A stretch of DNA of 54,191 bases, taken from an uncultured Sulfitobacter sp. (GTDB lineage: Bacteria > Pseudomonadota > Alphaproteobacteria > Rhodobacterales > Rhodobacteraceae). The DNA is taken from assembly GCA_938003685.1 (NCBI GenBank), contig CALKXT010000181.1, forward strand, positions 1 to 54,191. The letters are read 5' to 3'. Below the pieces are notes generated by a model. It made no database searches. It saw only the letters and a list, made by a program, of their open reading frames with translations, and was not told the DNA's origin. The translations under genes and the position numbers were made by a program. This document shows, in pieces, positions 1-54,191 of this stretch (position 1 is the stretch's first letter; each line of letters starts with the position of its first letter).

Positions 1-3000
1 ACATCCATCGTCCGATCCATCTTTCGCATTCTCATAGGCATCGTTTATATCATCATAGTTCTCTTTCCACCTTTCTGAAGATAGCCGCGATGCTACCGGA
101 TCTGTCGGGAGGTCTTCTAAAGTTACTGTATCTGATCCGTATAACTCAACCCCAGTCATGGCAGCATATGCTTGAACAGCCTTCAGAAATGCTGCTTTTA
201 TTTTTTCCCAGCGGCTAGGTCCTCCACCGCCGCCATTACACTGGTTTCCTCCGTCACCAGGAGAAGTACCTGCGGAATCATTGCCACTTGCGGTTGAAAA
301 CGAAATGTTGGAAAGGAAATCGTTAATGCCATCTAAAGGGCCGTTGAGCAATCCGGTGTAGACTCCTACGATCGCAGAGCCCGTCATCGCCATTGAGGCT
401 TCCGTAATTATTCCCCATTCAGCTGTAGCTGCTGTAAAGCCTTTCTTAGGTACTTTGGCATGTCCGCTTGGATCGAAATAATTGAAGGGATTGTTATCTA
501 CGTAACTATATAAATTGGCGGTCCCAGCCGCAAAGCCCATGCTATCGCTGCTTATAAATTGACCCGTTGCCGGATCATAATGGCGAGCGCGATAATAGAG
601 CAGGTCGCTTTCGCTATCTGTTTCTCTGCCTGCGTATCCATAAAACTGCTGCAAGCTGGATGCGAAAGATACTTGCTCTCCAAAGCCGGAGTATGAGTAT
701 TCCGAAACGAGCGCACCACTGCTGATGTCAACGACACTTCTTATCGACCCCATACGATCCGTATAGAGTTCGTAGATTGTCCCGGAATTTGGGCTGTTAT
801 TCAGATCATAGTTTTCAAATGAAAGTGGCTCATCCATGGCCTGAGAATGTAACCAACGCTGTCTGAGTTGGTCATTCGAAAACTCTAGGACTATTTCACT
901 ACCAACCACGTCAGACGGTTTTGGAGAATCATAAACATACCCGATTTCAGAAACACCGAGACTCTTAGAGATTCTTCTGTTCAACCCATCATACGCATAG
1001 CTCGCCGTGGTCGTGTCCGACGCATACCCAACCAACCGATTCTGGCTGTCGTAGGTGTAGGTTTCGACCGATCCATCTGCCTTGGAAGTCTTGGACACCC
1101 TGTTGCCCTTGGCGTCATAGGCGTAGGTAGAGTCCTCATCCTCAAGCAATTGGTTATGATCATTCGAGGCATAGATCGCTGACAGGTGCGAAGCGGTGCG
1201 GTTGCCTTCTTCGTCGTAGGCATAATCCTCAACAGGCAGTGGCGTGCCGCCAGCCAGCGGGGGTATCCCCTCGTCCACCTGCACCAGACGGTTCAGGTCG
1301 TCGTAGTTGATGAACTTCGACTTCTCAGGATCAATTGCGTCCAAGATAGCAGTTAGCTGGCCGTCGACGTCATACTCATAGGACAGGTCCGTCAATGCCA
1401 CACCGGACTGGGCATGTGACAGTGCCGTCAGCAGCCCATTGGTATAGCCGTAGTTCGACACACGGCCAGAGGTTGAGGTCAGCGAGGTGCGGCGCCCTTC
1501 ACCGTCATAGCCAAAGCTATATACCGTACCCCAAGGGGCGGTCAGATCGGTCAGGCGGTCTTCGGGGTCGTAGGCATAGCTGGTCGTGCCACCCAAGCTG
1601 TCCGACATCGTCAGACGGCGGTCCAATGCGTCGTACGTGTAGCTGAGTGTCACCTGCGGCTGTGGACCCACGGTTCCGTCAGTGGTTGTCGTCTCCAACC
1701 GGTTGCGAAGATCGTAGGTGAACGTGACGCGGCTGTCGTTGTCCGCCGCCTCCGTTAGATTGCCCCTTGCGTCATAGGCATAAGTCAGCGTGTTGTCGGG
1801 GGTCACCACCTGTGTGCGACGTGACAATCCATCATAAGTCGCCGTCTCAAGCGTGCCATCCTCGCGGGTCAAAGTGCCCAGATTGTCGCGTGCGTCATAG
1901 CTGCGCGTCATCGCCTGGCCGATGGGGTTGGTGCGTGTCAGCATCCGGTCACGGGTGTCATAACCGAAGGTGGTCACACCGCCGCCGCCATCCGTCACGG
2001 TGCTAATGTTGTCGCGGGTGTCGTAGCTGAACGCTTTCACAAACCCTTCAGGGTCCGTGGTCTGTGTCAAGCGACTGACAGTATCATAGGCATAGGTATG
2101 CACCTCGTCGTCGCCATTGATATGCTCAGTTACTTCACCCGCTGCGTTGTATGTGCGGCGGATCACCCCTTCGGCAGGGTCATCCAATGCCACTAGACGT
2201 TCAACGGGATCATAACCCATTGATGTGATTAGGCCTGTTTCGTCCGTAACCGTCGCAAGGTTGCCCGCAGGCAGATAGCTGTACTGCGTCACACCGTCGA
2301 TCTGCGCACCATCGGCACCTGTCACCTCAACCGTCAACACACGGTTCAGCGCATCATAGGTCCGCTGAACCTGTCGTTCGATTGGTGTGCCAGCGGCCTC
2401 AGCAATCATCGTGGTGTTGCCAGTTGCATCATAGGTCATCTGCGTGCTGGACCCGTCCGCATAGGTCACGCCGTTCAGGTTCTGTTCAGCATTGTAATCG
2501 AACGCAGTCAGATTGCCGTTCTTATCAGTCCGCGAGGAAAGCTTGCCCTCGGCGGTATAGACTTTAGCCTCAGATCCACCTTCGGGATCAACTGTGCGCA
2601 GCAGACCACCAAAGGCATCATATTCATAGGTCGTCTCAAAGCCATCCCCGTCGATCATCGACACAACATTGTTGAACTCAGGCTCATAGACATAGCTCAT
2701 AGACCGTTCAGCAGGCGTGCCTACCGCTTCGGTCATGGACAGAACATTGGCGAGATTGTCATAAGTAATCTCGTCCACGCGCACGCCGCCGGGTGCCGCG
2801 TCACTTGGCCGCTCGATGCGGGTGACGAGGTTCTCGGAATTGCGCGTCATCGTCGTCACGCGGCCAAGTGGATCAGTCGTCTGAATGATCGAGCCGAACT
2901 CGTTGACCACAACTTGCGTCACCTGCCCTTTGCGGTCGGTCACGGTTGTCATGCGGTCCTCGGGTGCCACATAGGTCAGCGGTTGTGCCGCCAGTCCGCC

Positions 3001-6000
3001 AAGACCATCTGTCAGACCCAAAGATGCGGCAACCTGATTGTTGATGTTGGACCCATCGGGCAGCGTAGCACCGCTCATATTGCCAACACCGTCATAGGTG
3101 TACAGCGTGGCATTGCCGTTCTGGTTGGTTGTTGAAACCAGGCGATTATTTTCATCGTAGGCAAAGCTGACTTGCGATCCGGTAGGTTCCTGCACATTGT
3201 CCAACTGCGCCAAAGCGCTGTAGTTGAATTCTGTGATACGCCCATCAGGATAGGTGATGGATGCAAGCAAGCCATCAGCGGCATAGGCAAACACCGTTTG
3301 TCCACCCACCTGATCGGTGATTGTAGCAAGCCGATCCAAGGTATCATAAGCATACTCACGGCGCTGTCCGTAGGTATCGATTGCAGCGGTCTGTCGTCCA
3401 TCTTCATCAAAGATAACTGTGTTGCCGTCTTTGTAACGACGTTCCCAACCGCCACCGGGCAATGCTGCCAGCGTCGAGAAATCACCGTTGCCAGATACAT
3501 AGCGCCCATCATCCGACGGCTTCGAAAAATCAACAGTCACCGAGAAACGTTGCGAGCTGACCAAATCAAGACCACCATCACCATCAACATCCGTTACGAC
3601 AAGTTGTCGAATGGCGTGTCCAAAATCAGTTGCCACTGCAGGTTCAAACGTACCATCACCAACGCCCGGGAGGACGTTCAGTACGACACCAGTGCCGTTA
3701 ACATCATCGTCGTTGGTCGATATTAGGATGTCTATTTGATCATCGCGGTCCACATCAAACAACGCGATTGGCGCAGTGGTCGATGTGCCGACTGGCCGGG
3801 CCAATGGTACGGCGTCTGCAAAGCTGCGGCCATCGATGTTTTTATGGAAATCTAATCGGTTCAGCGCAGACCAGATCATGTCTTCGAGACCGTCACCATC
3901 AACATCAGCGAATTTCACAAACTCGCCCAGCAACCGTTCTCCCCCCTCGCCCAAGTCGAAAACTTCGCGGGTAAAATTACGATTGCCATTGTTAAATCCG
4001 ATGTTCACACCTCGACGAGAGCGCACGGCAACGTCCAATAGACCATCCTGATCGATATCGGAGACTTCGATCTGCAATCCGCCAACAGTACTGGAAACAC
4101 CAGAATCAAAGGTGACGACAATTTCTTCTTCGAAACCATTGGGGCCACCAAAATATACTGTGACATTTGAGCGAACGACAAAGAAGCCTGTGAGCCCGGG
4201 AATGACGACGTCATCAAACCCATCGCCATCCAGATCAGCCAAAGCAAAATCAGAGGGGCGCGCATTGTTCAGGTCGGTGTTTAAAAAATCACCAAAACCA
4301 TCGCCTTCGGCAACGCCCATTTTCTGAGAAGTTTGACTGGAATGTACAACGTCCAGAATACCATCGTTGGTATAATCAACAGCTACTGCCGCCAACAGGT
4401 TCGGGAAATAGCGACCAGTGTCAGGTACTTCGCTGGGCTCTGACACGACAACATCATTCACGATGGAAATGTCGCGGCCACCCTCATTCAGCGCTACCAC
4501 CAGCGAGCCGGTCCCGGAATTTGGGAAAACAATATCGGTTGTGCCGTTGCGGTCAAAATCTGCGACCATCAAGTCTTCAACACCAAAGCCCGGCAGAACC
4601 AGAGGTTCATCATCAAATTCGGTAAAATCATTGACCGGGTCAAACGGTGTGACGCTGTCGTCATCGATGATCGCAACGGTGCCATCAGGATTGACCACCA
4701 GCTCTTGCAGATCGTCAATTGACCAACCGCTACCATACGGGCTGTTGGTTTCGTTCTGGACGTAAATCTCGGCTGTGTGGCCAGCGCTTACAACAGAACA
4801 ATCGTATTGCGCGCGCGCTACAAACTGTGCGTCATACCGACCTGACGCAATGCCAGAGCCATCAAAAGGAACGGACTGTCGCAGTGTTACGGCTTCGCCC
4901 ACAAGGGCAGGAATCGAACCATCAATACTTTGACGTGGTGTCCATTGGTTGGCATCATTGATCGACAACCCACCTAGTTCAAGGCGTGTGCTAAGCGTGA
5001 CAGGCAAAGACGCATCTGCAGCAATTGTGACATCACCCGCAACAATCACGGACGGATTGGCCGCTTGGCTGTGATAAGTCAGCGCAACCTGTTGGTCTTG
5101 GCCAAATGCCGTGTAGCCCGGCAAGGTGTATGTCGTCGCATTGTCACCCTCGAAAGGCGTCAGCATTCTTACACCATTTGGCATGTCGGCTGATGCCATC
5201 GTCCGTGGGGACTGCGGCAAGAACGTAAATAGCGCGGATTGGTTCACACCAGCCAAGCTGGCACTTACAGTGGCCCCGCCTGCGTCCACACCCGCAGGTG
5301 CAATCCGGCGGAAGCGTCCGTTCAGATCATTAACACGCCACAGCTCGAGCTGCGTTGCCTCTGGCAAGTTATCAAGGTTCGGACCCGCAATCGAAATCGG
5401 TTGCGTGAATGTAGCACCCGGCGCGTCCAGCGCATAAATGCGACAGGCCTGTGTATCGTCGTCAAAACCGGGATGGTCAAACATATCAGGCAAGGAGCCA
5501 AGGCAGATTTGGCCTGTATAAGGATCACCTAAAGCATCCTGAACGGAATCCGCTGGTATCGATACATTCACGCCCGATACCGTGCCGCTCAACACCGTGG
5601 CGGCCCCTGCCACTACAGGCGCGCAGCCATCATCAAGCGGTACCAACAAGAAGTCGGGTGCCAAGTCTCGGTTCTGGTTTTCTGTTACAGTTATTGCACG
5701 CAAGGTGGACAGGTATCCCCCCGGTCCACCATCAGCAGAAGGTTCGATCAGGATCAAATCATTGCCCGCAGTAAGGCTACCAAAATCAAACGTGCCGTCG
5801 GGTTGCGATGTGGTCATCAGCGCCGCGTCCCGCAAACGCACTGGCATATTGGTCAGGGGTGTGATCGTACCATTTGCAAAGTCACGCGCATCCAGCACAC
5901 GGCCAAACACAGCCGTATCACCAAAATCTGCATCGACCACGTCAATGTTCAGCACAGCCTCATCTGTAAGCGTCCCGTCAGAGACACCAACGGTAAAGGA

Positions 6001-9000
6001 ATAGCTACCCTCCTGCCCTGCTTCGGGACGAAAACGTACCTGTCCTGTGGTTGCGTCAATCGTGATGCCAGCCGCCAGCGGTAAAGGCGTGGCAAAGAAG
6101 GTGACCACATCGCCATCAGGATCAACGCCCGTCAGATCAAGGGCCAATTCCAGACCCAGTTCAACCGTATAAGATGCATTGAGTGGCCCCAAAATTGGCG
6201 CGGCATTGCCAGATTGTGCAGTAATATCAAAGGTCTGACTTGCAGTGGCCAAGCTATCAGAAACCGTGACTTCCAGCGTGTAGTCCCCGGCAACATCGGC
6301 AATAAAACCGACTTCGCCATTCCCAAGATCGCTTAGGAACGGATCAGAGCCCGCTGGCTGCAAGATGATTGCATAGCTAAAGGTCAGCGTATCGCCATCA
6401 GGATCTATGGACCCCACTGCAGAGTATGTTTCCTCTGCCGCCAATTCGACTTCGGCATTGCCAGTTAGGGCGGCAACGGGCGCGCGGTTGGGTGCGGTCA
6501 GCGTCCATGTGACGGCTGGGCTTTCAAGCGCCCCGTCAGACACCACAAGGTTAAAAATATAATCACCACGGCGGTCCGGAACAAACGAGATCATCGCCTG
6601 ATCATTGGTCCCCAAGGTAGCCACGCTATCCTGCGGTGCAGATACCAGCGCCCAATCAAAGCTAAGCGCATCACCGTCAGGATCAAACGAAGCAGAGCCG
6701 TCAAGCGTGGCCGTTTCACCAACAAAAGCCTGCGCATCGCCGCTGATGGACGCCACAGGCGGGCTGTTCACTACTTCGACTTCGATCACTGCGGGAACTG
6801 CAATCATCGCGCCGTCATTTGCGGTGACTTGCAACAAATACACACCTGCCCGGTCTGGGGTAAAGGCAAGCAGCGGTCCAGCCGTTATCGGCGCAGCCAA
6901 CGCAGTCGCGCTGCCCTGCGGGCGCGCAACCAATGACCAACTATAACTCAGCGCATCGCCATTTGCGTCCATTCCATAAAGTGCTGCGTCAAGATTAACT
7001 GCCGCGTCTGCAAGCGTTTCGAATTTTGGTCCTGCGCTTAAAACGGGACGGATGTTGCCATTCCCGACAAAGATCGTATCCGGCAAAGACGGCACATTTC
7101 CATCTGCAACGATCAACTGCACAACACCGGACCCGATACCGACGCATACGGGATTGTTGCGGTTGAAAGTCTTATTTTTATAGCGCGCAGTTGAACGGTA
7201 TATGCCTTCGACCTGCGCACGCAGCTTTGTGGTGCCAATGTCGGCAGTGGTAACATGCACTGTCACCTTACCCGGCACAGCAAAGATCCCGTGATCAATC
7301 CCATTTGTATCTATGAGCGTTACCTGCCGGGTGTGGTTTTTCTTATTGTGAATTTCCCAAACCATAAGCGTGGTGCCATTGTCCGTCCGCTTTCCACGGT
7401 TCTGGAGCTTGATACTGACCTGCTCGGACGCATTGGTCCCAGCCAAATCGGCAGGCAAGCGCGTATCGAACTGGCACAAGCCACCTCGATCAGAGCGTTT
7501 GATATGATAAACAGATGCCTGCGAAATCACATCGCGGAACCTACCTATGCGTTGATCAAAGGAGGCTTCGAGTAGCGCAAGACTTGCATCGCCTACAGAA
7601 ACTACACCACCATCACCGTTCAAACCAATGCCCGACCACGCATAGGTCAGCGCGGATGAACCCGTAGAAAGTGACCCATCCAACGTAACTGTACCAATAT
7701 CACCGGCCAATTGATCGGCACCGGCTTGCGCCAATGGCAAAGCACCCTCGACACGGATTACAACGGTTTGCGGCACACCTGCCGCGGCATCATCCGCAAC
7801 CTGAAGCTGGACAACATAATCACCCGCAACATCAGGCGTCAGCGCGGCAAACCCAGTACGCTCTTCTTCCAAAGCGGCGGCGCTGCCGACAGGCGCGGAC
7901 AGCAATTTCCACGTATGGCTGATTAATGCCCCATCAAGGTTATAGCTTTGGCTGCCATCCAGAATGAGACGCGCGTTCAAAGGTGCGCTTGTCACATCCG
8001 CAATGCGCGCAACGGGGCGGGCAGATGCATCTGCGCCAACAACAATCAACACCTGATCTTGGTCGGTGCGGTTCGCATCTGACACATCAAGCGCCACCAG
8101 ATATGCGCCAGCGGTATCTGCGCTAAAGGTGATCAAGCCATCAGCATCTGTGCTGAGGCTTGGCGATGAACTTGCAGGCTGCACGGCAACAAATGCGTTG
8201 GGCGTCAGAACATCTCCGTTGATATCGCTGGATGCATAAGGATCGAGGACAACAGCTTCGCCTACAACAGCAACCAATTGGTCAAAGCCAAGATCGGCCA
8301 CTGGCCCCGACTGCGTCGCGCCGCTTTGCGTTGATCCGTTCGGCAATGGGACAACACCAAGCCATGGCTGCTGGTGCAATTCGCCATTCGACAACTGCAC
8401 ATTGTAGGCAATCACCGTCCCTTCAGACGATCCTGCAAAGCCGTTCATCCACGCATACGGTGCCAAAACATGACCAACGATCGGTGTGTTCACCTTGATG
8501 GAGGTGGCCTCGTAGAAGTTCCAAATGACGCGGCCGGCGTATCCGGTTCCACCCAGCGGGTTCATCTGGAAATCGCCAAACTTGCCTGCGACGTTAATCA
8601 AGATTGTATCCGTGCCAGTAAGATCGATAGAATATCCACCGGTCTTGAGGTCGTTCATATGCGTTTCGACAACACGGGTGCGCGGACCAAAGATCGCCTC
8701 GGCCGCAATCGCATTTGGCACGCCACCAAACTTCTTGTTATTTTGGTCAGACACATCCGCGGGTGTGCCTGACAGTCCAGCAAGGAACGCAGCAGTATCA
8801 CGGAAGGCTTGGAAGTCGAACGGCGGCAGGTCGGTGGCATTCTCAACCAAGGTGCCATTGTTAACGGTTGCATAGCTCTTAACGCCAGAAATGCGCAGCT
8901 CGTCGCCGGGGGTCAGGTTGATTGTTGAGTTGCGCAAATCGCCGTTGATATACATCTCGGCGTAAGGCAATCCGTCTTGCGCGGGCGCATAGCCAAACTG

Positions 9001-9753
9001 GCCGGTCACGCTTTCGATGTAGCTGTCGATATATGTCCGGCCTTCGACCTCTTGAGTGCCAAAGTACCCTTCGGTGATCAGGTTGAATGTGCTCAAGCTA
9101 TTTTGCAGACCTAGACCCGTGGCCCCGCCAGATACAGTCACATCAACAGTGCTGGCAGCAGACAGATTTCCAACCGCGTCCTGCACTGTAAGTGAGAACG
9201 TATAGTCACCTGCTGCGGACAGTGTCACACCCGACAACACTGCTTGCGGGGCTGCGATGGTGGCAGATGATCCCGCCGGCGCTGTGACAATCGACCAAAG
9301 ATAGGTCAGTTCATCACCTTCGACATCAAAACTGGCACCACCATCAAGAGTCAGCAAGCTGTCGTCACCGGGAATACCGCGCAGACGCGCACGCGCAACA
9401 GGCGCAAGATTTTCAGACCCAAAGCTGATCAGCGCAACGCCTGCAACTGCACCATTTTCATCCAGAAACTCAACCGTAGCTTCATAGGTACCCGGCAGAT
9501 CAAGGGTAACTTCCGGACGCAACACAGCAGGATCGCTGAAACTGGCAACACTACCGGCAGGGCGCTGCGTCCAAGACCACATGACGGTGAGGGGTGATGA
9601 GGGAAGTTCAACGGCATCCGTTGGATCAAGCCGGATAGTTTCACCAGCAATGGCTTTTATCGGAATTGAAGTCTGCGCGCTCGAACTGTTTCCCGCAAAT
9701 CCGAAAACAACACACAAAACCACCACACAAAAAGTGCGCACAAAAATACTCAT
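1..9753 (-). CDS. Giant secreted PKD / choice-of-anchor A / FG-GAP / RHS-repeat protein (3' end beyond window)
   Basis: One reading frame stays open from the ATG at 9753 to base 1 (3251 codons) and leaves the window before its stop; I checked the frame at several points along its length. The start has an AGGG motif 6 bases upstream. Residues 1-27 form a signal peptide ending near SSSAQ. PKD/Ig-like units (W..RPAGS.A, D..G.Y...V.V.DG) fill much of residues 30-1650, interrupted at about 217-470 by a choice-of-anchor-A-like domain (FNLITEGYF, DVEGR-like, GHVLAPYA, GELHQQPWLG). About 1665-2070 carries FG-GAP/VCBS repeats (DLDGDGFDDVV, DVDGDGLEDM). About 2090-2970 is RHS/YD repeats, followed by the RHS core (LYYRARHYDPATGQF at 3052). 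After FDPSGH a non-repetitive tail begins, the usual position of a variable toxin or adhesin tip. gspK lies 105 bp upstream on the same strand, so secretion by the type II system is plausible but inferred. Confidence 0.9.
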   Translation of the reverse strand, partial: MSIFVRTFCVVVLCVVFGFAGNSSSAQTSIPIKAIAGETIRLDPTDAVELPSSPLTVMWSWTQRPAGSVASFSDPAVLRPEVTLDLPGTYEATVEFLDENGAVAGVALISFGSENLAPVARARLRGIPGDDSLLTLDGGASFDVEGDELTYLWSIVTAPAGSSATIAAPQAVLSGVTLSAAGDYTFSLTVQDAVGNLSAASTVDVTVSGGATGLGLQNSLSTFNLITEGYFGTQEVEGRTYIDSYIESVTGQFGYAPAQDGLPYAEMYINGDLRNSTINLTPGDELRISGVKSYATVNNGTLVENATDLPPFDFQAFRDTAAFLAGLSGTPADVSDQNNKKFGGVPNAIAAEAIFGPRTRVVETHMNDLKTGGYSIDLTGTDTILINVAGKFGDFQMNPLGGTGYAGRVIWNFYEATSIKVNTPIVGHVLAPYAWMNGFAGSSEGTVIAYNVQLSNGELHQQPWLGVVPLPNGSTQSGATQSGPVADLGFDQLVAVVGEAVVLDPYASSDINGDVLTPNAFVAVQPASSSPSLSTDADGLITFSADTAGAYLVALDVSDANRTDQDQVLIVVGADASARPVARIADVTSAPLNARLILDGSQSYNLDGALISHTWKLLSAPVGSAAALEEERTGFAALTPDVAGDYVVQLQVADDAAAGVPQTVVIRVEGALPLAQAGADQLAGDIGTVTLDGSLSTGSSALTYAWSGIGLNGDGGVVSVGDASLALLEASFDQRIGRFRDVISQASVYHIKRSDRGGLCQFDTRLPADLAGTNASEQVSIKLQNRGKRTDNGTTLMVWEIHNKKNHTRQVTLIDTNGIDHGIFAVPGKVTVHVTTADIGTTKLRAQVEGIYRSTARYKNKTFNRNNPVCVGIGSGVVQLIVADGNVPSLPDTIFVGNGNIRPVLSAGPKFETLADAAVNLDAALYGMDANGDALSYSWSLVARPQGSATALAAPITAGPLLAFTPDRAGVYLLQVTANDGAMIAVPAVIEVEVVNSPPVASISGDAQAFVGETATLDGSASFDPDGDALSFDWALVSAPQDSVATLGTNDQAMISFVPDRRGDYIFNLVVSDGALESPAVTWTLTAPNRAPVAALTGNAEVELAAEETYSAVGSIDPDGDTLTFSYAIILQPAGSDPFLSDLGNGEVGFIADVAGDYTLEVTVSDSLATASQTFDITAQSGNAAPILGPLNASYTVELGLELALDLTGVDPDGDVVTFFATPLPLAAGITIDATTGQVRFRPEAGQEGSYSFTVGVSDGTLTDEAVLNIDVVDADFGDTAVFGRVLDARDFANGTITPLTNMPVRLRDAALMTTSQPDGTFDFGSLTAGNDLILIEPSADGGPGGYLSTLRAITVTENQNRDLAPDFLLVPLDDGCAPVVAGAATVLSGTVSGVNVSIPADSVQDALGDPYTGQICLGSLPDMFDHPGFDDDTQACRIYALDAPGATFTQPISIAGPNLDNLPEATQLELWRVNDLNGRFRRIAPAGVDAGGATVSASLAGVNQSALFTFLPQSPRTMASADMPNGVRMLTPFEGDNATTYTLPGYTAFGQDQQVALTYHSQAANPSVIVAGDVTIAADASLPVTLSTRLELGGLSINDANQWTPRQSIDGSIPALVGEAVTLRQSVPFDGSGIASGRYDAQFVARAQYDCSVVSAGHTAEIYVQNETNSPYGSGWSIDDLQELVVNPDGTVAIIDDDSVTPFDPVNDFTEFDDEPLVLPGFGVEDLMVADFDRNGTTDIVFPNSGTGSLVVALNEGGRDISIVNDVVVSEPSEVPDTGRYFPNLLAAVAVDYTNDGILDVVHSSQTSQKMGVAEGDGFGDFLNTDLNNARPSDFALADLDGDGFDDVVIPGLTGFFVVRSNVTVYFGGPNGFEEEIVVTFDSGVSSTVGGLQIEVSDIDQDGLLDVAVRSRRGVNIGFNNGNRNFTREVFDLGEGGERLLGEFVKFADVDGDGLEDMIWSALNRLDFHKNIDGRSFADAVPLARPVGTSTTAPIALFDVDRDDQIDILISTNDDDVNGTGVVLNVLPGVGDGTFEPAVATDFGHAIRQLVVTDVDGDGGLDLVSSQRFSVTVDFSKPSDDGRYVSGNGDFSTLAALPGGGWERRYKDGNTVIFDEDGRQTAAIDTYGQRREYAYDTLDRLATITDQVGGQTVFAYAADGLLASITYPDGRITEFNYSALAQLDNVQEPTGSQVSFAYDENNRLVSTTNQNGNATLYTYDGVGNMSGATLPDGSNINNQVAASLGLTDGLGGLAAQPLTYVAPEDRMTTVTDRKGQVTQVVVNEFGSIIQTTDPLGRVTTMTRNSENLVTRIERPSDAAPGGVRVDEITYDNLANVLSMTEAVGTPAERSMSYVYEPEFNNVVSMIDGDGFETTYEYDAFGGLLRTVDPEGGSEAKVYTAEGKLSSRTDKNGNLTAFDYNAEQNLNGVTYADGSSTQMTYDATGNTTMIAEAAGTPIERQVQRTYDALNRVLTVEVTGADGAQIDGVTQYSYLPAGNLATVTDETGLITSMGYDPVERLVALDDPAEGVIRRTYNAAGEVTEHINGDDEVHTYAYDTVSRLTQTTDPEGFVKAFSYDTRDNISTVTDGGGGVTTFGYDTRDRMLTRTNPIGQAMTRSYDARDNLGTLTREDGTLETATYDGLSRRTQVVTPDNTLTYAYDARGNLTEAADNDSRVTFTYDLRNRLETTTTDGTVGPQPQVTLSYTYDALDRRLTMSDSLGGTTSYAYDPEDRLTDLTAPWGTVYSFGYDGEGRRTSLTSTSGRVSNYGYTNGLLTALSHAQSGVALTDLSYEYDVDGQLTAILDAIDPEKSKFINYDDLNRLVQVDEGIPPLAGGTPLPVEDYAYDEEGNRTASHLSAIYASNDHNQLLEDEDSTYAYDAKGNRVSKTSKADGSVETYTYDSQNRLVGYASDTTTASYAYDGLNRRISKSLGVSEIGYVYDSPKPSDVVGSEIVLEFSNDQLRQRWLHSQAMDEPLSFENYDLNNSPNSGTIYELYTDRMGSIRSVVDISSGALVSEYSYSGFGEQVSFASSLQQFYGYAGRETDSESDLLYYRARHYDPATGQFISSDSMGFAAGTANLYSYVDNNPFNYFDPSGHAKVPKKGFTAATAEWGIITEASMAMTGSAIVGVYTGLLNGPLDGINDFLSNISFSTASGNDSAGTSPGDGGNQCNGGGGGPSRWEKIKAAFLKAVQAYAAMTGVELYGSDTVTLEDLPTDPVASRLSSERWKENYDDINDAYENAKDGSDDGC

Positions 9754-9858
9754 AACCATCCCTACCGAAAGCTTGATCTAATTTTTCCTTAACCCTAGAT
9801 AGCAAAATCAGAAGCAACAAGACTGAAAATGACGCAAAGTCAATTTTAGAGAAAGCGC

Positions 9859-10578
9859 TTAGAAAGAGCTTACTATCAGTCCGTTAGCACCGGAACCGAT
9901 GTTTATAACCCCCAGGGGAATTGCCTGATCATCCTTATTCATAACATTTACGTGATAGTTTGAACCCGATGGGGCTGACACCCAATTGATCGATAAATCT
10001 TGAATTAAAACGGCCCGACTTCCAGTTGATCCAGTTAATATCTCAAGCAATTTAATTGGTGCTAGGTGCGCGGCAATACCGGGTCTGCCAGAAAATACCG
10101 TCGCAATTGGAAACAGCGATTCGCGTAATTCCGTATCGCCTCCTATCACGCGCACAAAATCAGAAGTTCGCTGCAAACGCAGCGGTGTCCGGCGCCAAAG
10201 ACGGTAGCCTTCAAGCTGCGCGGACGTCACCCCTAGTGCGTCTGCCAACTGTTCCAGCATCACTGGATTGGCAGTGTTCAAATCGACCAAACCGCCTGCG
10301 TCTTGCAGCACTAACGACGCATCCTCTCCGCGCCATTGAACGGGCAAGATCACGTCAGGCGTCAATGGTGTTTGCGCATCCCCATACACCCGTGCCGCAA
10401 GTGCCAACAGCGACGCCTTTACCAACGCATCATGTGCTACCAAGCTATCGGTTCGGGTATCCGAAAGGCGACTCACGACGCGACTGCTCGCTATTGCAAA
10501 CAGCAACGTGATGATGCTGAGTGTGGACAACACCACAATCAACGCGAACCCCCGACGTTTGTTATAAGTCATACCCAT
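9859..10578 (-). CDS. gspK: Type II secretion minor pseudopilin GspK
   Basis: This is a 239-residue protein beginning MGMTYNKRRG. It has a prepilin cleavage site after G10, followed by the hydrophobic stretch FALIVVLSTLSII, which lacks Glu at +5, the known hallmark of GspK. The body has the GspK features GGLVDLNTANP and the helix-hairpin-helix-like region after it, and is slightly shorter than enterobacterial GspK. GspK caps the pseudopilus tip with GspI and GspJ. The frame extends upstream to 10701, but the hydrophilic N-terminus in front of the cleavage site and an AGGG motif favour the start at 10578 or 10572. It is transcribed away from gspO, with only about 30 bp between the two starts, and towards the giant RHS gene. 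Confidence 0.82.
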   Translation of the reverse strand: MGMTYNKRRGFALIVVLSTLSIITLLFAIASSRVVSRLSDTRTDSLVAHDALVKASLLALAARVYGDAQTPLTPDVILPVQWRGEDASLVLQDAGGLVDLNTANPVMLEQLADALGVTSAQLEGYRLWRRTPLRLQRTSDFVRVIGGDTELRESLFPIATVFSGRPGIAAHLAPIKLLEILTGSTGSRAVLIQDLSINWVSAPSGSNYHVNVMNKDDQAIPLGVINIGSGANGLIVSSF

Positions 10579-10608
10579 GCGCCCTAACCTGCCGCCGAGC
10601 TTTTTGTT

Positions 10609-11151
10609 ATGCAATCCCTTTCCCTTCCAGTTCTGACAGTGCTGCATATGATCGGCTATGCTGTCGTATTTATTGTTGTTGGTGGGTCTCTGACGTTGCA
10701 AGCGTTTGTGTTTGTACTGCTGTTAATTTGGATCAGCGTCATAGATGCCGACCGCTTTGAAATTCCTGACATAGCCGCGCTGCTTTTGGCAGTGACTGGG
10801 GTTCTTTTGCTCTGGGACCAACCCAGTGCCGTTGTACTCGACAGCTTTGTCGGTGGCACCCTATGGCCCTTATTGTTCTGGGCCATAGCCTATGGGTATC
10901 TGCGCACACGCGGGTTTCATGGCTTGGGGTTCGGGGATGTAAAACTGATGTCTGGGATCGGTCTTTGGTGTGGGTTTACTGCGACAATAAACGTGGTGCT
11001 CGCCGCATCGCTTGCTGGGATTGTTCTCCTTGCACTGCGTGCGGTTCACAATCGTTCGACACATCACCCGCTAGGCCAGTCCATGGTTGCATTCGGCCCG
11101 TTTCTTTGTCTTTCTGCTTGGACAATTTGGCTGGCCGGAGCACCAATATGA
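10609..11151 (+). CDS. gspO: Prepilin peptidase (A24 family, GspO-like)
   Basis: A 180-residue, very hydrophobic membrane protein of the type IV prepilin peptidase family. The two catalytic aspartates of A24 peptidases are in place: D46 in VIDADRFEIPD and D110 in GLGFGDVKLM. It lacks the N-terminal Cys-rich/methyltransferase half of classical PilD/GspO and so is the short CpaA-like form; whether it N-methylates is unknown. It should cleave the leaders of the neighbouring pseudopilins GspK and GspG at the inner membrane. Its stop codon overlaps the gspG start in an ATGA, so the two are translationally coupled. Confidence 0.88.
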   Translation: MQSLSLPVLTVLHMIGYAVVFIVVGGSLTLQAFVFVLLLIWISVIDADRFEIPDIAALLLAVTGVLLLWDQPSAVVLDSFVGGTLWPLLFWAIAYGYLRTRGFHGLGFGDVKLMSGIGLWCGFTATINVVLAASLAGIVLLALRAVHNRSTHHPLGQSMVAFGPFLCLSAWTIWLAGAPI

Positions 11152-11576
11152 AATCCCACGACCCCAATTGGACAAAACGCAGTGGTATCACCATCCTAGA
11201 GGTGCTGATCGTACTCGCGATTATAGCCATGATTGCGGCTGTCGTAGGACCCCGGTTGATTGGATATCTAGGCCGTGCCAAATCCGAGACCGCATCGCTT
11301 CAGATTGATCAAATCGGCAATGCGCTGCAATTGTTCTACATTGATACTGGCCGCTATCCGACCGACTCTGAGGGGCTAAGTGTTTTGGTAAATGCCCCGC
11401 CGGGTGATAGCAGTTGGCAGGGCCCCTATCTTGACAGCGAAGATGGCCTGACTGACCCATGGAACCGAAGCTATATTTACGCTGAGCCAGGCGATAACCA
11501 ACGCCCTAATGTTTCCTCTCTAGGCCGAGATGGTCAGAGTGGCGGGGATGGCGAAGATAAGGATTTGGAACTCTAG
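11148..11576 (+). CDS. gspG: Type II secretion major pseudopilin GspG
   Basis: A 142-residue pseudopilin. The leader MKSHDPNWTKRSG is cut after G13 to expose ITILEVLIVLAII with the conserved Glu at +5. The globular part has the GspG signature (GRYPTDSEGLSVLV, GPYLDSE, DPWNRSYIY) and ends in an acidic tail (GDGEDKDLEL) like the calcium-binding loop of GspG. The frame is open further upstream, but the ATG at 11148 overlapping the prepilin peptidase stop (ATGA) is clearly the start. It forms the bulk of the periplasmic pseudopilus. It is convergent with the next gene, 30 bp away, and no strong hairpin is seen between them. Confidence 0.92.
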   Translation: MKSHDPNWTKRSGITILEVLIVLAIIAMIAAVVGPRLIGYLGRAKSETASLQIDQIGNALQLFYIDTGRYPTDSEGLSVLVNAPPGDSSWQGPYLDSEDGLTDPWNRSYIYAEPGDNQRPNVSSLGRDGQSGGDGEDKDLEL

Positions 11577-11606
11577 TTCTTGATCTTGCTAACTAACACC
11601 TAATAG

Positions 11607-12506
11607 CTACTCAATCTGAGGCGCAATAACATAGCTTAGGGATGCGATCACATCCCAAGTATGCTGAGCAGGTACATTCGCCATATCCACGGCGGCATGC
11701 ATTTCAGCCAATGAAATATTGAGTTGGTGATTTTTCAATTGTCTTAGGTTTTCAGCTTTATGATGCTCAATCAAGCCCGCCCGCTCAAGTCGGCTGAGTG
11801 AATTTTCAAAAGACAAATCGTGAGCAGGATACATCGCCTCTAACGCGTTGATGTGTTCATCCAGTTCCACAGCAGCACTCTGTCCTGATATGCCCCATTT
11901 TCCCTCAATGAATTTACCTCTTGAAAATTCATCAAATAGAATTCCAATCTCTCGGACCACGTCAATCGGGTGGTCCGCGACGTGTACAAAATTCAACAGG
12001 ACATTCGGAGGGTTCAGCGTAGATCGTAAACTGTCGGTTTGACCCGGGTAACGCGGCCCCCCTTTTAGAGCATTAAGGCGCTCAGAAGCGGGTTGGAAAT
12101 ATGTATCATTTTGCTCAAATAGGATCACAACAGTTTTTGAAACTGTGTACCACAGTGTCGAAAAACTAAGGCGTTCGATAGGAAACGTCTGCCAATCAAA
12201 TCGCCATATTTCACGCATAGAATGACGGTTGAGTTCAACAATCGCAGAGCTTTTCACCTCAAACCCATGCTCCTTGCAAAAAGACAAAATCTGTTGTCCA
12301 CGCCTTCCTACAATTGCATCAGGTTTGAACATCATCAGCGCAGTATTTTTGTACCAGTGCTGAGTCTGATCGCCCAATCTGTTCTCTATCTCTTTGCTGC
12401 ATTCATAGATGTACAAATCATTGCAGTACGGATCATTGTGGCCATCGGCCATTTGAACAGAGCCTGAAAATGCACCCAAAGTGGCCATCGTTTCATTAAC
12501 TTGCAT
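11607..12506 (-). CDS. NDK-like domain protein 1
   Basis: A 299-residue protein with a nucleoside-diphosphate-kinase-like domain at about residues 55-195, flanked by an extra N-terminus and a helical C-terminal domain of about 100 residues. NDK landmarks are present: the ATP-site KPDA at 61-64 and a catalytic-His equivalent H175 in VHVADHP (canonical IHGSDS). The glycine and serine after the His are replaced by V and A. Inference: a nucleotide-binding or phosphotransfer enzyme recruited to the pathway rather than a housekeeping NDK, which is about 140 residues. The ATG at 12506 has GGGAG 6 bases upstream and is preferred to an in-frame TTG at 12518. It is the last gene of the operon that starts at 18536. 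A second member of the family is encoded at 19609-20598. Confidence 0.78.
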   Translation of the reverse strand: MQVNETMATLGAFSGSVQMADGHNDPYCNDLYIYECSKEIENRLGDQTQHWYKNTALMMFKPDAIVGRRGQQILSFCKEHGFEVKSSAIVELNRHSMREIWRFDWQTFPIERLSFSTLWYTVSKTVVILFEQNDTYFQPASERLNALKGGPRYPGQTDSLRSTLNPPNVLLNFVHVADHPIDVVREIGILFDEFSRGKFIEGKWGISGQSAAVELDEHINALEAMYPAHDLSFENSLSRLERAGLIEHHKAENLRQLKNHQLNISLAEMHAAVDMANVPAQHTWDVIASLSYVIAPQIE

Positions 12507-12527
12507 CTTAACTCCCAAGCTTTCCTA

Positions 12528-13619
12528 TCAAGATTGAAGTAACTGTCGGAACATCTCAACACGGGGCTGCGCTAATGGTATGCTCATTCGGAAACATGTG
12601 GAAATCTGATCGCTATCATCACCCCTCCAATAGAAATGTTTTTTGCCCTTGATCCCCCTTTCGTAGAAATAATCGAACACATCCTGACAGACCTCTTTTG
12701 GCCATACGAGGTAGGGAAGTGATGACTCCAAGCCGATGCTTGGCGGGATGTCTAATTCCTTGAGCAAGGTAGAAAGATCGGCTTTGACGTCAGCAATCCT
12801 TTCACGCAACGCGCGCGTCAGGTCAGGGCAATTCAAGACCTCCTTCCCAATGCGATAAGACAACGAGGATACTGACATCGGCACAAGAGCTTTGCGCAAC
12901 ATCCGTGTGGCATAAGGTGATGCTACCGCATAGCCCAGCCGAACGCCCCCCAGCCAATACCCTTTCGATATGCCGCGTAAGACGATTAGGTTCCGACGGC
13001 CTTTGATCAATCGCGCCATGCTCTCTGAGGGCGCGAGGTAATTGCCATATGCTTCGTCGATGATCACCAAAGCACCAACAGCGTCAGCAGCGTCCAGCAA
13101 GGCGTTTAGATGTGAAGTGCTTAAAAGGTCGCCCATCAAATTGGGTCTTTCAAGATGGACAAATGCTGGCTTGATCAGCGCGATATTTTCCAAATCACTT
13201 TCACCCAGATCAGAACTGTGACGGGATCGGCATTCCACCCCATTTTGAGCAAGCCAATGTGGCAAATCCGGATAAACATCACCAATCATGTAGCCACCGC
13301 CACGCTTTGGAATACGTGACAGGGCGTACAGTAAAGTATTGATGCCAGCACCTGCCGTAAGTTGAAAATCCGATGGTGAAAGTCCCAAATGACGCGCTGC
13401 CGCAGGTTTAAGGGCCGCTTCTCCAAAAGGGTCATCCAAGAAGTACGATTGCACGTATGGGAGGCCTTCGTTGAGTTCTTTGCTCAATTCTTCTTTTACG
13501 ATCTTGGTAACGTCCTGTGTGAGAAATTGCTGTTCATCGCTGGTCCACGCAAGGTTCAATCCTGAAAAAGTGTCACTAGAAATGGCAATATCTTCATAGC
13601 TGCTAACGGCTAACACCAT
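12528..13619 (-). CDS. PLP-dependent aminotransferase, fold type I (HisC-like)
   Basis: A 363-residue class I/II aminotransferase of histidinol-phosphate-aminotransferase size. The PLP-binding lysine is K219 in GISKGYWLGGVRLGY, and the Asp that holds the pyridine nitrogen is D188 in IIDEAYGNY. The usual NPNNPTG loop is changed to RPNLMGD, which keeps the Asn. The substrate is unknown; because HisC relatives act on phosphorylated or polar amino acids, it may supply an amino acid for the cluster. The frame is open upstream, but the ATG at 13619 sits one base after the stop of the phosphodiesterase gene and gives the normal family length. It is 21 bp upstream of the NDK-like gene. Confidence 0.85.
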   Translation of the reverse strand: MVLAVSSYEDIAISSDTFSGLNLAWTSDEQQFLTQDVTKIVKEELSKELNEGLPYVQSYFLDDPFGEAALKPAAARHLGLSPSDFQLTAGAGINTLLYALSRIPKRGGGYMIGDVYPDLPHWLAQNGVECRSRHSSDLGESDLENIALIKPAFVHLERPNLMGDLLSTSHLNALLDAADAVGALVIIDEAYGNYLAPSESMARLIKGRRNLIVLRGISKGYWLGGVRLGYAVASPYATRMLRKALVPMSVSSLSYRIGKEVLNCPDLTRALRERIADVKADLSTLLKELDIPPSIGLESSLPYLVWPKEVCQDVFDYFYERGIKGKKHFYWRGDDSDQISTCFRMSIPLAQPRVEMFRQLLQS

Positions 13620-13620
13620 G

Positions 13621-14685
13621 TTACGCCCCTTCCAACCACAGATCAGTTGGCTGCCAAGTTGCAAGCATCGCATCACGTTCTGATGCGGTCCATGATCCGT
13701 GTTCATATCCATAGGCCTTGTCGCATAGAAAATCTGTGCGTTGCGCGACAAGAACAACTTCACCGACCCGTTCATACGCCAATGACCCCGTGCGAAAGTA
13801 TGCATCTCTTTCGCTGACAGTGGCGTCCGCCCCAAAAATGTTTTGTAGTTCTCTCATCACGGCAACAGTCAGGGTGTTGTCACCGTTCGTATAGAACCAC
13901 CTCACACGTCCTGCCCCGCCCATTTCGACGCCGTGGTATTTAATCAAGGCATCAACCTGCGCACCATAGTTCGACATGTCGTAGGTTTCGACCAATCCAT
14001 GATCGGAATGTGCGATAACGCAGTTGCCTGTTTGAACCCAATGTCGCGCTAGTCCGTCCAGCCCGACAAGAACTTCATCCACATGATCATCATAACCGTT
14101 CTGATGGATGTGACGGTCAATATCGATAAAACACCAGAGCAGTTTGCCAGTGGTTGCACCATCCAAAGTGTCGTTGATTGCACCCTCAACCTTTTGAACA
14201 ATACCTGCGCCATTGTCCCGATCTGCATGCGTATAAAACCTGTGACCCTGCACCAAGGACGCATCGTTCAACAGCATGTTGCGCCAAGGCCCAGGAAAAT
14301 CCTCCCAATCGCCAAGCACTGCATGGGCGTCGTAGCCAAGATCGATTGCATCAGTAAAAATGGTCGGTAGCTGTGGCACCTCTAACGCACCTTGGTATTC
14401 AAAAACATTTACCATTTCATTTGGGTTTAGACGAAATACTACGCCGGGGATGCCATGCTCATCAACCGATGCCCCGGTCAGTGCACTTAACCATGCGGTT
14501 GAGGACGTTGACGGAAACACCGACGTCACACGTTCAAGCGCGACTCCTTGCCAAGCGGATTGCGCATGCTTGTAATCAATTCCGTCAACGGCAAGTACAA
14601 TGATGTTGCGACGCTGACCTGATCTGCATTCCTGACCCATCAAATCAGCAAGGTATTTTCTAAAATCTCGGATGCTGTCCAACAT
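13621..14685 (-). CDS. Alkaline-phosphatase-fold phosphodiesterase / nucleotide pyrophosphatase-like protein
   Basis: A 354-residue protein of the alkaline phosphatase superfamily, closest in appearance to type I phosphodiesterase/nucleotide pyrophosphatases. Metal ligands are recognisable: D34 in VLAVDGID, the nucleophile region PSTSSTAW followed by LTGASVDEHGIPG, the DIDRHIHQ cluster at 188-195 and SDHG at 227-230. No signal peptide is seen, so it is probably cytoplasmic. It might hydrolyse a nucleotidylated or phosphorylated intermediate, or act as a phosphomutase-type enzyme; the reaction cannot be read from sequence. The start codon overlaps the stop of the preceding FAD gene (TAATG), so translation is coupled. 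Confidence 0.8.
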   Translation of the reverse strand: MLDSIRDFRKYLADLMGQECRSGQRRNIIVLAVDGIDYKHAQSAWQGVALERVTSVFPSTSSTAWLSALTGASVDEHGIPGVVFRLNPNEMVNVFEYQGALEVPQLPTIFTDAIDLGYDAHAVLGDWEDFPGPWRNMLLNDASLVQGHRFYTHADRDNGAGIVQKVEGAINDTLDGATTGKLLWCFIDIDRHIHQNGYDDHVDEVLVGLDGLARHWVQTGNCVIAHSDHGLVETYDMSNYGAQVDALIKYHGVEMGGAGRVRWFYTNGDNTLTVAVMRELQNIFGADATVSERDAYFRTGSLAYERVGEVVLVAQRTDFLCDKAYGYEHGSWTASERDAMLATWQPTDLWLEGA

Positions 14686-16880
14686 TAGACCCCCGAACAT
14701 TCGTGTACACGCTCAGCAGGGTGGCGACCCTTGACCGTATCCACAATTTCGTTTGCCCATACAGCGATGTCATTCAATATGCCGTTGTTCGAATAAGGTT
14801 TTGCCGCAGAATATTGAAAAGCAATCAAGCCTTCTGCGGGCGCGCCTATGACCGTTAGACGGTTTTCGACTCTCCCATCTGATGTAAAGGGATGAAACTG
14901 TTTGTTCAAATCAAGGGCCCCGGGTTCAAAATTGCTTTGCTCATCGACGCCCGGGTTCTTCCAGCGCCGCACCATCCCTCGCGCAAACAAATTCCGATAT
15001 AAGTCGGGCCCATCCCGTTCAGGATCAAATGCAGGCACCCGCGCGTCAATAACCGATGAAACATATTGCTTAATCGTACCTTCATAGCTCACGATACAAA
15101 ACCGATCATGTGCCGTATCAACGTCGATCACGGGACAAGGGCCCATCGACAGATCCAATATCCCGGCCTCTGCAAGAGCCACGAGTTTGCGGGTCGCCGT
15201 TAAACTGGTACCATTCGACATGCGGGTATAAAGCCGATGGTGGTTAACTATGTAATCCGCATGGGATTGCGCCTGAAGACCGCCGTAATCAAGGATCGCG
15301 GCATAGACCGCTCTGAGGTCACGCCAAACCCCATCCGTCGCAGCCTTTAGCGGGTTGCGCATGTTACCCTGTGCCGAAAATAGATTGTCGCGCCTTATAT
15401 GTGCGACTGTCTTTTCGTGCCAATCAGAACCGGGTACTGCGTTATCTGCACGTACCGGGTAAAATACGTCTTTCCAATTAAAGCGATGCTGACGAATGTC
15501 TATTGGATGCTGCCAGGGTGATGTTTTCTGTTTCGGATCATCACCCCAAACGCAGATTTGAAACCGAGCAATGGCTTGATGATAAATTTCAGAAAAGGGA
15601 TCATCCTTGCGGGCCTGTTGGTCTGTACTCAGATTAACAAGGGCCTCAGCCATAAAGTCAAAAGCCTCGTTGACCGGGTGCATTAGAGCATCGATAGCCT
15701 CTTCTTCGCTTAGCTTGCTGGATGAAATATGAGCATCATAGGTAGGTGTTACGACATCCACGAGGTACGCTGCGAACTTTGGCCCCAACAAAGTCTTGTA
15801 ATAGACATACGCCATTTCCAACACGACCAGCGGGAATATATCGCGGCTATAATTCAACTGTTTCACAACCATATCGGATACAAGACAAGGCACGCCCACA
15901 GAGGTGCGCAGTTGTTCAACAGCACCTCGCGTCAAAAACTGCCCCTTATGCTCCTTATGCGCATGGTCAACACCTGATCCTGTGGCTGCTTTGTCATTCT
16001 CGCCCCGACTTTGGACAGGCAAACCACTGCGGCTCAGCCCAAAAATTACCTTGGGTTCCTGCCCAGACGGCACATATTTCAGGGTGTCATCCGGTGCTTT
16101 GTCAAACCGCCCTCCCCTGCCTTCGGTCAGGCTGATGATACTATCCACACCCGCTAACCCAAGACCCAAAACAGCAACGCCTGAACCGGGCGCGATAACG
16201 TCAGAACCCAGTTTTTCTTTCGTTGGATAAATGTAGGGGACAAATTGCGCCGATTTCATCGCAGCGTTCGCGTGCATTAGGCTTTCAGCCTTTGATCCCT
16301 TCGCCGCTCTAACGGGCGCATGTCCAGTGACAAGCAAAACGTGATCCGTATGATACGGTCCTCGTCTTGTGAGCAATCGAAATCTGCCCCCGGGCGTTTC
16401 GGCAATATCAATAACATCCTCAGGAATTTTTTTCATAGTTACGTTTGGCACAGCCTCAAGCAACGCTTGATACCTTACAAATGCAGCATTCAATGCTTCA
16501 CCGTGAATGGCCCGTGTCGGCATTTGCATCGGCTCTAACAGATACTTCGGATCACCTGTTTTTTTAAACTCAACTCCACTCCACTCATACAAGGTCGGTC
16601 GATCCCTCTGCCCCAATAGTGTTGTCGCAGGTTGGTTCGTTTGATCAGCAGCAAATGCAATTTGGCTTGAGACCCGATTCATCTGGCCAGTCACACATTG
16701 GTCGGCACTTTGGGTCGCGCCCGCCCCAAATTCACCAGACCTCTCAAAAACCAAAATCTCTATCTGATCTGCGCATGCCATCTCTGGCAACATGGCCGCT
16801 AGCCGTTCCAAAGCATATGTACCGCGTGGGCCACAGCCTACGATCGCTATCGAAAATGGCTGAATCTTTTGTTGCTTCAT
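14685..16880 (-). CDS. FAD/NAD(P)-binding protein (NAD_binding_9-like), 731 aa
   Basis: A 731-residue protein with an N-terminal Rossmann fold (IAIVGCGPRGTYALERLA, residues 12-29) and a second nucleotide-binding-like stretch (GVAVLGLGLAGVDSI). The spacing and the phrase GQMNRVSSQIAFAAD resemble the FAD-NAD(P)-binding family PF13454, whose members are mostly uncharacterised and appear in secondary-metabolite and iron-uptake loci. The likely role is a flavin-dependent oxidation or N-hydroxylation of an amine or peptide intermediate in the cytoplasm. ATGA overlap with the amidase upstream and TAATG overlap with the phosphodiesterase downstream place it firmly in one operon. The assignment to the fold is good; the reaction is unknown. 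Confidence 0.78.
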   Translation of the reverse strand: MKQQKIQPFSIAIVGCGPRGTYALERLAAMLPEMACADQIEILVFERSGEFGAGATQSADQCVTGQMNRVSSQIAFAADQTNQPATTLLGQRDRPTLYEWSGVEFKKTGDPKYLLEPMQMPTRAIHGEALNAAFVRYQALLEAVPNVTMKKIPEDVIDIAETPGGRFRLLTRRGPYHTDHVLLVTGHAPVRAAKGSKAESLMHANAAMKSAQFVPYIYPTKEKLGSDVIAPGSGVAVLGLGLAGVDSIISLTEGRGGRFDKAPDDTLKYVPSGQEPKVIFGLSRSGLPVQSRGENDKAATGSGVDHAHKEHKGQFLTRGAVEQLRTSVGVPCLVSDMVVKQLNYSRDIFPLVVLEMAYVYYKTLLGPKFAAYLVDVVTPTYDAHISSSKLSEEEAIDALMHPVNEAFDFMAEALVNLSTDQQARKDDPFSEIYHQAIARFQICVWGDDPKQKTSPWQHPIDIRQHRFNWKDVFYPVRADNAVPGSDWHEKTVAHIRRDNLFSAQGNMRNPLKAATDGVWRDLRAVYAAILDYGGLQAQSHADYIVNHHRLYTRMSNGTSLTATRKLVALAEAGILDLSMGPCPVIDVDTAHDRFCIVSYEGTIKQYVSSVIDARVPAFDPERDGPDLYRNLFARGMVRRWKNPGVDEQSNFEPGALDLNKQFHPFTSDGRVENRLTVIGAPAEGLIAFQYSAAKPYSNNGILNDIAVWANEIVDTVKGRHPAERVHECSGV

Positions 16881-18301
16881 GCCGCATCATCTAACGATGG
16901 ACGCACATGCGTTACGCCTGCGCTTGCCTCGAATGCGCTGGCGACCTGAAACATCGTAACCTCATCAAACAATTTACAAACAACCTGCATGCCAAAAGGA
17001 AGGCCGTTTTTGGAAAACCCAATTGGGATTGTCAGTGCAGGGTTGCCCGTTACGCTGAAGGGAGGAGCGTTGATTGCTGTCGCGATCCCCGGGGGGGGCC
17101 AGTCGACTGGAAAATCCGAAATCAGCGACGCAGGCGCTACATTGGTGGCAGTGATAAGCGCGTCAAACCCTTTTCCAAAGACCTGTGCGTTAAACGAAAC
17201 CGTCAACTCACGCCGCAACCTTTGGGCTTGAATATAATCAGCCGCTGACAACCCTGCCGCAGCTGCAACGCGTTGATACGTATAGCGGCCAAAATCCTGG
17301 GGGCGGGATTTTAGATCTGCTTCGTGAATTGCATAAGCTTCGGCCAACATGATGACCCGTTGGCATGCTTTAAACTGATCAAAGTCGGGCAATTGTATGC
17401 GCTCCACAATCGCGCCAAGCGATGTGTACCGCTGCGCCGCAGCCTCCATCGTATCGACCATTTCCTGTGATCTTGATGGCACATCAGTGTACAGGTTGCT
17501 TGCCAATGCGATGCGCATCCCCTCAACCGACTTGCCAATCTTTTGCGCATAATCGGTTTTAGGCAAGGGCACACTGCTGGGGTCTTTTTTATCGAAACCG
17601 GCAATGACGTTCATGGTTAAAGCCGCGTCTTCAACATTCCACGATACAGGACCGCAATGATCAAGTGAATAAGAAAGCGGAAAAACCCCGCGGCGCGAGA
17701 CCAACCCATAAGTTGGTTTCAAACCGACCACACCACAATGGCTAGCGGGAGATCGTATCGACCCACCTGTGTCCGACCCAAGTGCCACACGCACCATACC
17801 CGCACCAACAGCCACGCCCGAGCCGGAGGACGACCCACCCGTGAAATGATCGACATTCCAAGGATTGCGCGCTGTCTCAAAAGGCAGGGTCTCATCTGGC
17901 CCGCCTAAGGCAAACTCATGTGTGTTCAACTTTCCAACAAGGACACCGCCACCCGTGTTGAGCAAGTCTACAGCGTGGGCGTCCTCTTGGGGAATATGAT
18001 CAAGCATCATCCTTGAGTTACAGGTCGTTGCTATGCCCGCAGTATTATAGATGTCCTTCAGGCCAAAAGGAATGCCTTGCAATGGGCCCCTATCAACACC
18101 GTTTTCAAAAGCTTCATCCGCTTGCGCCGCTGTACGTAAGGCGTGTTCACCCGTCACCAATATGAACGCGTTTACTTTTGGATTTAGTTTTTCGATGCGC
18201 GCCAGCGTGAACTCGGTCAATGCCACAGAAGTCAGCGCACCACTGCGCAGCTTAGACCCCAATTCCGAAACAGAAAGCAAATGGAGTTGATCAGTCATCA
18301 T
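16877..18301 (-). CDS. Amidase (GatA/AtzE-like amidase signature family)
   Basis: A 474-residue amidase with a complete Ser-cisSer-Lys triad: K82 in GLKDIYNTAG, the cis-Ser within GGSSSGSG at 155-162 and the nucleophile S181 in GSDTGGSIRSP. Length and motif spacing are normal for the family. It is preceded by a small AtzG-like protein whose stop overlaps this start, an arrangement known for AtzE-type amidases that need a small stabilising partner. Open frame upstream of 18301 is taken up by that gene, so the ATG at 18301 (or 18298) is chosen. It probably hydrolyses an amide or ureide in the pathway, or transfers an amino group. It is not gatA of the tRNA amidotransferase, as no gatB is near. 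Confidence 0.88.
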   Translation of the reverse strand: MMTDQLHLLSVSELGSKLRSGALTSVALTEFTLARIEKLNPKVNAFILVTGEHALRTAAQADEAFENGVDRGPLQGIPFGLKDIYNTAGIATTCNSRMMLDHIPQEDAHAVDLLNTGGGVLVGKLNTHEFALGGPDETLPFETARNPWNVDHFTGGSSSGSGVAVGAGMVRVALGSDTGGSIRSPASHCGVVGLKPTYGLVSRRGVFPLSYSLDHCGPVSWNVEDAALTMNVIAGFDKKDPSSVPLPKTDYAQKIGKSVEGMRIALASNLYTDVPSRSQEMVDTMEAAAQRYTSLGAIVERIQLPDFDQFKACQRVIMLAEAYAIHEADLKSRPQDFGRYTYQRVAAAAGLSAADYIQAQRLRRELTVSFNAQVFGKGFDALITATNVAPASLISDFPVDWPPPGIATAINAPPFSVTGNPALTIPIGFSKNGLPFGMQVVCKLFDEVTMFQVASAFEASAGVTHVRPSLDDAA

Positions 18302-18536
18302 GTCGCAAGAATGCCTCTGGAACAAAGAAACTGGCTGGTTCGTTTTCAGCAGGCCTTGGGTGGCGCAAGTGCCCAAGCTGTTTATTGATTTCCGTAAAAC
18401 CGTGCAAAGTACCTGCCTTCAGGTCTTCAGGCACAGCCAATCCCGCACGCGCACAGGCGGATTCAAAAGTCGACTTATCATCGTCCAACAGGTGGCTCCC
18501 ATCCCAGTTTTTCGTTGGTAACGTCGCCCATGACAT
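18291..18536 (-). CDS. AtzG-like small amidase partner protein
   Basis: An 81-residue protein whose second half (GFTEINKQLGHLRHPRPAENEPASFFVPE) has the helix plus the proline-rich EPAxxFxP tail typical of AtzG/GatC-like partners of amidases. In known systems this subunit binds AtzE as a heterocomplex and stabilises it. It is the first gene of the minus-strand operon 18536 to 11607, and its last codons overlap the amidase start. The upstream ribosome binding site is weak (GGTTGG). Functional pairing with the amidase is inferred from the gene order and the tail motif. Confidence 0.7.
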   Translation of the reverse strand: MSWATLPTKNWDGSHLLDDDKSTFESACARAGLAVPEDLKAGTLHGFTEINKQLGHLRHPRPAENEPASFFVPEAFLRHDD

Positions 18537-18579
18537 CCAACCCGCAGATACACGTTAAGCTTGCAGTGACCTATTAACT

Positions 18580-18630
18580 CTGTCAAGCTTTTGAAAATTG
18601 ACAGGCGTTTTAATGACACTTTTAAAACGC
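18580..18630 (+). promoter_or_regulatory. Divergent promoter with overlapping inverted repeats
   Basis: A -35 box TTGACA lies at 18598-18603 and a weak -10 TTTAAA at 18621-18626 (17-base spacer), pointing at the PhyH gene. A perfect 9-bp inverted repeat, GCGTTTTAA at 18605-18613 and TTAAAACGC at 18622-18630, covers the spacer and -10. A second one, CTGTCAA at 18580-18586 and TTGACAG at 18598-18604, covers the -35. This placement suits a repressor site controlling one or both divergent operons. No regulator gene is recognisable in the window. Confidence 0.5.
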
Positions 18631-18689
18631 TGAACATACCATTTGTTCAATAAAAATAGAGAACATCACAACACGAAAAGGAATTCATC

Positions 18690-19544
18690 ATGGCCAAGAG
18701 TGTATTTCAAAATTCAACCATTGATACCCCTTCCAACCCAGGCGTGCGCGAGATAACCCAAACTGAAGTGGATCATTTTCGCAAAAATGGGTGGGTCATT
18801 TTAAGACAGTTCATGGCACCCTCGTCGGTGGCACAAATCAAAGAACGCGCAACGCAAAGAATGGGCACAGACCCGCAAACAGTCACCCGGCTTTCACCTG
18901 ATGAACGGATTGAGAACGAATACAATTGGTATGCGCGTTGGGATGGCCCATCGCACGCGGATGATTGGATCAAATCCTTTAGCCACTCCAACAGTGCAGG
19001 CAGCATGGCGGCGGCGGCGACCGAGCTATCGGGCAGTACCATTCGGTTCTATTTCGATCACATTTTCACCAAACGCCCGGCATCCAAAAGCGGCGGACCA
19101 ACACCTTGGCATCAGGATCTGCCGCACCATCCTCTTGATCGTCAAGGCGGACTGACCATGTGGACACCTCTTGTCGATTGCCCTGCAGAAATGGGAACAA
19201 TGCGGTTTTTGAACGGATCTCATAAAGCTGGCATTTTTGGGCGCTTCCTAAATCGGAGTGATGGCGTCAGCTTGGTAGATGAATACCCGGATGTTATAAA
19301 AGACTTTGAAGTGTCCGACCCTCTCGACATGAAAGTCGGTGACACGACGGTCCACAATTTGGCGGTTATTCATCATGCGCCTGAAAACCTGACTGACAAA
19401 CCACGCTGGGTTTATGCTTGCCAATGGCTACCTGTCAAAGCGCGTTTTACTGGTGCCCCTAATCACCGTACTGATGGATTAAACATGCCGATTGACCAGC
19501 CGCTGGATCACCCGATGTTCCCGGTGATTGAAGTTCGAAAATAA
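18690..19544 (+). CDS. Phytanoyl-CoA dioxygenase (PhyH) family Fe(II)/2-oxoglutarate oxygenase
   Basis: A 284-residue PhyH-type oxygenase. The iron triad is visible: H141 and D143 in TPWHQDLPHH and the distal His in AVIHHAPENL (H228), followed by R239 (DKPRW) for 2-oxoglutarate. Such enzymes hydroxylate, desaturate or halogenate small substrates; because the first-sphere Asp is present, it is a hydroxylase-type enzyme rather than a halogenase. An AAAGGAA-type ribosome binding site precedes the ATG. It is divergent from the amidase operon with a shared regulatory region, and is followed 64 bp later by the second NDK-like gene. Confidence 0.87.
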   Translation: MAKSVFQNSTIDTPSNPGVREITQTEVDHFRKNGWVILRQFMAPSSVAQIKERATQRMGTDPQTVTRLSPDERIENEYNWYARWDGPSHADDWIKSFSHSNSAGSMAAAATELSGSTIRFYFDHIFTKRPASKSGGPTPWHQDLPHHPLDRQGGLTMWTPLVDCPAEMGTMRFLNGSHKAGIFGRFLNRSDGVSLVDEYPDVIKDFEVSDPLDMKVGDTTVHNLAVIHHAPENLTDKPRWVYACQWLPVKARFTGAPNHRTDGLNMPIDQPLDHPMFPVIEVRK

Positions 19545-19608
19545 GGTACTGGACGTGCGATTTATTCTGCGCTCATGACATCTCGATTTTGTGGAAAGCA
19601 AACCTCGC

Positions 19609-20598
19609 ATGCCGGAAAAAACAGAAATCAAACCGACGCCACAACCAAAAGATTCTGTTGAGAACGATCTTGATTTTCATGATCTCACACGTGTTCCTCT
19701 AAAGGCAGACGCCTATCGCCGCGAAGTTTACTTTCGCGAAGGGTTGGATTTTTTTCGAGCGAAATTTGGTCAAAATGCGCTGCAAATCGCTGCCCGCTTA
19801 GCCCTGCTTGTGGTTAAACCCGATGGAATATCCGGTAACAAAGTCCCGATAGTTTTGGATTTTCTTGATACCCATGGATTTGAATGTATAGCAGCACGCA
19901 ACATCGATATGTCCGAAAAAGTATGGCGTGAGTTGTGGCGCTATCAACTAACCTCAGCAACATTCGACCGCTTGGCGATCAACGATCACTTGTTTAAGGA
20001 AACATCGCTTTTCTTACTTCTCAAAGACAAATCACAAACATCAAACATCCCAACCTCCGTTCGGTTAAGCCGCCTCAAAGGTGCGTCAAATATGCTTAAT
20101 CAATCGCCAGATTGCTTGCGTCGAGTTATAGGACAAGCGAACCGTATATTGAGCTGCATTCACGTCGCTGACGAACCCGCCGATATTATCCGTGAATGTG
20201 CATTGCTCGTGCCGCGCGACCAACAATCAGAGATGTTAAGCGCTTTGAAAACTGACGAACTGACGCAGCTTTCAAAGAATTGCATCAACGCTGCAATAGA
20301 ACTGGGTAACAAGGAGCAACGGACATTCAGGCTTTCTTTAGCGTGCAAACGGCTCGCACACACTTTGCATGGCTTGGATAATCCTGCTGCAATCAGGGCA
20401 AGGGAGTTGGTCGCACAAGCTGCTAAAACTCAAAAAATCTCATTTCGCGAACTGCGTGAGTGCCTTGCAGATAGTAAGGCCAGAATCGATGAATGGGATC
20501 TGATCGTCGTTGGATCTTTTTCTATGGAATATGATGAACCCGGACACCCAAAGCGAATTGGCAATCCCGCGCCTGATGCGTGGAGTACGCGTGTTTAA
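19609..20598 (+). CDS. NDK-like domain protein 2
   Basis: A 329-residue relative of the NDK-like protein at 11607-12506. It has KPDG at 70-73 (ATP-site lysine) and the catalytic-His equivalent H185 in CIHVADEP, with the same HVAD change from the canonical HGSD. A C-terminal helical region of about 130 residues again follows the NDK part. The shared HVAD motif in both copies, with the His kept, argues that they are one specialised family and probably work together or in sequence. An in-frame GTG at 19591 would add six residues; the ATG at 19609 is chosen but neither has a good ribosome binding site. Its stop is three bases from the convergent TauD-family gene. Confidence 0.75.
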   Translation: MPEKTEIKPTPQPKDSVENDLDFHDLTRVPLKADAYRREVYFREGLDFFRAKFGQNALQIAARLALLVVKPDGISGNKVPIVLDFLDTHGFECIAARNIDMSEKVWRELWRYQLTSATFDRLAINDHLFKETSLFLLLKDKSQTSNIPTSVRLSRLKGASNMLNQSPDCLRRVIGQANRILSCIHVADEPADIIRECALLVPRDQQSEMLSALKTDELTQLSKNCINAAIELGNKEQRTFRLSLACKRLAHTLHGLDNPAAIRARELVAQAAKTQKISFRELRECLADSKARIDEWDLIVVGSFSMEYDEPGHPKRIGNPAPDAWSTRV

Positions 20599-20601
20599 CA
20601 T

Positions 20602-21630
20602 TCACCCGTCATAGGCACGTCCCGCCGTGCTGCGATACCACGTCCTTAGCAAGTGCCGCTGACTGTCATGATCATCAAGATCAGAAAATGCCTCGCGCGA
20701 ATGGGCCATATTTAAGTTGTTGATGAACTGCATCTGATCGCTTTTCAGCGAAAACTGTACGCTAAAATTATCGATGGCCAAAACCTGTTCCAGCATGTCC
20801 AACGCTTCGCTTAGCACGCTGTCCATTTCGAGGCCCAACAATTCGTATCCGTTACGCACTAGATTAGGCGTCAACCGCGCGGCCAGTTGACCTTGTTCAA
20901 AATCAAACATCGCGACACGCATAACTTTTGGGGCCGACGCAGCGTGTTCTGCCTGACGGTCATAGAACATCGGCTCAAAAAGACGCTCCAACAGTTTGCC
21001 GTGATGCTCCAACATATGATTGAAGACGGTGTTCAGACTACAAACACGACTTGCCCCACCCTTTTCAGCCTGACGAATACAGTAAAGCCCAACACGTTTA
21101 GGCAATAGTGTGCCAAAAGCATTATCCGTGTGAAAAGACAATTCTCGGTTCGTTGTCGATCCCCGCACCCCATACCCCGCAGGACGGCGCGTGTCGCGTA
21201 CATCATAAATCATCGTGCCGTCCCATTTGGTTGCCACAACTCGATCAAACGCATTTCCGATCAACCAAAATAGGGACTTAATTTCATCAAGCGAACAACC
21301 ATCGGTATTGATCCCATTCACTACGGCGATGCCCGGCCCTACGTCCAATAGGCTGCGGATTGATGTCAGAAAGCTATGGGTTTCTTGCAAGGCATGGCGG
21401 CCTTTGTCCTCCAATAAGACCGGCAAAGGGCGCGCACGCAACAAACTTAATGCAGCGACTAGTTCAGCCCTTACTTGGCTGTCCAATTCAATGTTCAAGC
21501 ACGATCTATCAAAAGTTTCGCTCGTCCAACATTGGGTGGTTTGTTCAACCAGATCAAGCTCAACACCCGGCACGAACGAACTGCTCAAATCCAAAACGTC
21601 ACTTGCACGAATACCCGAAATTTTAGTCAT
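20602..21630 (-). CDS. TauD/clavaminate synthase-like Fe(II)/2-oxoglutarate oxygenase
   Basis: A 342-residue protein of the TauD/TfdA fold. H167 and D169 in LSFHTDNAFG are the first two iron ligands, and the C-terminal NLNMAHSREAFSD followed by LLRTWYR gives the distal H310 and the 2-oxoglutarate-binding Arg, the pattern of clavaminate-synthase-like oxygenases. The likely role is stereospecific hydroxylation or desaturation of a free or carrier-bound amino acid. The ATG at 21630 with a GGTGG-like leader is preferred to a GTG at 21639. It is transcribed alone, convergent with the NDK-like gene and divergent from the enolase gene (about 210 bp apart). Confidence 0.85.
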   Translation of the reverse strand: MTKISGIRASDVLDLSSSFVPGVELDLVEQTTQCWTSETFDRSCLNIELDSQVRAELVAALSLLRARPLPVLLEDKGRHALQETHSFLTSIRSLLDVGPGIAVVNGINTDGCSLDEIKSLFWLIGNAFDRVVATKWDGTMIYDVRDTRRPAGYGVRGSTTNRELSFHTDNAFGTLLPKRVGLYCIRQAEKGGASRVCSLNTVFNHMLEHHGKLLERLFEPMFYDRQAEHAASAPKVMRVAMFDFEQGQLAARLTPNLVRNGYELLGLEMDSVLSEALDMLEQVLAIDNFSVQFSLKSDQMQFINNLNMAHSREAFSDLDDHDSQRHLLRTWYRSTAGRAYDG

Positions 21631-21839
21631 TCCACCCACACCTGAAAATGCCCCTATTCACGAAAAGCTTACACCAACTAGGTAGCAACTCGAAAGAAAA
21701 ATTCCCGCCTAAAGTGTGATCCTTCAAGCCGCAGTGAAAGCGGCGCGGTACCGCAAACATAGCGACTTCGCGTCCTCTGCGCCTTGTAATGCATCAGCAT
21801 CGTCCCTAAAACGGCGCATATATTAAATGGAGTTTCTCA

Positions 21840-23129
21840 ATGTCGAAAATCGAAAAGGTTCGCGCGCGTGAAGTGCTCGATAGTCGTGGCAATCCAACGG
21901 TACAAGCAGACGTTCTTTTGGACTGTGGCAGCATTGGTTCAGCTATTGTCCCGTCAGGCGCATCGACTGGAGAAAATGAAGCCGTTGAGTTGCGCGATGG
22001 CGGGGAACGCTATCTTGGCAAAGGTGTTTTGACAGCCGTCAACGCCGTGAATACAGAAATCGCCGCTGAGATTATTGGCCGCGATGCGTCTAACCAACGT
22101 GGCGTTGACGAAGCGATGATCGCACTGGACGGCACCAAAAACAAATCACGCATGGGTGCAAATTCAATCCTTGCCGTGTCCCTCGCCCTTGCCAAGGCAG
22201 CCGCAGCTAGTTACCGCATGCCGCTTTATCAATATATCGGCGGCTCGAACGTGCGCACCATGCCTGCACCGGGCATGAACATCATCAACGGTGGTGCCCA
22301 TGCTGATAACCCAATGGATTTTCAGGAATTCATGGTCATGCCAATCAATGCAACATCGATGGCAGAATCCATCAGAATGGGAGCCGAGGTTTTCCACACG
22401 CTGCGCAAAGAACTATCTGCCGCAGGTCACCAAACCAATGTGGGTGACGAAGGTGGCTTTGCCCCGAATGTTGCGAACGCACGCGAAGCGATGGATTTCA
22501 TCATGCGATCGATTGAAAAGGCCGGATACAAACCGGGCGTCGATCTGGCCTTTGTTCTTGATCCCGCACCATCCGAATTCTGGAAAGACGGCGCGTATCA
22601 CTACGAAGGCGAAGGCCTTGTGCGTAGCGTTGAGGAACACGTTGCCTACCTTGCAGAATTGGTTCGCGATTATCCGATCATCTCAATCGAAGACCCCTGC
22701 GCCGAATTCGACCGCGCGGGTTGGCAGTCGATCACCAAGGACCTAGGTTCACAAATCCAGCTTACTGGTGACGACAACTTCTGTACCAACATCGACTTGC
22801 TGAACGATGGTATCGAAAACGGGATTGCAAACTCGGTTCTGGTTAAGATCAATCAGATCGGCACATTGACCGAAAGCTTGGATGTTGTCGAACGTGCCCA
22901 TAAGGCTGGCTATACTGTTGTGATGTCCCACCGCTCCGGTGAAACCGAAGACACAACTGTGGCTGACCTTGCCGTTGCGACTGGCTGTGGTCAGATCAAA
23001 ACCGGCTCATTGTCGCGTTCAGACCGAACCGCAAAATATAACCGTTTGATCAACATCGAGGAAGAGTTGGGCAGCCGCGCAATCTACGGCGACCAGCACT
23101 TTCTTAGCTCATTGAAGTGGTCAAACTAA
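21840..23129 (+). CDS. eno: Enolase (phosphopyruvate hydratase), probable second copy
   Basis: A 429-residue full-length enolase. The catalytic set is intact: FQEFMVMP (Glu), the SEF Glu, IED, GDD, the Lys in LVKINQIG and [10 protein letters not shown]. Several normally invariant neighbours differ from standard alphaproteobacterial enolase: GDDNFCTN for [17 protein letters not shown] for IEDGMAEDD, and LDPAPSEF for LDAASxEF. With its placement inside a biosynthetic island, this suggests a paralogue, either a self-resistance copy or one with an altered PEP/2-phosphoglycerate-like substrate. It could still be the only enolase of the organism. TGGAG at 21828-21832 is the ribosome binding site. 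It is monocistronic, with a terminator directly after it. Confidence 0.9.
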
Positions 23130-23145
23130 GCACTCAATAACTACG

Positions 23146-23172
23146 GGGCGCGTGGATCATATCTACGCGCCC
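23146..23172. terminator. Stem-loop between convergent genes
   Basis: GGGCGCGTGGAT at 23146-23157 pairs with ATCTACGCGCCC at 23161-23172 (12 bp with one G-U pair) around a 3-base loop. It sits just after the enolase stop and touches the stop of the convergent nucleotidyltransferase gene. No long T-run follows on either strand, so it may be a bidirectional but inefficient terminator. Confidence 0.6.
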
Positions 23173-24365
23173 TAACTGCCTATTCTACCCCGCCGCAGCG
23201 TCGCATTAAGTTGGCTTTCATCGATCAATGGCTGCGCCTCCCATGCTTGATGCACACTAAAATCCCTTAGGCCCGTCACTTTGGCTTTTGCATCCGATAG
23301 GCCGCAATCATCTGCCAGCGCAGCGATCAGTTCGTCGACGGGCACACCACTACCAAAATATGGTAAGATATTCGCTGCAAAGGCTGGAAACGAATGTCGG
23401 TTTTCCGGGTTATTCAGTTCAAAAACTTCCACATGATCACCATATGACCGAAAGGCGATTTTTAGATTAAGCTGCGCAAGAGCAGCGGATCGCACATCAG
23501 TGCAAGGCTTGATTCTCGCGCAGCTTTCGCAAAAACCGCCGCCCCGTAATCTATGTTCAACCCATAAAAATGTCTGCCTAGAAAGCGTCAAAACCTTCTG
23601 CGCATAGGCATAAGTTTCTTGCGGATTCCCATCGGTAACGCCTTGCCGCAGAGCGAGATAGTACTGCGCAGCATTTGCTGGACCGTACAGCCCCGGGATG
23701 CGGCTGAACCAATCTGAGGGTAGTGATTGCAACTGGCTGATGCGCCACTTCATAACTGGGTTTGTTGCGCCAAACCCCGTCAGCAGCGCATCAATCGACC
23801 AGTCGAGCAGGTTTTGCACACAAAATACGACTGAGTACCAATCCTTCTGTTGGATCAAGCCACCCAAATCCAACTGTAGGGCTAACGCCTCGTGTCGGCT
23901 TCGGTTGTACTTTTGCCAATGAATGGCGTCTGCCGTCACGCAGCGTTGAAACACGCGCAGGTCATCTTCACCAAATATTGGCAACGCGGTATGCAAACGA
24001 TGTATCAGGCGCCGCTCATAATCTGTGAACCCTTTGGCGCTCTGATAGAGGTCGGCATCAGGTGTGCCCAGTAAGTTCAACTTACCCAGCAAACTGTTCA
24101 GCGCATCTGGCGTCATAATGAACGTGTCGCAAATAATCGGACCAAGCATCGTAACGATGTTACCCGTCTCTGACACTCCTGCACGTTCGCGGGCTGTGAT
24201 CAGCACAATATCAATATCAGATGCCGTGTTCCCAAGGCCCTCAACGAGAGATCCACAGACAAACACGACCTCCCCCAATTGCGGCTCAAGAGTGGTATGT
24301 AGGTGCGCCTGTAAGTCGGCCAGCAAAAAGCCAGCCTCCTTTAAGAATTCATCAAGGTTCATCAC
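23172..24365 (-). CDS. Nucleotidyltransferase-domain protein with possible PqqD-like C-terminus
   Basis: A 397-residue protein. Residues 33-56 hold the polymerase-beta-type nucleotidyltransferase signature VCGSLVEGLGNTASDIDIVL: GS at 38-39 and the metal-binding aspartates D50 and D52. The middle region looks helical. The last ~90 residues (HSFPAFAANILPYFGSG, then VPVDELIAALADDCG) read like a winged-helix PqqD-type domain, the fold used as a leader-peptide recognition element in RiPP pathways; this second point is a fold guess. It might nucleotidylate a peptide or small molecule. It is the third gene of a TPR / ferritin-like / nucleotidyltransferase operon and lies about 2 kb from the small peptide gene at 26525. 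Confidence 0.72.
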   Translation of the reverse strand: MMNLDEFLKEAGFLLADLQAHLHTTLEPQLGEVVFVCGSLVEGLGNTASDIDIVLITARERAGVSETGNIVTMLGPIICDTFIMTPDALNSLLGKLNLLGTPDADLYQSAKGFTDYERRLIHRLHTALPIFGEDDLRVFQRCVTADAIHWQKYNRSRHEALALQLDLGGLIQQKDWYSVVFCVQNLLDWSIDALLTGFGATNPVMKWRISQLQSLPSDWFSRIPGLYGPANAAQYYLALRQGVTDGNPQETYAYAQKVLTLSRQTFLWVEHRLRGGGFCESCARIKPCTDVRSAALAQLNLKIAFRSYGDHVEVFELNNPENRHSFPAFAANILPYFGSGVPVDELIAALADDCGLSDAKAKVTGLRDFSVHQAWEAQPLIDESQLNATLRRGRIGS

Positions 24366-24400
24366 AAAACTGCCTTCGCTTTATCCCAAGACAAAGCAGC

Positions 24401-25099
24401 CTATGCAGCAAGTTGAGTCGACAGTTCTTGTTCTTCGACGTTCAAAAGACGCGCCGCGCGTGGCACTATCTTTTTCCCGATAACACGATCACGAACGGCC
24501 TTTTTAGACTTGCCGCGAATGTGCCCAAACTGTTCAGCGATCATAAAATCATCATCCCCTTCTTCAAACACATAGGGTACAGCAACCGCATCACGAAAGT
24601 GGTTACGCGCTTCGCCCAGAAGGCTCTCGTCCCGTTTGATCAGCCACTCCACGAAATCCCAAGCTAATTTAGAATGCCGAGATTCATCTACAACGATTGT
24701 TTTGAGCACACTTTTGATGCCCTCGTCTGCTGTCAGTTCCATCCCTTCAGCAGCATAGGCAAGAGAAATAGTTTCGCTAACGCAGCCTTCAGATATTGCA
24801 GATTCGAGCATCGCAGATGCCGTTGTATTAGCGCTAAAAATCCCATCAAGGTTAAGTGGTCCGGGGCTCACTGGCCTTTGGAGAAACTTTGATGCAACGC
24901 CAAAGCATAAAGTCGCGTGATGCACTTCTTCTTTCATCGCTTGAATAGAAGAATACAAAAGCTCTGGTGGAGCACCAAGACTCATCAAATCTAATGTGAA
25001 CCGGGCGAAAGAGGCCACAGAGGCATGTTCCCCTAGGCCACTTTCGATCCAAGCTTCACCGATGTAGATACGTTCAGCTTCATTCATTATATTACCCAT
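24401..25099 (-). CDS. Ferritin-like diiron protein
   Basis: A 232-residue four-helix-bundle protein of the ferritin-like superfamily. Probable diiron ligands are E24 (GLGEHASVASFARF), E57/E58 with H60/H61 (KEEVHHATLCF), E105/E109 and E139/H142 (VDESRHSKLAWDF). Relatives with this HASVASFARF pattern are common, uncharacterised ferritin-like proteins. In this context it may be an oxygenase or oxidase on a pathway intermediate rather than iron storage. The start at 25099 is 13 bases after the TPR gene's stop; a second possible start is the in-frame ATG at 25087. Confidence 0.75.
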   Translation of the reverse strand: MGNIMNEAERIYIGEAWIESGLGEHASVASFARFTLDLMSLGAPPELLYSSIQAMKEEVHHATLCFGVASKFLQRPVSPGPLNLDGIFSANTTASAMLESAISEGCVSETISLAYAAEGMELTADEGIKSVLKTIVVDESRHSKLAWDFVEWLIKRDESLLGEARNHFRDAVAVPYVFEEGDDDFMIAEQFGHIRGKSKKAVRDRVIGKKIVPRAARLLNVEEQELSTQLAA

Positions 25100-25111
25100 T
25101 GTCTCTGAAGA

Positions 25112-25828
25112 TTAGATAGTAAGTTCGGGAATATCCGCACACCACGCGCTATCATCCGACAATTCAGCCAGGCGCGCTTCACCGTCGATGGTCAACGGTC
25201 GACCATGTACATCAAGCGCAATCCTCTGTGCCAAATCGCGACCGTTAAACTCTGGCAACAATGCAGGGCTTGCCGCACCAAGGCCAAGGATATTTGACAG
25301 GTCTGCAAAACGCGGATTGTCTTTAAACACTTTCGCTTGATCCATCGCCGCAGCAGGATTGCCCGCCGCAAGATGAAGCTGCGCCAAACGTGCGGCTGAT
25401 GTTGTATCCTTGGGGCATTTTTTCGCAGCACTTGTATAGGCTTCAATGGCGTCCTTGTTGCGGCCTGCCAAAACCAACGCATTACCCAACAAAGTGAATG
25501 AACTTACAACCTCATCAGACGTCGTTTCCTGCATCGCATAATCAGGTGCATTCGCAGCCAACTGAACCGCACGATCAAGCGCTTTTTCAGGTTTGTTCTG
25601 TCCAATCGATGTCAAAATCAAGCGTGACCATGCATCATAATTTTTTTCGTCCAACTGAATTGCCAATTCAAATTGCTCTGCGGCGTCTGCCTTGTAGCCT
25701 GCATGTTGCAACACTCGCCCGCGGGCCAAAGCCCCCTGCGAACAGTCTTCGCCAACGTATTTCAAGTCATTTTGCAGAGCGTTGAACATACGTTCTGCGA
25801 TCTCTTTTGTCTGCTCAAGGTTTTTCAT
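25112..25828 (-). CDS. Tetratricopeptide-repeat protein
   Basis: A 238-residue soluble protein with TPR-like helical pairs (AGYKADAAEQFELAIQLDEK, NKPEKALDRAVQLAANAPD, NKDAIEAYTSAAKKCPKD, TSAARLAQLHLAAGNPAAA). No signal peptide is seen. It is probably a scaffold or peptide-binding protein that organises partner enzymes. Its start has a strong ribosome binding site (AGGGGG, about 9 bases upstream), and it opens the operon with the ferritin-like protein and the nucleotidyltransferase. Which partner it binds is not visible. Confidence 0.75.
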   Translation of the reverse strand: MKNLEQTKEIAERMFNALQNDLKYVGEDCSQGALARGRVLQHAGYKADAAEQFELAIQLDEKNYDAWSRLILTSIGQNKPEKALDRAVQLAANAPDYAMQETTSDEVVSSFTLLGNALVLAGRNKDAIEAYTSAAKKCPKDTTSAARLAQLHLAAGNPAAAMDQAKVFKDNPRFADLSNILGLGAASPALLPEFNGRDLAQRIALDVHGRPLTIDGEARLAELSDDSAWCADIPELTI

Positions 25829-26440
25829 TCGTTAATCCCCCTATTTAGTAAAATATATAAAACTACAGTTCGGCTATACTGATTAATCTATCACATTATG
25901 AGATTTCCAAGAAGAGAAATTCAATAACGCAGTATTGGTCAACTACAGACACTTCTGAAATCGTGAGCTAAGTATTTGAAATTAAAAAAGCTAGTGACTA
26001 AAAGCAATCACAATTTAACCAAAGATTTCCTATGAATACAGTCATGATAACACCCCATATACTCCCTCACATACAGCATACATGACGCCACTACCTTTAG
26101 GTGTATTCATCAACTCACCATGATTCGCCCATAGGGAGTATTTTCGGCAAAAATTCGCCAGCCGTACACGTAGGCCACCTCATAGAAATTCCTTGCTCAG
26201 AGGTATCATTCCACGATGACAGGCGTGCGAAATTGAACGAAACACTGCTATCATATTCCAGAGAAAAATCGCTTTAGTCAATATTTATAGGACGTTTCGG
26301 GCAATATGCGCCTCACCGCCTCATCCCGATACATGAGCAAGGTGTTGACTTGACCTCACAACATGCATCCCGATTGCAGCGCCAGAAAACGCTACGGCGC
26401 GAACATGGTGTTCCCGTATTAGGATTTTAAGGCAAACCCA
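25829..26440. other. Long AT-rich intergenic region, no gene seen
   Basis: About 610 bp without a credible coding region between two divergent transcription units. It holds an AT-rich tract next to the TPR gene, a 9-bp inverted repeat (ATACTCCCT at 26059-26067 and AGGGAGTAT at 26133-26141, 65 bases apart), and GTCATG/CATGAC at 26041 and 26081. These could be regulator sites or a small RNA, but nothing decisive is visible. Confidence 0.5.
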
Positions 26441-26517
26441 TTGACACATCATTTTTTAGATTGCTTACTATCATAGGCTGAATTTTTTGCAGCCATTTTA
26501 AGTAGACGTAAAAGGAG
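26441..26517 (+). promoter_or_regulatory. Promoter and strong ribosome binding site of the small peptide gene
   Basis: A perfect -35 TTGACA at 26441-26446 is followed by a -10-like TTACTA/TACTAT around 26465-26471 (18-19 base spacer). A strong Shine-Dalgarno, AAAGGAG at 26511-26517, lies seven bases before the ATG at 26525. Together they predict high expression of the peptide, as expected for a precursor or scaffold peptide. Confidence 0.6.
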
Positions 26518-26524
26518 TAATGCG

Positions 26525-26728
26525 ATGATTCATACGAAAACGAACGCTAGCCAAAGCTCAAACTTCGACCTGAAGGCTAAATACGTTGACCTACATTCAC
26601 ACAATGCAGGTAAAACTATGACCGTAAGCGAACTTGAAGGTTTGCGCGCGGATGCAACTTCAGTTCCTGCTTCAAAGCACGGCCTTGAAGTAATTTGCGG
26701 CGCAAGCTGTGAAACCGGCGCTCAATAA
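26525..26728 (+). CDS. Candidate RiPP precursor / scaffold peptide (67 aa)
   Basis: A small gene with a strong promoter and ribosome binding site, followed by a stem-loop and a PP-loop enzyme gene. The peptide has a polar N-terminal leader-like half (FDLKAKYVDLHSHNAGKTMT) and a leader motif SELEGLRADA resembling the ELxxLxxDA helices of RiPP leaders. Its short C-terminus has two cysteines, C58 and C62, in EVICGASCETGAQ. It is not similar to any family I can name. Possible fates are: modification at the Cys or C-terminal residues, with the tail later cut off as product; or use as a scaffold to which amino acids are added. It is a real gene by its signals and position; the RiPP role is an inference. 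Confidence 0.68.
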   Translation: MIHTKTNASQSSNFDLKAKYVDLHSHNAGKTMTVSELEGLRADATSVPASKHGLEVICGASCETGAQ

Positions 26729-26733
26729 AAAAT

Positions 26734-26771
26734 AATTACGGGAGCGCAATTTTTCTGACGCTCCCGTAATT
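26734..26771 (+). terminator. Stem-loop after the peptide gene (attenuator)
   Basis: AATTACGGGAGCG at 26734-26746 pairs perfectly over 13 bp with CGCTCCCGTAATT at 26759-26771 around a 12-base loop. Only a short T/A tract follows (TTTAAAT), so it may stop part of the transcripts and protect the 3' end of the peptide mRNA. This would make much more peptide than PP-loop enzyme, a common design in RiPP operons. Confidence 0.75.
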
Positions 26772-26796
26772 TTAAATACTTAAAACAGGGTGTTCA

Positions 26797-28008
26797 ATGA
26801 ATAACGGTATTCCTAAAATCTCAATTGTAACTGCCCATGGCCGCAGGGAACTCACAGCACGCCCAGGCGAGCTTTTGGTTGATACGCTGCGCTCCAGTGG
26901 CGTGCCTTGGTCTGCGACTTCGATCTATGGTGTCCGTTCTGAAGGTGGCAAAACTGAGCTGATATCAGGCTTGGGGAAACCAATTGAAGAGTTTAGCGAA
27001 TTTGATGAACTGTTTTTGTACTTCAACAGAAATGTGAACCCATTCCTGTTCTCAATTGATGGGTTTAACGAAACGGGGCCCGAGAAACCCGGCGAACATG
27101 AGACTGAGTTTTTCTATCAAGTGATGCAAAACGAAGAAGGTTCTGCAACTACAACACTCGCAAAGCTTAGCCCTGATGACTGCTTGGACATCATCGCAAA
27201 ACGCGTTGAGGATGTTGTGAATGAACATGTTGAACCGAATTCGACAATTGTCGTAGGGGTCAGTGGTGGTGGTGATAGCAACGCGATGCTGTACGGGTTG
27301 AGTAAGGCCGCTGAGGCAGGCCTTAAAATTCGGCCCATCATTGTCAAAGGCATCCCAGATTGGGACGCTGGTGTTCCTCGAGCGCAAGAGTTGTGCAAAA
27401 ATTATGGGCTAGACCTGACCATTCTAGAAGAATCTGACATTCGTGAACTGATGGGTATCCCCAGCGATGGATTATCTTTAGTGGAACGCTTTGAGCGGGA
27501 ATTTGTCGGAGACGATTTTGAGTTTCTTGGAACCCTGATGATCCGCATTGCGCTTTCGAAATATGCTGAAAAGATTGGGACAGAATATATCTGTACCGGG
27601 CTAAATCTAGAGGACGTGGTGTGCGAACAGATGTTTCGCATGTCGAGCGGTATGAAACCTGCTGGCATGCCGGCGCGTAAGATTGGAGAAAAGACGCTAA
27701 TAATGCCTTTGTGGATGTGTCCAAAACGCATTATTGATGGCTGCTTTCCCAAGTTTTCGTTGGACAACTACGAAGCGCGCTATCCTTGCTTCTCGCTTGG
27801 GCGGAACCTGTACTACAGCGTTGTGTACAACATTCAATCGACCTTTCCAAACTACATCGAAACGATGGCAAAAGGTCTATCGAAAATCGCTGCAGAAGAC
27901 CCAGTTGAGTACAACTATGATGCAGGGCTTGGTGTTCACGTTGAACGATTTGTTCCGATGCACCTGCGCCAACGCTTCATTAAAATGCTTGGGTCATCGA
28001 TACAGTAG
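26797..28008 (+). CDS. PP-loop ATPase with N-terminal beta-grasp-like domain
   Basis: A 403-residue protein. Residues 154-165 carry the PP-loop GVSGGGDSNAML (SGGGDS at 156-161) of the alpha-hydrolase family, whose members (TilS, TtcA, thiouridylases, CtaC of closthioamide synthesis) adenylate a carbonyl or nucleobase for attack by N or S. The first ~85 residues look like a ThiS/TGS-type beta-grasp fold, a guess from pattern. Cysteines in YICTGLNLEDVVCEQ, WMCPKRIIDGCF and RYPCFSLG could hold a metal or sulfur. It follows the peptide gene directly and so most likely acts on that peptide, for example by activating or thiolating it. Start ATG with CAGGG upstream. Confidence 0.78.
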   Translation: MNNGIPKISIVTAHGRRELTARPGELLVDTLRSSGVPWSATSIYGVRSEGGKTELISGLGKPIEEFSEFDELFLYFNRNVNPFLFSIDGFNETGPEKPGEHETEFFYQVMQNEEGSATTTLAKLSPDDCLDIIAKRVEDVVNEHVEPNSTIVVGVSGGGDSNAMLYGLSKAAEAGLKIRPIIVKGIPDWDAGVPRAQELCKNYGLDLTILEESDIRELMGIPSDGLSLVERFEREFVGDDFEFLGTLMIRIALSKYAEKIGTEYICTGLNLEDVVCEQMFRMSSGMKPAGMPARKIGEKTLIMPLWMCPKRIIDGCFPKFSLDNYEARYPCFSLGRNLYYSVVYNIQSTFPNYIETMAKGLSKIAAEDPVEYNYDAGLGVHVERFVPMHLRQRFIKMLGSSIQ

Positions 28009-28018
28009 ACGATCTATA

Positions 28019-28053
28019 TTTGGCCAAAGTGGTTGAATACTACTTTGGCCAAA
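28019..28053. terminator. Bidirectional stem-loop terminator
   Basis: TTTGGCCAAAGT at 28019-28030 pairs perfectly (12 bp) with ACTTTGGCCAAA at 28042-28053 around an 11-base loop, between the convergent PP-loop and peptidase genes. It can serve both directions. It lacks a long U-tract. Confidence 0.7.
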
Positions 28054-28072
28054 CTGAACCACCACCGAAAAA

Positions 28073-29728
28073 TCAGTGTGTTCTGATTTGCTCTACGATC
28101 TCGGATAAAAGCCTTATCATTTCATCACAGAATCTTCTGTCCAATGAAGCCGCCGCCGCCTCGATTGCGTCTGCCGTCGTCCTCCCCTCATCTGCATAGA
28201 TGATTGTGTTCAGTACAGCAGCATAGGTTTCTTTATTCTGCGACAACATATCAAAGTAAGTTTGACGCGTTCGCGGATCGACACCTTGTAATAGCCCCCG
28301 CAGGTTGAGCGGACTGTTAAGAAATCTCACTTGCGGTTTCGTGGCAGGCACAGGCCTCACAATTCGATCTGATTGATCTGCCGCCCAAGTATCAAACACA
28401 CCTTTTCGATACTCTGTCGCAGCATCCGTTTGCATCGCCATAACCAAGGTCGTAGCCGCCGCCGCCGCGCTTACTGTTGCTAACTTTTCATACGACAATC
28501 GGTCGGCGCGGTCCTCTGATGTGTGGTTGTAGATGTCTTTGTCATGGCAAAACTGCACCGTTGGGCACGACATTGGTCCGCCCGCAAATATTGAATTATC
28601 AGAATACCCTTTGAATGCCATCGCTGACCATTCGTGCCCATCGCCGTGAAACGTGTCAGCAACCATTTTTTCTGCAACTGCAGTCAAATTTGAATGGGCA
28701 GCCTTTGGACAGCGTTCAACCCTGAACACCCCGCCATTTCCCACAGTATCCTGTCCAATCATATCTAGGTTAATAACGCACTTTGGTCCCTTGAAATTAG
28801 GAGATTTAGCAATGGAGTTCTCTAAGAATGCCGCGATCCCTGTAAACTCAGGACCCGTAAAAAACCGGATGGTTCTGCGCTGTTCAGCAGGAACTTGTTG
28901 CGCAAAAGCGGAACAACACCTCGTTACTTCAACCAGGCCAGCCACACCAGAAGCGTTGTCATTCGCGCCCGGTTTTTGATGACAGATATGCGCCATCACC
29001 CAGATCTCTCCTGGAAACGCGCCCGGCACCTCCCATGACAACAAAGGTAACTTTGCAGAGTTATCTATTTTTACTGTGGCCGCGATGTTTAGCCGCTGAT
29101 CAGAGAGTTTTTGCAAAGCATCAAATTGATGTCGATCAAGGCTAAAGCCCGTCAAATTCGTTTCTGCAGCTAGCTCAAGCCGGCCCCGCGCGTCATCACC
29201 AGCCTCGTCAGACATAAAAGGCACGCGCGTCGCAAATACGGTCACGCCATCATGCACCAATCGCCCAAGATCGAAATCACAGGGTTCGACCAGTGCAAGC
29301 CTACCCTTTTTGCCCGTCCATTTTCCAGGTTCATATGCCATCACCCTCAAGCTTTGGCGCGCAAACTCCTTCGAATTTGTTGCAATCAAAAGCGGATGTT
29401 GCGCCAAACTAAACATCTCCCCATTTGGCAACTCAAGCGAAGCAACAATAGGCGTCCAACTGGGCGGCATACCGAAATCCCACGCACCGCTATGGTCAAC
29501 GTCAAGAGTCGTGAGTGTCGGCGTGACGTCTTCGTTGAACCGTAAGATTTCCGCCAAATCCTGGACCGCTGCAACAATACCATGCGATGCTTGATATCGG
29601 TCATGGCGGCACAAAACCTCTATGGTCCTGTGAATTTTGTCCTGACACACTATCGACTTTGCCAAATCAAGTATTTTTTCCAAGCTAAACCCAATCTGTG
29701 AAGGAACCAAATACTCATGTTTTTTCAC
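28073..29728 (-). CDS. M28-type zinc aminopeptidase (DUF4910-like)
   Basis: A 551-residue protein whose catalytic region matches the aminopeptidase-like family of DUF4910/M28 enzymes. HICHQKPGANDNASG gives the zinc His and Asp ligands, FTGPEFTGI the Glu, INLDMIGQD the next Asp and DIYNHTSED the last His. No signal peptide is seen, so it is cytoplasmic. In this setting it may trim or release the final product from a peptide, the role such enzymes have when they sit with scaffold-peptide or NRPS-like genes; this is inferred. It is a single-gene unit, convergent with the PP-loop gene and divergent from the ACAD gene. Confidence 0.82.
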   Translation of the reverse strand: MKKHEYLVPSQIGFSLEKILDLAKSIVCQDKIHRTIEVLCRHDRYQASHGIVAAVQDLAEILRFNEDVTPTLTTLDVDHSGAWDFGMPPSWTPIVASLELPNGEMFSLAQHPLLIATNSKEFARQSLRVMAYEPGKWTGKKGRLALVEPCDFDLGRLVHDGVTVFATRVPFMSDEAGDDARGRLELAAETNLTGFSLDRHQFDALQKLSDQRLNIAATVKIDNSAKLPLLSWEVPGAFPGEIWVMAHICHQKPGANDNASGVAGLVEVTRCCSAFAQQVPAEQRRTIRFFTGPEFTGIAAFLENSIAKSPNFKGPKCVINLDMIGQDTVGNGGVFRVERCPKAAHSNLTAVAEKMVADTFHGDGHEWSAMAFKGYSDNSIFAGGPMSCPTVQFCHDKDIYNHTSEDRADRLSYEKLATVSAAAAATTLVMAMQTDAATEYRKGVFDTWAADQSDRIVRPVPATKPQVRFLNSPLNLRGLLQGVDPRTRQTYFDMLSQNKETYAAVLNTIIYADEGRTTADAIEAAAASLDRRFCDEMIRLLSEIVEQIRTH

Positions 29729-30030
29729 ACGTCAGTATAGATAAGTTTTCTAGCACACATAATCACGAGTTGCACGTATAGCTCAGCTAATGTTTATTAG
29801 TTTCCGTACGAATTGCCGTCGTAAAAACAGGCGCTATATGGCGCACAAACTCATTAAATTTCAAGTGTGCGCAAAAAACCGCTGAACGCATCTAATTCAT
29901 CCAGATTTGTACTTTCAAAATCCTAAAAAACCTATCCTCAACTTAGTCCAAGGTTGCCTCATCTAAATCTTTCAACTATTTATAAACAAGGGCACTTTCC
30001 TACACCTTAGAGAAATGTGAGTGATTTCAA
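29729..30030. promoter_or_regulatory. Divergent intergenic region with inverted repeat and weak promoter
   Basis: A 302-bp spacer without a gene. GCGCACA at 29841-29847 and TGTGCGC at 29866-29872 form a 7-bp inverted repeat that could bind a regulator. A possible promoter for the ACAD operon is TTGCCT at 29954-29959 with TATTTA at 29977-29982. Both are weak matches. Confidence 0.4.
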
Positions 30031-31191
30031 ATGATGATGCGCGAACTGTCAAAAGGCCGCTCGTCAGGACATGATGAAATCTGCTCTGTGGCGCAACAAT
30101 ATGCCAGCGAATGTGATGCAAATTCCGCCTTTCCGCATAAGACAATTACCTGTGCGAAACAGCATTGTTTACTCTCTCCAAAAGGCAACAAACTGGGGGC
30201 AGACAAACATCTAATATTCTCGCTAGGGTTGTGTTATGATCTAGGACGCGTATGCAGTACATCATCGATGGTGATGGGTATGCATTTCGCAAGTTGGGAG
30301 CTAATCAATCAGTTAGAACCACGCCATACTGAAACACGAGAAACCATCAAAAAACTCCATGATGATCAGGCGCTTATTGCCTCACTCACAACTGAGTTTG
30401 GAAACAACGGCGACATCACTAAAACCAAATCCATAGTCGAACATACCGATGACACATATTCGATGGTCAAAGAAACGCCTATCTGCTCTTACTTAGAAGA
30501 AGCAGACGCCGTTATGGCGCTTTCGCATTTTTTCGATTCTGATGACAAAAAGCGCCTTGGTGTTTCTGTCTTTCTCTCTGATCAATTGGACCTGACACGC
30601 CTTTGGGATTGGGATGCAATTGGCATGCGCGGCACACAAAGCCATGGCTTTCATGTCAAAGCAAACAGCACAACCGATCCTGTAATGAGCGATCTATCGG
30701 GAAACGCACTGCGCACAGTTCTCACCCCTGCATCGCACCTTTACTGGGTAGCCACTTGGTTCGGCATTTTTGACTACGTCTTCGATATGGTCACCGAATT
30801 GTTGAAAAACGGGAAAGAGGCAAGCCCCGCCGCCATAGGTCAAGCGACGCATCGGTTAGACAAGATCACAAAATCGCGTGATGCATTGTACGCCATTTTT
30901 GAGCAGCAGATTGATAGATACATCATACTACGATCTGGCGGCGCGGCTTTTGGGTTCAGGGACGTTATCGAATTTAATGACCTAAAAGTCGAGGTGTCGA
31001 CGCAGTTGAGCCACAACATGCTTGATCTCATGACGATCCTTGGCACCCGTCACTATAGCGATATGAGCGGCAACGTAGTGTGGCGAAAATTTCGCGACCT
31101 ATCATCATCAATGTTCATGATTTCGAATGACCTGATCAACGCAAATAGCGCGACCTTGCGCCGACTTGCAGAGCACAAAAGCCATGCGTGA
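30031..31191 (+). CDS. Acyl-CoA dehydrogenase-like flavoprotein
   Basis: A 386-residue ACAD-fold protein. The flavin-binding middle domain shows ASLTTEFGNNGDI and the conserved WDAIGMRGTQSHGF, and the C-terminal helical domain is complete. As the first gene of an operon with a stand-alone adenylation protein and a carrier protein, it is likely to oxidise a carrier-bound aminoacyl group. PltE-type enzymes, which turn prolyl-carrier into pyrrolyl-carrier, have the same gene neighbours. A true fatty acyl-CoA role is less likely because no CoA pathway genes are present. Its end overlaps the next gene by 8 bp. Confidence 0.82.
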   Translation: MMMRELSKGRSSGHDEICSVAQQYASECDANSAFPHKTITCAKQHCLLSPKGNKLGADKHLIFSLGLCYDLGRVCSTSSMVMGMHFASWELINQLEPRHTETRETIKKLHDDQALIASLTTEFGNNGDITKTKSIVEHTDDTYSMVKETPICSYLEEADAVMALSHFFDSDDKKRLGVSVFLSDQLDLTRLWDWDAIGMRGTQSHGFHVKANSTTDPVMSDLSGNALRTVLTPASHLYWVATWFGIFDYVFDMVTELLKNGKEASPAAIGQATHRLDKITKSRDALYAIFEQQIDRYIILRSGGAAFGFRDVIEFNDLKVEVSTQLSHNMLDLMTILGTRHYSDMSGNVVWRKFRDLSSSMFMISNDLINANSATLRRLAEHKSHA

Positions 31192-32638
31192 GGCTATTTA
31201 CAACGCGTTATCTGCTGATCCAGAACGTATTGTAATTGTCGGAGATGAGGCCACCGTAACTGCAAAGAATATGTTGAAAACCGCCGAATGGTTGCGGTGT
31301 TTTGCAGTGACCGAGAACCTTCCAAAAGACCACGTATACGTTATTTCATGCAAGTCACGCCGAGACGCAATTGTGTTTAAGACGGCTTGCTATTTGAACG
31401 ATTTTTCCTTTGCCGCTTTGGATGATGGTGGTGCCCCGCCGAACAAAATCAAAAGTGCCTGCCAAATTGTGGAGGCAGGTTTTCTGATCAGCGACATCCC
31501 AGATGATCCAGATTTTCCAAACAGGATTGTGAAAATCTATCCGACCGCCAACGATGTTCTTGATGCAGGTATTTTTGAACTGCCCAAGGTAGATCCTAAT
31601 CCAAGATCAAAGTACGTGGTCTTTACCTCGGGTACTACAGGCGAACCAAAAGCGATCCCAATCGAATTCAACAAACTGGAACAGTTGATCCGGGTGTTTT
31701 TAGCCGATTACGCAGTTATGCCTGATGATAAGTGGGCACAGTTTTCCAGTTCAGGGTTTGATCTGTCCTTGCTCGATCTATTCGCGCCCTTGGCCGCCGG
31801 GGCACAACTTGTCACATTGGATGGATGGCTTGACCGACTGCACCCTTATAACGCAATCGCACGTCACGGTGTCACAATCTGGCATTCGACACCAACCGCT
31901 CTAAGAAAAGCACCGCGAGAATCCACCTTCAAAGCACCAGACCTACGATTACTGATCTTCTGCGGCGAACCGCTTGGGCAACGCAACATCAACATAGCCA
32001 CTGAACATTTCCCAAATGCCCGCGTTTTCAATCACTACGGCCCGGCAGAAACAACAATCTACTGCGCACGGTTTGACGTGACGGACTGGTGCCAGAAAGA
32101 TGGCCCCATACCGATCGGACACGCTATTCCCGGCTGGCAGATTCATTTGGCATCACCATCTCGGAAAACACCTTCTGAAATTGTGATCGAGAGCAAATTC
32201 ATTTCAGAAGGGTACTTGAACGCAGACAACGAAGCCTTTTCTATTACCGATAACGTCCCCGCCAAAACAATGCAGTTTAAAACGGGTGATGTTGGATATC
32301 ACGAACACGGGTTGCTATTTTTTTCGTCCCGCAAAGACGATCAGATCAAAATTGACGGTCACCGTATTGAACTCTCTGAGATAGACGCAGTGTTCTCTGA
32401 GTTGACGTCAACACCTTGCAAATCAGTTTTTATTAACAACGGCTTGCACCTTTTTGTGGAGGCCTACGAGGGCGATGAAATCGCATTGCGTCAATCGGCC
32501 CGTGCGTGGCTAGCCAATGCTAAACTGCCCGAAATCCATTTCATCCCGGAATTTCCACGCAACGCCAACCACAAAGTAGATCAGCGCAAACTACGCAATC
32601 TGGTAACAAACCAACAGGCTTGTGAAAAAATCGCATGA
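31184..32638 (+). CDS. Stand-alone adenylation protein 1 (AMP-binding, NRPS-like)
   Basis: A 484-residue adenylation domain. Core motifs are present: A3 VFTSGTTGEPKAIP, A4 GFDLSLLDLF, A5 FNHYGPAETT, A7 FKTGDVGYH, A8 SSRKDDQIKIDGHRIELSEI and the A10 lysine in NHKVDQRKL. The Asp of A4 means an alpha-amino acid is the likely substrate. The pocket read by eye is D-L-L-H-I-C-H-I-Y-K, which fits no code I know; it resembles the prolyl loaders of pyrrole pathways only in the first three positions. It should load carrier protein 1 (33816). The ATG at 31184 overlaps the ACAD stop and is chosen over an upstream TTG. Its stop overlaps the next start (ATGA). Confidence 0.88.
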   Translation: MREAIYNALSADPERIVIVGDEATVTAKNMLKTAEWLRCFAVTENLPKDHVYVISCKSRRDAIVFKTACYLNDFSFAALDDGGAPPNKIKSACQIVEAGFLISDIPDDPDFPNRIVKIYPTANDVLDAGIFELPKVDPNPRSKYVVFTSGTTGEPKAIPIEFNKLEQLIRVFLADYAVMPDDKWAQFSSSGFDLSLLDLFAPLAAGAQLVTLDGWLDRLHPYNAIARHGVTIWHSTPTALRKAPRESTFKAPDLRLLIFCGEPLGQRNINIATEHFPNARVFNHYGPAETTIYCARFDVTDWCQKDGPIPIGHAIPGWQIHLASPSRKTPSEIVIESKFISEGYLNADNEAFSITDNVPAKTMQFKTGDVGYHEHGLLFFSSRKDDQIKIDGHRIELSEIDAVFSELTSTPCKSVFINNGLHLFVEAYEGDEIALRQSARAWLANAKLPEIHFIPEFPRNANHKVDQRKLRNLVTNQQACEKIA

Positions 32639-33819
32639 GAGAAATTAGGACCCTTGGAAATGAAATCGACACCCAACATCTAGGAATGCTCGGTGGAAAT
32701 TTTTTACGGCGCAAATGGCGCGTTGATGCGAACGAATATAGTCAGAAAAAGTTGGGTGCCGCATTTCGATCCGCGTTTGACAAATGGAGCATGGGAACCT
32801 TATCGATCCATGGTCGTTCTCTATGCGCAGAGGATACATCCCGCACGTTGCGCATATTGGAACTAGATCGTGACGCATTTGAGCGCGGCTATAATGCGGC
32901 CGAAGCGACCCTTAACAAAGATACGATGATTGTCTTGATCTGCCCAACAGACAACGCAGGTTTCGATGTCGCGTTCATGTGCAGCCACATGGTGATGGAT
33001 GCGGCAGGATTACGGTTTTTCTTGCGTGATGTCGCCGCGTTTTTGATGGACCGCGGCAAGGCAACTGATCCGCACGCAAACCCTGTTGAACGATGGGCAA
33101 GCCTAATCCAAACAAAAGTTATTAAACCTCAAAACGCCGATACAGAAGAAAAGCTAGCGGCATTACAACTCGCGCTTCAAGGCACAGCGGATCAGAACAC
33201 ACACCCTGCTTTTACGCCATCAAAGATGCAGGGCAGTAACGACATTGCTGCATCTGGAAATCATCACATGCATAGTTTTGCCGTAACATCCAAAATTGAT
33301 ACCTTTGCCCTCGAAGCGATCTGTTACAAAGCGCTCGCAGACGTCACAGAGGCCAAACACTTCAACTACCTCACGTACGACGCCTGCAGGCGACCAATAT
33401 CCGGTGAAAAAGCGCATATTTTTTCTGCTGCTGGTATCTACATTTCTGTTCCCGTTGTTGGTCCAGACAACGCTCTATCGGTTGCTGAAATCGCAAACGA
33501 ACGAAAAATGTATCACCAAGATAATACCGATCTATTGGTAACGCTTGTGGCCCGAAGGTTCCTTGAACCACAAGGGAAAACACCGATGGCCCCTGCCCTG
33601 CCCTATGTGATTTTCAATCTGCGCGGCAGACCAACGAGAAACCTTACGAGCCTCAAAGTGCGTCCCGCCAGCCCCTCTTGGTGTAGCTACCAATGCGCTT
33701 TGAACCTGAGCATATGGCAGGATAACGGAGAGGTCCAAATCGGCATGGCCTGCGGCGCAGATACGGATTCCACATTGCCGGAACAGTTTTTTTCACGAGT
33801 CCAGAAAGTGTTGGAATGA
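32635..33819 (+). CDS. Condensation-fold acyltransferase 1 (NRPS C-domain-like)
   Basis: A 394-residue protein of the condensation / chloramphenicol acetyltransferase superfamily. The active-site motif reads SHMVMDAAG: the catalytic second His (H118) and the Asp (D122) of HHxxxDG are kept, while the first His is Ser and the Gly is Ala. It should form an amide or ester between a carrier-bound acyl group and an amine or alcohol. It is coupled by ATGA overlaps to the adenylation gene before it and the carrier gene after it. Stand-alone C proteins like this work in trans. Confidence 0.76.
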   Translation: MREIRTLGNEIDTQHLGMLGGNFLRRKWRVDANEYSQKKLGAAFRSAFDKWSMGTLSIHGRSLCAEDTSRTLRILELDRDAFERGYNAAEATLNKDTMIVLICPTDNAGFDVAFMCSHMVMDAAGLRFFLRDVAAFLMDRGKATDPHANPVERWASLIQTKVIKPQNADTEEKLAALQLALQGTADQNTHPAFTPSKMQGSNDIAASGNHHMHSFAVTSKIDTFALEAICYKALADVTEAKHFNYLTYDACRRPISGEKAHIFSAAGIYISVPVVGPDNALSVAEIANERKMYHQDNTDLLVTLVARRFLEPQGKTPMAPALPYVIFNLRGRPTRNLTSLKVRPASPSWCSYQCALNLSIWQDNGEVQIGMACGADTDSTLPEQFFSRVQKVLE

Positions 33820-34070
33820 TATCTAGTGACAAAAGGAAGGCCCTGCGCAGTATAATTCTGAGCGAGCTGAAAAATAAAATTGGGCGTGATGTGTCAGACG
33901 TTGATCCAGACCTATCCCTCGTGGACATCGGGTTGTCCTCACTTGATCTGGTGGAGGTCATCCTAAGCATTGACGAAGCCATGCCCAGTTCGATCGAATT
34001 GTATGAGCTGGCGTTTGAAGACTTTGAAACGGTCAACAGGATTTTGGAGACCTTCAGTGGACAAAGTTGA
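33816..34070 (+). CDS. Stand-alone carrier protein 1 (PCP/ACP)
   Basis: An 84-residue acyl/peptidyl carrier protein. The phosphopantetheine attachment serine is S42 in LVDIGLSSLDLVEVIL, in the usual D-x-G-x-x-S-L context at the start of helix 2. It is the natural partner of adenylation protein 1, the ACAD and condensation protein 1 in this operon. Start and stop overlap with both neighbours (ATGA at the front, 14 bp at the end). No phosphopantetheinyl transferase is in the window, so activation must come from elsewhere in the genome. Confidence 0.85.
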   Translation: MISSDKRKALRSIILSELKNKIGRDVSDVDPDLSLVDIGLSSLDLVEVILSIDEAMPSSIELYELAFEDFETVNRILETFSGQS

Positions 34071-35046
34071 AATCCTTGCCGTTCGGCGCGATTTACTAAG
34101 CCGATTGAACGCACTCTTTGAACGTGGCGACGGACATTGGACGATGACGTTTGACGAATTCCTCATCAAACAAAAGCTATTGTTTCTAATGGACAAAGAA
34201 CGCCGCCCCCAGACTATAGTCCGCCACAAAGCAGAAGCAGCTTGGCAACATATATCAGCCTTTCAAGGCATCGCCCCCCACGGTTTCTTTTTTGTTAAAG
34301 GTGCGTTCACCGGGCCAAGGTTTTATTTGAAGCCCATCGAAAGAATGGTCAATAATATCGACATTCTGGCGAACCCAAGTCGCGTGAAACCGCTGTACTA
34401 TTCACTGTTGGAAAGTGGGTGCACCCTGAATGATCCAGAGCTATCGCGCGCCTTTGATACCAATGGAGCAACTGCCCTGAATTCGACCCTAAATCGGGCA
34501 CTTATGACTCTACATGAGTTTCCGTCGTTGTTGTTCAAAGAGACCGAAATCGACGTTAATTTCAGAATTTTGTTACGGGGAACTGCCCCATTCGAGAAGC
34601 GATTTGACACAGCACCTATTGAGAAACAGTTTTGGACTGTCGCAGAACAGATCATAGATGATCAAAGCCAATATTTCCCAGCTGAGATCAACGCGATCCA
34701 GATGATATTGCACTATTTTTCTGAATTCACACTCAACGAATTAGAGCCAGAAGGCATTTTGTGCATTCGCCTGCACAAACTTGTTGATCTGTTCTTTTTC
34801 TCGCAGTCAAAAGACATCGACTGGACATTTTTTTGGAAGTGCGTCGAACAAATTGGGTGCCAAAAAATTGTAGCTGACTTCCTTGTGCTGTTCGAATTCG
34901 TCTTTGGCTCGGACACTCATTTTTCAAATCGCCTGCAGCGTTCAGATCAGATTCACATCATGCACGGCAGTGCTTTTGTACCTGTCGCATCCGATACCTT
35001 TTTCCAACTGCTTCAGATGAATGTTCGTGATGCATTTGCAAAATAA
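34057..35046 (+). CDS. Nucleotidyltransferase-like protein (PF14907-type)
   Basis: A 329-residue protein. The segment FFVKGAFTGPRFYLKP followed by ERMVNNIDILANPSR matches the pattern of the uncharacterised nucleotidyltransferase family PF14907 (LKG...RxxxDIDLLV), and the C-terminal KLVDLFFFSQSKDIDWTFF fits the family's helical domain. Only one of the two expected catalytic aspartates is clear (NNIDIL), so activity may be lost. Members turn up in peptide natural product clusters. The start is a GTG at 34057 inside the carrier gene, with GGAG upstream; the frame's earlier ATGs lie within the carrier gene and are not needed. Confidence 0.62.
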   Translation: MDKVEILAVRRDLLSRLNALFERGDGHWTMTFDEFLIKQKLLFLMDKERRPQTIVRHKAEAAWQHISAFQGIAPHGFFFVKGAFTGPRFYLKPIERMVNNIDILANPSRVKPLYYSLLESGCTLNDPELSRAFDTNGATALNSTLNRALMTLHEFPSLLFKETEIDVNFRILLRGTAPFEKRFDTAPIEKQFWTVAEQIIDDQSQYFPAEINAIQMILHYFSEFTLNELEPEGILCIRLHKLVDLFFFSQSKDIDWTFFWKCVEQIGCQKIVADFLVLFEFVFGSDTHFSNRLQRSDQIHIMHGSAFVPVASDTFFQLLQMNVRDAFAK

Positions 35047-35114
35047 TTTCCCGCATTGTGTACAACTAATGTTTAGCTCAATGCCCCCCTCAAGCGACAC
35101 AACGGATACACAGA

Positions 35115-36347
35115 GTGGAAGCTAATAAATCGCAGCGGTTCGGCGCGCTCAGAGAACAAAGTTATCGGTTATTTCTAGCCGGGTATGGGTTTTCCTACAC
35201 GCTGTATTGGGTCACCCTTCTCGCAATTGGCTGGTGGGTTTGGGAAACTACTCAATCCGCGACCTGGGTCGGTTTCATCTATTTTTGTGATCTTTTCCCT
35301 GCTGTCTTAGTGACCCCTTGGGCTTCTGCAATCGCAGATCGAAGTGACCGCTTCAAACTTCTTAAGACTGTTCTGTGGATACAGGTTTTCTCTGGACTTG
35401 CCTTGGCCGCAGTCGCCGCTTTGGGCAACCTTACGCCACAGATTCTTGCTGCGTTTGTTTTCCTAGAAGGGGCGCTTATCGGCTTTAGCCAACCTGCCTT
35501 TTTTGGCATGATCAACCGACTTGTCAGCAAACCAAACTTGTCAGCAGCCGTGGCCTTAAACACCAGCGTTTCGCAAGCCAGCTATACTTTGGGGCCGCTC
35601 ATTGCTGCGTTTTTCTTTTCATTTGGGTTATGGATCGCGCCGCTTGCCTTTGCTGCCAACGCAATCGGCACCCTCGTATACTTGGTCTGCCTCACCAAAA
35701 TCGAACTCCAACCTGTGCCAGTGTCAAACAAAAAAGCAAGCGCTGACCTCAAGGGCGACATTATTGAAGGTATTAGCGCTCTTTGGGCAAGTAAACTTGC
35801 CTTAAGGGCTACTGTATTGATCTTGGCTGTCGCAATTCTTCAACGTCCCCTGATCAGTTTGATGCCCGGCATAAATAGCTATTTTGATTTGTTCAGCGCC
35901 TCCAACTATACCTTTCTTACGGCGAGTTTTATGGTTGGTAGCATTGTTGCGGGCTTAGTCTTAGCAAACCGTAACAATGAACAGGGGCTAGAGGGCATCA
36001 CCTTAAAGGTCATCTTTGCCCTGATGGGTCTCTACGCTGCGTTCTTCTTGTTGATGAACGTGCTGAGTGGCTACTGGTTTGTTGCCGTTGGCATGTTGTT
36101 CGCAATTGGTTTTACCAGCGCGTTTGTTTGGAGCGGCAACAATATTATCTTACAAAACAAAATACCCGAGCACCTAAGAAGCCGCGTGTTGGGCAACAAC
36201 TTTATGCTAACCCGCGCCATCGGTGCCATCGCCGTCATTCTCAGTGGATTTCTTGTTGATCTCTACAACTTCCCAACAGCGATGATGTCCCTTGTTGGGA
36301 TTGTGCTGGTGGCCTTGTTTATCTTTCGCTCACTCAAGACCACCTAA
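35115..36347 (+). CDS. MFS exporter
   Basis: A 410-residue integral membrane protein with about 12 hydrophobic segments and the major facilitator loop motif after TM2 (ASAIADRSDRFKLLK). It resembles the EntS-type drug/siderophore exporters in length and pattern. As the last gene of the ACAD/adenylation/condensation/carrier operon it probably exports the product or gives self-protection. The start is a GTG at 35115. Its last 18 bp overlap the 3' end of the convergent condensation gene. Confidence 0.85.
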   Translation: MEANKSQRFGALREQSYRLFLAGYGFSYTLYWVTLLAIGWWVWETTQSATWVGFIYFCDLFPAVLVTPWASAIADRSDRFKLLKTVLWIQVFSGLALAAVAALGNLTPQILAAFVFLEGALIGFSQPAFFGMINRLVSKPNLSAAVALNTSVSQASYTLGPLIAAFFFSFGLWIAPLAFAANAIGTLVYLVCLTKIELQPVPVSNKKASADLKGDIIEGISALWASKLALRATVLILAVAILQRPLISLMPGINSYFDLFSASNYTFLTASFMVGSIVAGLVLANRNNEQGLEGITLKVIFALMGLYAAFFLLMNVLSGYWFVAVGMLFAIGFTSAFVWSGNNIILQNKIPEHLRSRVLGNNFMLTRAIGAIAVILSGFLVDLYNFPTAMMSLVGIVLVALFIFRSLKTT

Positions 36348-37799
36348 GCAATGTGACACAGCAATCTCATCCACAGTTCCAACAAAACGCTCTGCCATCT
36401 GTCGCGCACTGTCAGCGTGGTAGAAGCGCTTGTTATACCTCATATTCAATTCCCAATTACCTGCAGGGCCGACGCCGATATTGAAGTACAGCTTGAAAGG
36501 AAAAATCGTGTGATCATACATCGCACCGGATGATATGTCGTTTTCCAGCAGCATAGGGTGATCTGAGGGTATGTTCAAAAGCTCCTCAAGCGGCGCAATG
36601 AAATTCAGCTCTAAACTGGGCAAATCACGGCGGGAGAAGTTTTGCACAGCTTCGCCATCAGGGCCGTATAGCATTGCACGAAGACCCATGCCTCGGTTGG
36701 GAATATCGCTAATCTGTTGGGTCAAATCACGCGCCATATCCGCCGCCGATAAATGCGTATCTTGGTTAAACTCCAACAACCACGACCCAAACTCAATACA
36801 GCAATAGTTGGTCTTGAAATGCAGGTACCCATCCCCGAAAAAGCCGCGTCCGTTCAACAACATATCCACCCAAAGCATGGGCACATCGAGATAGGTTTTG
36901 ACACTCTCATGCAGCGCCTTCATCAAAATTGACTCGCTGCTCAAAGACTTTGATTTAACCAGGTCACGCAACACAGATGTCGCTTGACTTGAAAAGGGTC
37001 GCACGATGAAGCCTGTTTCTGCCTCAAGTGCGTTCATCTCTTCCTTGGTAACGTCTTTGGATGAGCTAAACTGTTTCAACAGCAGGTTTTGCATGTTCTC
37101 AATATCGAACGCTTCATGACCCTCATTCAAATCAGTCCGCAGCATGACCGCCCTAGACCGCGTAACAATATCGTTCCAGAATGGCACCTCGGTACGTGAT
37201 CCAGTCCTGCAATACTCATTTAAGGAGTTGGCATAGTCCGTCACCACATCGACAGAATTGAGCTTGGATCGACCAACATCGGTTGAAGCACGTGCAATGC
37301 GATCAAAAAAGACGCGCGACATGTTCAAGGCACCGTAGGCATCACATACATAATGCGAGCCAATGACCGTCAAATAGATATCCTCGCCGTCCCCAAAGTT
37401 AACGTAAAGAATTCTAAACAACGACGACTTTCCGTCCAATCGAAATGCTTTGCCGGTCTCCTCCGTAAGGCTCACCATCTTTGCCTCGCGCTCCACCTTA
37501 TCTAGACGCGCAAAGTTATGACACTCGATGATGTCATCGGCACTAAACATGTCAAAGTTTTGCCAAAGCACGTCATCCTGAAGAGGGCCAACCGACGATA
37601 ATAGATGAGAATTTTCTAACTGTATTAGATCGTGCCAAATATCTTTAACCGACTCAAATTGCTGATCAATTTTGAAGGTAAAATACACCGAATAAAAGTC
37701 TCTATACCCCACATGATAGCAAAAATTCTGATAGGGACCTAGCCGAATACCGGGTATTTTTTTTACCGTTCCAGACTGTGTATCAGGTGACCTTCTCAT
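36330..37799 (-). CDS. Condensation-fold acyltransferase 2 (NRPS C-domain-like)
   Basis: A 489-residue protein of the condensation superfamily. The motif is SHYVCDAYG (H149 and D153), the same S-for-first-His and A-for-Gly variant seen in condensation protein 1. It is about 95 residues longer than condensation protein 1 and nearer the full two-lobe C-domain length (about 450). It is the final gene of the minus-strand operon that starts with carrier protein 2 at 41470, and so likely uses Thr-like acyl groups loaded there. Its end overlaps the MFS gene by 18 bp tail to tail. Confidence 0.78.
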   Translation of the reverse strand: MRRSPDTQSGTVKKIPGIRLGPYQNFCYHVGYRDFYSVYFTFKIDQQFESVKDIWHDLIQLENSHLLSSVGPLQDDVLWQNFDMFSADDIIECHNFARLDKVEREAKMVSLTEETGKAFRLDGKSSLFRILYVNFGDGEDIYLTVIGSHYVCDAYGALNMSRVFFDRIARASTDVGRSKLNSVDVVTDYANSLNEYCRTGSRTEVPFWNDIVTRSRAVMLRTDLNEGHEAFDIENMQNLLLKQFSSSKDVTKEEMNALEAETGFIVRPFSSQATSVLRDLVKSKSLSSESILMKALHESVKTYLDVPMLWVDMLLNGRGFFGDGYLHFKTNYCCIEFGSWLLEFNQDTHLSAADMARDLTQQISDIPNRGMGLRAMLYGPDGEAVQNFSRRDLPSLELNFIAPLEELLNIPSDHPMLLENDISSGAMYDHTIFPFKLYFNIGVGPAGNWELNMRYNKRFYHADSARQMAERFVGTVDEIAVSHCLGGLE

Positions 37800-37803
37800 A
37801 CAC

Positions 37804-38745
37804 TTAAACGCCCTTGTTAGGTTTCAAGTTCACCAAATAAAGCGAAAGACACAGGAACGGTAACGCGACCCAAAAGGCGACTGGTAGGCGTTCATCAAAG
37901 AGGACAACGCCACTCACAACCCCCGTGAATGCAACGATGTATGTGGGCAGACTGCTGACCACAGGGCCGTAATTTCGGATCGTATAGACGTATGCCGCCA
38001 TGCCGATGCACATCGCGACGCCCATCCACATCGTATAAGTTATTGCCTTTGGATTACTCACGAAAACTGTCCATGGATCATTCAAGATAAAGGCGGTGAT
38101 CCCGGCAGTTAATGCCACGAAAAAAAATGTCGTACATGATGTGTAAAACGGGGCCGTGGTGACGGTCGGTAGCTTTGAGAAAACGATATTCCTGAATGCA
38201 TACCCAAGCGCAGAAACAAGCATCAACAGTATCCAAACGATGTCGTTATTGCGGTTAGCGAATTTGGAACTCCCCCAAATTATCGCGGACACGGATGCCA
38301 AACCCAGCAAGATCCCAACAACCCGTATCGTCGATGACCTGTCTGTCTTAGCGATCAGTGAAAGGCATAGTGTGAAAATTGGAACCAATGCAAAAATGAT
38401 CGATATCACTCCGACAGAGACAAAATCGACCCCGAAGAAAGCGATCATATTAGGAATTCCCAAACCAAATATGCCAGTCAATATTGACCCGATCAACAGC
38501 GACCGTGAAAACGCAATTTTCTCTTTCCAAATCGCACCGAGTACGGCCAGACCGACAAACACAACAGAGGCTTGAACAAACGCAATCTGAGCACCCGTAA
38601 CACCTTCGTTCACTGCTAGTTTTGCGATCCCCGTATTGAGGCCCCAAAAAACGCCAGACACCATTATCAAACAATAGGGTAGTAATAACCGCAATACGGC
38701 CCCTGCCCTACTTTGATTTGCCAAATCTTCATCGATATTTGTCAA
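37804..38745 (-). CDS. EamA/DMT-family transporter
   Basis: A 313-residue membrane protein with about ten hydrophobic helices and the duplicated EamA pattern, such as VSGVFWGLNTGIAKLAVNEG in the first half and YIVAFTGVVSGVVLFDERLP in the second. The family exports amino acids and small metabolites. Because it lies within the second NRPS-like operon, 4 bp before condensation gene 2, it is probably a second product or intermediate exporter. The substrate is unknown. Confidence 0.85.
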   Translation of the reverse strand: MTNIDEDLANQSRAGAVLRLLLPYCLIMVSGVFWGLNTGIAKLAVNEGVTGAQIAFVQASVVFVGLAVLGAIWKEKIAFSRSLLIGSILTGIFGLGIPNMIAFFGVDFVSVGVISIIFALVPIFTLCLSLIAKTDRSSTIRVVGILLGLASVSAIIWGSSKFANRNNDIVWILLMLVSALGYAFRNIVFSKLPTVTTAPFYTSCTTFFFVALTAGITAFILNDPWTVFVSNPKAITYTMWMGVAMCIGMAAYVYTIRNYGPVVSSLPTYIVAFTGVVSGVVLFDERLPVAFWVALPFLCLSLYLVNLKPNKGV

Positions 38746-38770
38746 AATGGCATTCCATCATCAACTTCAG

Positions 38771-40303
38771 TTACCCTTCACTGGCCAGGCGGAGAATTTC
38801 GATGTCATCAACCTTGCCGTTTTGGTTGATCGGAAATTTCCTGAACTGAACAGCCGCGCAATGAGCGGGCCAGATGTAATCGGGCAAAACATTTTTTAGC
38901 CCACTGGAAAACTCATCTTGGCTTTTATCTGTGATCAGCGCCAATAGGATGCCCACGGGTGATTTCACCAAAATCGCACGTGCATCTTGAACATGCTCCA
39001 TAGACAGCGCCAATTGCTCAATCTCAGTCAGATCAATACGGAACCCTGCGACTTTGACTTGTCGGTTCAAACGTCCCAAGTATTCAAATTCACCGTTGTC
39101 TAATTGCCGCCCTTTGTCGGCACTAAAATAGGTCCACGAGGCCTCTGGCCCGAGGGCGTTAAAACCGTGGTTTTCGATGGTCAGACAGTACCGCGCAACC
39201 CCCCTCCCCGACAGAGTAATTTCACCTGCCGTTCCTGTGGGGACTTCTTTATGGTCTTGATCTACAATCTTAATATTAGTCCCTAACAAGGCTTTTCCAA
39301 TATTATTCACAGCCAAATTGGAAAGTGGCGTCACTAATTCTTTGCAGGTTGCGTGGACCGTCACCTCAGTAATGCCATACATATTGAACACCCGCAGCGG
39401 CAAATCCTGATGTACTTCTAGGAACTCGCCCACGACTTCATTATTCACGACCTCCCCACCCAGGATGATGTAACGCAGTGAGGCCAGGTTTTCAGGCCCG
39501 AGTAGGCGCGTCGCAATGTGGATCTGATTGAAATAGGATGGTGTCTGACATAGGATTGTGATCTGTTGTTTTTTGATCAGCCTGACAATTTCCCAAGGTG
39601 TTTTTCGCGTCTGCTCATCGGGTATCACCAGGGTTCCACCATACAGCAATGCACCCCAGATTTCCCAAATTGAAAAGTCAAAAGCGGGCGAATGAAAAAA
39701 CAGCCAAGTATCATCAGGCGAATAGGTTTGCACATCACCTACAGATCTAAACCGATCAATCAGATTTCGGTTTGAGATCGATACCATTTTTGGAACACCC
39801 GTCGATCCAGATGTTCGGATCATATAGCATTCTTCATCCTTTAGGTCTGTTTCGTGATGACAGAGTGCTGGTTCTGTATATGAACCATGATCTCCCATCA
39901 TTACAATCCGCGACGAAACCAAATCGCAAATTTGCATCATCTCATTAGCGTCGGTATCGCCAAGAGTGAGACAAGCGCTGACCGAACTTGTCGAAATTAT
40001 ACCTTCAACTTCTTTTGGCGGCACACCAGCATAAATAGGGAAAAAGCTGCATCCAAGGTATTGAACAGCCAGCATCGAGACAATCAATTCTAAGCCCGCA
40101 GGCATTTGTAAGGCGACCCTGTCACCCCGACGTATTGAGAGTGACCTACGCAGGCCAAGTGCGAGCCTCTGGGCTTGTTCCCGCAGCTCTGCATAGGTGG
40201 TTGTGCTGCCGTCCTTTGACACGATCGCCAAGTTACCCTTGTGGGCGTTAGCTATTGCATCAAAGTGACCTACAACCGATGTGGTTTCGTCAAAGAACAC
40301 CAA
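38771..40303 (-). CDS. Stand-alone adenylation protein 2 (predicted Thr-like substrate)
   Basis: A 510-residue adenylation protein with A3 IRTSGSTGVPKMV, A4 AFDFSIWEIWG, A5 FNMYGITEVTVHAT, A7/A8 YFSADKGRQ and LGRLNRQVKVAGFRIDLTEI, and the A10 lysine in NQNGKVDD. The specificity positions read D-F-W-C-I-G-M-V-H-K. The classic threonine code is DFWNIGMVHK, so only N278 has become Cys. Threonine or a close analogue (allo-Thr, a 2-aminobutyrate type) is predicted. It probably loads carrier protein 2 (41210-41470). Its start overlaps the AurF-like gene by 14 bp. Confidence 0.88.
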   Translation of the reverse strand: MVFFDETTSVVGHFDAIANAHKGNLAIVSKDGSTTTYAELREQAQRLALGLRRSLSIRRGDRVALQMPAGLELIVSMLAVQYLGCSFFPIYAGVPPKEVEGIISTSSVSACLTLGDTDANEMMQICDLVSSRIVMMGDHGSYTEPALCHHETDLKDEECYMIRTSGSTGVPKMVSISNRNLIDRFRSVGDVQTYSPDDTWLFFHSPAFDFSIWEIWGALLYGGTLVIPDEQTRKTPWEIVRLIKKQQITILCQTPSYFNQIHIATRLLGPENLASLRYIILGGEVVNNEVVGEFLEVHQDLPLRVFNMYGITEVTVHATCKELVTPLSNLAVNNIGKALLGTNIKIVDQDHKEVPTGTAGEITLSGRGVARYCLTIENHGFNALGPEASWTYFSADKGRQLDNGEFEYLGRLNRQVKVAGFRIDLTEIEQLALSMEHVQDARAILVKSPVGILLALITDKSQDEFSSGLKNVLPDYIWPAHCAAVQFRKFPINQNGKVDDIEILRLASEG

Positions 40304-41213
40304 TCGTTTCTCCGGTGTTCAGCGATTCTTCCATCAAGATGTCCCGCTTTAGGAAAAACGCCACCTGCTTGCTCACAATCTTCTGGTGGAAACCATGCCG
40401 TTGTGGCGACTTCATCAACTTTGAACGAAATTCGTAAGGGTCCGGAATTCCGGCGTCAGTGTAGGCATGTAGTGGATAAAACAACCGCAACATCCCGTTA
40501 ATATACGCTTTAATATAATTCGAAATGTTTAGCCGCATCTCCTTTTCGTCACCATGCGAAGAGAAGTTAATGCAGTGGTACAACACACCCACGATATCAC
40601 GTCCAAATGCGATGTGACGGGATTCATCAACAAAATGAGTGCGGTTGATGTCACGGACAATTTTGGGGAGGCATGGGTCAGTAGACATGACCTTGTTGAA
40701 GTATACAACAATCTCTTCAAAAATCATCAGGCGGGCAAACACCAGAAAATCGTTCACATCATCTGGAAAGCTGCTTGGCAGCACTATTTTCTTGGGCTGA
40801 TACAGCACGCCATAACGCTTGCAGAACTGCGCAAAAAACCAAAGATGCGCATTCTCTTCCTCGACGAGGTGATGCATGTACTCCGTGAAAATTTCGTACT
40901 TCGGGGTATGCATGCGGTCAATCACATCAATGATCAGTTCGCGTTCACCGTGCGTGTTCAAGCTAGAGTAATTATACTGTTCATAGTGACTAAGTTTTAC
41001 CATTTGTTCATGGGTCAACTCATCTACAAATGACGTTTCCGCAACACTCAACAGCTGCGGCGACATCAAAAATGACTTCTCGTCGACAGTCTCTGGCCAA
41101 TCGAACAATTCGTAGTGGTCGTAAGATTTCTCTCTCGACAGATTACAGAGGCGATCCATGCGGATGATGCTGTCTTTGGGGTCTTTCCCCCTTTGCTGCG
41201 TCTCAGCACTCAT
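40290..41213 (-). CDS. AurF-like diiron N-oxygenase
   Basis: A 307-residue four-helix-bundle protein of the AurF (p-aminobenzoate N-oxygenase) family. The diiron ligands are visible as EEENAH, FEEIVVYF and FVDESRHIAFGRD. The family oxidises amines to hydroxylamine, nitroso or nitro groups, and some members take carrier-bound substrates. With the Thr-like adenylation protein on one side and the carrier gene on the other, an N-oxidised (or otherwise oxygenated) carrier-bound amino acid is a reasonable guess. It overlaps the carrier gene by ATGA. Confidence 0.86.
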   Translation of the reverse strand: MSAETQQRGKDPKDSIIRMDRLCNLSREKSYDHYELFDWPETVDEKSFLMSPQLLSVAETSFVDELTHEQMVKLSHYEQYNYSSLNTHGERELIIDVIDRMHTPKYEIFTEYMHHLVEEENAHLWFFAQFCKRYGVLYQPKKIVLPSSFPDDVNDFLVFARLMIFEEIVVYFNKVMSTDPCLPKIVRDINRTHFVDESRHIAFGRDIVGVLYHCINFSSHGDEKEMRLNISNYIKAYINGMLRLFYPLHAYTDAGIPDPYEFRSKLMKSPQRHGFHQKIVSKQVAFFLKRDILMEESLNTGETIGVL

Positions 41214-41470
41214 AACGCAACCTCTTTGGTATCGGCATCTTGCAGATAGTTTGCTGAGATCAGGTTGATTGTGCGCAGTTTATCCATCGTGGATCGATCG
41301 AGGTCTACTGCTTGACCAGAGAGATGTTCAAGGAACAAGATGAATTCCATCAACTGAAGTGACGTCAAAATACCGCTATCAATTAGATCAAGGTTCTCAT
41401 CTGAGCCAGATTTAAACTCAGTGTTTTCCGTCAACCAATTCTCAAGTTTACTGATCTTTTGCATCTGCAT
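41210..41470 (-). CDS. Stand-alone carrier protein 2 (ACP/PCP-like)
   Basis: An 86-residue carrier-like protein with the attachment serine S37 in LIDSGILTSLQLMEFIL, a D-S-G-x-x-x-S-L context. It starts the minus-strand operon carrier 2 / AurF-like / adenylation 2 / EamA / condensation 2. A GGGGAG ribosome binding site lies about 9 bases upstream of the start. It follows the parB gene on the same strand with 119 bp between and no obvious terminator, so some read-through from the partition operon is possible. Confidence 0.78.
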   Translation of the reverse strand: MQMQKISKLENWLTENTEFKSGSDENLDLIDSGILTSLQLMEFILFLEHLSGQAVDLDRSTMDKLRTINLISANYLQDADTKEVAL

Positions 41471-41589
41471 ATGTCACAACTCCCCTTACTTAAGACCTAC
41501 ACCTCATTTGTTCCGGTCTTCTGTGGGATTTGCAACCCTGAATTATGCGCAGGGTGAAACTGCCCGCAGGGGTAGCGCTTCTCGGCAAG

Positions 41590-42513
41590 TCACTCTTGAT
41601 CTTCAACCAATTTAGCGACGGCCTCTGCAAGCCACTGTGGATCAATCTTTTTGTCTGTCTTCAAGGCAAGCGAAAAGCCTGTGTTAGTCTCTTTTACCCT
41701 CACTTTTACGCCGTTACTCTTCGCTTCAATTGGCTTTGGTCCAACCGGTTTTTTTACCTCAGGCCCCTGCCCTGACCGCAAGCGCGGAATTATCTCACGA
41801 TAGGCGCGTTTAGGAGTATTGTTGATATCAATCTGCTTAACAATTTTGTCGTGTAATTCCATGCAAGAACGGCCCAACGACACATCATTTTGACTAACAC
41901 TTAGCCGGTCTGCTATTTCGCTCTGCGATAGGTACCCGAGCGCGTCTGCAATCAGACCAACCGACAGCAATTCTTCAAAGCCGCTCAGATTCTTACGCAT
42001 CGTATTCTCATGGAATCGTTCCTCAAGATCAGCAAGATCCTGATCACCTTGATCTGTGGCAACAACAGCTTTGACTTTAATCCCCAACATGCGACAGGCA
42101 GCCAAACGTCTACGACCTGATTGGATAACAAATTCAGAAGACGTTTGCAGCGGCGTGTCTGACATTGGTTGCCAATCAGTGTCCGCAGGCCTCACTCGAA
42201 TGGCCTGCGTTTGCCCACGGCGTTTGATGTTCTCTACCAAAGCTTTGAATTCGGGTTCTTCGAGCCATTCAGATAATCGGTCACTGCCGACGTCATCGCG
42301 AATTTGCGATGGCTCAAGTTCAAGCGCCAAGGTGCCACTCATCACGCCTTGGGCAATGTTGTCGCGGGTGTCTTTCAACCGCTCCTTGAGCAGGTTCATC
42401 GCAGTGCCGCCCCACATGCCGCCCATAGCTGGCTGACCCTCTTTCGGCGTGTCTTCTGCATTCTCACTTTGTGATGTAATGCCTGCGGCATCCAACTTAC
42501 GTTTACGGGCCAT
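41590..42513 (-). CDS. parB: ParB-family partition protein
   Basis: A 307-residue plasmid ParB/RepB-like protein. It has the ParB nuclease/CTPase-type region with IQSGRRRLAACRMLGI, the ERFHENTMRKNLSGFE box and a helix-turn-helix with LSQSEIADRLSVSQNDVS. It should bind a centromere-like site and load ParA. The ATG at 42513 overlaps the parA stop as TGATG and has AAAGGTGGAG in front; an upstream GTG at 42522 is less likely. It is the last gene of the rep-parA-parB operon. Confidence 0.9.
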   Translation of the reverse strand: MARKRKLDAAGITSQSENAEDTPKEGQPAMGGMWGGTAMNLLKERLKDTRDNIAQGVMSGTLALELEPSQIRDDVGSDRLSEWLEEPEFKALVENIKRRGQTQAIRVRPADTDWQPMSDTPLQTSSEFVIQSGRRRLAACRMLGIKVKAVVATDQGDQDLADLEERFHENTMRKNLSGFEELLSVGLIADALGYLSQSEIADRLSVSQNDVSLGRSCMELHDKIVKQIDINNTPKRAYREIIPRLRSGQGPEVKKPVGPKPIEAKSNGVKVRVKETNTGFSLALKTDKKIDPQWLAEAVAKLVEDQE

Positions 42514-43844
42514 CAGCTCCACCTTTCTTTGATAAATGCAGTCGCGTAGCCACGTGGCGGCAAGTGCGGCAGCGTGCGCGTCACAAGAGCATCATTCACA
42601 GCATTTGCATTAGTCATAAACGCCTTCGCGCTGGCGCGCCTGGTCCTTGGTGGCAGATACTCATAAATGCTTTTGTATTCTTCCGACGCATTGGCAATCG
42701 CGTCAGATCGATTGTACCAAACCTGGCTAATTTCACGCGGCGATCGTTTATAGAGATCAAGTATCTGATCCGTATCTTGGTTGTTCTGCTCCTGTACGAT
42801 CGTAGGCAGGACGATATGTTCACCCCCACCAACCTCAAGATCGGATTCGAACTCCATGATGAAATCAAGATATTCGCCAATATTTCCCACATAGGTCGCT
42901 AGCGTTGCCAAATCAAACCCTTTCATCGTTTGTGGGATCACTACGGAATCAGCGGCAATCAATCCATTGAGCTGCATCAAGGTCAGCGATGGCTGCTGAT
43001 CAATGACAATAACGTCAAGCGTTTCGTTAAGAGCAACATCAAATCGTTCGGCATCAAAAGACCCAACAGGATCACGTAAATCCGTTGCCTTGGTCACGGG
43101 TGGATTTGCATCAGACCACCGACCAATTGCATCTCGAAGAACCCTGTAGACCGGGACACGTGCGCCTTGAGATAAGAAGAACAGGCTAATGTCACCGTTC
43201 TGAATATTTGCACCACCAGGAATTAAACGTGTTCCAGGCCATGGAGTAGGGCGCCATATAGCATCTAGCTCTGCAACGGTTCGCTCCGTTAATGTGGTGC
43301 TCCCGGGGTCATCCACGCCCATGAATTCCGCCAGTGTCGCTGTGTCCGGTGAGAACAATGGCAAATCAGCGTCTGCAAAATAAAGGCTCGCTGTTGCCTG
43401 TGGGTCAGCATCAATAATACCAACGCGAAGCCCATAGAACAACGAAAGATACTGCGCAAAATGCGCCGCAGTCAGAGACTTACCCGTACCGCCTTTTTGA
43501 GCCCCAAATGTTATGACCTTCAAAGGATCGCCTTCCTGGCGCCAATAAAGGTGTTCACGACGCGCACCGGGCTTACTTGCTAGAATTCCCCTAATAGTCA
43601 TAATCTCAGGCGGTGAAAAACTACGCTCACGGCCTGTGCGCTTACCTTCCGGAAACGCGGGTTCATCCTTGTCGATGCGCGTAAGATATGTCGCATCGAC
43701 AGCTAGAAATTCCGCGACCTCCGTCATAGAGAACCTACGAGACACGCGACTTCGCATCGTTAGATCACGCTGCAGCTTCGTATTCACCTGCTGCATAACC
43801 CGCCCTAGATTGCGGATAAACTGTTCGAATTGTCCGTATGCCAT
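42513..43844 (-). CDS. parA: ParA-family partition ATPase
   Basis: A 443-residue type Ia ParA. Residues about 30-100 contain a MerR/HTH-like DNA-binding part (FSMTEVAEFLAVDATYLTRI), then the deviant Walker A FGAQKGGTGKSLTA, the switch region IIDADPQATASLY and the Walker B VIVIDQQPSL. The N-terminal HTH suggests that it also represses its own operon. The candidate operator, the palindrome at 43849-43862, starts five bases upstream of its ATG. It sits 20 bp after the rep stop. Confidence 0.92.
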   Translation of the reverse strand: MAYGQFEQFIRNLGRVMQQVNTKLQRDLTMRSRVSRRFSMTEVAEFLAVDATYLTRIDKDEPAFPEGKRTGRERSFSPPEIMTIRGILASKPGARREHLYWRQEGDPLKVITFGAQKGGTGKSLTAAHFAQYLSLFYGLRVGIIDADPQATASLYFADADLPLFSPDTATLAEFMGVDDPGSTTLTERTVAELDAIWRPTPWPGTRLIPGGANIQNGDISLFFLSQGARVPVYRVLRDAIGRWSDANPPVTKATDLRDPVGSFDAERFDVALNETLDVIVIDQQPSLTLMQLNGLIAADSVVIPQTMKGFDLATLATYVGNIGEYLDFIMEFESDLEVGGGEHIVLPTIVQEQNNQDTDQILDLYKRSPREISQVWYNRSDAIANASEEYKSIYEYLPPRTRRASAKAFMTNANAVNDALVTRTLPHLPPRGYATAFIKERWS

Positions 43845-43848
43845 GTTT

Positions 43849-43862
43849 ATATCCGCGGATAT
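43849..43862. promoter_or_regulatory. Palindrome ATATCCGCGGATAT, candidate parS/operator copy 1
   Basis: A perfect 14-bp palindrome fills most of the 20-bp gap between the rep stop (43865) and the parA start (43844). A 19-bp core TGTTTATATCCGCGGATAT (43844-43862) occurs identically at 44182-44200. It is likely bound by ParB or by the ParA HTH and controls parAB translation or transcription. Confidence 0.7.
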
Positions 43863-43864
43863 TG

Positions 43865-44752
43865 CTATGCGGCCACTTTGGCTGCAGCAAGGGTTGAGGG
43901 CAAGCTCTGCTGATGAATTTTCCAGCGTTGCAGGTATGATTTTAGCAACTTAAGTTGCGCTTCTGTATCATTGGTAGGTGGCAACTGCTTAATTGCCTTA
44001 AGAAGCTGAGTAGGCGTTGGGGGTTTAGACCAGTGTTCTTGCCAAATTGAATTCAAATGGTCCATGATAGCATTTAGCCGTTCTCCAGTTGTGATTTGGT
44101 CACTTAGTATTCGGATACAACCAGTTCGGTCTGATAGACTAGCTTTGATCTTGTTTCGAGAAATAAATTCATCGAAGCATCTGTTTATATCCGCGGATAT
44201 ATTCTGCTGTTGAGCTGGCGCTTTTGACTTTATCGCCGCCTGCGTTTGGTCGAGAAGTTTAGTTGCGGGCCACGTTGTAAAATCTGGGTAAGGGGCGCGA
44301 CCAACCGAATTTTTCCAATCCAAAAGTAAATTTTCAAAACCAGCCACATCGGGACTCTGTTTGTTTTTATGAATATGATTTTTAGTTCTTAACGGGCGTT
44401 CAGTAGGCTTAACGCTGCGTTCAGTAGGCTTGCTAAGCTCTTTGCGCCATGCCTTCCAAAAGACAACAGTATATCGAAGGCGATAATTGTATCCGTTGGC
44501 CATTTTTTGATTTTCTGTTTCTAGAACGCCAGCATCTCTCAGCTCAGCTATGTATCCAGAGACGGCAGCACGTGAACGCCCCAAGCGCTTGCCAAGTTGT
44601 GCGAGTGATGGCCAGCATTGCCCCTCTAGATTGGCCATGCGGCAAAGCTCCGCCAAGGTCCTGAAGGCCCCGGGGCATAGTTCAAGATCGAAAACAGACA
44701 TTGGGAAGGCAACAAAGCCCTGTTTAGGGTCTGCTGTAAAAGTATCAGGCAC
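43865..44752 (-). CDS. Plasmid replication initiator (DnaA-like/RepA-type of Rhodobacterales)
   Basis: A 295-residue protein with an N-terminal winged-helix/HTH_36-like domain (residues 42-75: CWPSLAQLGKRLGRSRAAVS, then GYIAELRDAGVLE) and a C-terminal helical domain. It stands directly upstream of parA and parB, the place of the replicase in roseobacter plasmid modules. I cannot decide between the DnaA-like and RepA classes without a search. The start is a GTG at 44752 with a perfect AGGAGG at 44758-44763. The second copy of the partition palindrome lies inside the coding sequence. Confidence 0.75.
   Translation of the reverse strand: MPDTFTADPKQGFVAFPMSVFDLELCPGAFRTLAELCRMANLEGQCWPSLAQLGKRLGRSRAAVSGYIAELRDAGVLETENQKMANGYNYRLRYTVVFWKAWRKELSKPTERSVKPTERPLRTKNHIHKNKQSPDVAGFENLLLDWKNSVGRAPYPDFTTWPATKLLDQTQAAIKSKAPAQQQNISADINRCFDEFISRNKIKASLSDRTGCIRILSDQITTGERLNAIMDHLNSIWQEHWSKPPTPTQLLKAIKQLPPTNDTEAQLKLLKSYLQRWKIHQQSLPSTLAAAKVAA
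44186..44201. promoter_or_regulatory. Palindrome TATATCCGCGGATATA inside rep, candidate parS copy 2
   Basis: A perfect 16-bp palindrome within the rep coding region, identical over 19 bp to the copy before parA. The two centres are 338 bp apart. Conservation of a long palindrome inside a coding sequence points to selection for protein binding (partition site or origin regulation). Confidence 0.7.
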
Positions 44753-44757
44753 AAAAA

Positions 44758-44785
44758 CCTCCTATCCTGCAAGCAAGGCTTGCAG
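44758..44785 (-). promoter_or_regulatory. Hairpin and perfect Shine-Dalgarno in front of rep
   Basis: AGGAGG (44758-44763, minus strand) precedes the GTG of rep. Four bases upstream begins a perfect 8-bp inverted repeat, CTGCAAGC at 44767-44774 and GCTTGCAG at 44778-44785, with a 3-base loop. In mRNA this would be a tight hairpin next to the ribosome site and might set copy number. Confidence 0.55.
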
Positions 44786-45453
44786 TGATTCGATGGCTTT
44801 GGTACTGTTGAGGTGAAGACAACGGACAGTATCAAAGCTGACGTTTCAATTTAGGGCTCGTGTGGTTGCCGCCACATGGGCCCTTGCTTTTATGGTGGTC
44901 TGCTTGGGTTTGCGCCTCCTATTTCTTGCCTTGGCCGAAATCACATGCCGTAAAGCGACATGGTTACGACTCTATTCACTGCCTCATTGGAGGTTTTGAC
45001 CCCCTTAGTCCTGTAAATAGAGCAAAAAGTAACGAAAAAGCAATGACTAATGTTTTTAGTCGTGATTTTGACTTGATATGCCAGCCGATAGCTGAGGCGC
45101 GTCAGCGCCATTTCATCCTTCTGTCAATCTTGGAGGCATAGATGAGGCCACTAGAAATGTCTGAAATTCGCACTCTGTAACTGATAGGGGACTGAAGCTG
45201 TGAGGTGCTGGTATCCCAAAAAAACCAGAAATAGCGTTGTATTCAACGCTTAGTTTAAGAGGGCTCTGGCTTGTGCAGCGGCCATTAATCGATTGTCGCA
45301 CGCAATGGGCCTGAACCTGTGCGCCGCGCGATTGGCTCTGCAAGAAAAGACAGGCATCTTTTATCAAGGGAGGCAGTTCCAGAGACCCATTTTGCAATAA
45401 ATCGGTTGGATGTCACCGCTCTCTTTCATCATAGATCAGAGCGATTCGTTGCA
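44786..45453. other. Non-coding stretch, candidate origin region
   Basis: About 670 bp with no convincing gene. It contains an AT-rich part around 45000-45060, the inverted repeat GACTAA/TTAGTC (45045-45050 and 45056-45061), and a GC hairpin GGCGC/GCGCC (45096-45100 and 45105-45109). No tandem iterons were seen by eye. Its position upstream of rep fits an origin or control region. Confidence 0.4.
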
Positions 45454-45484
45454 AATGGCCCGGAAGATGCTCTGCCGGGCCATT
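45454..45484 (-). terminator. Intrinsic terminator of the cytochrome c gene
   Basis: AATGGCCCGG at 45454-45463 pairs with CCGGGCCATT at 45475-45484 (10 bp, 11-base loop). On the minus strand the stem is followed by TTTGC. It begins 8 bases after the cytochrome gene's stop. Confidence 0.75.
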
Positions 45485-45492
45485 GATGGTGA

Positions 45493-45942
45493 TTAGTTCG
45501 AAGCGTCAACTTCGGGTCCAACAGAAACAAGGTACGCCCAAACATTAGCCGCATCATCTGCGTCCTTTAGTTTGAATGACATTTTTGACTTGGCTTTCTT
45601 GTCGTCCAGATACGTACCCAAGAACTTCTTTGGGTTCGCAACGTATTCAACGAAAGATGCTTCATCCCAAGCAAGCCCAGCCTCACCGGCCGCGATGATA
45701 GATTTGCCGAATTTATAGCCTTCTGCGGCTCCCGCCTGACGGGTGTAGATGCCAAACAGGTTCGGGCCCGATTTGCCGCCTTTTTGAATGACTGTTTCGT
45801 CATCAGCGATCAGTGCGTGGCATGCTTTGCACTTTCTGAAAATCTGTTCACCTGCCGCGGCGTCGCCTGTCGCATGTCCGTCCGCAAGCAGCGGTGCGGC
45901 TAGTAAGGACAAGCCGAGGGTCATTGTGGAAAATAGTTTCAT
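45493..45942 (-). CDS. cycA: Cytochrome c2 / class I cytochrome c
   Basis: A 149-residue periplasmic cytochrome. The signal peptide MKLFSTMTLGLSLLAAPLLA is cut near A20. Haem is bound at C38-K-A-C-H42, and the axial Met is M121 in KSKMSFKL. Length and the long loop fit the large cytochrome c2/c550 type of Rhodobacterales, which carries electrons between bc1 and the oxidase or photosynthetic reaction centre. The frame extends upstream to 45999, but the ATG at 45942 has GGAG about 6 bases upstream and starts the signal peptide. It is divergent from idi. Confidence 0.87.
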   Translation of the reverse strand: MKLFSTMTLGLSLLAAPLLADGHATGDAAAGEQIFRKCKACHALIADDETVIQKGGKSGPNLFGIYTRQAGAAEGYKFGKSIIAAGEAGLAWDEASFVEYVANPKKFLGTYLDDKKAKSKMSFKLKDADDAANVWAYLVSVGPEVDASN

Positions 45943-46144
45943 GTGAGGTCTCCAGTTGTTGTGCATTCGCGCTTCATCGATACGGTCCTGCCTATACATA
46001 GTGTGATGTTATACGACCCGTTGTACATAGATCTGCGACAATAGGACGCCTGCGATCTCTGGTAATGTCCAAATAGTTAGGTGAGTATGCGCATAGGGTG
46101 AATTGTAAGCACTAAGAAGATGCACGGGCTGGGGTCAAAACCTG

Positions 46145-46675
46145 ATGACGATCATGATACCAACATGGGTTGATGGCATATTACAGCCTTATGAAAAGCT
46201 TGCAGCGCATCAATTGGGGCTTCGCCACAAGGCAGTTTCGGTCTTTGTCGTTGCGGGTGGGCAGATATTGATTCAGCAACGCGCTATGGGAAAATACCAT
46301 ACTCCGGGCAAGTGGGCGAACACATGCTGTACCCATCCAGACTGGGGCGAGGCGGCGGATGTTTGCGCGGCGCGTCGATTAAACGAAGAACTGGGGATCA
46401 CAGGAGTGGCCTCGCAACACTGTGGTCAGGTTGAGTATCGTGCAGACGTTGGGGGCGGGTTGATCGAACACGAAGTGGTAGAGGTGTTCTTGGCTCAGGC
46501 CTCACTTGATCTAAAGCTAGACCCTAACCCGGACGAAGTGATGGCAACCCGTTGGATAGATCATGATCAACTGATTGATGAGGTTTCCCAAAAGCCTGAC
46601 AGTTTTACCCCATGGCTACAAGTATACCTAGCAAAACACAGCGACATGATCTTTGGCCGCGAGAGCGCGCGCTAA
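46145..46675 (+). CDS. idi: Isopentenyl-diphosphate delta-isomerase, type I
   Basis: A 176-residue Nudix-fold isomerase. It converts isopentenyl diphosphate to dimethylallyl diphosphate for carotenoid, quinone and bacteriochlorophyll side chains. The catalytic Cys is in WANTCCTHP, the Glu in IEHEVVEVF and the Nudix-like helix in AARRLNEELGI. In photosynthetic Rhodobacterales idi often lies in or near the photosynthesis gene cluster. The start could be the ATG at 46145 or 46154. hemF starts 28 bp downstream, so the two are probably one operon. Confidence 0.92.
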   Translation: MTIMIPTWVDGILQPYEKLAAHQLGLRHKAVSVFVVAGGQILIQQRAMGKYHTPGKWANTCCTHPDWGEAADVCAARRLNEELGITGVASQHCGQVEYRADVGGGLIEHEVVEVFLAQASLDLKLDPNPDEVMATRWIDHDQLIDEVSQKPDSFTPWLQVYLAKHSDMIFGRESAR

Positions 46676-46703
46676 AGATCGCAGGACAAGTAAGGTCGAC
46701 AAA

Positions 46704-47585
46704 ATGACAGAGATATTTCAAAGCGAAAAAACACAAGCATCCGCATGGTTCCGTTCCCTGCGCGATGAAATTGTGACGGCGTTTCATGATCTAGAAAGCC
46801 GTCATGACGGTGATCAGCCTGCAGGACGCTTTGAGGTGCGCAAAACCACGCGCGCATCAGATGATGGATCAGACGCAGGTGGTGGAGAGATGAGCGTGAT
46901 GCGTGGCGGCCGCGTCTTTGAAAAAGTTGGCGTGAACATTTCAACGGTCCACGGCACGCTGGGGGAACGGGCACAGGCGGCAATGGCCGCGCGCAAGGGT
47001 ATTCCGGGCATGGCAGATGATCCCCGGTTTTGGGCGTCAGGCATTTCATTGGTCGCACACATGCAAAACCCACATAGCCCAGCGGTTCACATGAATACAC
47101 GTATGTTCTGGACCCCGCATGCATGGTGGTTCGGCGGTGGTGCTGATCTGAACCCATGTATCGAATACGACGAGGATACTGCGCACTTTCATACTGAGAT
47201 GAAGCGCGCCTGTGATCCGCATGGCGATACGCTTTACGATGAACTCAAGGTTTGGGCGGATGAGTATTTCTATATCCCGCACCGCAAACGTGCGCGCGGG
47301 GTAGGGGGCATATTCTATGATGACCGCAACACTGCCGATTGGGCTGCTGATTTCAAGCTGACCCAAGACGTTGGATCAGCGTTTTTGCCTGCCTTTGTGC
47401 CGTTGGTGGATCGCCGCCGCGATACTGAATGGGGCGAGGCCGATAAAGACACGCAATTGCAACATCGTGGTCTCTATGCTGAGTATAATCTAGTCTATGA
47501 CCGGGGCACCAAATTTGGTTTGGAAACAGGCCACGACCCAGAGGCCGTGTTGATGAGCCTGCCACCAATGGCAAAATGGTATTGA
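46704..47585 (+). CDS. hemF: Aerobic coproporphyrinogen III oxidase
   Basis: A 293-residue HemF. It decarboxylates two propionates of coproporphyrinogen III with O2 to give protoporphyrinogen IX. Recognisable family motifs are GGGADLNPCI, HIPHRKRARGVGGIFYD-like (YIPHRKRARGVGGIFYDD, about residue 195) and YNLVYDRGTKFGLETG. The frame is open to 46653 across the idi end, but the ATG at 46704 gives the normal N-terminus. It is the second gene after idi and convergent with the NTF2-like gene 4 bp away. Confidence 0.95.
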   Translation: MTEIFQSEKTQASAWFRSLRDEIVTAFHDLESRHDGDQPAGRFEVRKTTRASDDGSDAGGGEMSVMRGGRVFEKVGVNISTVHGTLGERAQAAMAARKGIPGMADDPRFWASGISLVAHMQNPHSPAVHMNTRMFWTPHAWWFGGGADLNPCIEYDEDTAHFHTEMKRACDPHGDTLYDELKVWADEYFYIPHRKRARGVGGIFYDDRNTADWAADFKLTQDVGSAFLPAFVPLVDRRRDTEWGEADKDTQLQHRGLYAEYNLVYDRGTKFGLETGHDPEAVLMSLPPMAKWY

Positions 47586-47589
47586 TGCC

Positions 47590-47955
47590 TTAACTTTTGG
47601 TCGTCCCTTGATGGAAGCGCAAGCGCCAGCCCGCGTCTTGCTGAATCCAGATAGATGATCGATTGGCCCGCTCCACATATGACCCATGATGTATTTCACT
47701 AGTATAGGTCACCAGTGCAATATCATCCGAAAGGAAGCGCACAGAAAAATCAGGTAGGGGCAACGTGGCGTTAATCTCGGTTTGTCCGGCTGATCCTACC
47801 AGTAGCTCTGCGCGCGAATAGATACGACCAGAGCGGCCAAATTCAATCATATCTGGTGCGAAAATTTGGTCCATCAGCGTATCGTCAAAGCGCGTTACGC
47901 CGCGCCAAAGGCTTTCCTCCAGCGCGCGTAGAATTTCGGATGTGTGCGTGTCCAT
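47590..47955 (-). CDS. NTF2-like / DUF4440 protein
   Basis: A 121-residue small protein with the cone-shaped NTF2/SnoaL pattern: an N-terminal helical part (EILRALEESLWRG, FDDTLMDQIFAPDMIEFG) and strands ending in RSSIWIQQDAGWRLRFHQGT. It matches the DUF4440 type. The substrate or role is unknown. It sits 18 bp downstream of hemE on the same strand and could be co-transcribed with it. Confidence 0.8.
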   Translation of the reverse strand: MDTHTSEILRALEESLWRGVTRFDDTLMDQIFAPDMIEFGRSGRIYSRAELLVGSAGQTEINATLPLPDFSVRFLSDDIALVTYTSEIHHGSYVERANRSSIWIQQDAGWRLRFHQGTTKS

Positions 47956-47973
47956 TATACCTATCGTTGTGCG

Positions 47974-49008
47974 CTATTTGCCCCGAACTGTATCAATCAT
48001 CAACTGAACATTGGCGGGGTCCGCATCTGGTGTGATCCCGTGACCAAGGTTGAAAATATGCGGCCCGTTGGACAATGCATCAACGATGCGGCGGGTTTCT
48101 GATACCAACGCGTCACCACCTGTGACCATGTGGCTGGAGGCGAGGTTGCCTTGAACACAGCCATCCGGTTGCAGGTTTTCTGCGACCCATTCAGCGCTGA
48201 CGCCATCATCAAATGCAATGCAATCGGCACCAATAGCCGCGTGAATACCTTTGTAGCGTTCGCCCGCACCTCGTGGGAATGCGATGATGGGCGTGTTCGG
48301 GTTCACCGCTTTGACGCCGCGCACGATCTCACGCATGGGTGCAATTGAATATCTTTCAAAATCAGCGCCTTGCAGGGACCCTGCCCAGCTATCGAACAAT
48401 TTGACCACCTCGGCACCAGCTTCAATCTGTGCGTTGAGGTAGGTGATTGTGGCCTCGGTGATGCGCTCCATTAATCCGTCAAAAACGGTGCGGTTGTCGG
48501 CTTTTAACCCATGCGCTGGCCCTTGATCTGGGGTGCCTTTGCCCGCGATCATATAGGTCGCAACCGTCCAAGGTGCGCCTGCAAATCCGATCAGTGTTGT
48601 CTCATCCGGCAACTCCTTGGCTAGGATACCAACGGTTTCGTAAACCGGGGCGAGATGTTCGTGAATGTCGTCAGCAGGCTTCAGCGCATCCAACTCTGCT
48701 TGGCTGGTGATTGTCGACAATCGTGGTCCTTCGCCAGTGACAAACCACAGGTCCGCACCCAAGGCTTGAGGGACCAACAAGATGTCTGCGAACAAGATGG
48801 ATGCATCAAAGCCGTAACGCCGGATCGGCTGTAGCGTGACCTCCGATGCCAGCTCAGGGTTGTAACACAGTGACAGAAAATCACCTGCCTTGGCACGTGT
48901 TGCGCGGTACTCGGGCAGATACCGCCCCGCTTGGCGCATCATCCAGATTGGCGGCGTTGGCAATGTTTCACCTGCAAGCGCGCGCAGAATGGTTTTTTGA
49001 GATGTCAT
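47974..49008 (-). CDS. hemE: Uroporphyrinogen decarboxylase
   Basis: A 344-residue HemE, normal length. It removes four carboxyls from uroporphyrinogen III. The N-terminal signature [17 protein letters not shown] is complete and [13 protein letters not shown] is present, as is the C-terminal NLGHGI. The ATG at 49008 is chosen; upstream residues to 49044 do not match the family. It is divergent from hemC with about 100 bp between, so the two haem genes probably share a control region. Confidence 0.96.
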
Positions 49009-49107
49009 ATCACTTGATCCTTGAACTTTACTTGGCCGCACCATGCACTTTGCCGCAGGGCGGGTACAAGTGTTGTCAGCGCCGCAGCGCAGGGGTAGGG
49101 ATAGCCC

Positions 49108-50058
49108 ATGAGATATGTCATTCCCAGCCCCGCAAGACCCTTAAATATTGGTACCCGTGGATCTCCATTGGCGTTGGCCCAAGCGTATGAAACACGTGAA
49201 CGGTTGGCTTCGGCGTTTGATTTGCCTTTTGAGGCTTTTAACATTGTTGTGATCAAAACAACTGGCGACAAGATCATCGACCGCCCGTTGAAGGAAATCG
49301 GTGGTAAAGGGTTGTTCACCCGCGAGATCGAAGACGCGATGTTAGATGGCAGTATTGATATCGCGGTGCATTCGATGAAGGATATGCCGACGTTGCAGCC
49401 TGATGGGTTGATGTTGGATACCTATCTGCCTCGCGAGGACGTGCGCGATGCGTTCATTTCACCGCGGGTGTCGAGTTTGCTGGATTTGCCTGAGGGCAGT
49501 GTCGTGGGCACGTCGAGTTTGCGACGTCGTGCGCAGCTGATGTTGCGGCGGCCAGATCTAAAAGTTGTAGAATTTCGCGGCAATTTGCAAACCCGTCTGA
49601 AAAAGTTGGATGACGGGGTGGCAGAAGCGACATTCCTTGCGATGGCTGGATTGAATCGTCTGAAAATGGACGAGGTGCCGAAAGCAGCGATCGAGGTTGA
49701 GGATATGTTGCCGGCAGTGGCGCAGGGGGCGATAGGTATCGAACGGCGTGCAGATGATATGCGCGCCGCAGATATGCTGGCTGTGATACATCATGAACCT
49801 ACGGGCCAACAGCTCGCGGCAGAGCGCGCGTTTCTCGCTGAACTGGATGGATCATGTGAAACCCCAATTGCGGGTTTGGCGGAATTGGATGGCAACACAT
49901 TGCGCCTGCGCGGTGAGGTGTTGAGGCCTGATGGATCAGAGGCGATTAGTGACGATGTGACCTGTGCGATAAGCGATGGCGCAGAGGCTGGACGTGCGAT
50001 GGCGCGGAAACTGTTGTCCGAGGCGGGTCAGGGGTTCTTTGACTGGCGTACTGGTTAG
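49108..50058 (+). CDS. hemC: Porphobilinogen deaminase (hydroxymethylbilane synthase)
   Basis: A 316-residue HemC. It joins four porphobilinogens to hydroxymethylbilane. Seen are [39 protein letters not shown] and the cofactor-binding Cys in [12 protein letters not shown]. Full length. It is followed after 9 bp by the DUF1045 gene. Confidence 0.96.
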
Positions 50059-50067
50059 AGCCGAACG

Positions 50068-50751
50068 GTGTTTCAGCGATACGCGGTTTATTTCACGGCG
50101 TCAGGTGAATTTGCGCAACGTGGTGCCGCGTGGTTGGGATGGGATGTTGGTGGTGGTTGCCCCGTGCCACACCCGCACCTGACGGAAATTGACCTAACAA
50201 ACCTTACAAAAAAGCCGCGCAAATATGGTTTTCATGCAACGATCAAACCGCCATTTGTGTTGAACGAGGGCAGGACTGAATCAGCCCTAAAATCCGCCAT
50301 TAAAGATATCTGCGGCAGCTCAAAGCCTGTGACGGTGCAAGGGTTAGAGGTCGCCGCGCTTGGTCGGTTTTTAGCTTTGATACCGCAGGGCGATGTATCT
50401 GCTTTGAACACATTGGCGGCCAGTGTTGTGAGGTCTCTTGATGCATTTCGGGCACCAATGCCAGAGGAAGAAATGACGCGACGCGGGCAGGGTAACCTAT
50501 CATCTGCGCAGCAAGAAAATCTGCGTAATTGGGGTTATCCTCACGTGATGGAGAATTTTAAGTTCCATATGACCTTAACGGGGCGGATACCGAAATCCGA
50601 AATTGAAGCAACGCAACGTGTCACGGCGGCATATTTCGCAGCGCATGCAAATGTACCTTTGGATGTCATCTCCCTGACCTTGGTAGGGCAGGGAGATGAT
50701 GGCTGCTTTGTGGAAATAGAGCGCTTTCCGCTTGGCGTTGTTAGTCAGTAA
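50068..50751 (+). CDS. DUF1045 / 2H-phosphoesterase-like protein
   Basis: A 227-residue protein of the DUF1045 family. Two HxT motifs (YGFHATIKPPF and FKFHMTLTG) mark a 2H-phosphoesterase fold. Some members sit in phosphonate (phn) operons, but here the neighbour is hemC and no phn gene is seen, so a phosphonate role is not supported. The start is a GTG at 50068. The 3' end overlaps hyuB by 11 bp, tail to tail. Confidence 0.82.
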   Translation: MFQRYAVYFTASGEFAQRGAAWLGWDVGGGCPVPHPHLTEIDLTNLTKKPRKYGFHATIKPPFVLNEGRTESALKSAIKDICGSSKPVTVQGLEVAALGRFLALIPQGDVSALNTLAASVVRSLDAFRAPMPEEEMTRRGQGNLSSAQQENLRNWGYPHVMENFKFHMTLTGRIPKSEIEATQRVTAAYFAAHANVPLDVISLTLVGQGDDGCFVEIERFPLGVVSQ

Positions 50752-52453
50752 CTTCACCATCGCGGACGGCATTTTCTACATCTGCAATATCAGTAACACT
50801 TAACCCATAATCTCGCGCGGCGGTTTCTGCCGATATATATCCCCGCGCCAGATCACGTTTGACCAGCGTCAGATCACGATCTTTTGGGTCGCCGTATCCA
50901 GCACCACCGGGAAAGGCCATTACCACCTTGCGGCCATGTGGTACGAATTGTTTGCCTTTGCCGAACATTTTGGTGCCATCGTCCTGTGCAATAGTCGTGC
51001 GCGCGCCAACACCGCCGCCACGACGCCCACGTGCAGGGTGATCAACACGGTCAAACATTGCCTGAAAATCAAACTCATGCCCTTCGCGTGCGCCGACCTC
51101 CATGTATTGGCCCAAGCCACCGCGCTGTTTCCCGGTGCCCCCTGAATCGGGGCGCAGTTCCTTGCGCCAGATGATCACCGGGCCTGCGTGTTCTGTTGCC
51201 TCAACAGGCATTGTCATCACACCGGATGGAAAGGCGGTAGCGTTTAACCCGTCAAATTCAGGGCGTGCGCCTGAACCCCCAGAGTTGAAGGTCAACACCT
51301 CGGATCGCACAGCGTCAGCCGGGGCAGGGGCGTCGGTGCGAGGGCGCAGCGAGACTTGGAAATTGCACAGGCATCCGGCGCCTTCAGCTGGAACAACACC
51401 CGGCAAAATTTGGTCTAATGCTGCATAAACTGCGTCAGGTACAAAATGCCCGACAATGTGGCGCAACGCGACCGGGGCAGGGTGCACCGCATTCACGATT
51501 GTATTGACCGGGGCGATAATTTCGAACGGCGCAAGGGATGCGGCGTTGTTGGGAATCTCGGGCGCAATCGCGCATTTCAAGGCATAACAGGCATAGGCTT
51601 TGGCATAGACCAGTGGGCAGTTGATACCCTTTTTGTCCAAGCCAGAAGTCCCTGTGAAATCCGAGATAATGCGATCTGCCTCAATCGTCAGTTTCACTTT
51701 GAGCGTGATTGGTTTGCTAAAGCCGTCCACAGTCATCTCACCACCCGCAGTTTGGCGAGGCAGGGCAGCGATACGTTCAAGCGTAGCGCGGCGTGAGTTA
51801 TCCAAGATGAAAGAGCCAATACCGCTGAGGTCTTCAAGGTCAAATTCAGTGATCATTTCGATCAGACGGCGATGACCAATCTCATTACAACTCGACAACG
51901 CATAGATGTCGCCAATCAACTGATCCGGTTCACGCACATTACCACGCACAATTCGCACAAGGGTTTCGTCAACGACACCCTGATTGGCGAATTTCATGAT
52001 GGCGATATACAGCCCTTCTTCGTACACGCTGGCTGCATCCGCGCCAAAACCGCGTCCACCGATATCAACGATATGGGCTGTGCATGCGAAAAATCCAACC
52101 AAGTTGCCATTGTAGAACGACGGGGTGACCATGGTTATGTCGTGCAGGTGTCCGGTGCCTTCCCATGGATCGTTGGTAATATAGACATCGCCGTCCAATA
52201 TATTTTCGCGACCGATGCGGCGGATGAAATGTGCAACGGCGTCGGCCATGGCGTTGACGTGACCGGGAGTGCCGGTGACGGCCTGTGCCAGCATCTGCCC
52301 TTGCGTGTCATAAACGCCCGCAGATAGATCACCCGCCTCGCGCACGGATGTAGAAAACGCAGTGCGCACCAAGGCTTGTGCCTGTTCTTCGACAACCGAT
52401 ATCAACCGGTTCCACATGACTTGATAGGCGACGTTTGAATGTTCCTTGCCCAT
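50741..52453 (-). CDS. hyuB: Hydantoinase/oxoprolinase subunit B
   Basis: A 570-residue HyuB-type protein. Motifs include FSTSVREAGDLSAGVYD, GHVNAMADAV, ITNDPWEGTGHLHDITM and the glycine-rich GRRGGGVGARTT near the C-terminus. With the HyuA subunit it forms an ATP-dependent hydantoin, 5-oxoproline or similar ring hydrolase; the substrate cannot be told from sequence. It lies 4 bp downstream of hyuA in the same operon. Confidence 0.9.
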   Translation of the reverse strand: MGKEHSNVAYQVMWNRLISVVEEQAQALVRTAFSTSVREAGDLSAGVYDTQGQMLAQAVTGTPGHVNAMADAVAHFIRRIGRENILDGDVYITNDPWEGTGHLHDITMVTPSFYNGNLVGFFACTAHIVDIGGRGFGADAASVYEEGLYIAIMKFANQGVVDETLVRIVRGNVREPDQLIGDIYALSSCNEIGHRRLIEMITEFDLEDLSGIGSFILDNSRRATLERIAALPRQTAGGEMTVDGFSKPITLKVKLTIEADRIISDFTGTSGLDKKGINCPLVYAKAYACYALKCAIAPEIPNNAASLAPFEIIAPVNTIVNAVHPAPVALRHIVGHFVPDAVYAALDQILPGVVPAEGAGCLCNFQVSLRPRTDAPAPADAVRSEVLTFNSGGSGARPEFDGLNATAFPSGVMTMPVEATEHAGPVIIWRKELRPDSGGTGKQRGGLGQYMEVGAREGHEFDFQAMFDRVDHPARGRRGGGVGARTTIAQDDGTKMFGKGKQFVPHGRKVVMAFPGGAGYGDPKDRDLTLVKRDLARGYISAETAARDYGLSVTDIADVENAVRDGEVTD

Positions 52454-52457
52454 GTTC

Positions 52458-54191
52458 TCAGGCCTCTGTCTTGCGGGTGATGTCGATACAGCCGTCAGGT
52501 TGGCACAGGGCTTTGCGGCTTACTGGGACGATGATTGTTGTTTCATCCTCGACGATCTTGGCGGGGAATTCGATGGTTGATCCCACTTTCATATTTTCAC
52601 GCTTATAGAGATACCCATGGGCGAAGCTGCCCAATGCGGCATCAAAGAATGAACATTTGCCGTCAATCACTGCGACTTCACCGTCACGCACCTCTTGCGC
52701 GCGGGCAACTTTTTCGGGTGGCGTTGTGGCGTTGACCGACCAAACGGTGATTTCAACATCCATCCCCGTCACGGTGCGGCCAAACAGCTTTGCATAGTCT
52801 TCTTCAAACAGCCGCTGGAATGTCGCTTGATCGGGGTTCATCGCCTGCTCTTGCGTCAAGACAATGGGGATTTCCCAGCCCTGTCCCGTATAACGCATGT
52901 AGACTTTAAATTCTGACAGAATATCGCTGTCGGCGTCACAATTGCGCACAAATCCTGTCGCTTCTTGGCGCAATTCTTCAAGCAGTGATTTGATGGTGTC
53001 AGGGGCAAAGGCGGACAGTTTCATATAGACGGAACGGTTCGCTTCAAAACTGAAGGGTGCGCGCAAGAATCCAATCGCGGACCCGACGCCCGCACCGGGG
53101 GGCACCAAACAGCGGTCGACGCCCAGTTTTTCGCACAACCGGGCGGCATGCAATGGCGCCGCACCGCCAAAGGCGATCATCGTATATTCAGATAGGTCTT
53201 CGCCGTTCTCAACCGCATGCACGCGCGCGGCGTTGGCCATGTTTTCATCCACCACTTCGGCCAGACCAAAGGCCGATGTGCGCTCGTCCATCTCAAGCGG
53301 ATCACCAAGTGTATTTTTCAGCGCATCTTTCGCCGCCTCGGTATCCAGCTTGATTGTACCGCCAGCAAAATTATCCGCATCCAGCTTGCCAAGAACCAAA
53401 TCGGCATCCGTCACCGCAGGCCGTGTGCCACCACGGCCATAACAGGCAGGCCCCGGTTCTGATCCGGCACTTTCTGGTCCAACTCGGATTTGGCGCATAC
53501 TGTCGACATGCGCCAGCGACCCACCGCCCGCACCAATTTCAACCATGTCGATCACTGGGATTGAGATCGGCATACCCGACCCCTTCTTGAAGCGATAAGT
53601 GCGCGCAACTTCAAAGACGCGGCTGGTCTTTGGGGTTTGATTTTTGATCAGGCAAATCTTAGCCGTGGTGCCCCCCATGTCAAAGGACAACACCTTGTCC
53701 AAACCATAGCGCGCCGCGATATTGGCGGCAAAAACGGCACCCCCGGCAGGACCAGATTCAACCAAACGCACAGGGAAATCAGCGGCGCTTTCGATGGAAA
53801 TGATGCCACCACCTGAATGCATAAGGAAGATGTTGCACGTCACACCTTCACCGTTCAAACGCCCGGCCAATCGACCCAAATATGATTTCATTAATGGCTT
53901 GATATAGGCATTGGCGACAACGGTGTTAAAGCGTTCGTATTCGCGCATCTGTGGCGACACTTCACACGAGAGCGATACCATCACATCTGGCAGCATTTCA
54001 GCCAGCACATCGCGCACCAGTTTTTCGTGACTGTCGTTGAGGTACGAATGGATCAACCCAATCGCGACACTTTCGTATCCGGCGGTTTTGATCTGCGCGA
54101 CAACGGGTTCGATGTCGGCGCGTGTCAGTGGTTTTAAAACAGCACCCGTCGCATCGATCCGTCCCGGCACGACATAGCGCATCTGGCGCGG
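52458..54191 (-). CDS. hyuA: Hydantoinase/oxoprolinase subunit A (5' end beyond window)
   Basis: The open frame continues past the right edge. The 578 codons seen contain GGTTAKICLIKN, EIGAGGGSLAHVD, ESAGSEPGPACYGRGG and AFGGAAPLHAARL, typical of HyuA, an ASKHA-fold ATP-using subunit. Compared with the usual ~690 residues, about 115 N-terminal residues are missing. The Met at 54182 (MRYVVPGRID) is internal in the family, so it is not the start. It forms one operon with hyuB. Confidence 0.9.
   Translation of the reverse strand, partial: PRQMRYVVPGRIDATGAVLKPLTRADIEPVVAQIKTAGYESVAIGLIHSYLNDSHEKLVRDVLAEMLPDVMVSLSCEVSPQMREYERFNTVVANAYIKPLMKSYLGRLAGRLNGEGVTCNIFLMHSGGGIISIESAADFPVRLVESGPAGGAVFAANIAARYGLDKVLSFDMGGTTAKICLIKNQTPKTSRVFEVARTYRFKKGSGMPISIPVIDMVEIGAGGGSLAHVDSMRQIRVGPESAGSEPGPACYGRGGTRPAVTDADLVLGKLDADNFAGGTIKLDTEAAKDALKNTLGDPLEMDERTSAFGLAEVVDENMANAARVHAVENGEDLSEYTMIAFGGAAPLHAARLCEKLGVDRCLVPPGAGVGSAIGFLRAPFSFEANRSVYMKLSAFAPDTIKSLLEELRQEATGFVRNCDADSDILSEFKVYMRYTGQGWEIPIVLTQEQAMNPDQATFQRLFEEDYAKLFGRTVTGMDVEITVWSVNATTPPEKVARAQEVRDGEVAVIDGKCSFFDAALGSFAHGYLYKRENMKVGSTIEFPAKIVEDETTIIVPVSRKALCQPDGCIDITRKTEA

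Follow-up and report, generated by a model that had tools for sequence, protein, structure and literature searches.

The question raised by this locus is what kind of product could be assembled by the genes at positions 11,607-41,470 of the window (the whole analysed stretch of 54,191 nt, contig CALKXT010000181.1 of assembly GCA_938003685.1, from an uncultured Sulfitobacter sp. of the Rhodobacteraceae), an island of 27 genes that the original prediction had placed outside every standard biosynthetic class. We consider it fairly probable that the island is a horizontally acquired system organized around a ribosomal peptide, with a PP-loop enzyme and tailoring enzymes, a protective enolase and added NRPS parts.

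Gene content and boundaries of the island

The island genes were scanned with Pfam (26 of 27) and NCBIfam (20 of 27), and the features are presented in Table 1. Together with the ORF list, the matches support the predicted genes as real, some of them more weakly than others. The pairs of NDK-like proteins (PF00334, one above and one just below the gathering score), Fe/2OG oxygenases (PhyH and TauD) and exporters (MFS and EamA) were recovered, as were the PLP aminotransferase (Aminotran_1_2), the FAD protein (NAD_binding_9), the phosphodiesterase (PF01663), the M28 peptidase (Pfam) and the amidase with its small partner (PF01425 plus an overlapping 81-aa ORF). The nucleotidyltransferase matched below cut-off, and the ferritin-like assignment holds in part, with a weak R2lox match (E 0.005) and no match in Pfam. 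The dense overlaps are also evident, amounting to 4 to 26 bp between ORFs at many junctions. Two genes had been overlooked and were recognized by Pfam, a TPR protein and a PF14907 nucleotidyltransferase; the latter family also occurs in loci L003, L013, L017 and L071, where tblastn with the window copy gave no match. No tRNA was found, and no Rfam family reached its gathering score.

Table 1. Coordinates and supporting matches of the island features (positions in the window).
Feature	Position	Strand	Basis
NDK-like phosphotransferase 1	11607..12518	-	PF00334, just under gathering score
HisC/CobD-like PLP enzyme	12528..13619	-	ORF opens at 13835; start near 13619 suggested by homologues
Alkaline-phosphatase-superfamily phosphodiesterase/phosphohydrolase	13621..14700	-	PF01663
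FAD-dependent N-oxygenase, FzmM/CreE/PcxL type	14685..16880	-	PDB 8CP2 match
Amidase-signature enzyme, GatA/AtzE-like	16877..18301	-	PF01425; ORF opens at 18376; start near 18301 suggested by homologues
Small amidase partner	18291..18536	-	ORF; tblastn homologues adjoin amidase in 5/15 loci
PhyH-type Fe/2OG oxygenase	18690..19544	+	PF05721; homologues 58% in L013, 62% in L069
NDK-like phosphotransferase 2	19591..20598	+	PF00334
TauD-type Fe/2OG oxygenase	20602..21639	-	PF02668; among 15 loci only in L013
Cluster-type enolase	21840..23129	+	TIGR01060
MNT-like nucleotidyltransferase	23172..24365	-	Sub-threshold PF01909/PF22600; 30% homologue in Myxococcus L011
Ferritin-like protein	24401..25099	-	Weak NCBIfam R2lox match; 47% homologue in L011
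TPR protein	25112..25828	-	Pfam TPR; 42% homologue adjoins ferritin-like gene in L011
Precursor peptide, 67 aa, C-terminal core ...SVPASKHGLEVICGASCETGAQ	26525..26728	+	Translated; homologues in 14/15 related loci
PP-loop ATPase, N-terminal domain possibly beta-grasp-like	26797..28008	+	Sub-cut-off ATP_bind_3/TilS/TtcA matches
M28/DUF4910-type metallopeptidase	28073..29728	-	Pfam; 14/15 loci
Module 1: ACAD-like 30031-31191, free A 31166-32638, C-like 32635-33819, carrier 33816-34070	30031..34070	+	Pfam, NCBIfam
PF14907 nucleotidyltransferase (NTP5)	34057..35046	+	ORF opens at 33970; Pfam
MFS exporter	35115..36347	+	Pfam
Module 2: C-like 36330-37799, EamA 37804-38745, A 38771-40303, AurF-type oxygenase 40290-41213, carrier-like 41210-41470	36330..41470	-	Pfam for A, AurF and EamA; sub-threshold for C-like

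ParA/ParB/replication-type genes resembling those of roseobacter plasmids are located at 41.6-44.8 kb, and beyond about 45.5 kb the match is to a chromosome from the same genus. This speaks against a free-living plasmid contig; it is likelier that a plasmid has integrated or that the contig is chimeric.

The comparison set consisted of 15 other loci, six of them extended, from Actinomycetes, Myxococcales, Pantoea, alphaproteobacteria, a Lysobacteraceae MAG and Burkholderia-type symbionts. The M28 gene is present in 14 of them, and those for the FAD protein, phosphodiesterase, PLP enzyme, amidase and NDK-like protein in 13, 12, 11, 10 and 10, respectively. The core set thus occurs in distant bacteria, while among relatives the PP-loop gene was found in 0 of 144 and the FAD gene in 0 of 117; the cluster was apparently acquired and spread horizontally. 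Most of the related loci carry a luciferase-like monooxygenase, and three actinobacterial clusters encode PqqD-type proteins (the L013 copy by Pfam), PqqD being a known leader-binding fold in RiPPs. Two actinobacterial relatives, L008 and L012, contain an Asn-synthase-type gene reminiscent of lasso-peptide clusters. This counts against the favoured reading, as does the gene order, which like the strand differs among the loci.

The split into two halves at about 26 kb, as first proposed, is not a natural boundary. The genes for the peptide, the PP-loop protein and the M28 peptidase accompany first-half genes in most of the 15 loci, so that the halves do co-occur, and the natural unit extends over about 11.6-29.7 kb. 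Of the suggested single hybrid line, the ribosomal peptide core has stood, whereas the A/C/carrier/ACAD and AurF modules at 30-41.5 kb are, as judged from sequence comparison, a window-specific addition and the variable part. The two A/C/carrier sets themselves were verified in part: both A domains, one Pfam-recognised carrier and AurF are secure, whereas the ACAD, C and second carrier matches are weak. The only ACAD match is NCBIfam FadE16 (7e-6). Both C-like proteins contain an S-H-x3-D-A motif; no profile matches C1, and the Condensation profile matches C2 below threshold. An S-L-Q-L site is present in CP2, which Pfam does not recognise. A search of plasmids with the C-like proteins returned seven distant rhizobial records for C2 and none for C1.

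It is possible, if doubtful, that two or three independent pathways are merely neighbours here, namely the peptide/PP-loop core at 11.6-29.7 kb and NRPS-like modules at 30-35 and 36.3-41.5 kb. Neither NTP5 and MFS nor C1, CP1, C2, EamA, AurF and CP2 have a tblastn match in the 15 related loci, and it is the lack of counterparts for the last six that speaks for separate pathways, together with locus L061, whose A/ACAD/carrier set lies off that genome's cluster contig. The window's AurF had no match as query at any of these clusters, and matches in four other genomes all lie away from clusters. Against independence, one of the six extended loci, that of Actinokineospora, and no other, shows genes for ACAD, A, carrier and free C proteins immediately adjoining the core, with NTP5 there too; in S. 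regalis the cluster itself includes an AurF-family gene.

Tailoring enzymes and the cluster enolase

The FAD protein matches PDB 8CP2 with E values of 1.1e-78 by profile and 7.8e-45 alone. The equivalents of Asn62, Arg409 and Arg412 are invariant, and this homology together with the catalytic Asn62 places it in the FzmM/CreE/PcxL flavin N-oxygenase family. Asn413 and Arg416 of the aspartate entry chamber are replaced in all nine sequences (9/9), on which ground an aspartate N-hydroxylase proper, forming nitrosuccinate/nitrite, was rejected; Pfam, run on 26 island genes, showed no nitrosuccinate-lyase-type match. Candidate active-site positions are likewise invariant in the NDK-like proteins (His191, Lys76, Asn184 and Glu202 in NDK2 numbering; 11 sequences), the phosphodiesterase (Asp/His/Ser; 10 sequences), the amidase (Lys107, Ser182 and Ser206; nine sequences) and the M28 peptidase (metal ligands; 12 sequences), for which we propose a role in leader removal. 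The NDK-like proteins score 16.9 and 22.7 bits against the NCBIfam nucleoside diphosphate kinase equivalog, whose cut-off is 155 bits.

The predicted enolase is full-length, with 624.5 bits to TIGR01060 (cut-off 300) and intact catalytic motifs. In the phylogenetic tree, which left out three matches (one partial, two paralogues of 40-41%) and in which several other rows are long-branched, eight enolases group in a single clade with support of 100/99, apart from 31 others; seven of the eight are encoded within or next to clusters of this kind. A cluster-type enolase lies in or beside all six extended clusters; the rest of the 15 loci, namely the two of Pantoea and seven on short contigs, lack it. 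The enolase detected in two leaf-symbiont genomes falls outside the cluster clade, and in the Sulfitobacter bin (84.6% complete) only the cluster enolase was seen, which could be the sole enolase of this bin. Enolase is an essential enzyme of glycolysis. Although the loci lacking the enolase and the possibly sole copy count against it, we infer that the cluster enolase most likely confers self-resistance against an enolase-directed product; as producer protection, it would imply a product that acts on enolase.

The alternative that the enolase is biosynthetic or supplies PEP, with the target of the product elsewhere, seems to us a tentative possibility. Both Pantoea clusters lack the enolase and have a PEP-utilizer-C protein, suggesting PEP as a substrate, and the intact motifs are also consistent with catalysis. 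The best profile match is, however, an ordinary full-length enolase, of the 16 columns that differ strongly, three are no more than eight residues from metal-ligand motifs, and a search for PEP mutase (TIGR02320) gave nothing in the Sulfitobacter genome (84.6% complete) and passed the cut-off for only 3 of 14 genomes. On the same counts we also rejected a phosphonate pathway as a general explanation.

The precursor peptide and its PP-loop partner

A small peptide next to a PP-loop gene had been predicted and is indeed encoded, and homologues of the 67-aa precursor in 14 of the 15 related loci argue for the peptide involvement that had been suspected. In the alignment of 15 precursors, mean identity is 93% over the last 11 columns and 50% over the part before the last 22, the pattern expected of a RiPP precursor. 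The conserved stretch is ASKxGLExI[C/T]GASC, in which one core site alternates between Cys and Thr (Thr in 5 of 15 rows). Of 36 PP-loop genes, 21 have a small ORF with an [ILVMC]C[GAST][AGPT]?S tail in the 700 bp upstream, compared with 63 of 6004 random windows, in a test that used one motif, left 15 of the 36 loci without a match, skipped three loci at contig edges and included the precursor itself in the control windows from the Sulfitobacter window. A small precursor gene next to a candidate modifying enzyme and unequal constraint on core and leader are features expected of a RiPP, and both are present here; in a RiPP the peptide would also be modified after translation and become the product.

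The PP-loop protein resembles TtuA/NcsA/TilS by profile search, AF2 model and Foldseek, and its SGGxDS motif is invariant in 18 sequences. The tRNA thiolases TtuA/NcsA/TtcA bind an Fe-S cluster through a triad of Cys; only two Cys are invariant in this set, so that an Fe-S thiolase mechanism seems doubtful. Distant core sets retain 55-60% PP-loop identity. As had been predicted, the island gave no match to a YcaO, LanB/LanM or radical SAM enzyme, nor to an ATP-grasp or lasso B/C protein (Pfam 26 of 27, NCBIfam 20 of 27 genes). A canonical multimodular NRPS (C-A-T line plus thioesterase) is likewise absent, the island encoding only free A, C-like and carrier proteins; with no known RiPP class enzyme matched, its place outside the standard classes is maintained. 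No description of a PP-loop RiPP, a cluster enolase or an NDK/enolase RiPP was found in the open-licence PMC literature, which comprises no preprints and few subscription papers. We propose the PP-loop ATPase as the class-defining enzyme of what is apparently an undescribed RiPP-type cluster, extended here by trans-acting NRPS parts.

The peptide might instead be a disposable carrier, comparable to TglA, on whose C-terminal end a small molecule is built and then cut off as an amino-acid-sized antimetabolite. The hyperconserved tail, the frequency of the M28 peptidase (14 of 15 loci) and amidase (10 of 15), and the precedent of the pearlins in excerpts of PMC9303977 and PMC9016710 agree with this, but the conserved stretch begins well ahead of the C-terminus and no PEARL/LanB-type match was found among the island genes scanned, and we rate it as rather unlikely. 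That the PP-loop/peptide pair serves RNA modification or defence is very improbable, even though solved PP-loop relatives are mostly tRNA-modifying enzymes, since its neighbours include an N-oxygenase, a PLP enzyme and an amidase, MFS genes flank two distant PP-loop/peptide pairs as well, and PADLOC gave no match for the ten island proteins submitted, on which ground a defence system was rejected. A viral origin was also rejected, since ten proteins gave no PHROGs match and the PP-loop protein had no close relative in viral_contigs.

Proposed pathway and comparison with known systems

Gene content, co-conservation, active-site positions, the hyperconserved core and the enolase clade are read from the sequences, and from them we infer all reactions, their order, the target and the product of the preferred peptide-centred pathway. 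The conserved leader (NF[DN]LK...) would serve as the recognition element of the precursor, and the PP-loop protein, by AMP/PPi chemistry of the TilS/TtuA/NcsA kind, would spend ATP on activating a group of the C-terminal core; the simplest candidate is the amide preceding the Cys/Thr-Gly step. Oxidation could follow by the FAD N-oxygenase, joined by the TauD/PhyH pair, which may stand in for the luciferase-like monooxygenase of most relatives, and phosphoryl or nucleotidyl groups may be added or removed by the NDK-like proteins and the phosphodiesterase. The PLP enzyme and the amidase would finish the product, the M28 peptidase would cut off the leader, the enolase would shield the producer, and the MFS/EamA proteins would export the product. 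The two trans-acting A/C/carrier sets, with ACAD and the AurF oxygenase, probably supply building blocks.

A bolder version, which we regard as unlikely, is a new class in which a tRNA-thiolase-like PP-loop ATPase activates the peptide backbone, N-oxygenation and phosphoryl transfer convert the peptide's tail into a compound that mimics the intermediate of the enolase reaction without being a phosphonate, and a resistant enolase co-travels between phyla. If true, an enolase inhibitor would arise from a ribosomal peptide, fused in Sulfitobacter to trans-acting NRPS parts. Because a cluster-type enolase is found in a peptide cluster that lacks PEP mutase, the question of other natural enolase inhibitors becomes testable with purified enzymes. 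The peptide/PP-loop pairs mark out a family, with members in Flavobacteriaceae, Patescibacteria and as far as Streptomyces, which would be missed by searches with known RiPP enzymes.

Among known systems, the TtuA/NcsA/TilS ATPases share the modelled fold and the SGGxDS motif with the island protein, which differs from them in its N-terminal domain, its only two invariant Cys and its pairing with a conserved small peptide. The L-aspartate N-hydroxylases FzmM and CreE, and PcxL (PDB 8CP2), are homologous over most of the length of the FAD protein, which unlike them has Asn413/Arg416 replaced and is encoded in a peptide cluster. Pantocin A is a small RiPP-derived antimetabolite of Pantoea, whose signature enzyme and precursor presumably differ from those of the island. 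SF2312 appears in excerpts of PMC12288639 and PMC13302981 as a natural phosphonate inhibitor of enolase; it shares the target proposed for the island product and differs in being a phosphonate, whereas the Sulfitobacter genome has no PEP mutase match. The pearlins, as portrayed in parts of PMC9303977 and PMC9016710, use the small ribosomal peptide TglA as a scaffold in 3-thiaglutamate synthesis and free the product by proteolysis, a likeness to the island; their LanB-type peptide aminoacyl-tRNA ligase (PEARL) has no match among the island genes scanned, where the constant partner of the peptide is instead the PP-loop enzyme.

Genes shared among PP-loop loci

A search of plasmids with the PP-loop protein matched four records, the best being Pantoea agglomerans NZ_CP134735, in which the FAD gene also lies near the PP-loop gene; the C-terminal end of the peptide is ETICGASCETGAQ in this record versus EVICGASCETGAQ in the window. 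Scanning genome contigs with an alignment of four sequences yielded 35 loci (L numbers), 14 of which (L008-L021) show 55-60% identity. Their hosts are three Streptomyces, Saccharothrix, Actinokineospora, Myxococcus and another Myxococcales, Pantoea, two alphaproteobacterial MAGs, a Lysobacteraceae MAG, two Burkholderia-type species and Candidatus Siliceabacter. The PP-loop gene was found in none of 144 relatives and the FAD gene in none of 117; in the class sample, the PP-loop gene was detected in 2 of 384 other genomes, matching those of L016 and L023.

The window genes were compared with 15 loci (L008-L021 and the Pantoea locus L003), six of which (L008, L010, L011, L013, L016 and L017) were lengthened by adding more of their contigs; nine end at contig edges or stayed unextended, and absences in these are therefore weak. 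The PP-loop gene was present in 15/15 loci, the precursor and the M28 peptidase each in 14, the FAD gene in 13, the phosphodiesterase in 12, the PLP enzyme in 11, the amidase in 10 (its small partner in 5), an NDK-like gene in 10 (a match to either window copy, some loci having one gene only) and the enolase in 6. PhyH and A-domain matches were each found twice, and TauD, the MNT-like nucleotidyltransferase NTP1, ferritin-like, TPR and ACAD genes once each, while NTP5 (the PF14907 nucleotidyltransferase), C1, CP1, MFS, C2, EamA, AurF and CP2 had no match in the 15 loci at the threshold used. The original prediction would have been refuted if its two halves of the island (11.6-25.8 and 26.5-41.5 kb) never co-occurred elsewhere; instead, genes from both travel jointly. 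We consider it very probable that 11.6-29.7 kb is one system, a widespread cluster of RiPP type whose signature enzyme is the PP-loop protein. It is apparently undescribed, and the open-licence literature searched gave no account of it. That its product is an N-oxygenated, phosphoryl-processed antimetabolite appears evenly balanced.

Other genes vary among the clusters. A luciferase-like monooxygenase occurs in nine of the 15 loci and was found neither in the window nor in the Actinokineospora stretches; as TauD is confined to these two places, the two genes may replace each other. PF14907 nucleotidyltransferases were confirmed with Pfam in L003, L013, L017 and L071. Some actinobacterial clusters carry a PqqD-type protein (L008 extension, L010 and L013 by similarity; Pfam for L013) or an Asn-synthase-type protein (L008 and L012; Pfam for L008). 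In Actinokineospora L013 the precursor, nucleotidyltransferase and PqqD-type genes are co-directional, and the PqqD domain may for this reason bind the leader. No NDK-like gene was found in the Pantoea clusters, which contain kinase-like and PEP-utilizer-C proteins as a possible functional replacement. Both Burkholderia-type species (L018 and L020), leaf symbionts with a leaf-nodule lifestyle, keep the core cluster, and this retention may indicate a role in symbiosis.

Precursor peptides

Fifteen precursors were aligned (window, L003, L008-L019 and L021), L020 being left out as it begins at a contig edge. Identity to the majority residue is 93% in the last 11 columns, 86% in the last 22 and 50% in the remainder. 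One core site is Cys in 10 rows and Thr in five, and this alternation suggests side-chain nucleophile chemistry, e.g. azoline formation. A single-motif test was positive in 21/36 regions upstream of PP-loop genes versus 63/6004 random windows; among the 15 negatives are regions with a Thr-core or displaced precursor and some with no obvious peptide (e.g. L037). Upstream of many more distantly related PP-loop genes lie different small ORFs, with tails such as ICGPSSNVISM and LCASALTAQV. An actinobacterial and a flavobacterial subfamily can be distinguished (see table); at the loci of the former, the PP-loop gene is the only match to window genes, apart from an ACAD-like gene in L041.

Positions of features in the window and in PP-loop loci of other genomes
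Sequence	Positions	Feature	Remark
Window	1-9777 (-)	Open frame of 3259 codons	Extends past contig start
Window	9859-11576	Type II secretion pseudopilin (T2SSG) and pilin-like genes	Adjoin the island
Window	25112-25828	TPR protein	Missing from original prediction
Window	~34057-35046	PF14907 nucleotidyltransferase	Missing from original prediction
Window	41590-44752	ParB-like, ParA and replication-type genes
L003	19323-20893	Kinase-like and PEP-utilizer-C proteins	Pantoea
L013	15285-16806	Precursor, nucleotidyltransferase, PqqD-type protein	Actinokineospora
L032	9455-9613	Peptide, LC[A/T]SALTAQ[V/M] tail	Actinobacterial subfamily
L035	9461-9619	Same tail	Same subfamily
L040	9445-9678	Same tail	Same subfamily
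L041	8823-8963	Same tail	Same subfamily
L005	11403-11612	Same tail	Same subfamily
L036	8413-8631	Same tail	Same subfamily
L028	9746-9910	Peptide, CG[T/P]SS[N/D][I/V]ISM tail	Flavobacterial subfamily
L029	9670-9834	Same tail	Same subfamily
L030	9799-9954	Same tail	Same subfamily

Surroundings and add-on modules of the island

All the genes named in the original prediction are present, those for the ferritin-like, ACAD-like, C1, C2 and CP2 proteins being recognized only by weak or sub-threshold matches or by motifs alone. GC content (2-kb steps) is 0.46-0.53 at 12-42 kb versus 0.52-0.55 at 1-10 and 46-54 kb. The nearest relative of ParA is a Sulfitobacter plasmid copy (85.6%), followed by other roseobacter plasmids, and none of six genus mates had a match; an integrated plasmid may have brought in the island. 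Chromosome-like sequence is back by ~45.5 kb. At the other end, the long open frame, with repeated beta-sandwich-like sequence (PKD-like, by eye), is a giant surface protein; a homologue of the pilin-type genes was found in one of six same-genus genomes.

Module 1 (ACAD, A, C-like and carrier proteins with NTP5) resembles a stretch adjoining the Actinokineospora core, with the order NTP5, A, PLP decarboxylase, ACAD, carrier, free C and then NRPS genes. The ACADs share just 24-26% identity, and separate recruitment is therefore possible. An AurF-family gene, present in module 2, also lies inside the S. regalis cluster, too distant for detection with the window AurF. The latter matched 5/14 genomes including its own; in the other four, the matches (best L077, 38%) lie on contigs different from those of the clusters.

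Enolase and core enzymes

Enolase was found in all 10 genomes searched, and the source genome of the window (219 contigs, 3.4 Mb, 84.6% complete) yielded no second enolase beside the island copy. A 39-row tree sets eight enolases together with 100/99 support: those of the window, L016, L017, L011, L010 and S. regalis, plus two from Actinokineospora, one of them on another contig. The 31 others, 14 genus mates included, fall outside this group. The catalytic motifs are intact; 16 columns differ strongly, three of them close to metal-ligand motifs. At position 292 of the window enolase, Trp is found in 31/31 others and lost in 8/8 of the group; position 315 is Val in 31/31 others and Cys in 7/8, and position 242 is Pro in 8/8 versus 3/31. 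These sequence differences would fit a self-resistance copy, and a biosynthetic role fits too; the Pantoea clusters are without enolase. Enolase as the likely target of the product is proposed tentatively, at somewhat less than an even chance.

In profile searches the PP-loop protein hits PP-loop enzymes that modify tRNA. Its AF2 model, built from 15 sequences with a mean pLDDT of 80, is nearest to TtuA and NcsA, with TilS next; the N-terminal domain of the model looks beta-grasp-like. With residues assigned by the motifs usual in these families, the expected His/Lys/Asn/Glu positions of the NDK-like proteins (11 sequences), candidate metal ligands of the phosphodiesterase (10), the Lys of the PLP enzyme (8) and candidate residues of the M28 peptidase (12) and amidase (9) are kept.

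PDB 8CP2, an aspartate N-hydroxylase (PMC10404684), is a homologue of the FAD protein. In all nine FAD proteins compared, the residues corresponding to Asn62, Arg409 and Arg412 are the same and Arg577 corresponds to Arg or Lys, whereas Asn413 and Arg416 are replaced in 9/9 and Arg13 is not conserved. We read the protein as a putative N-oxygenase whose substrate would differ from that of the 8CP2 enzyme.
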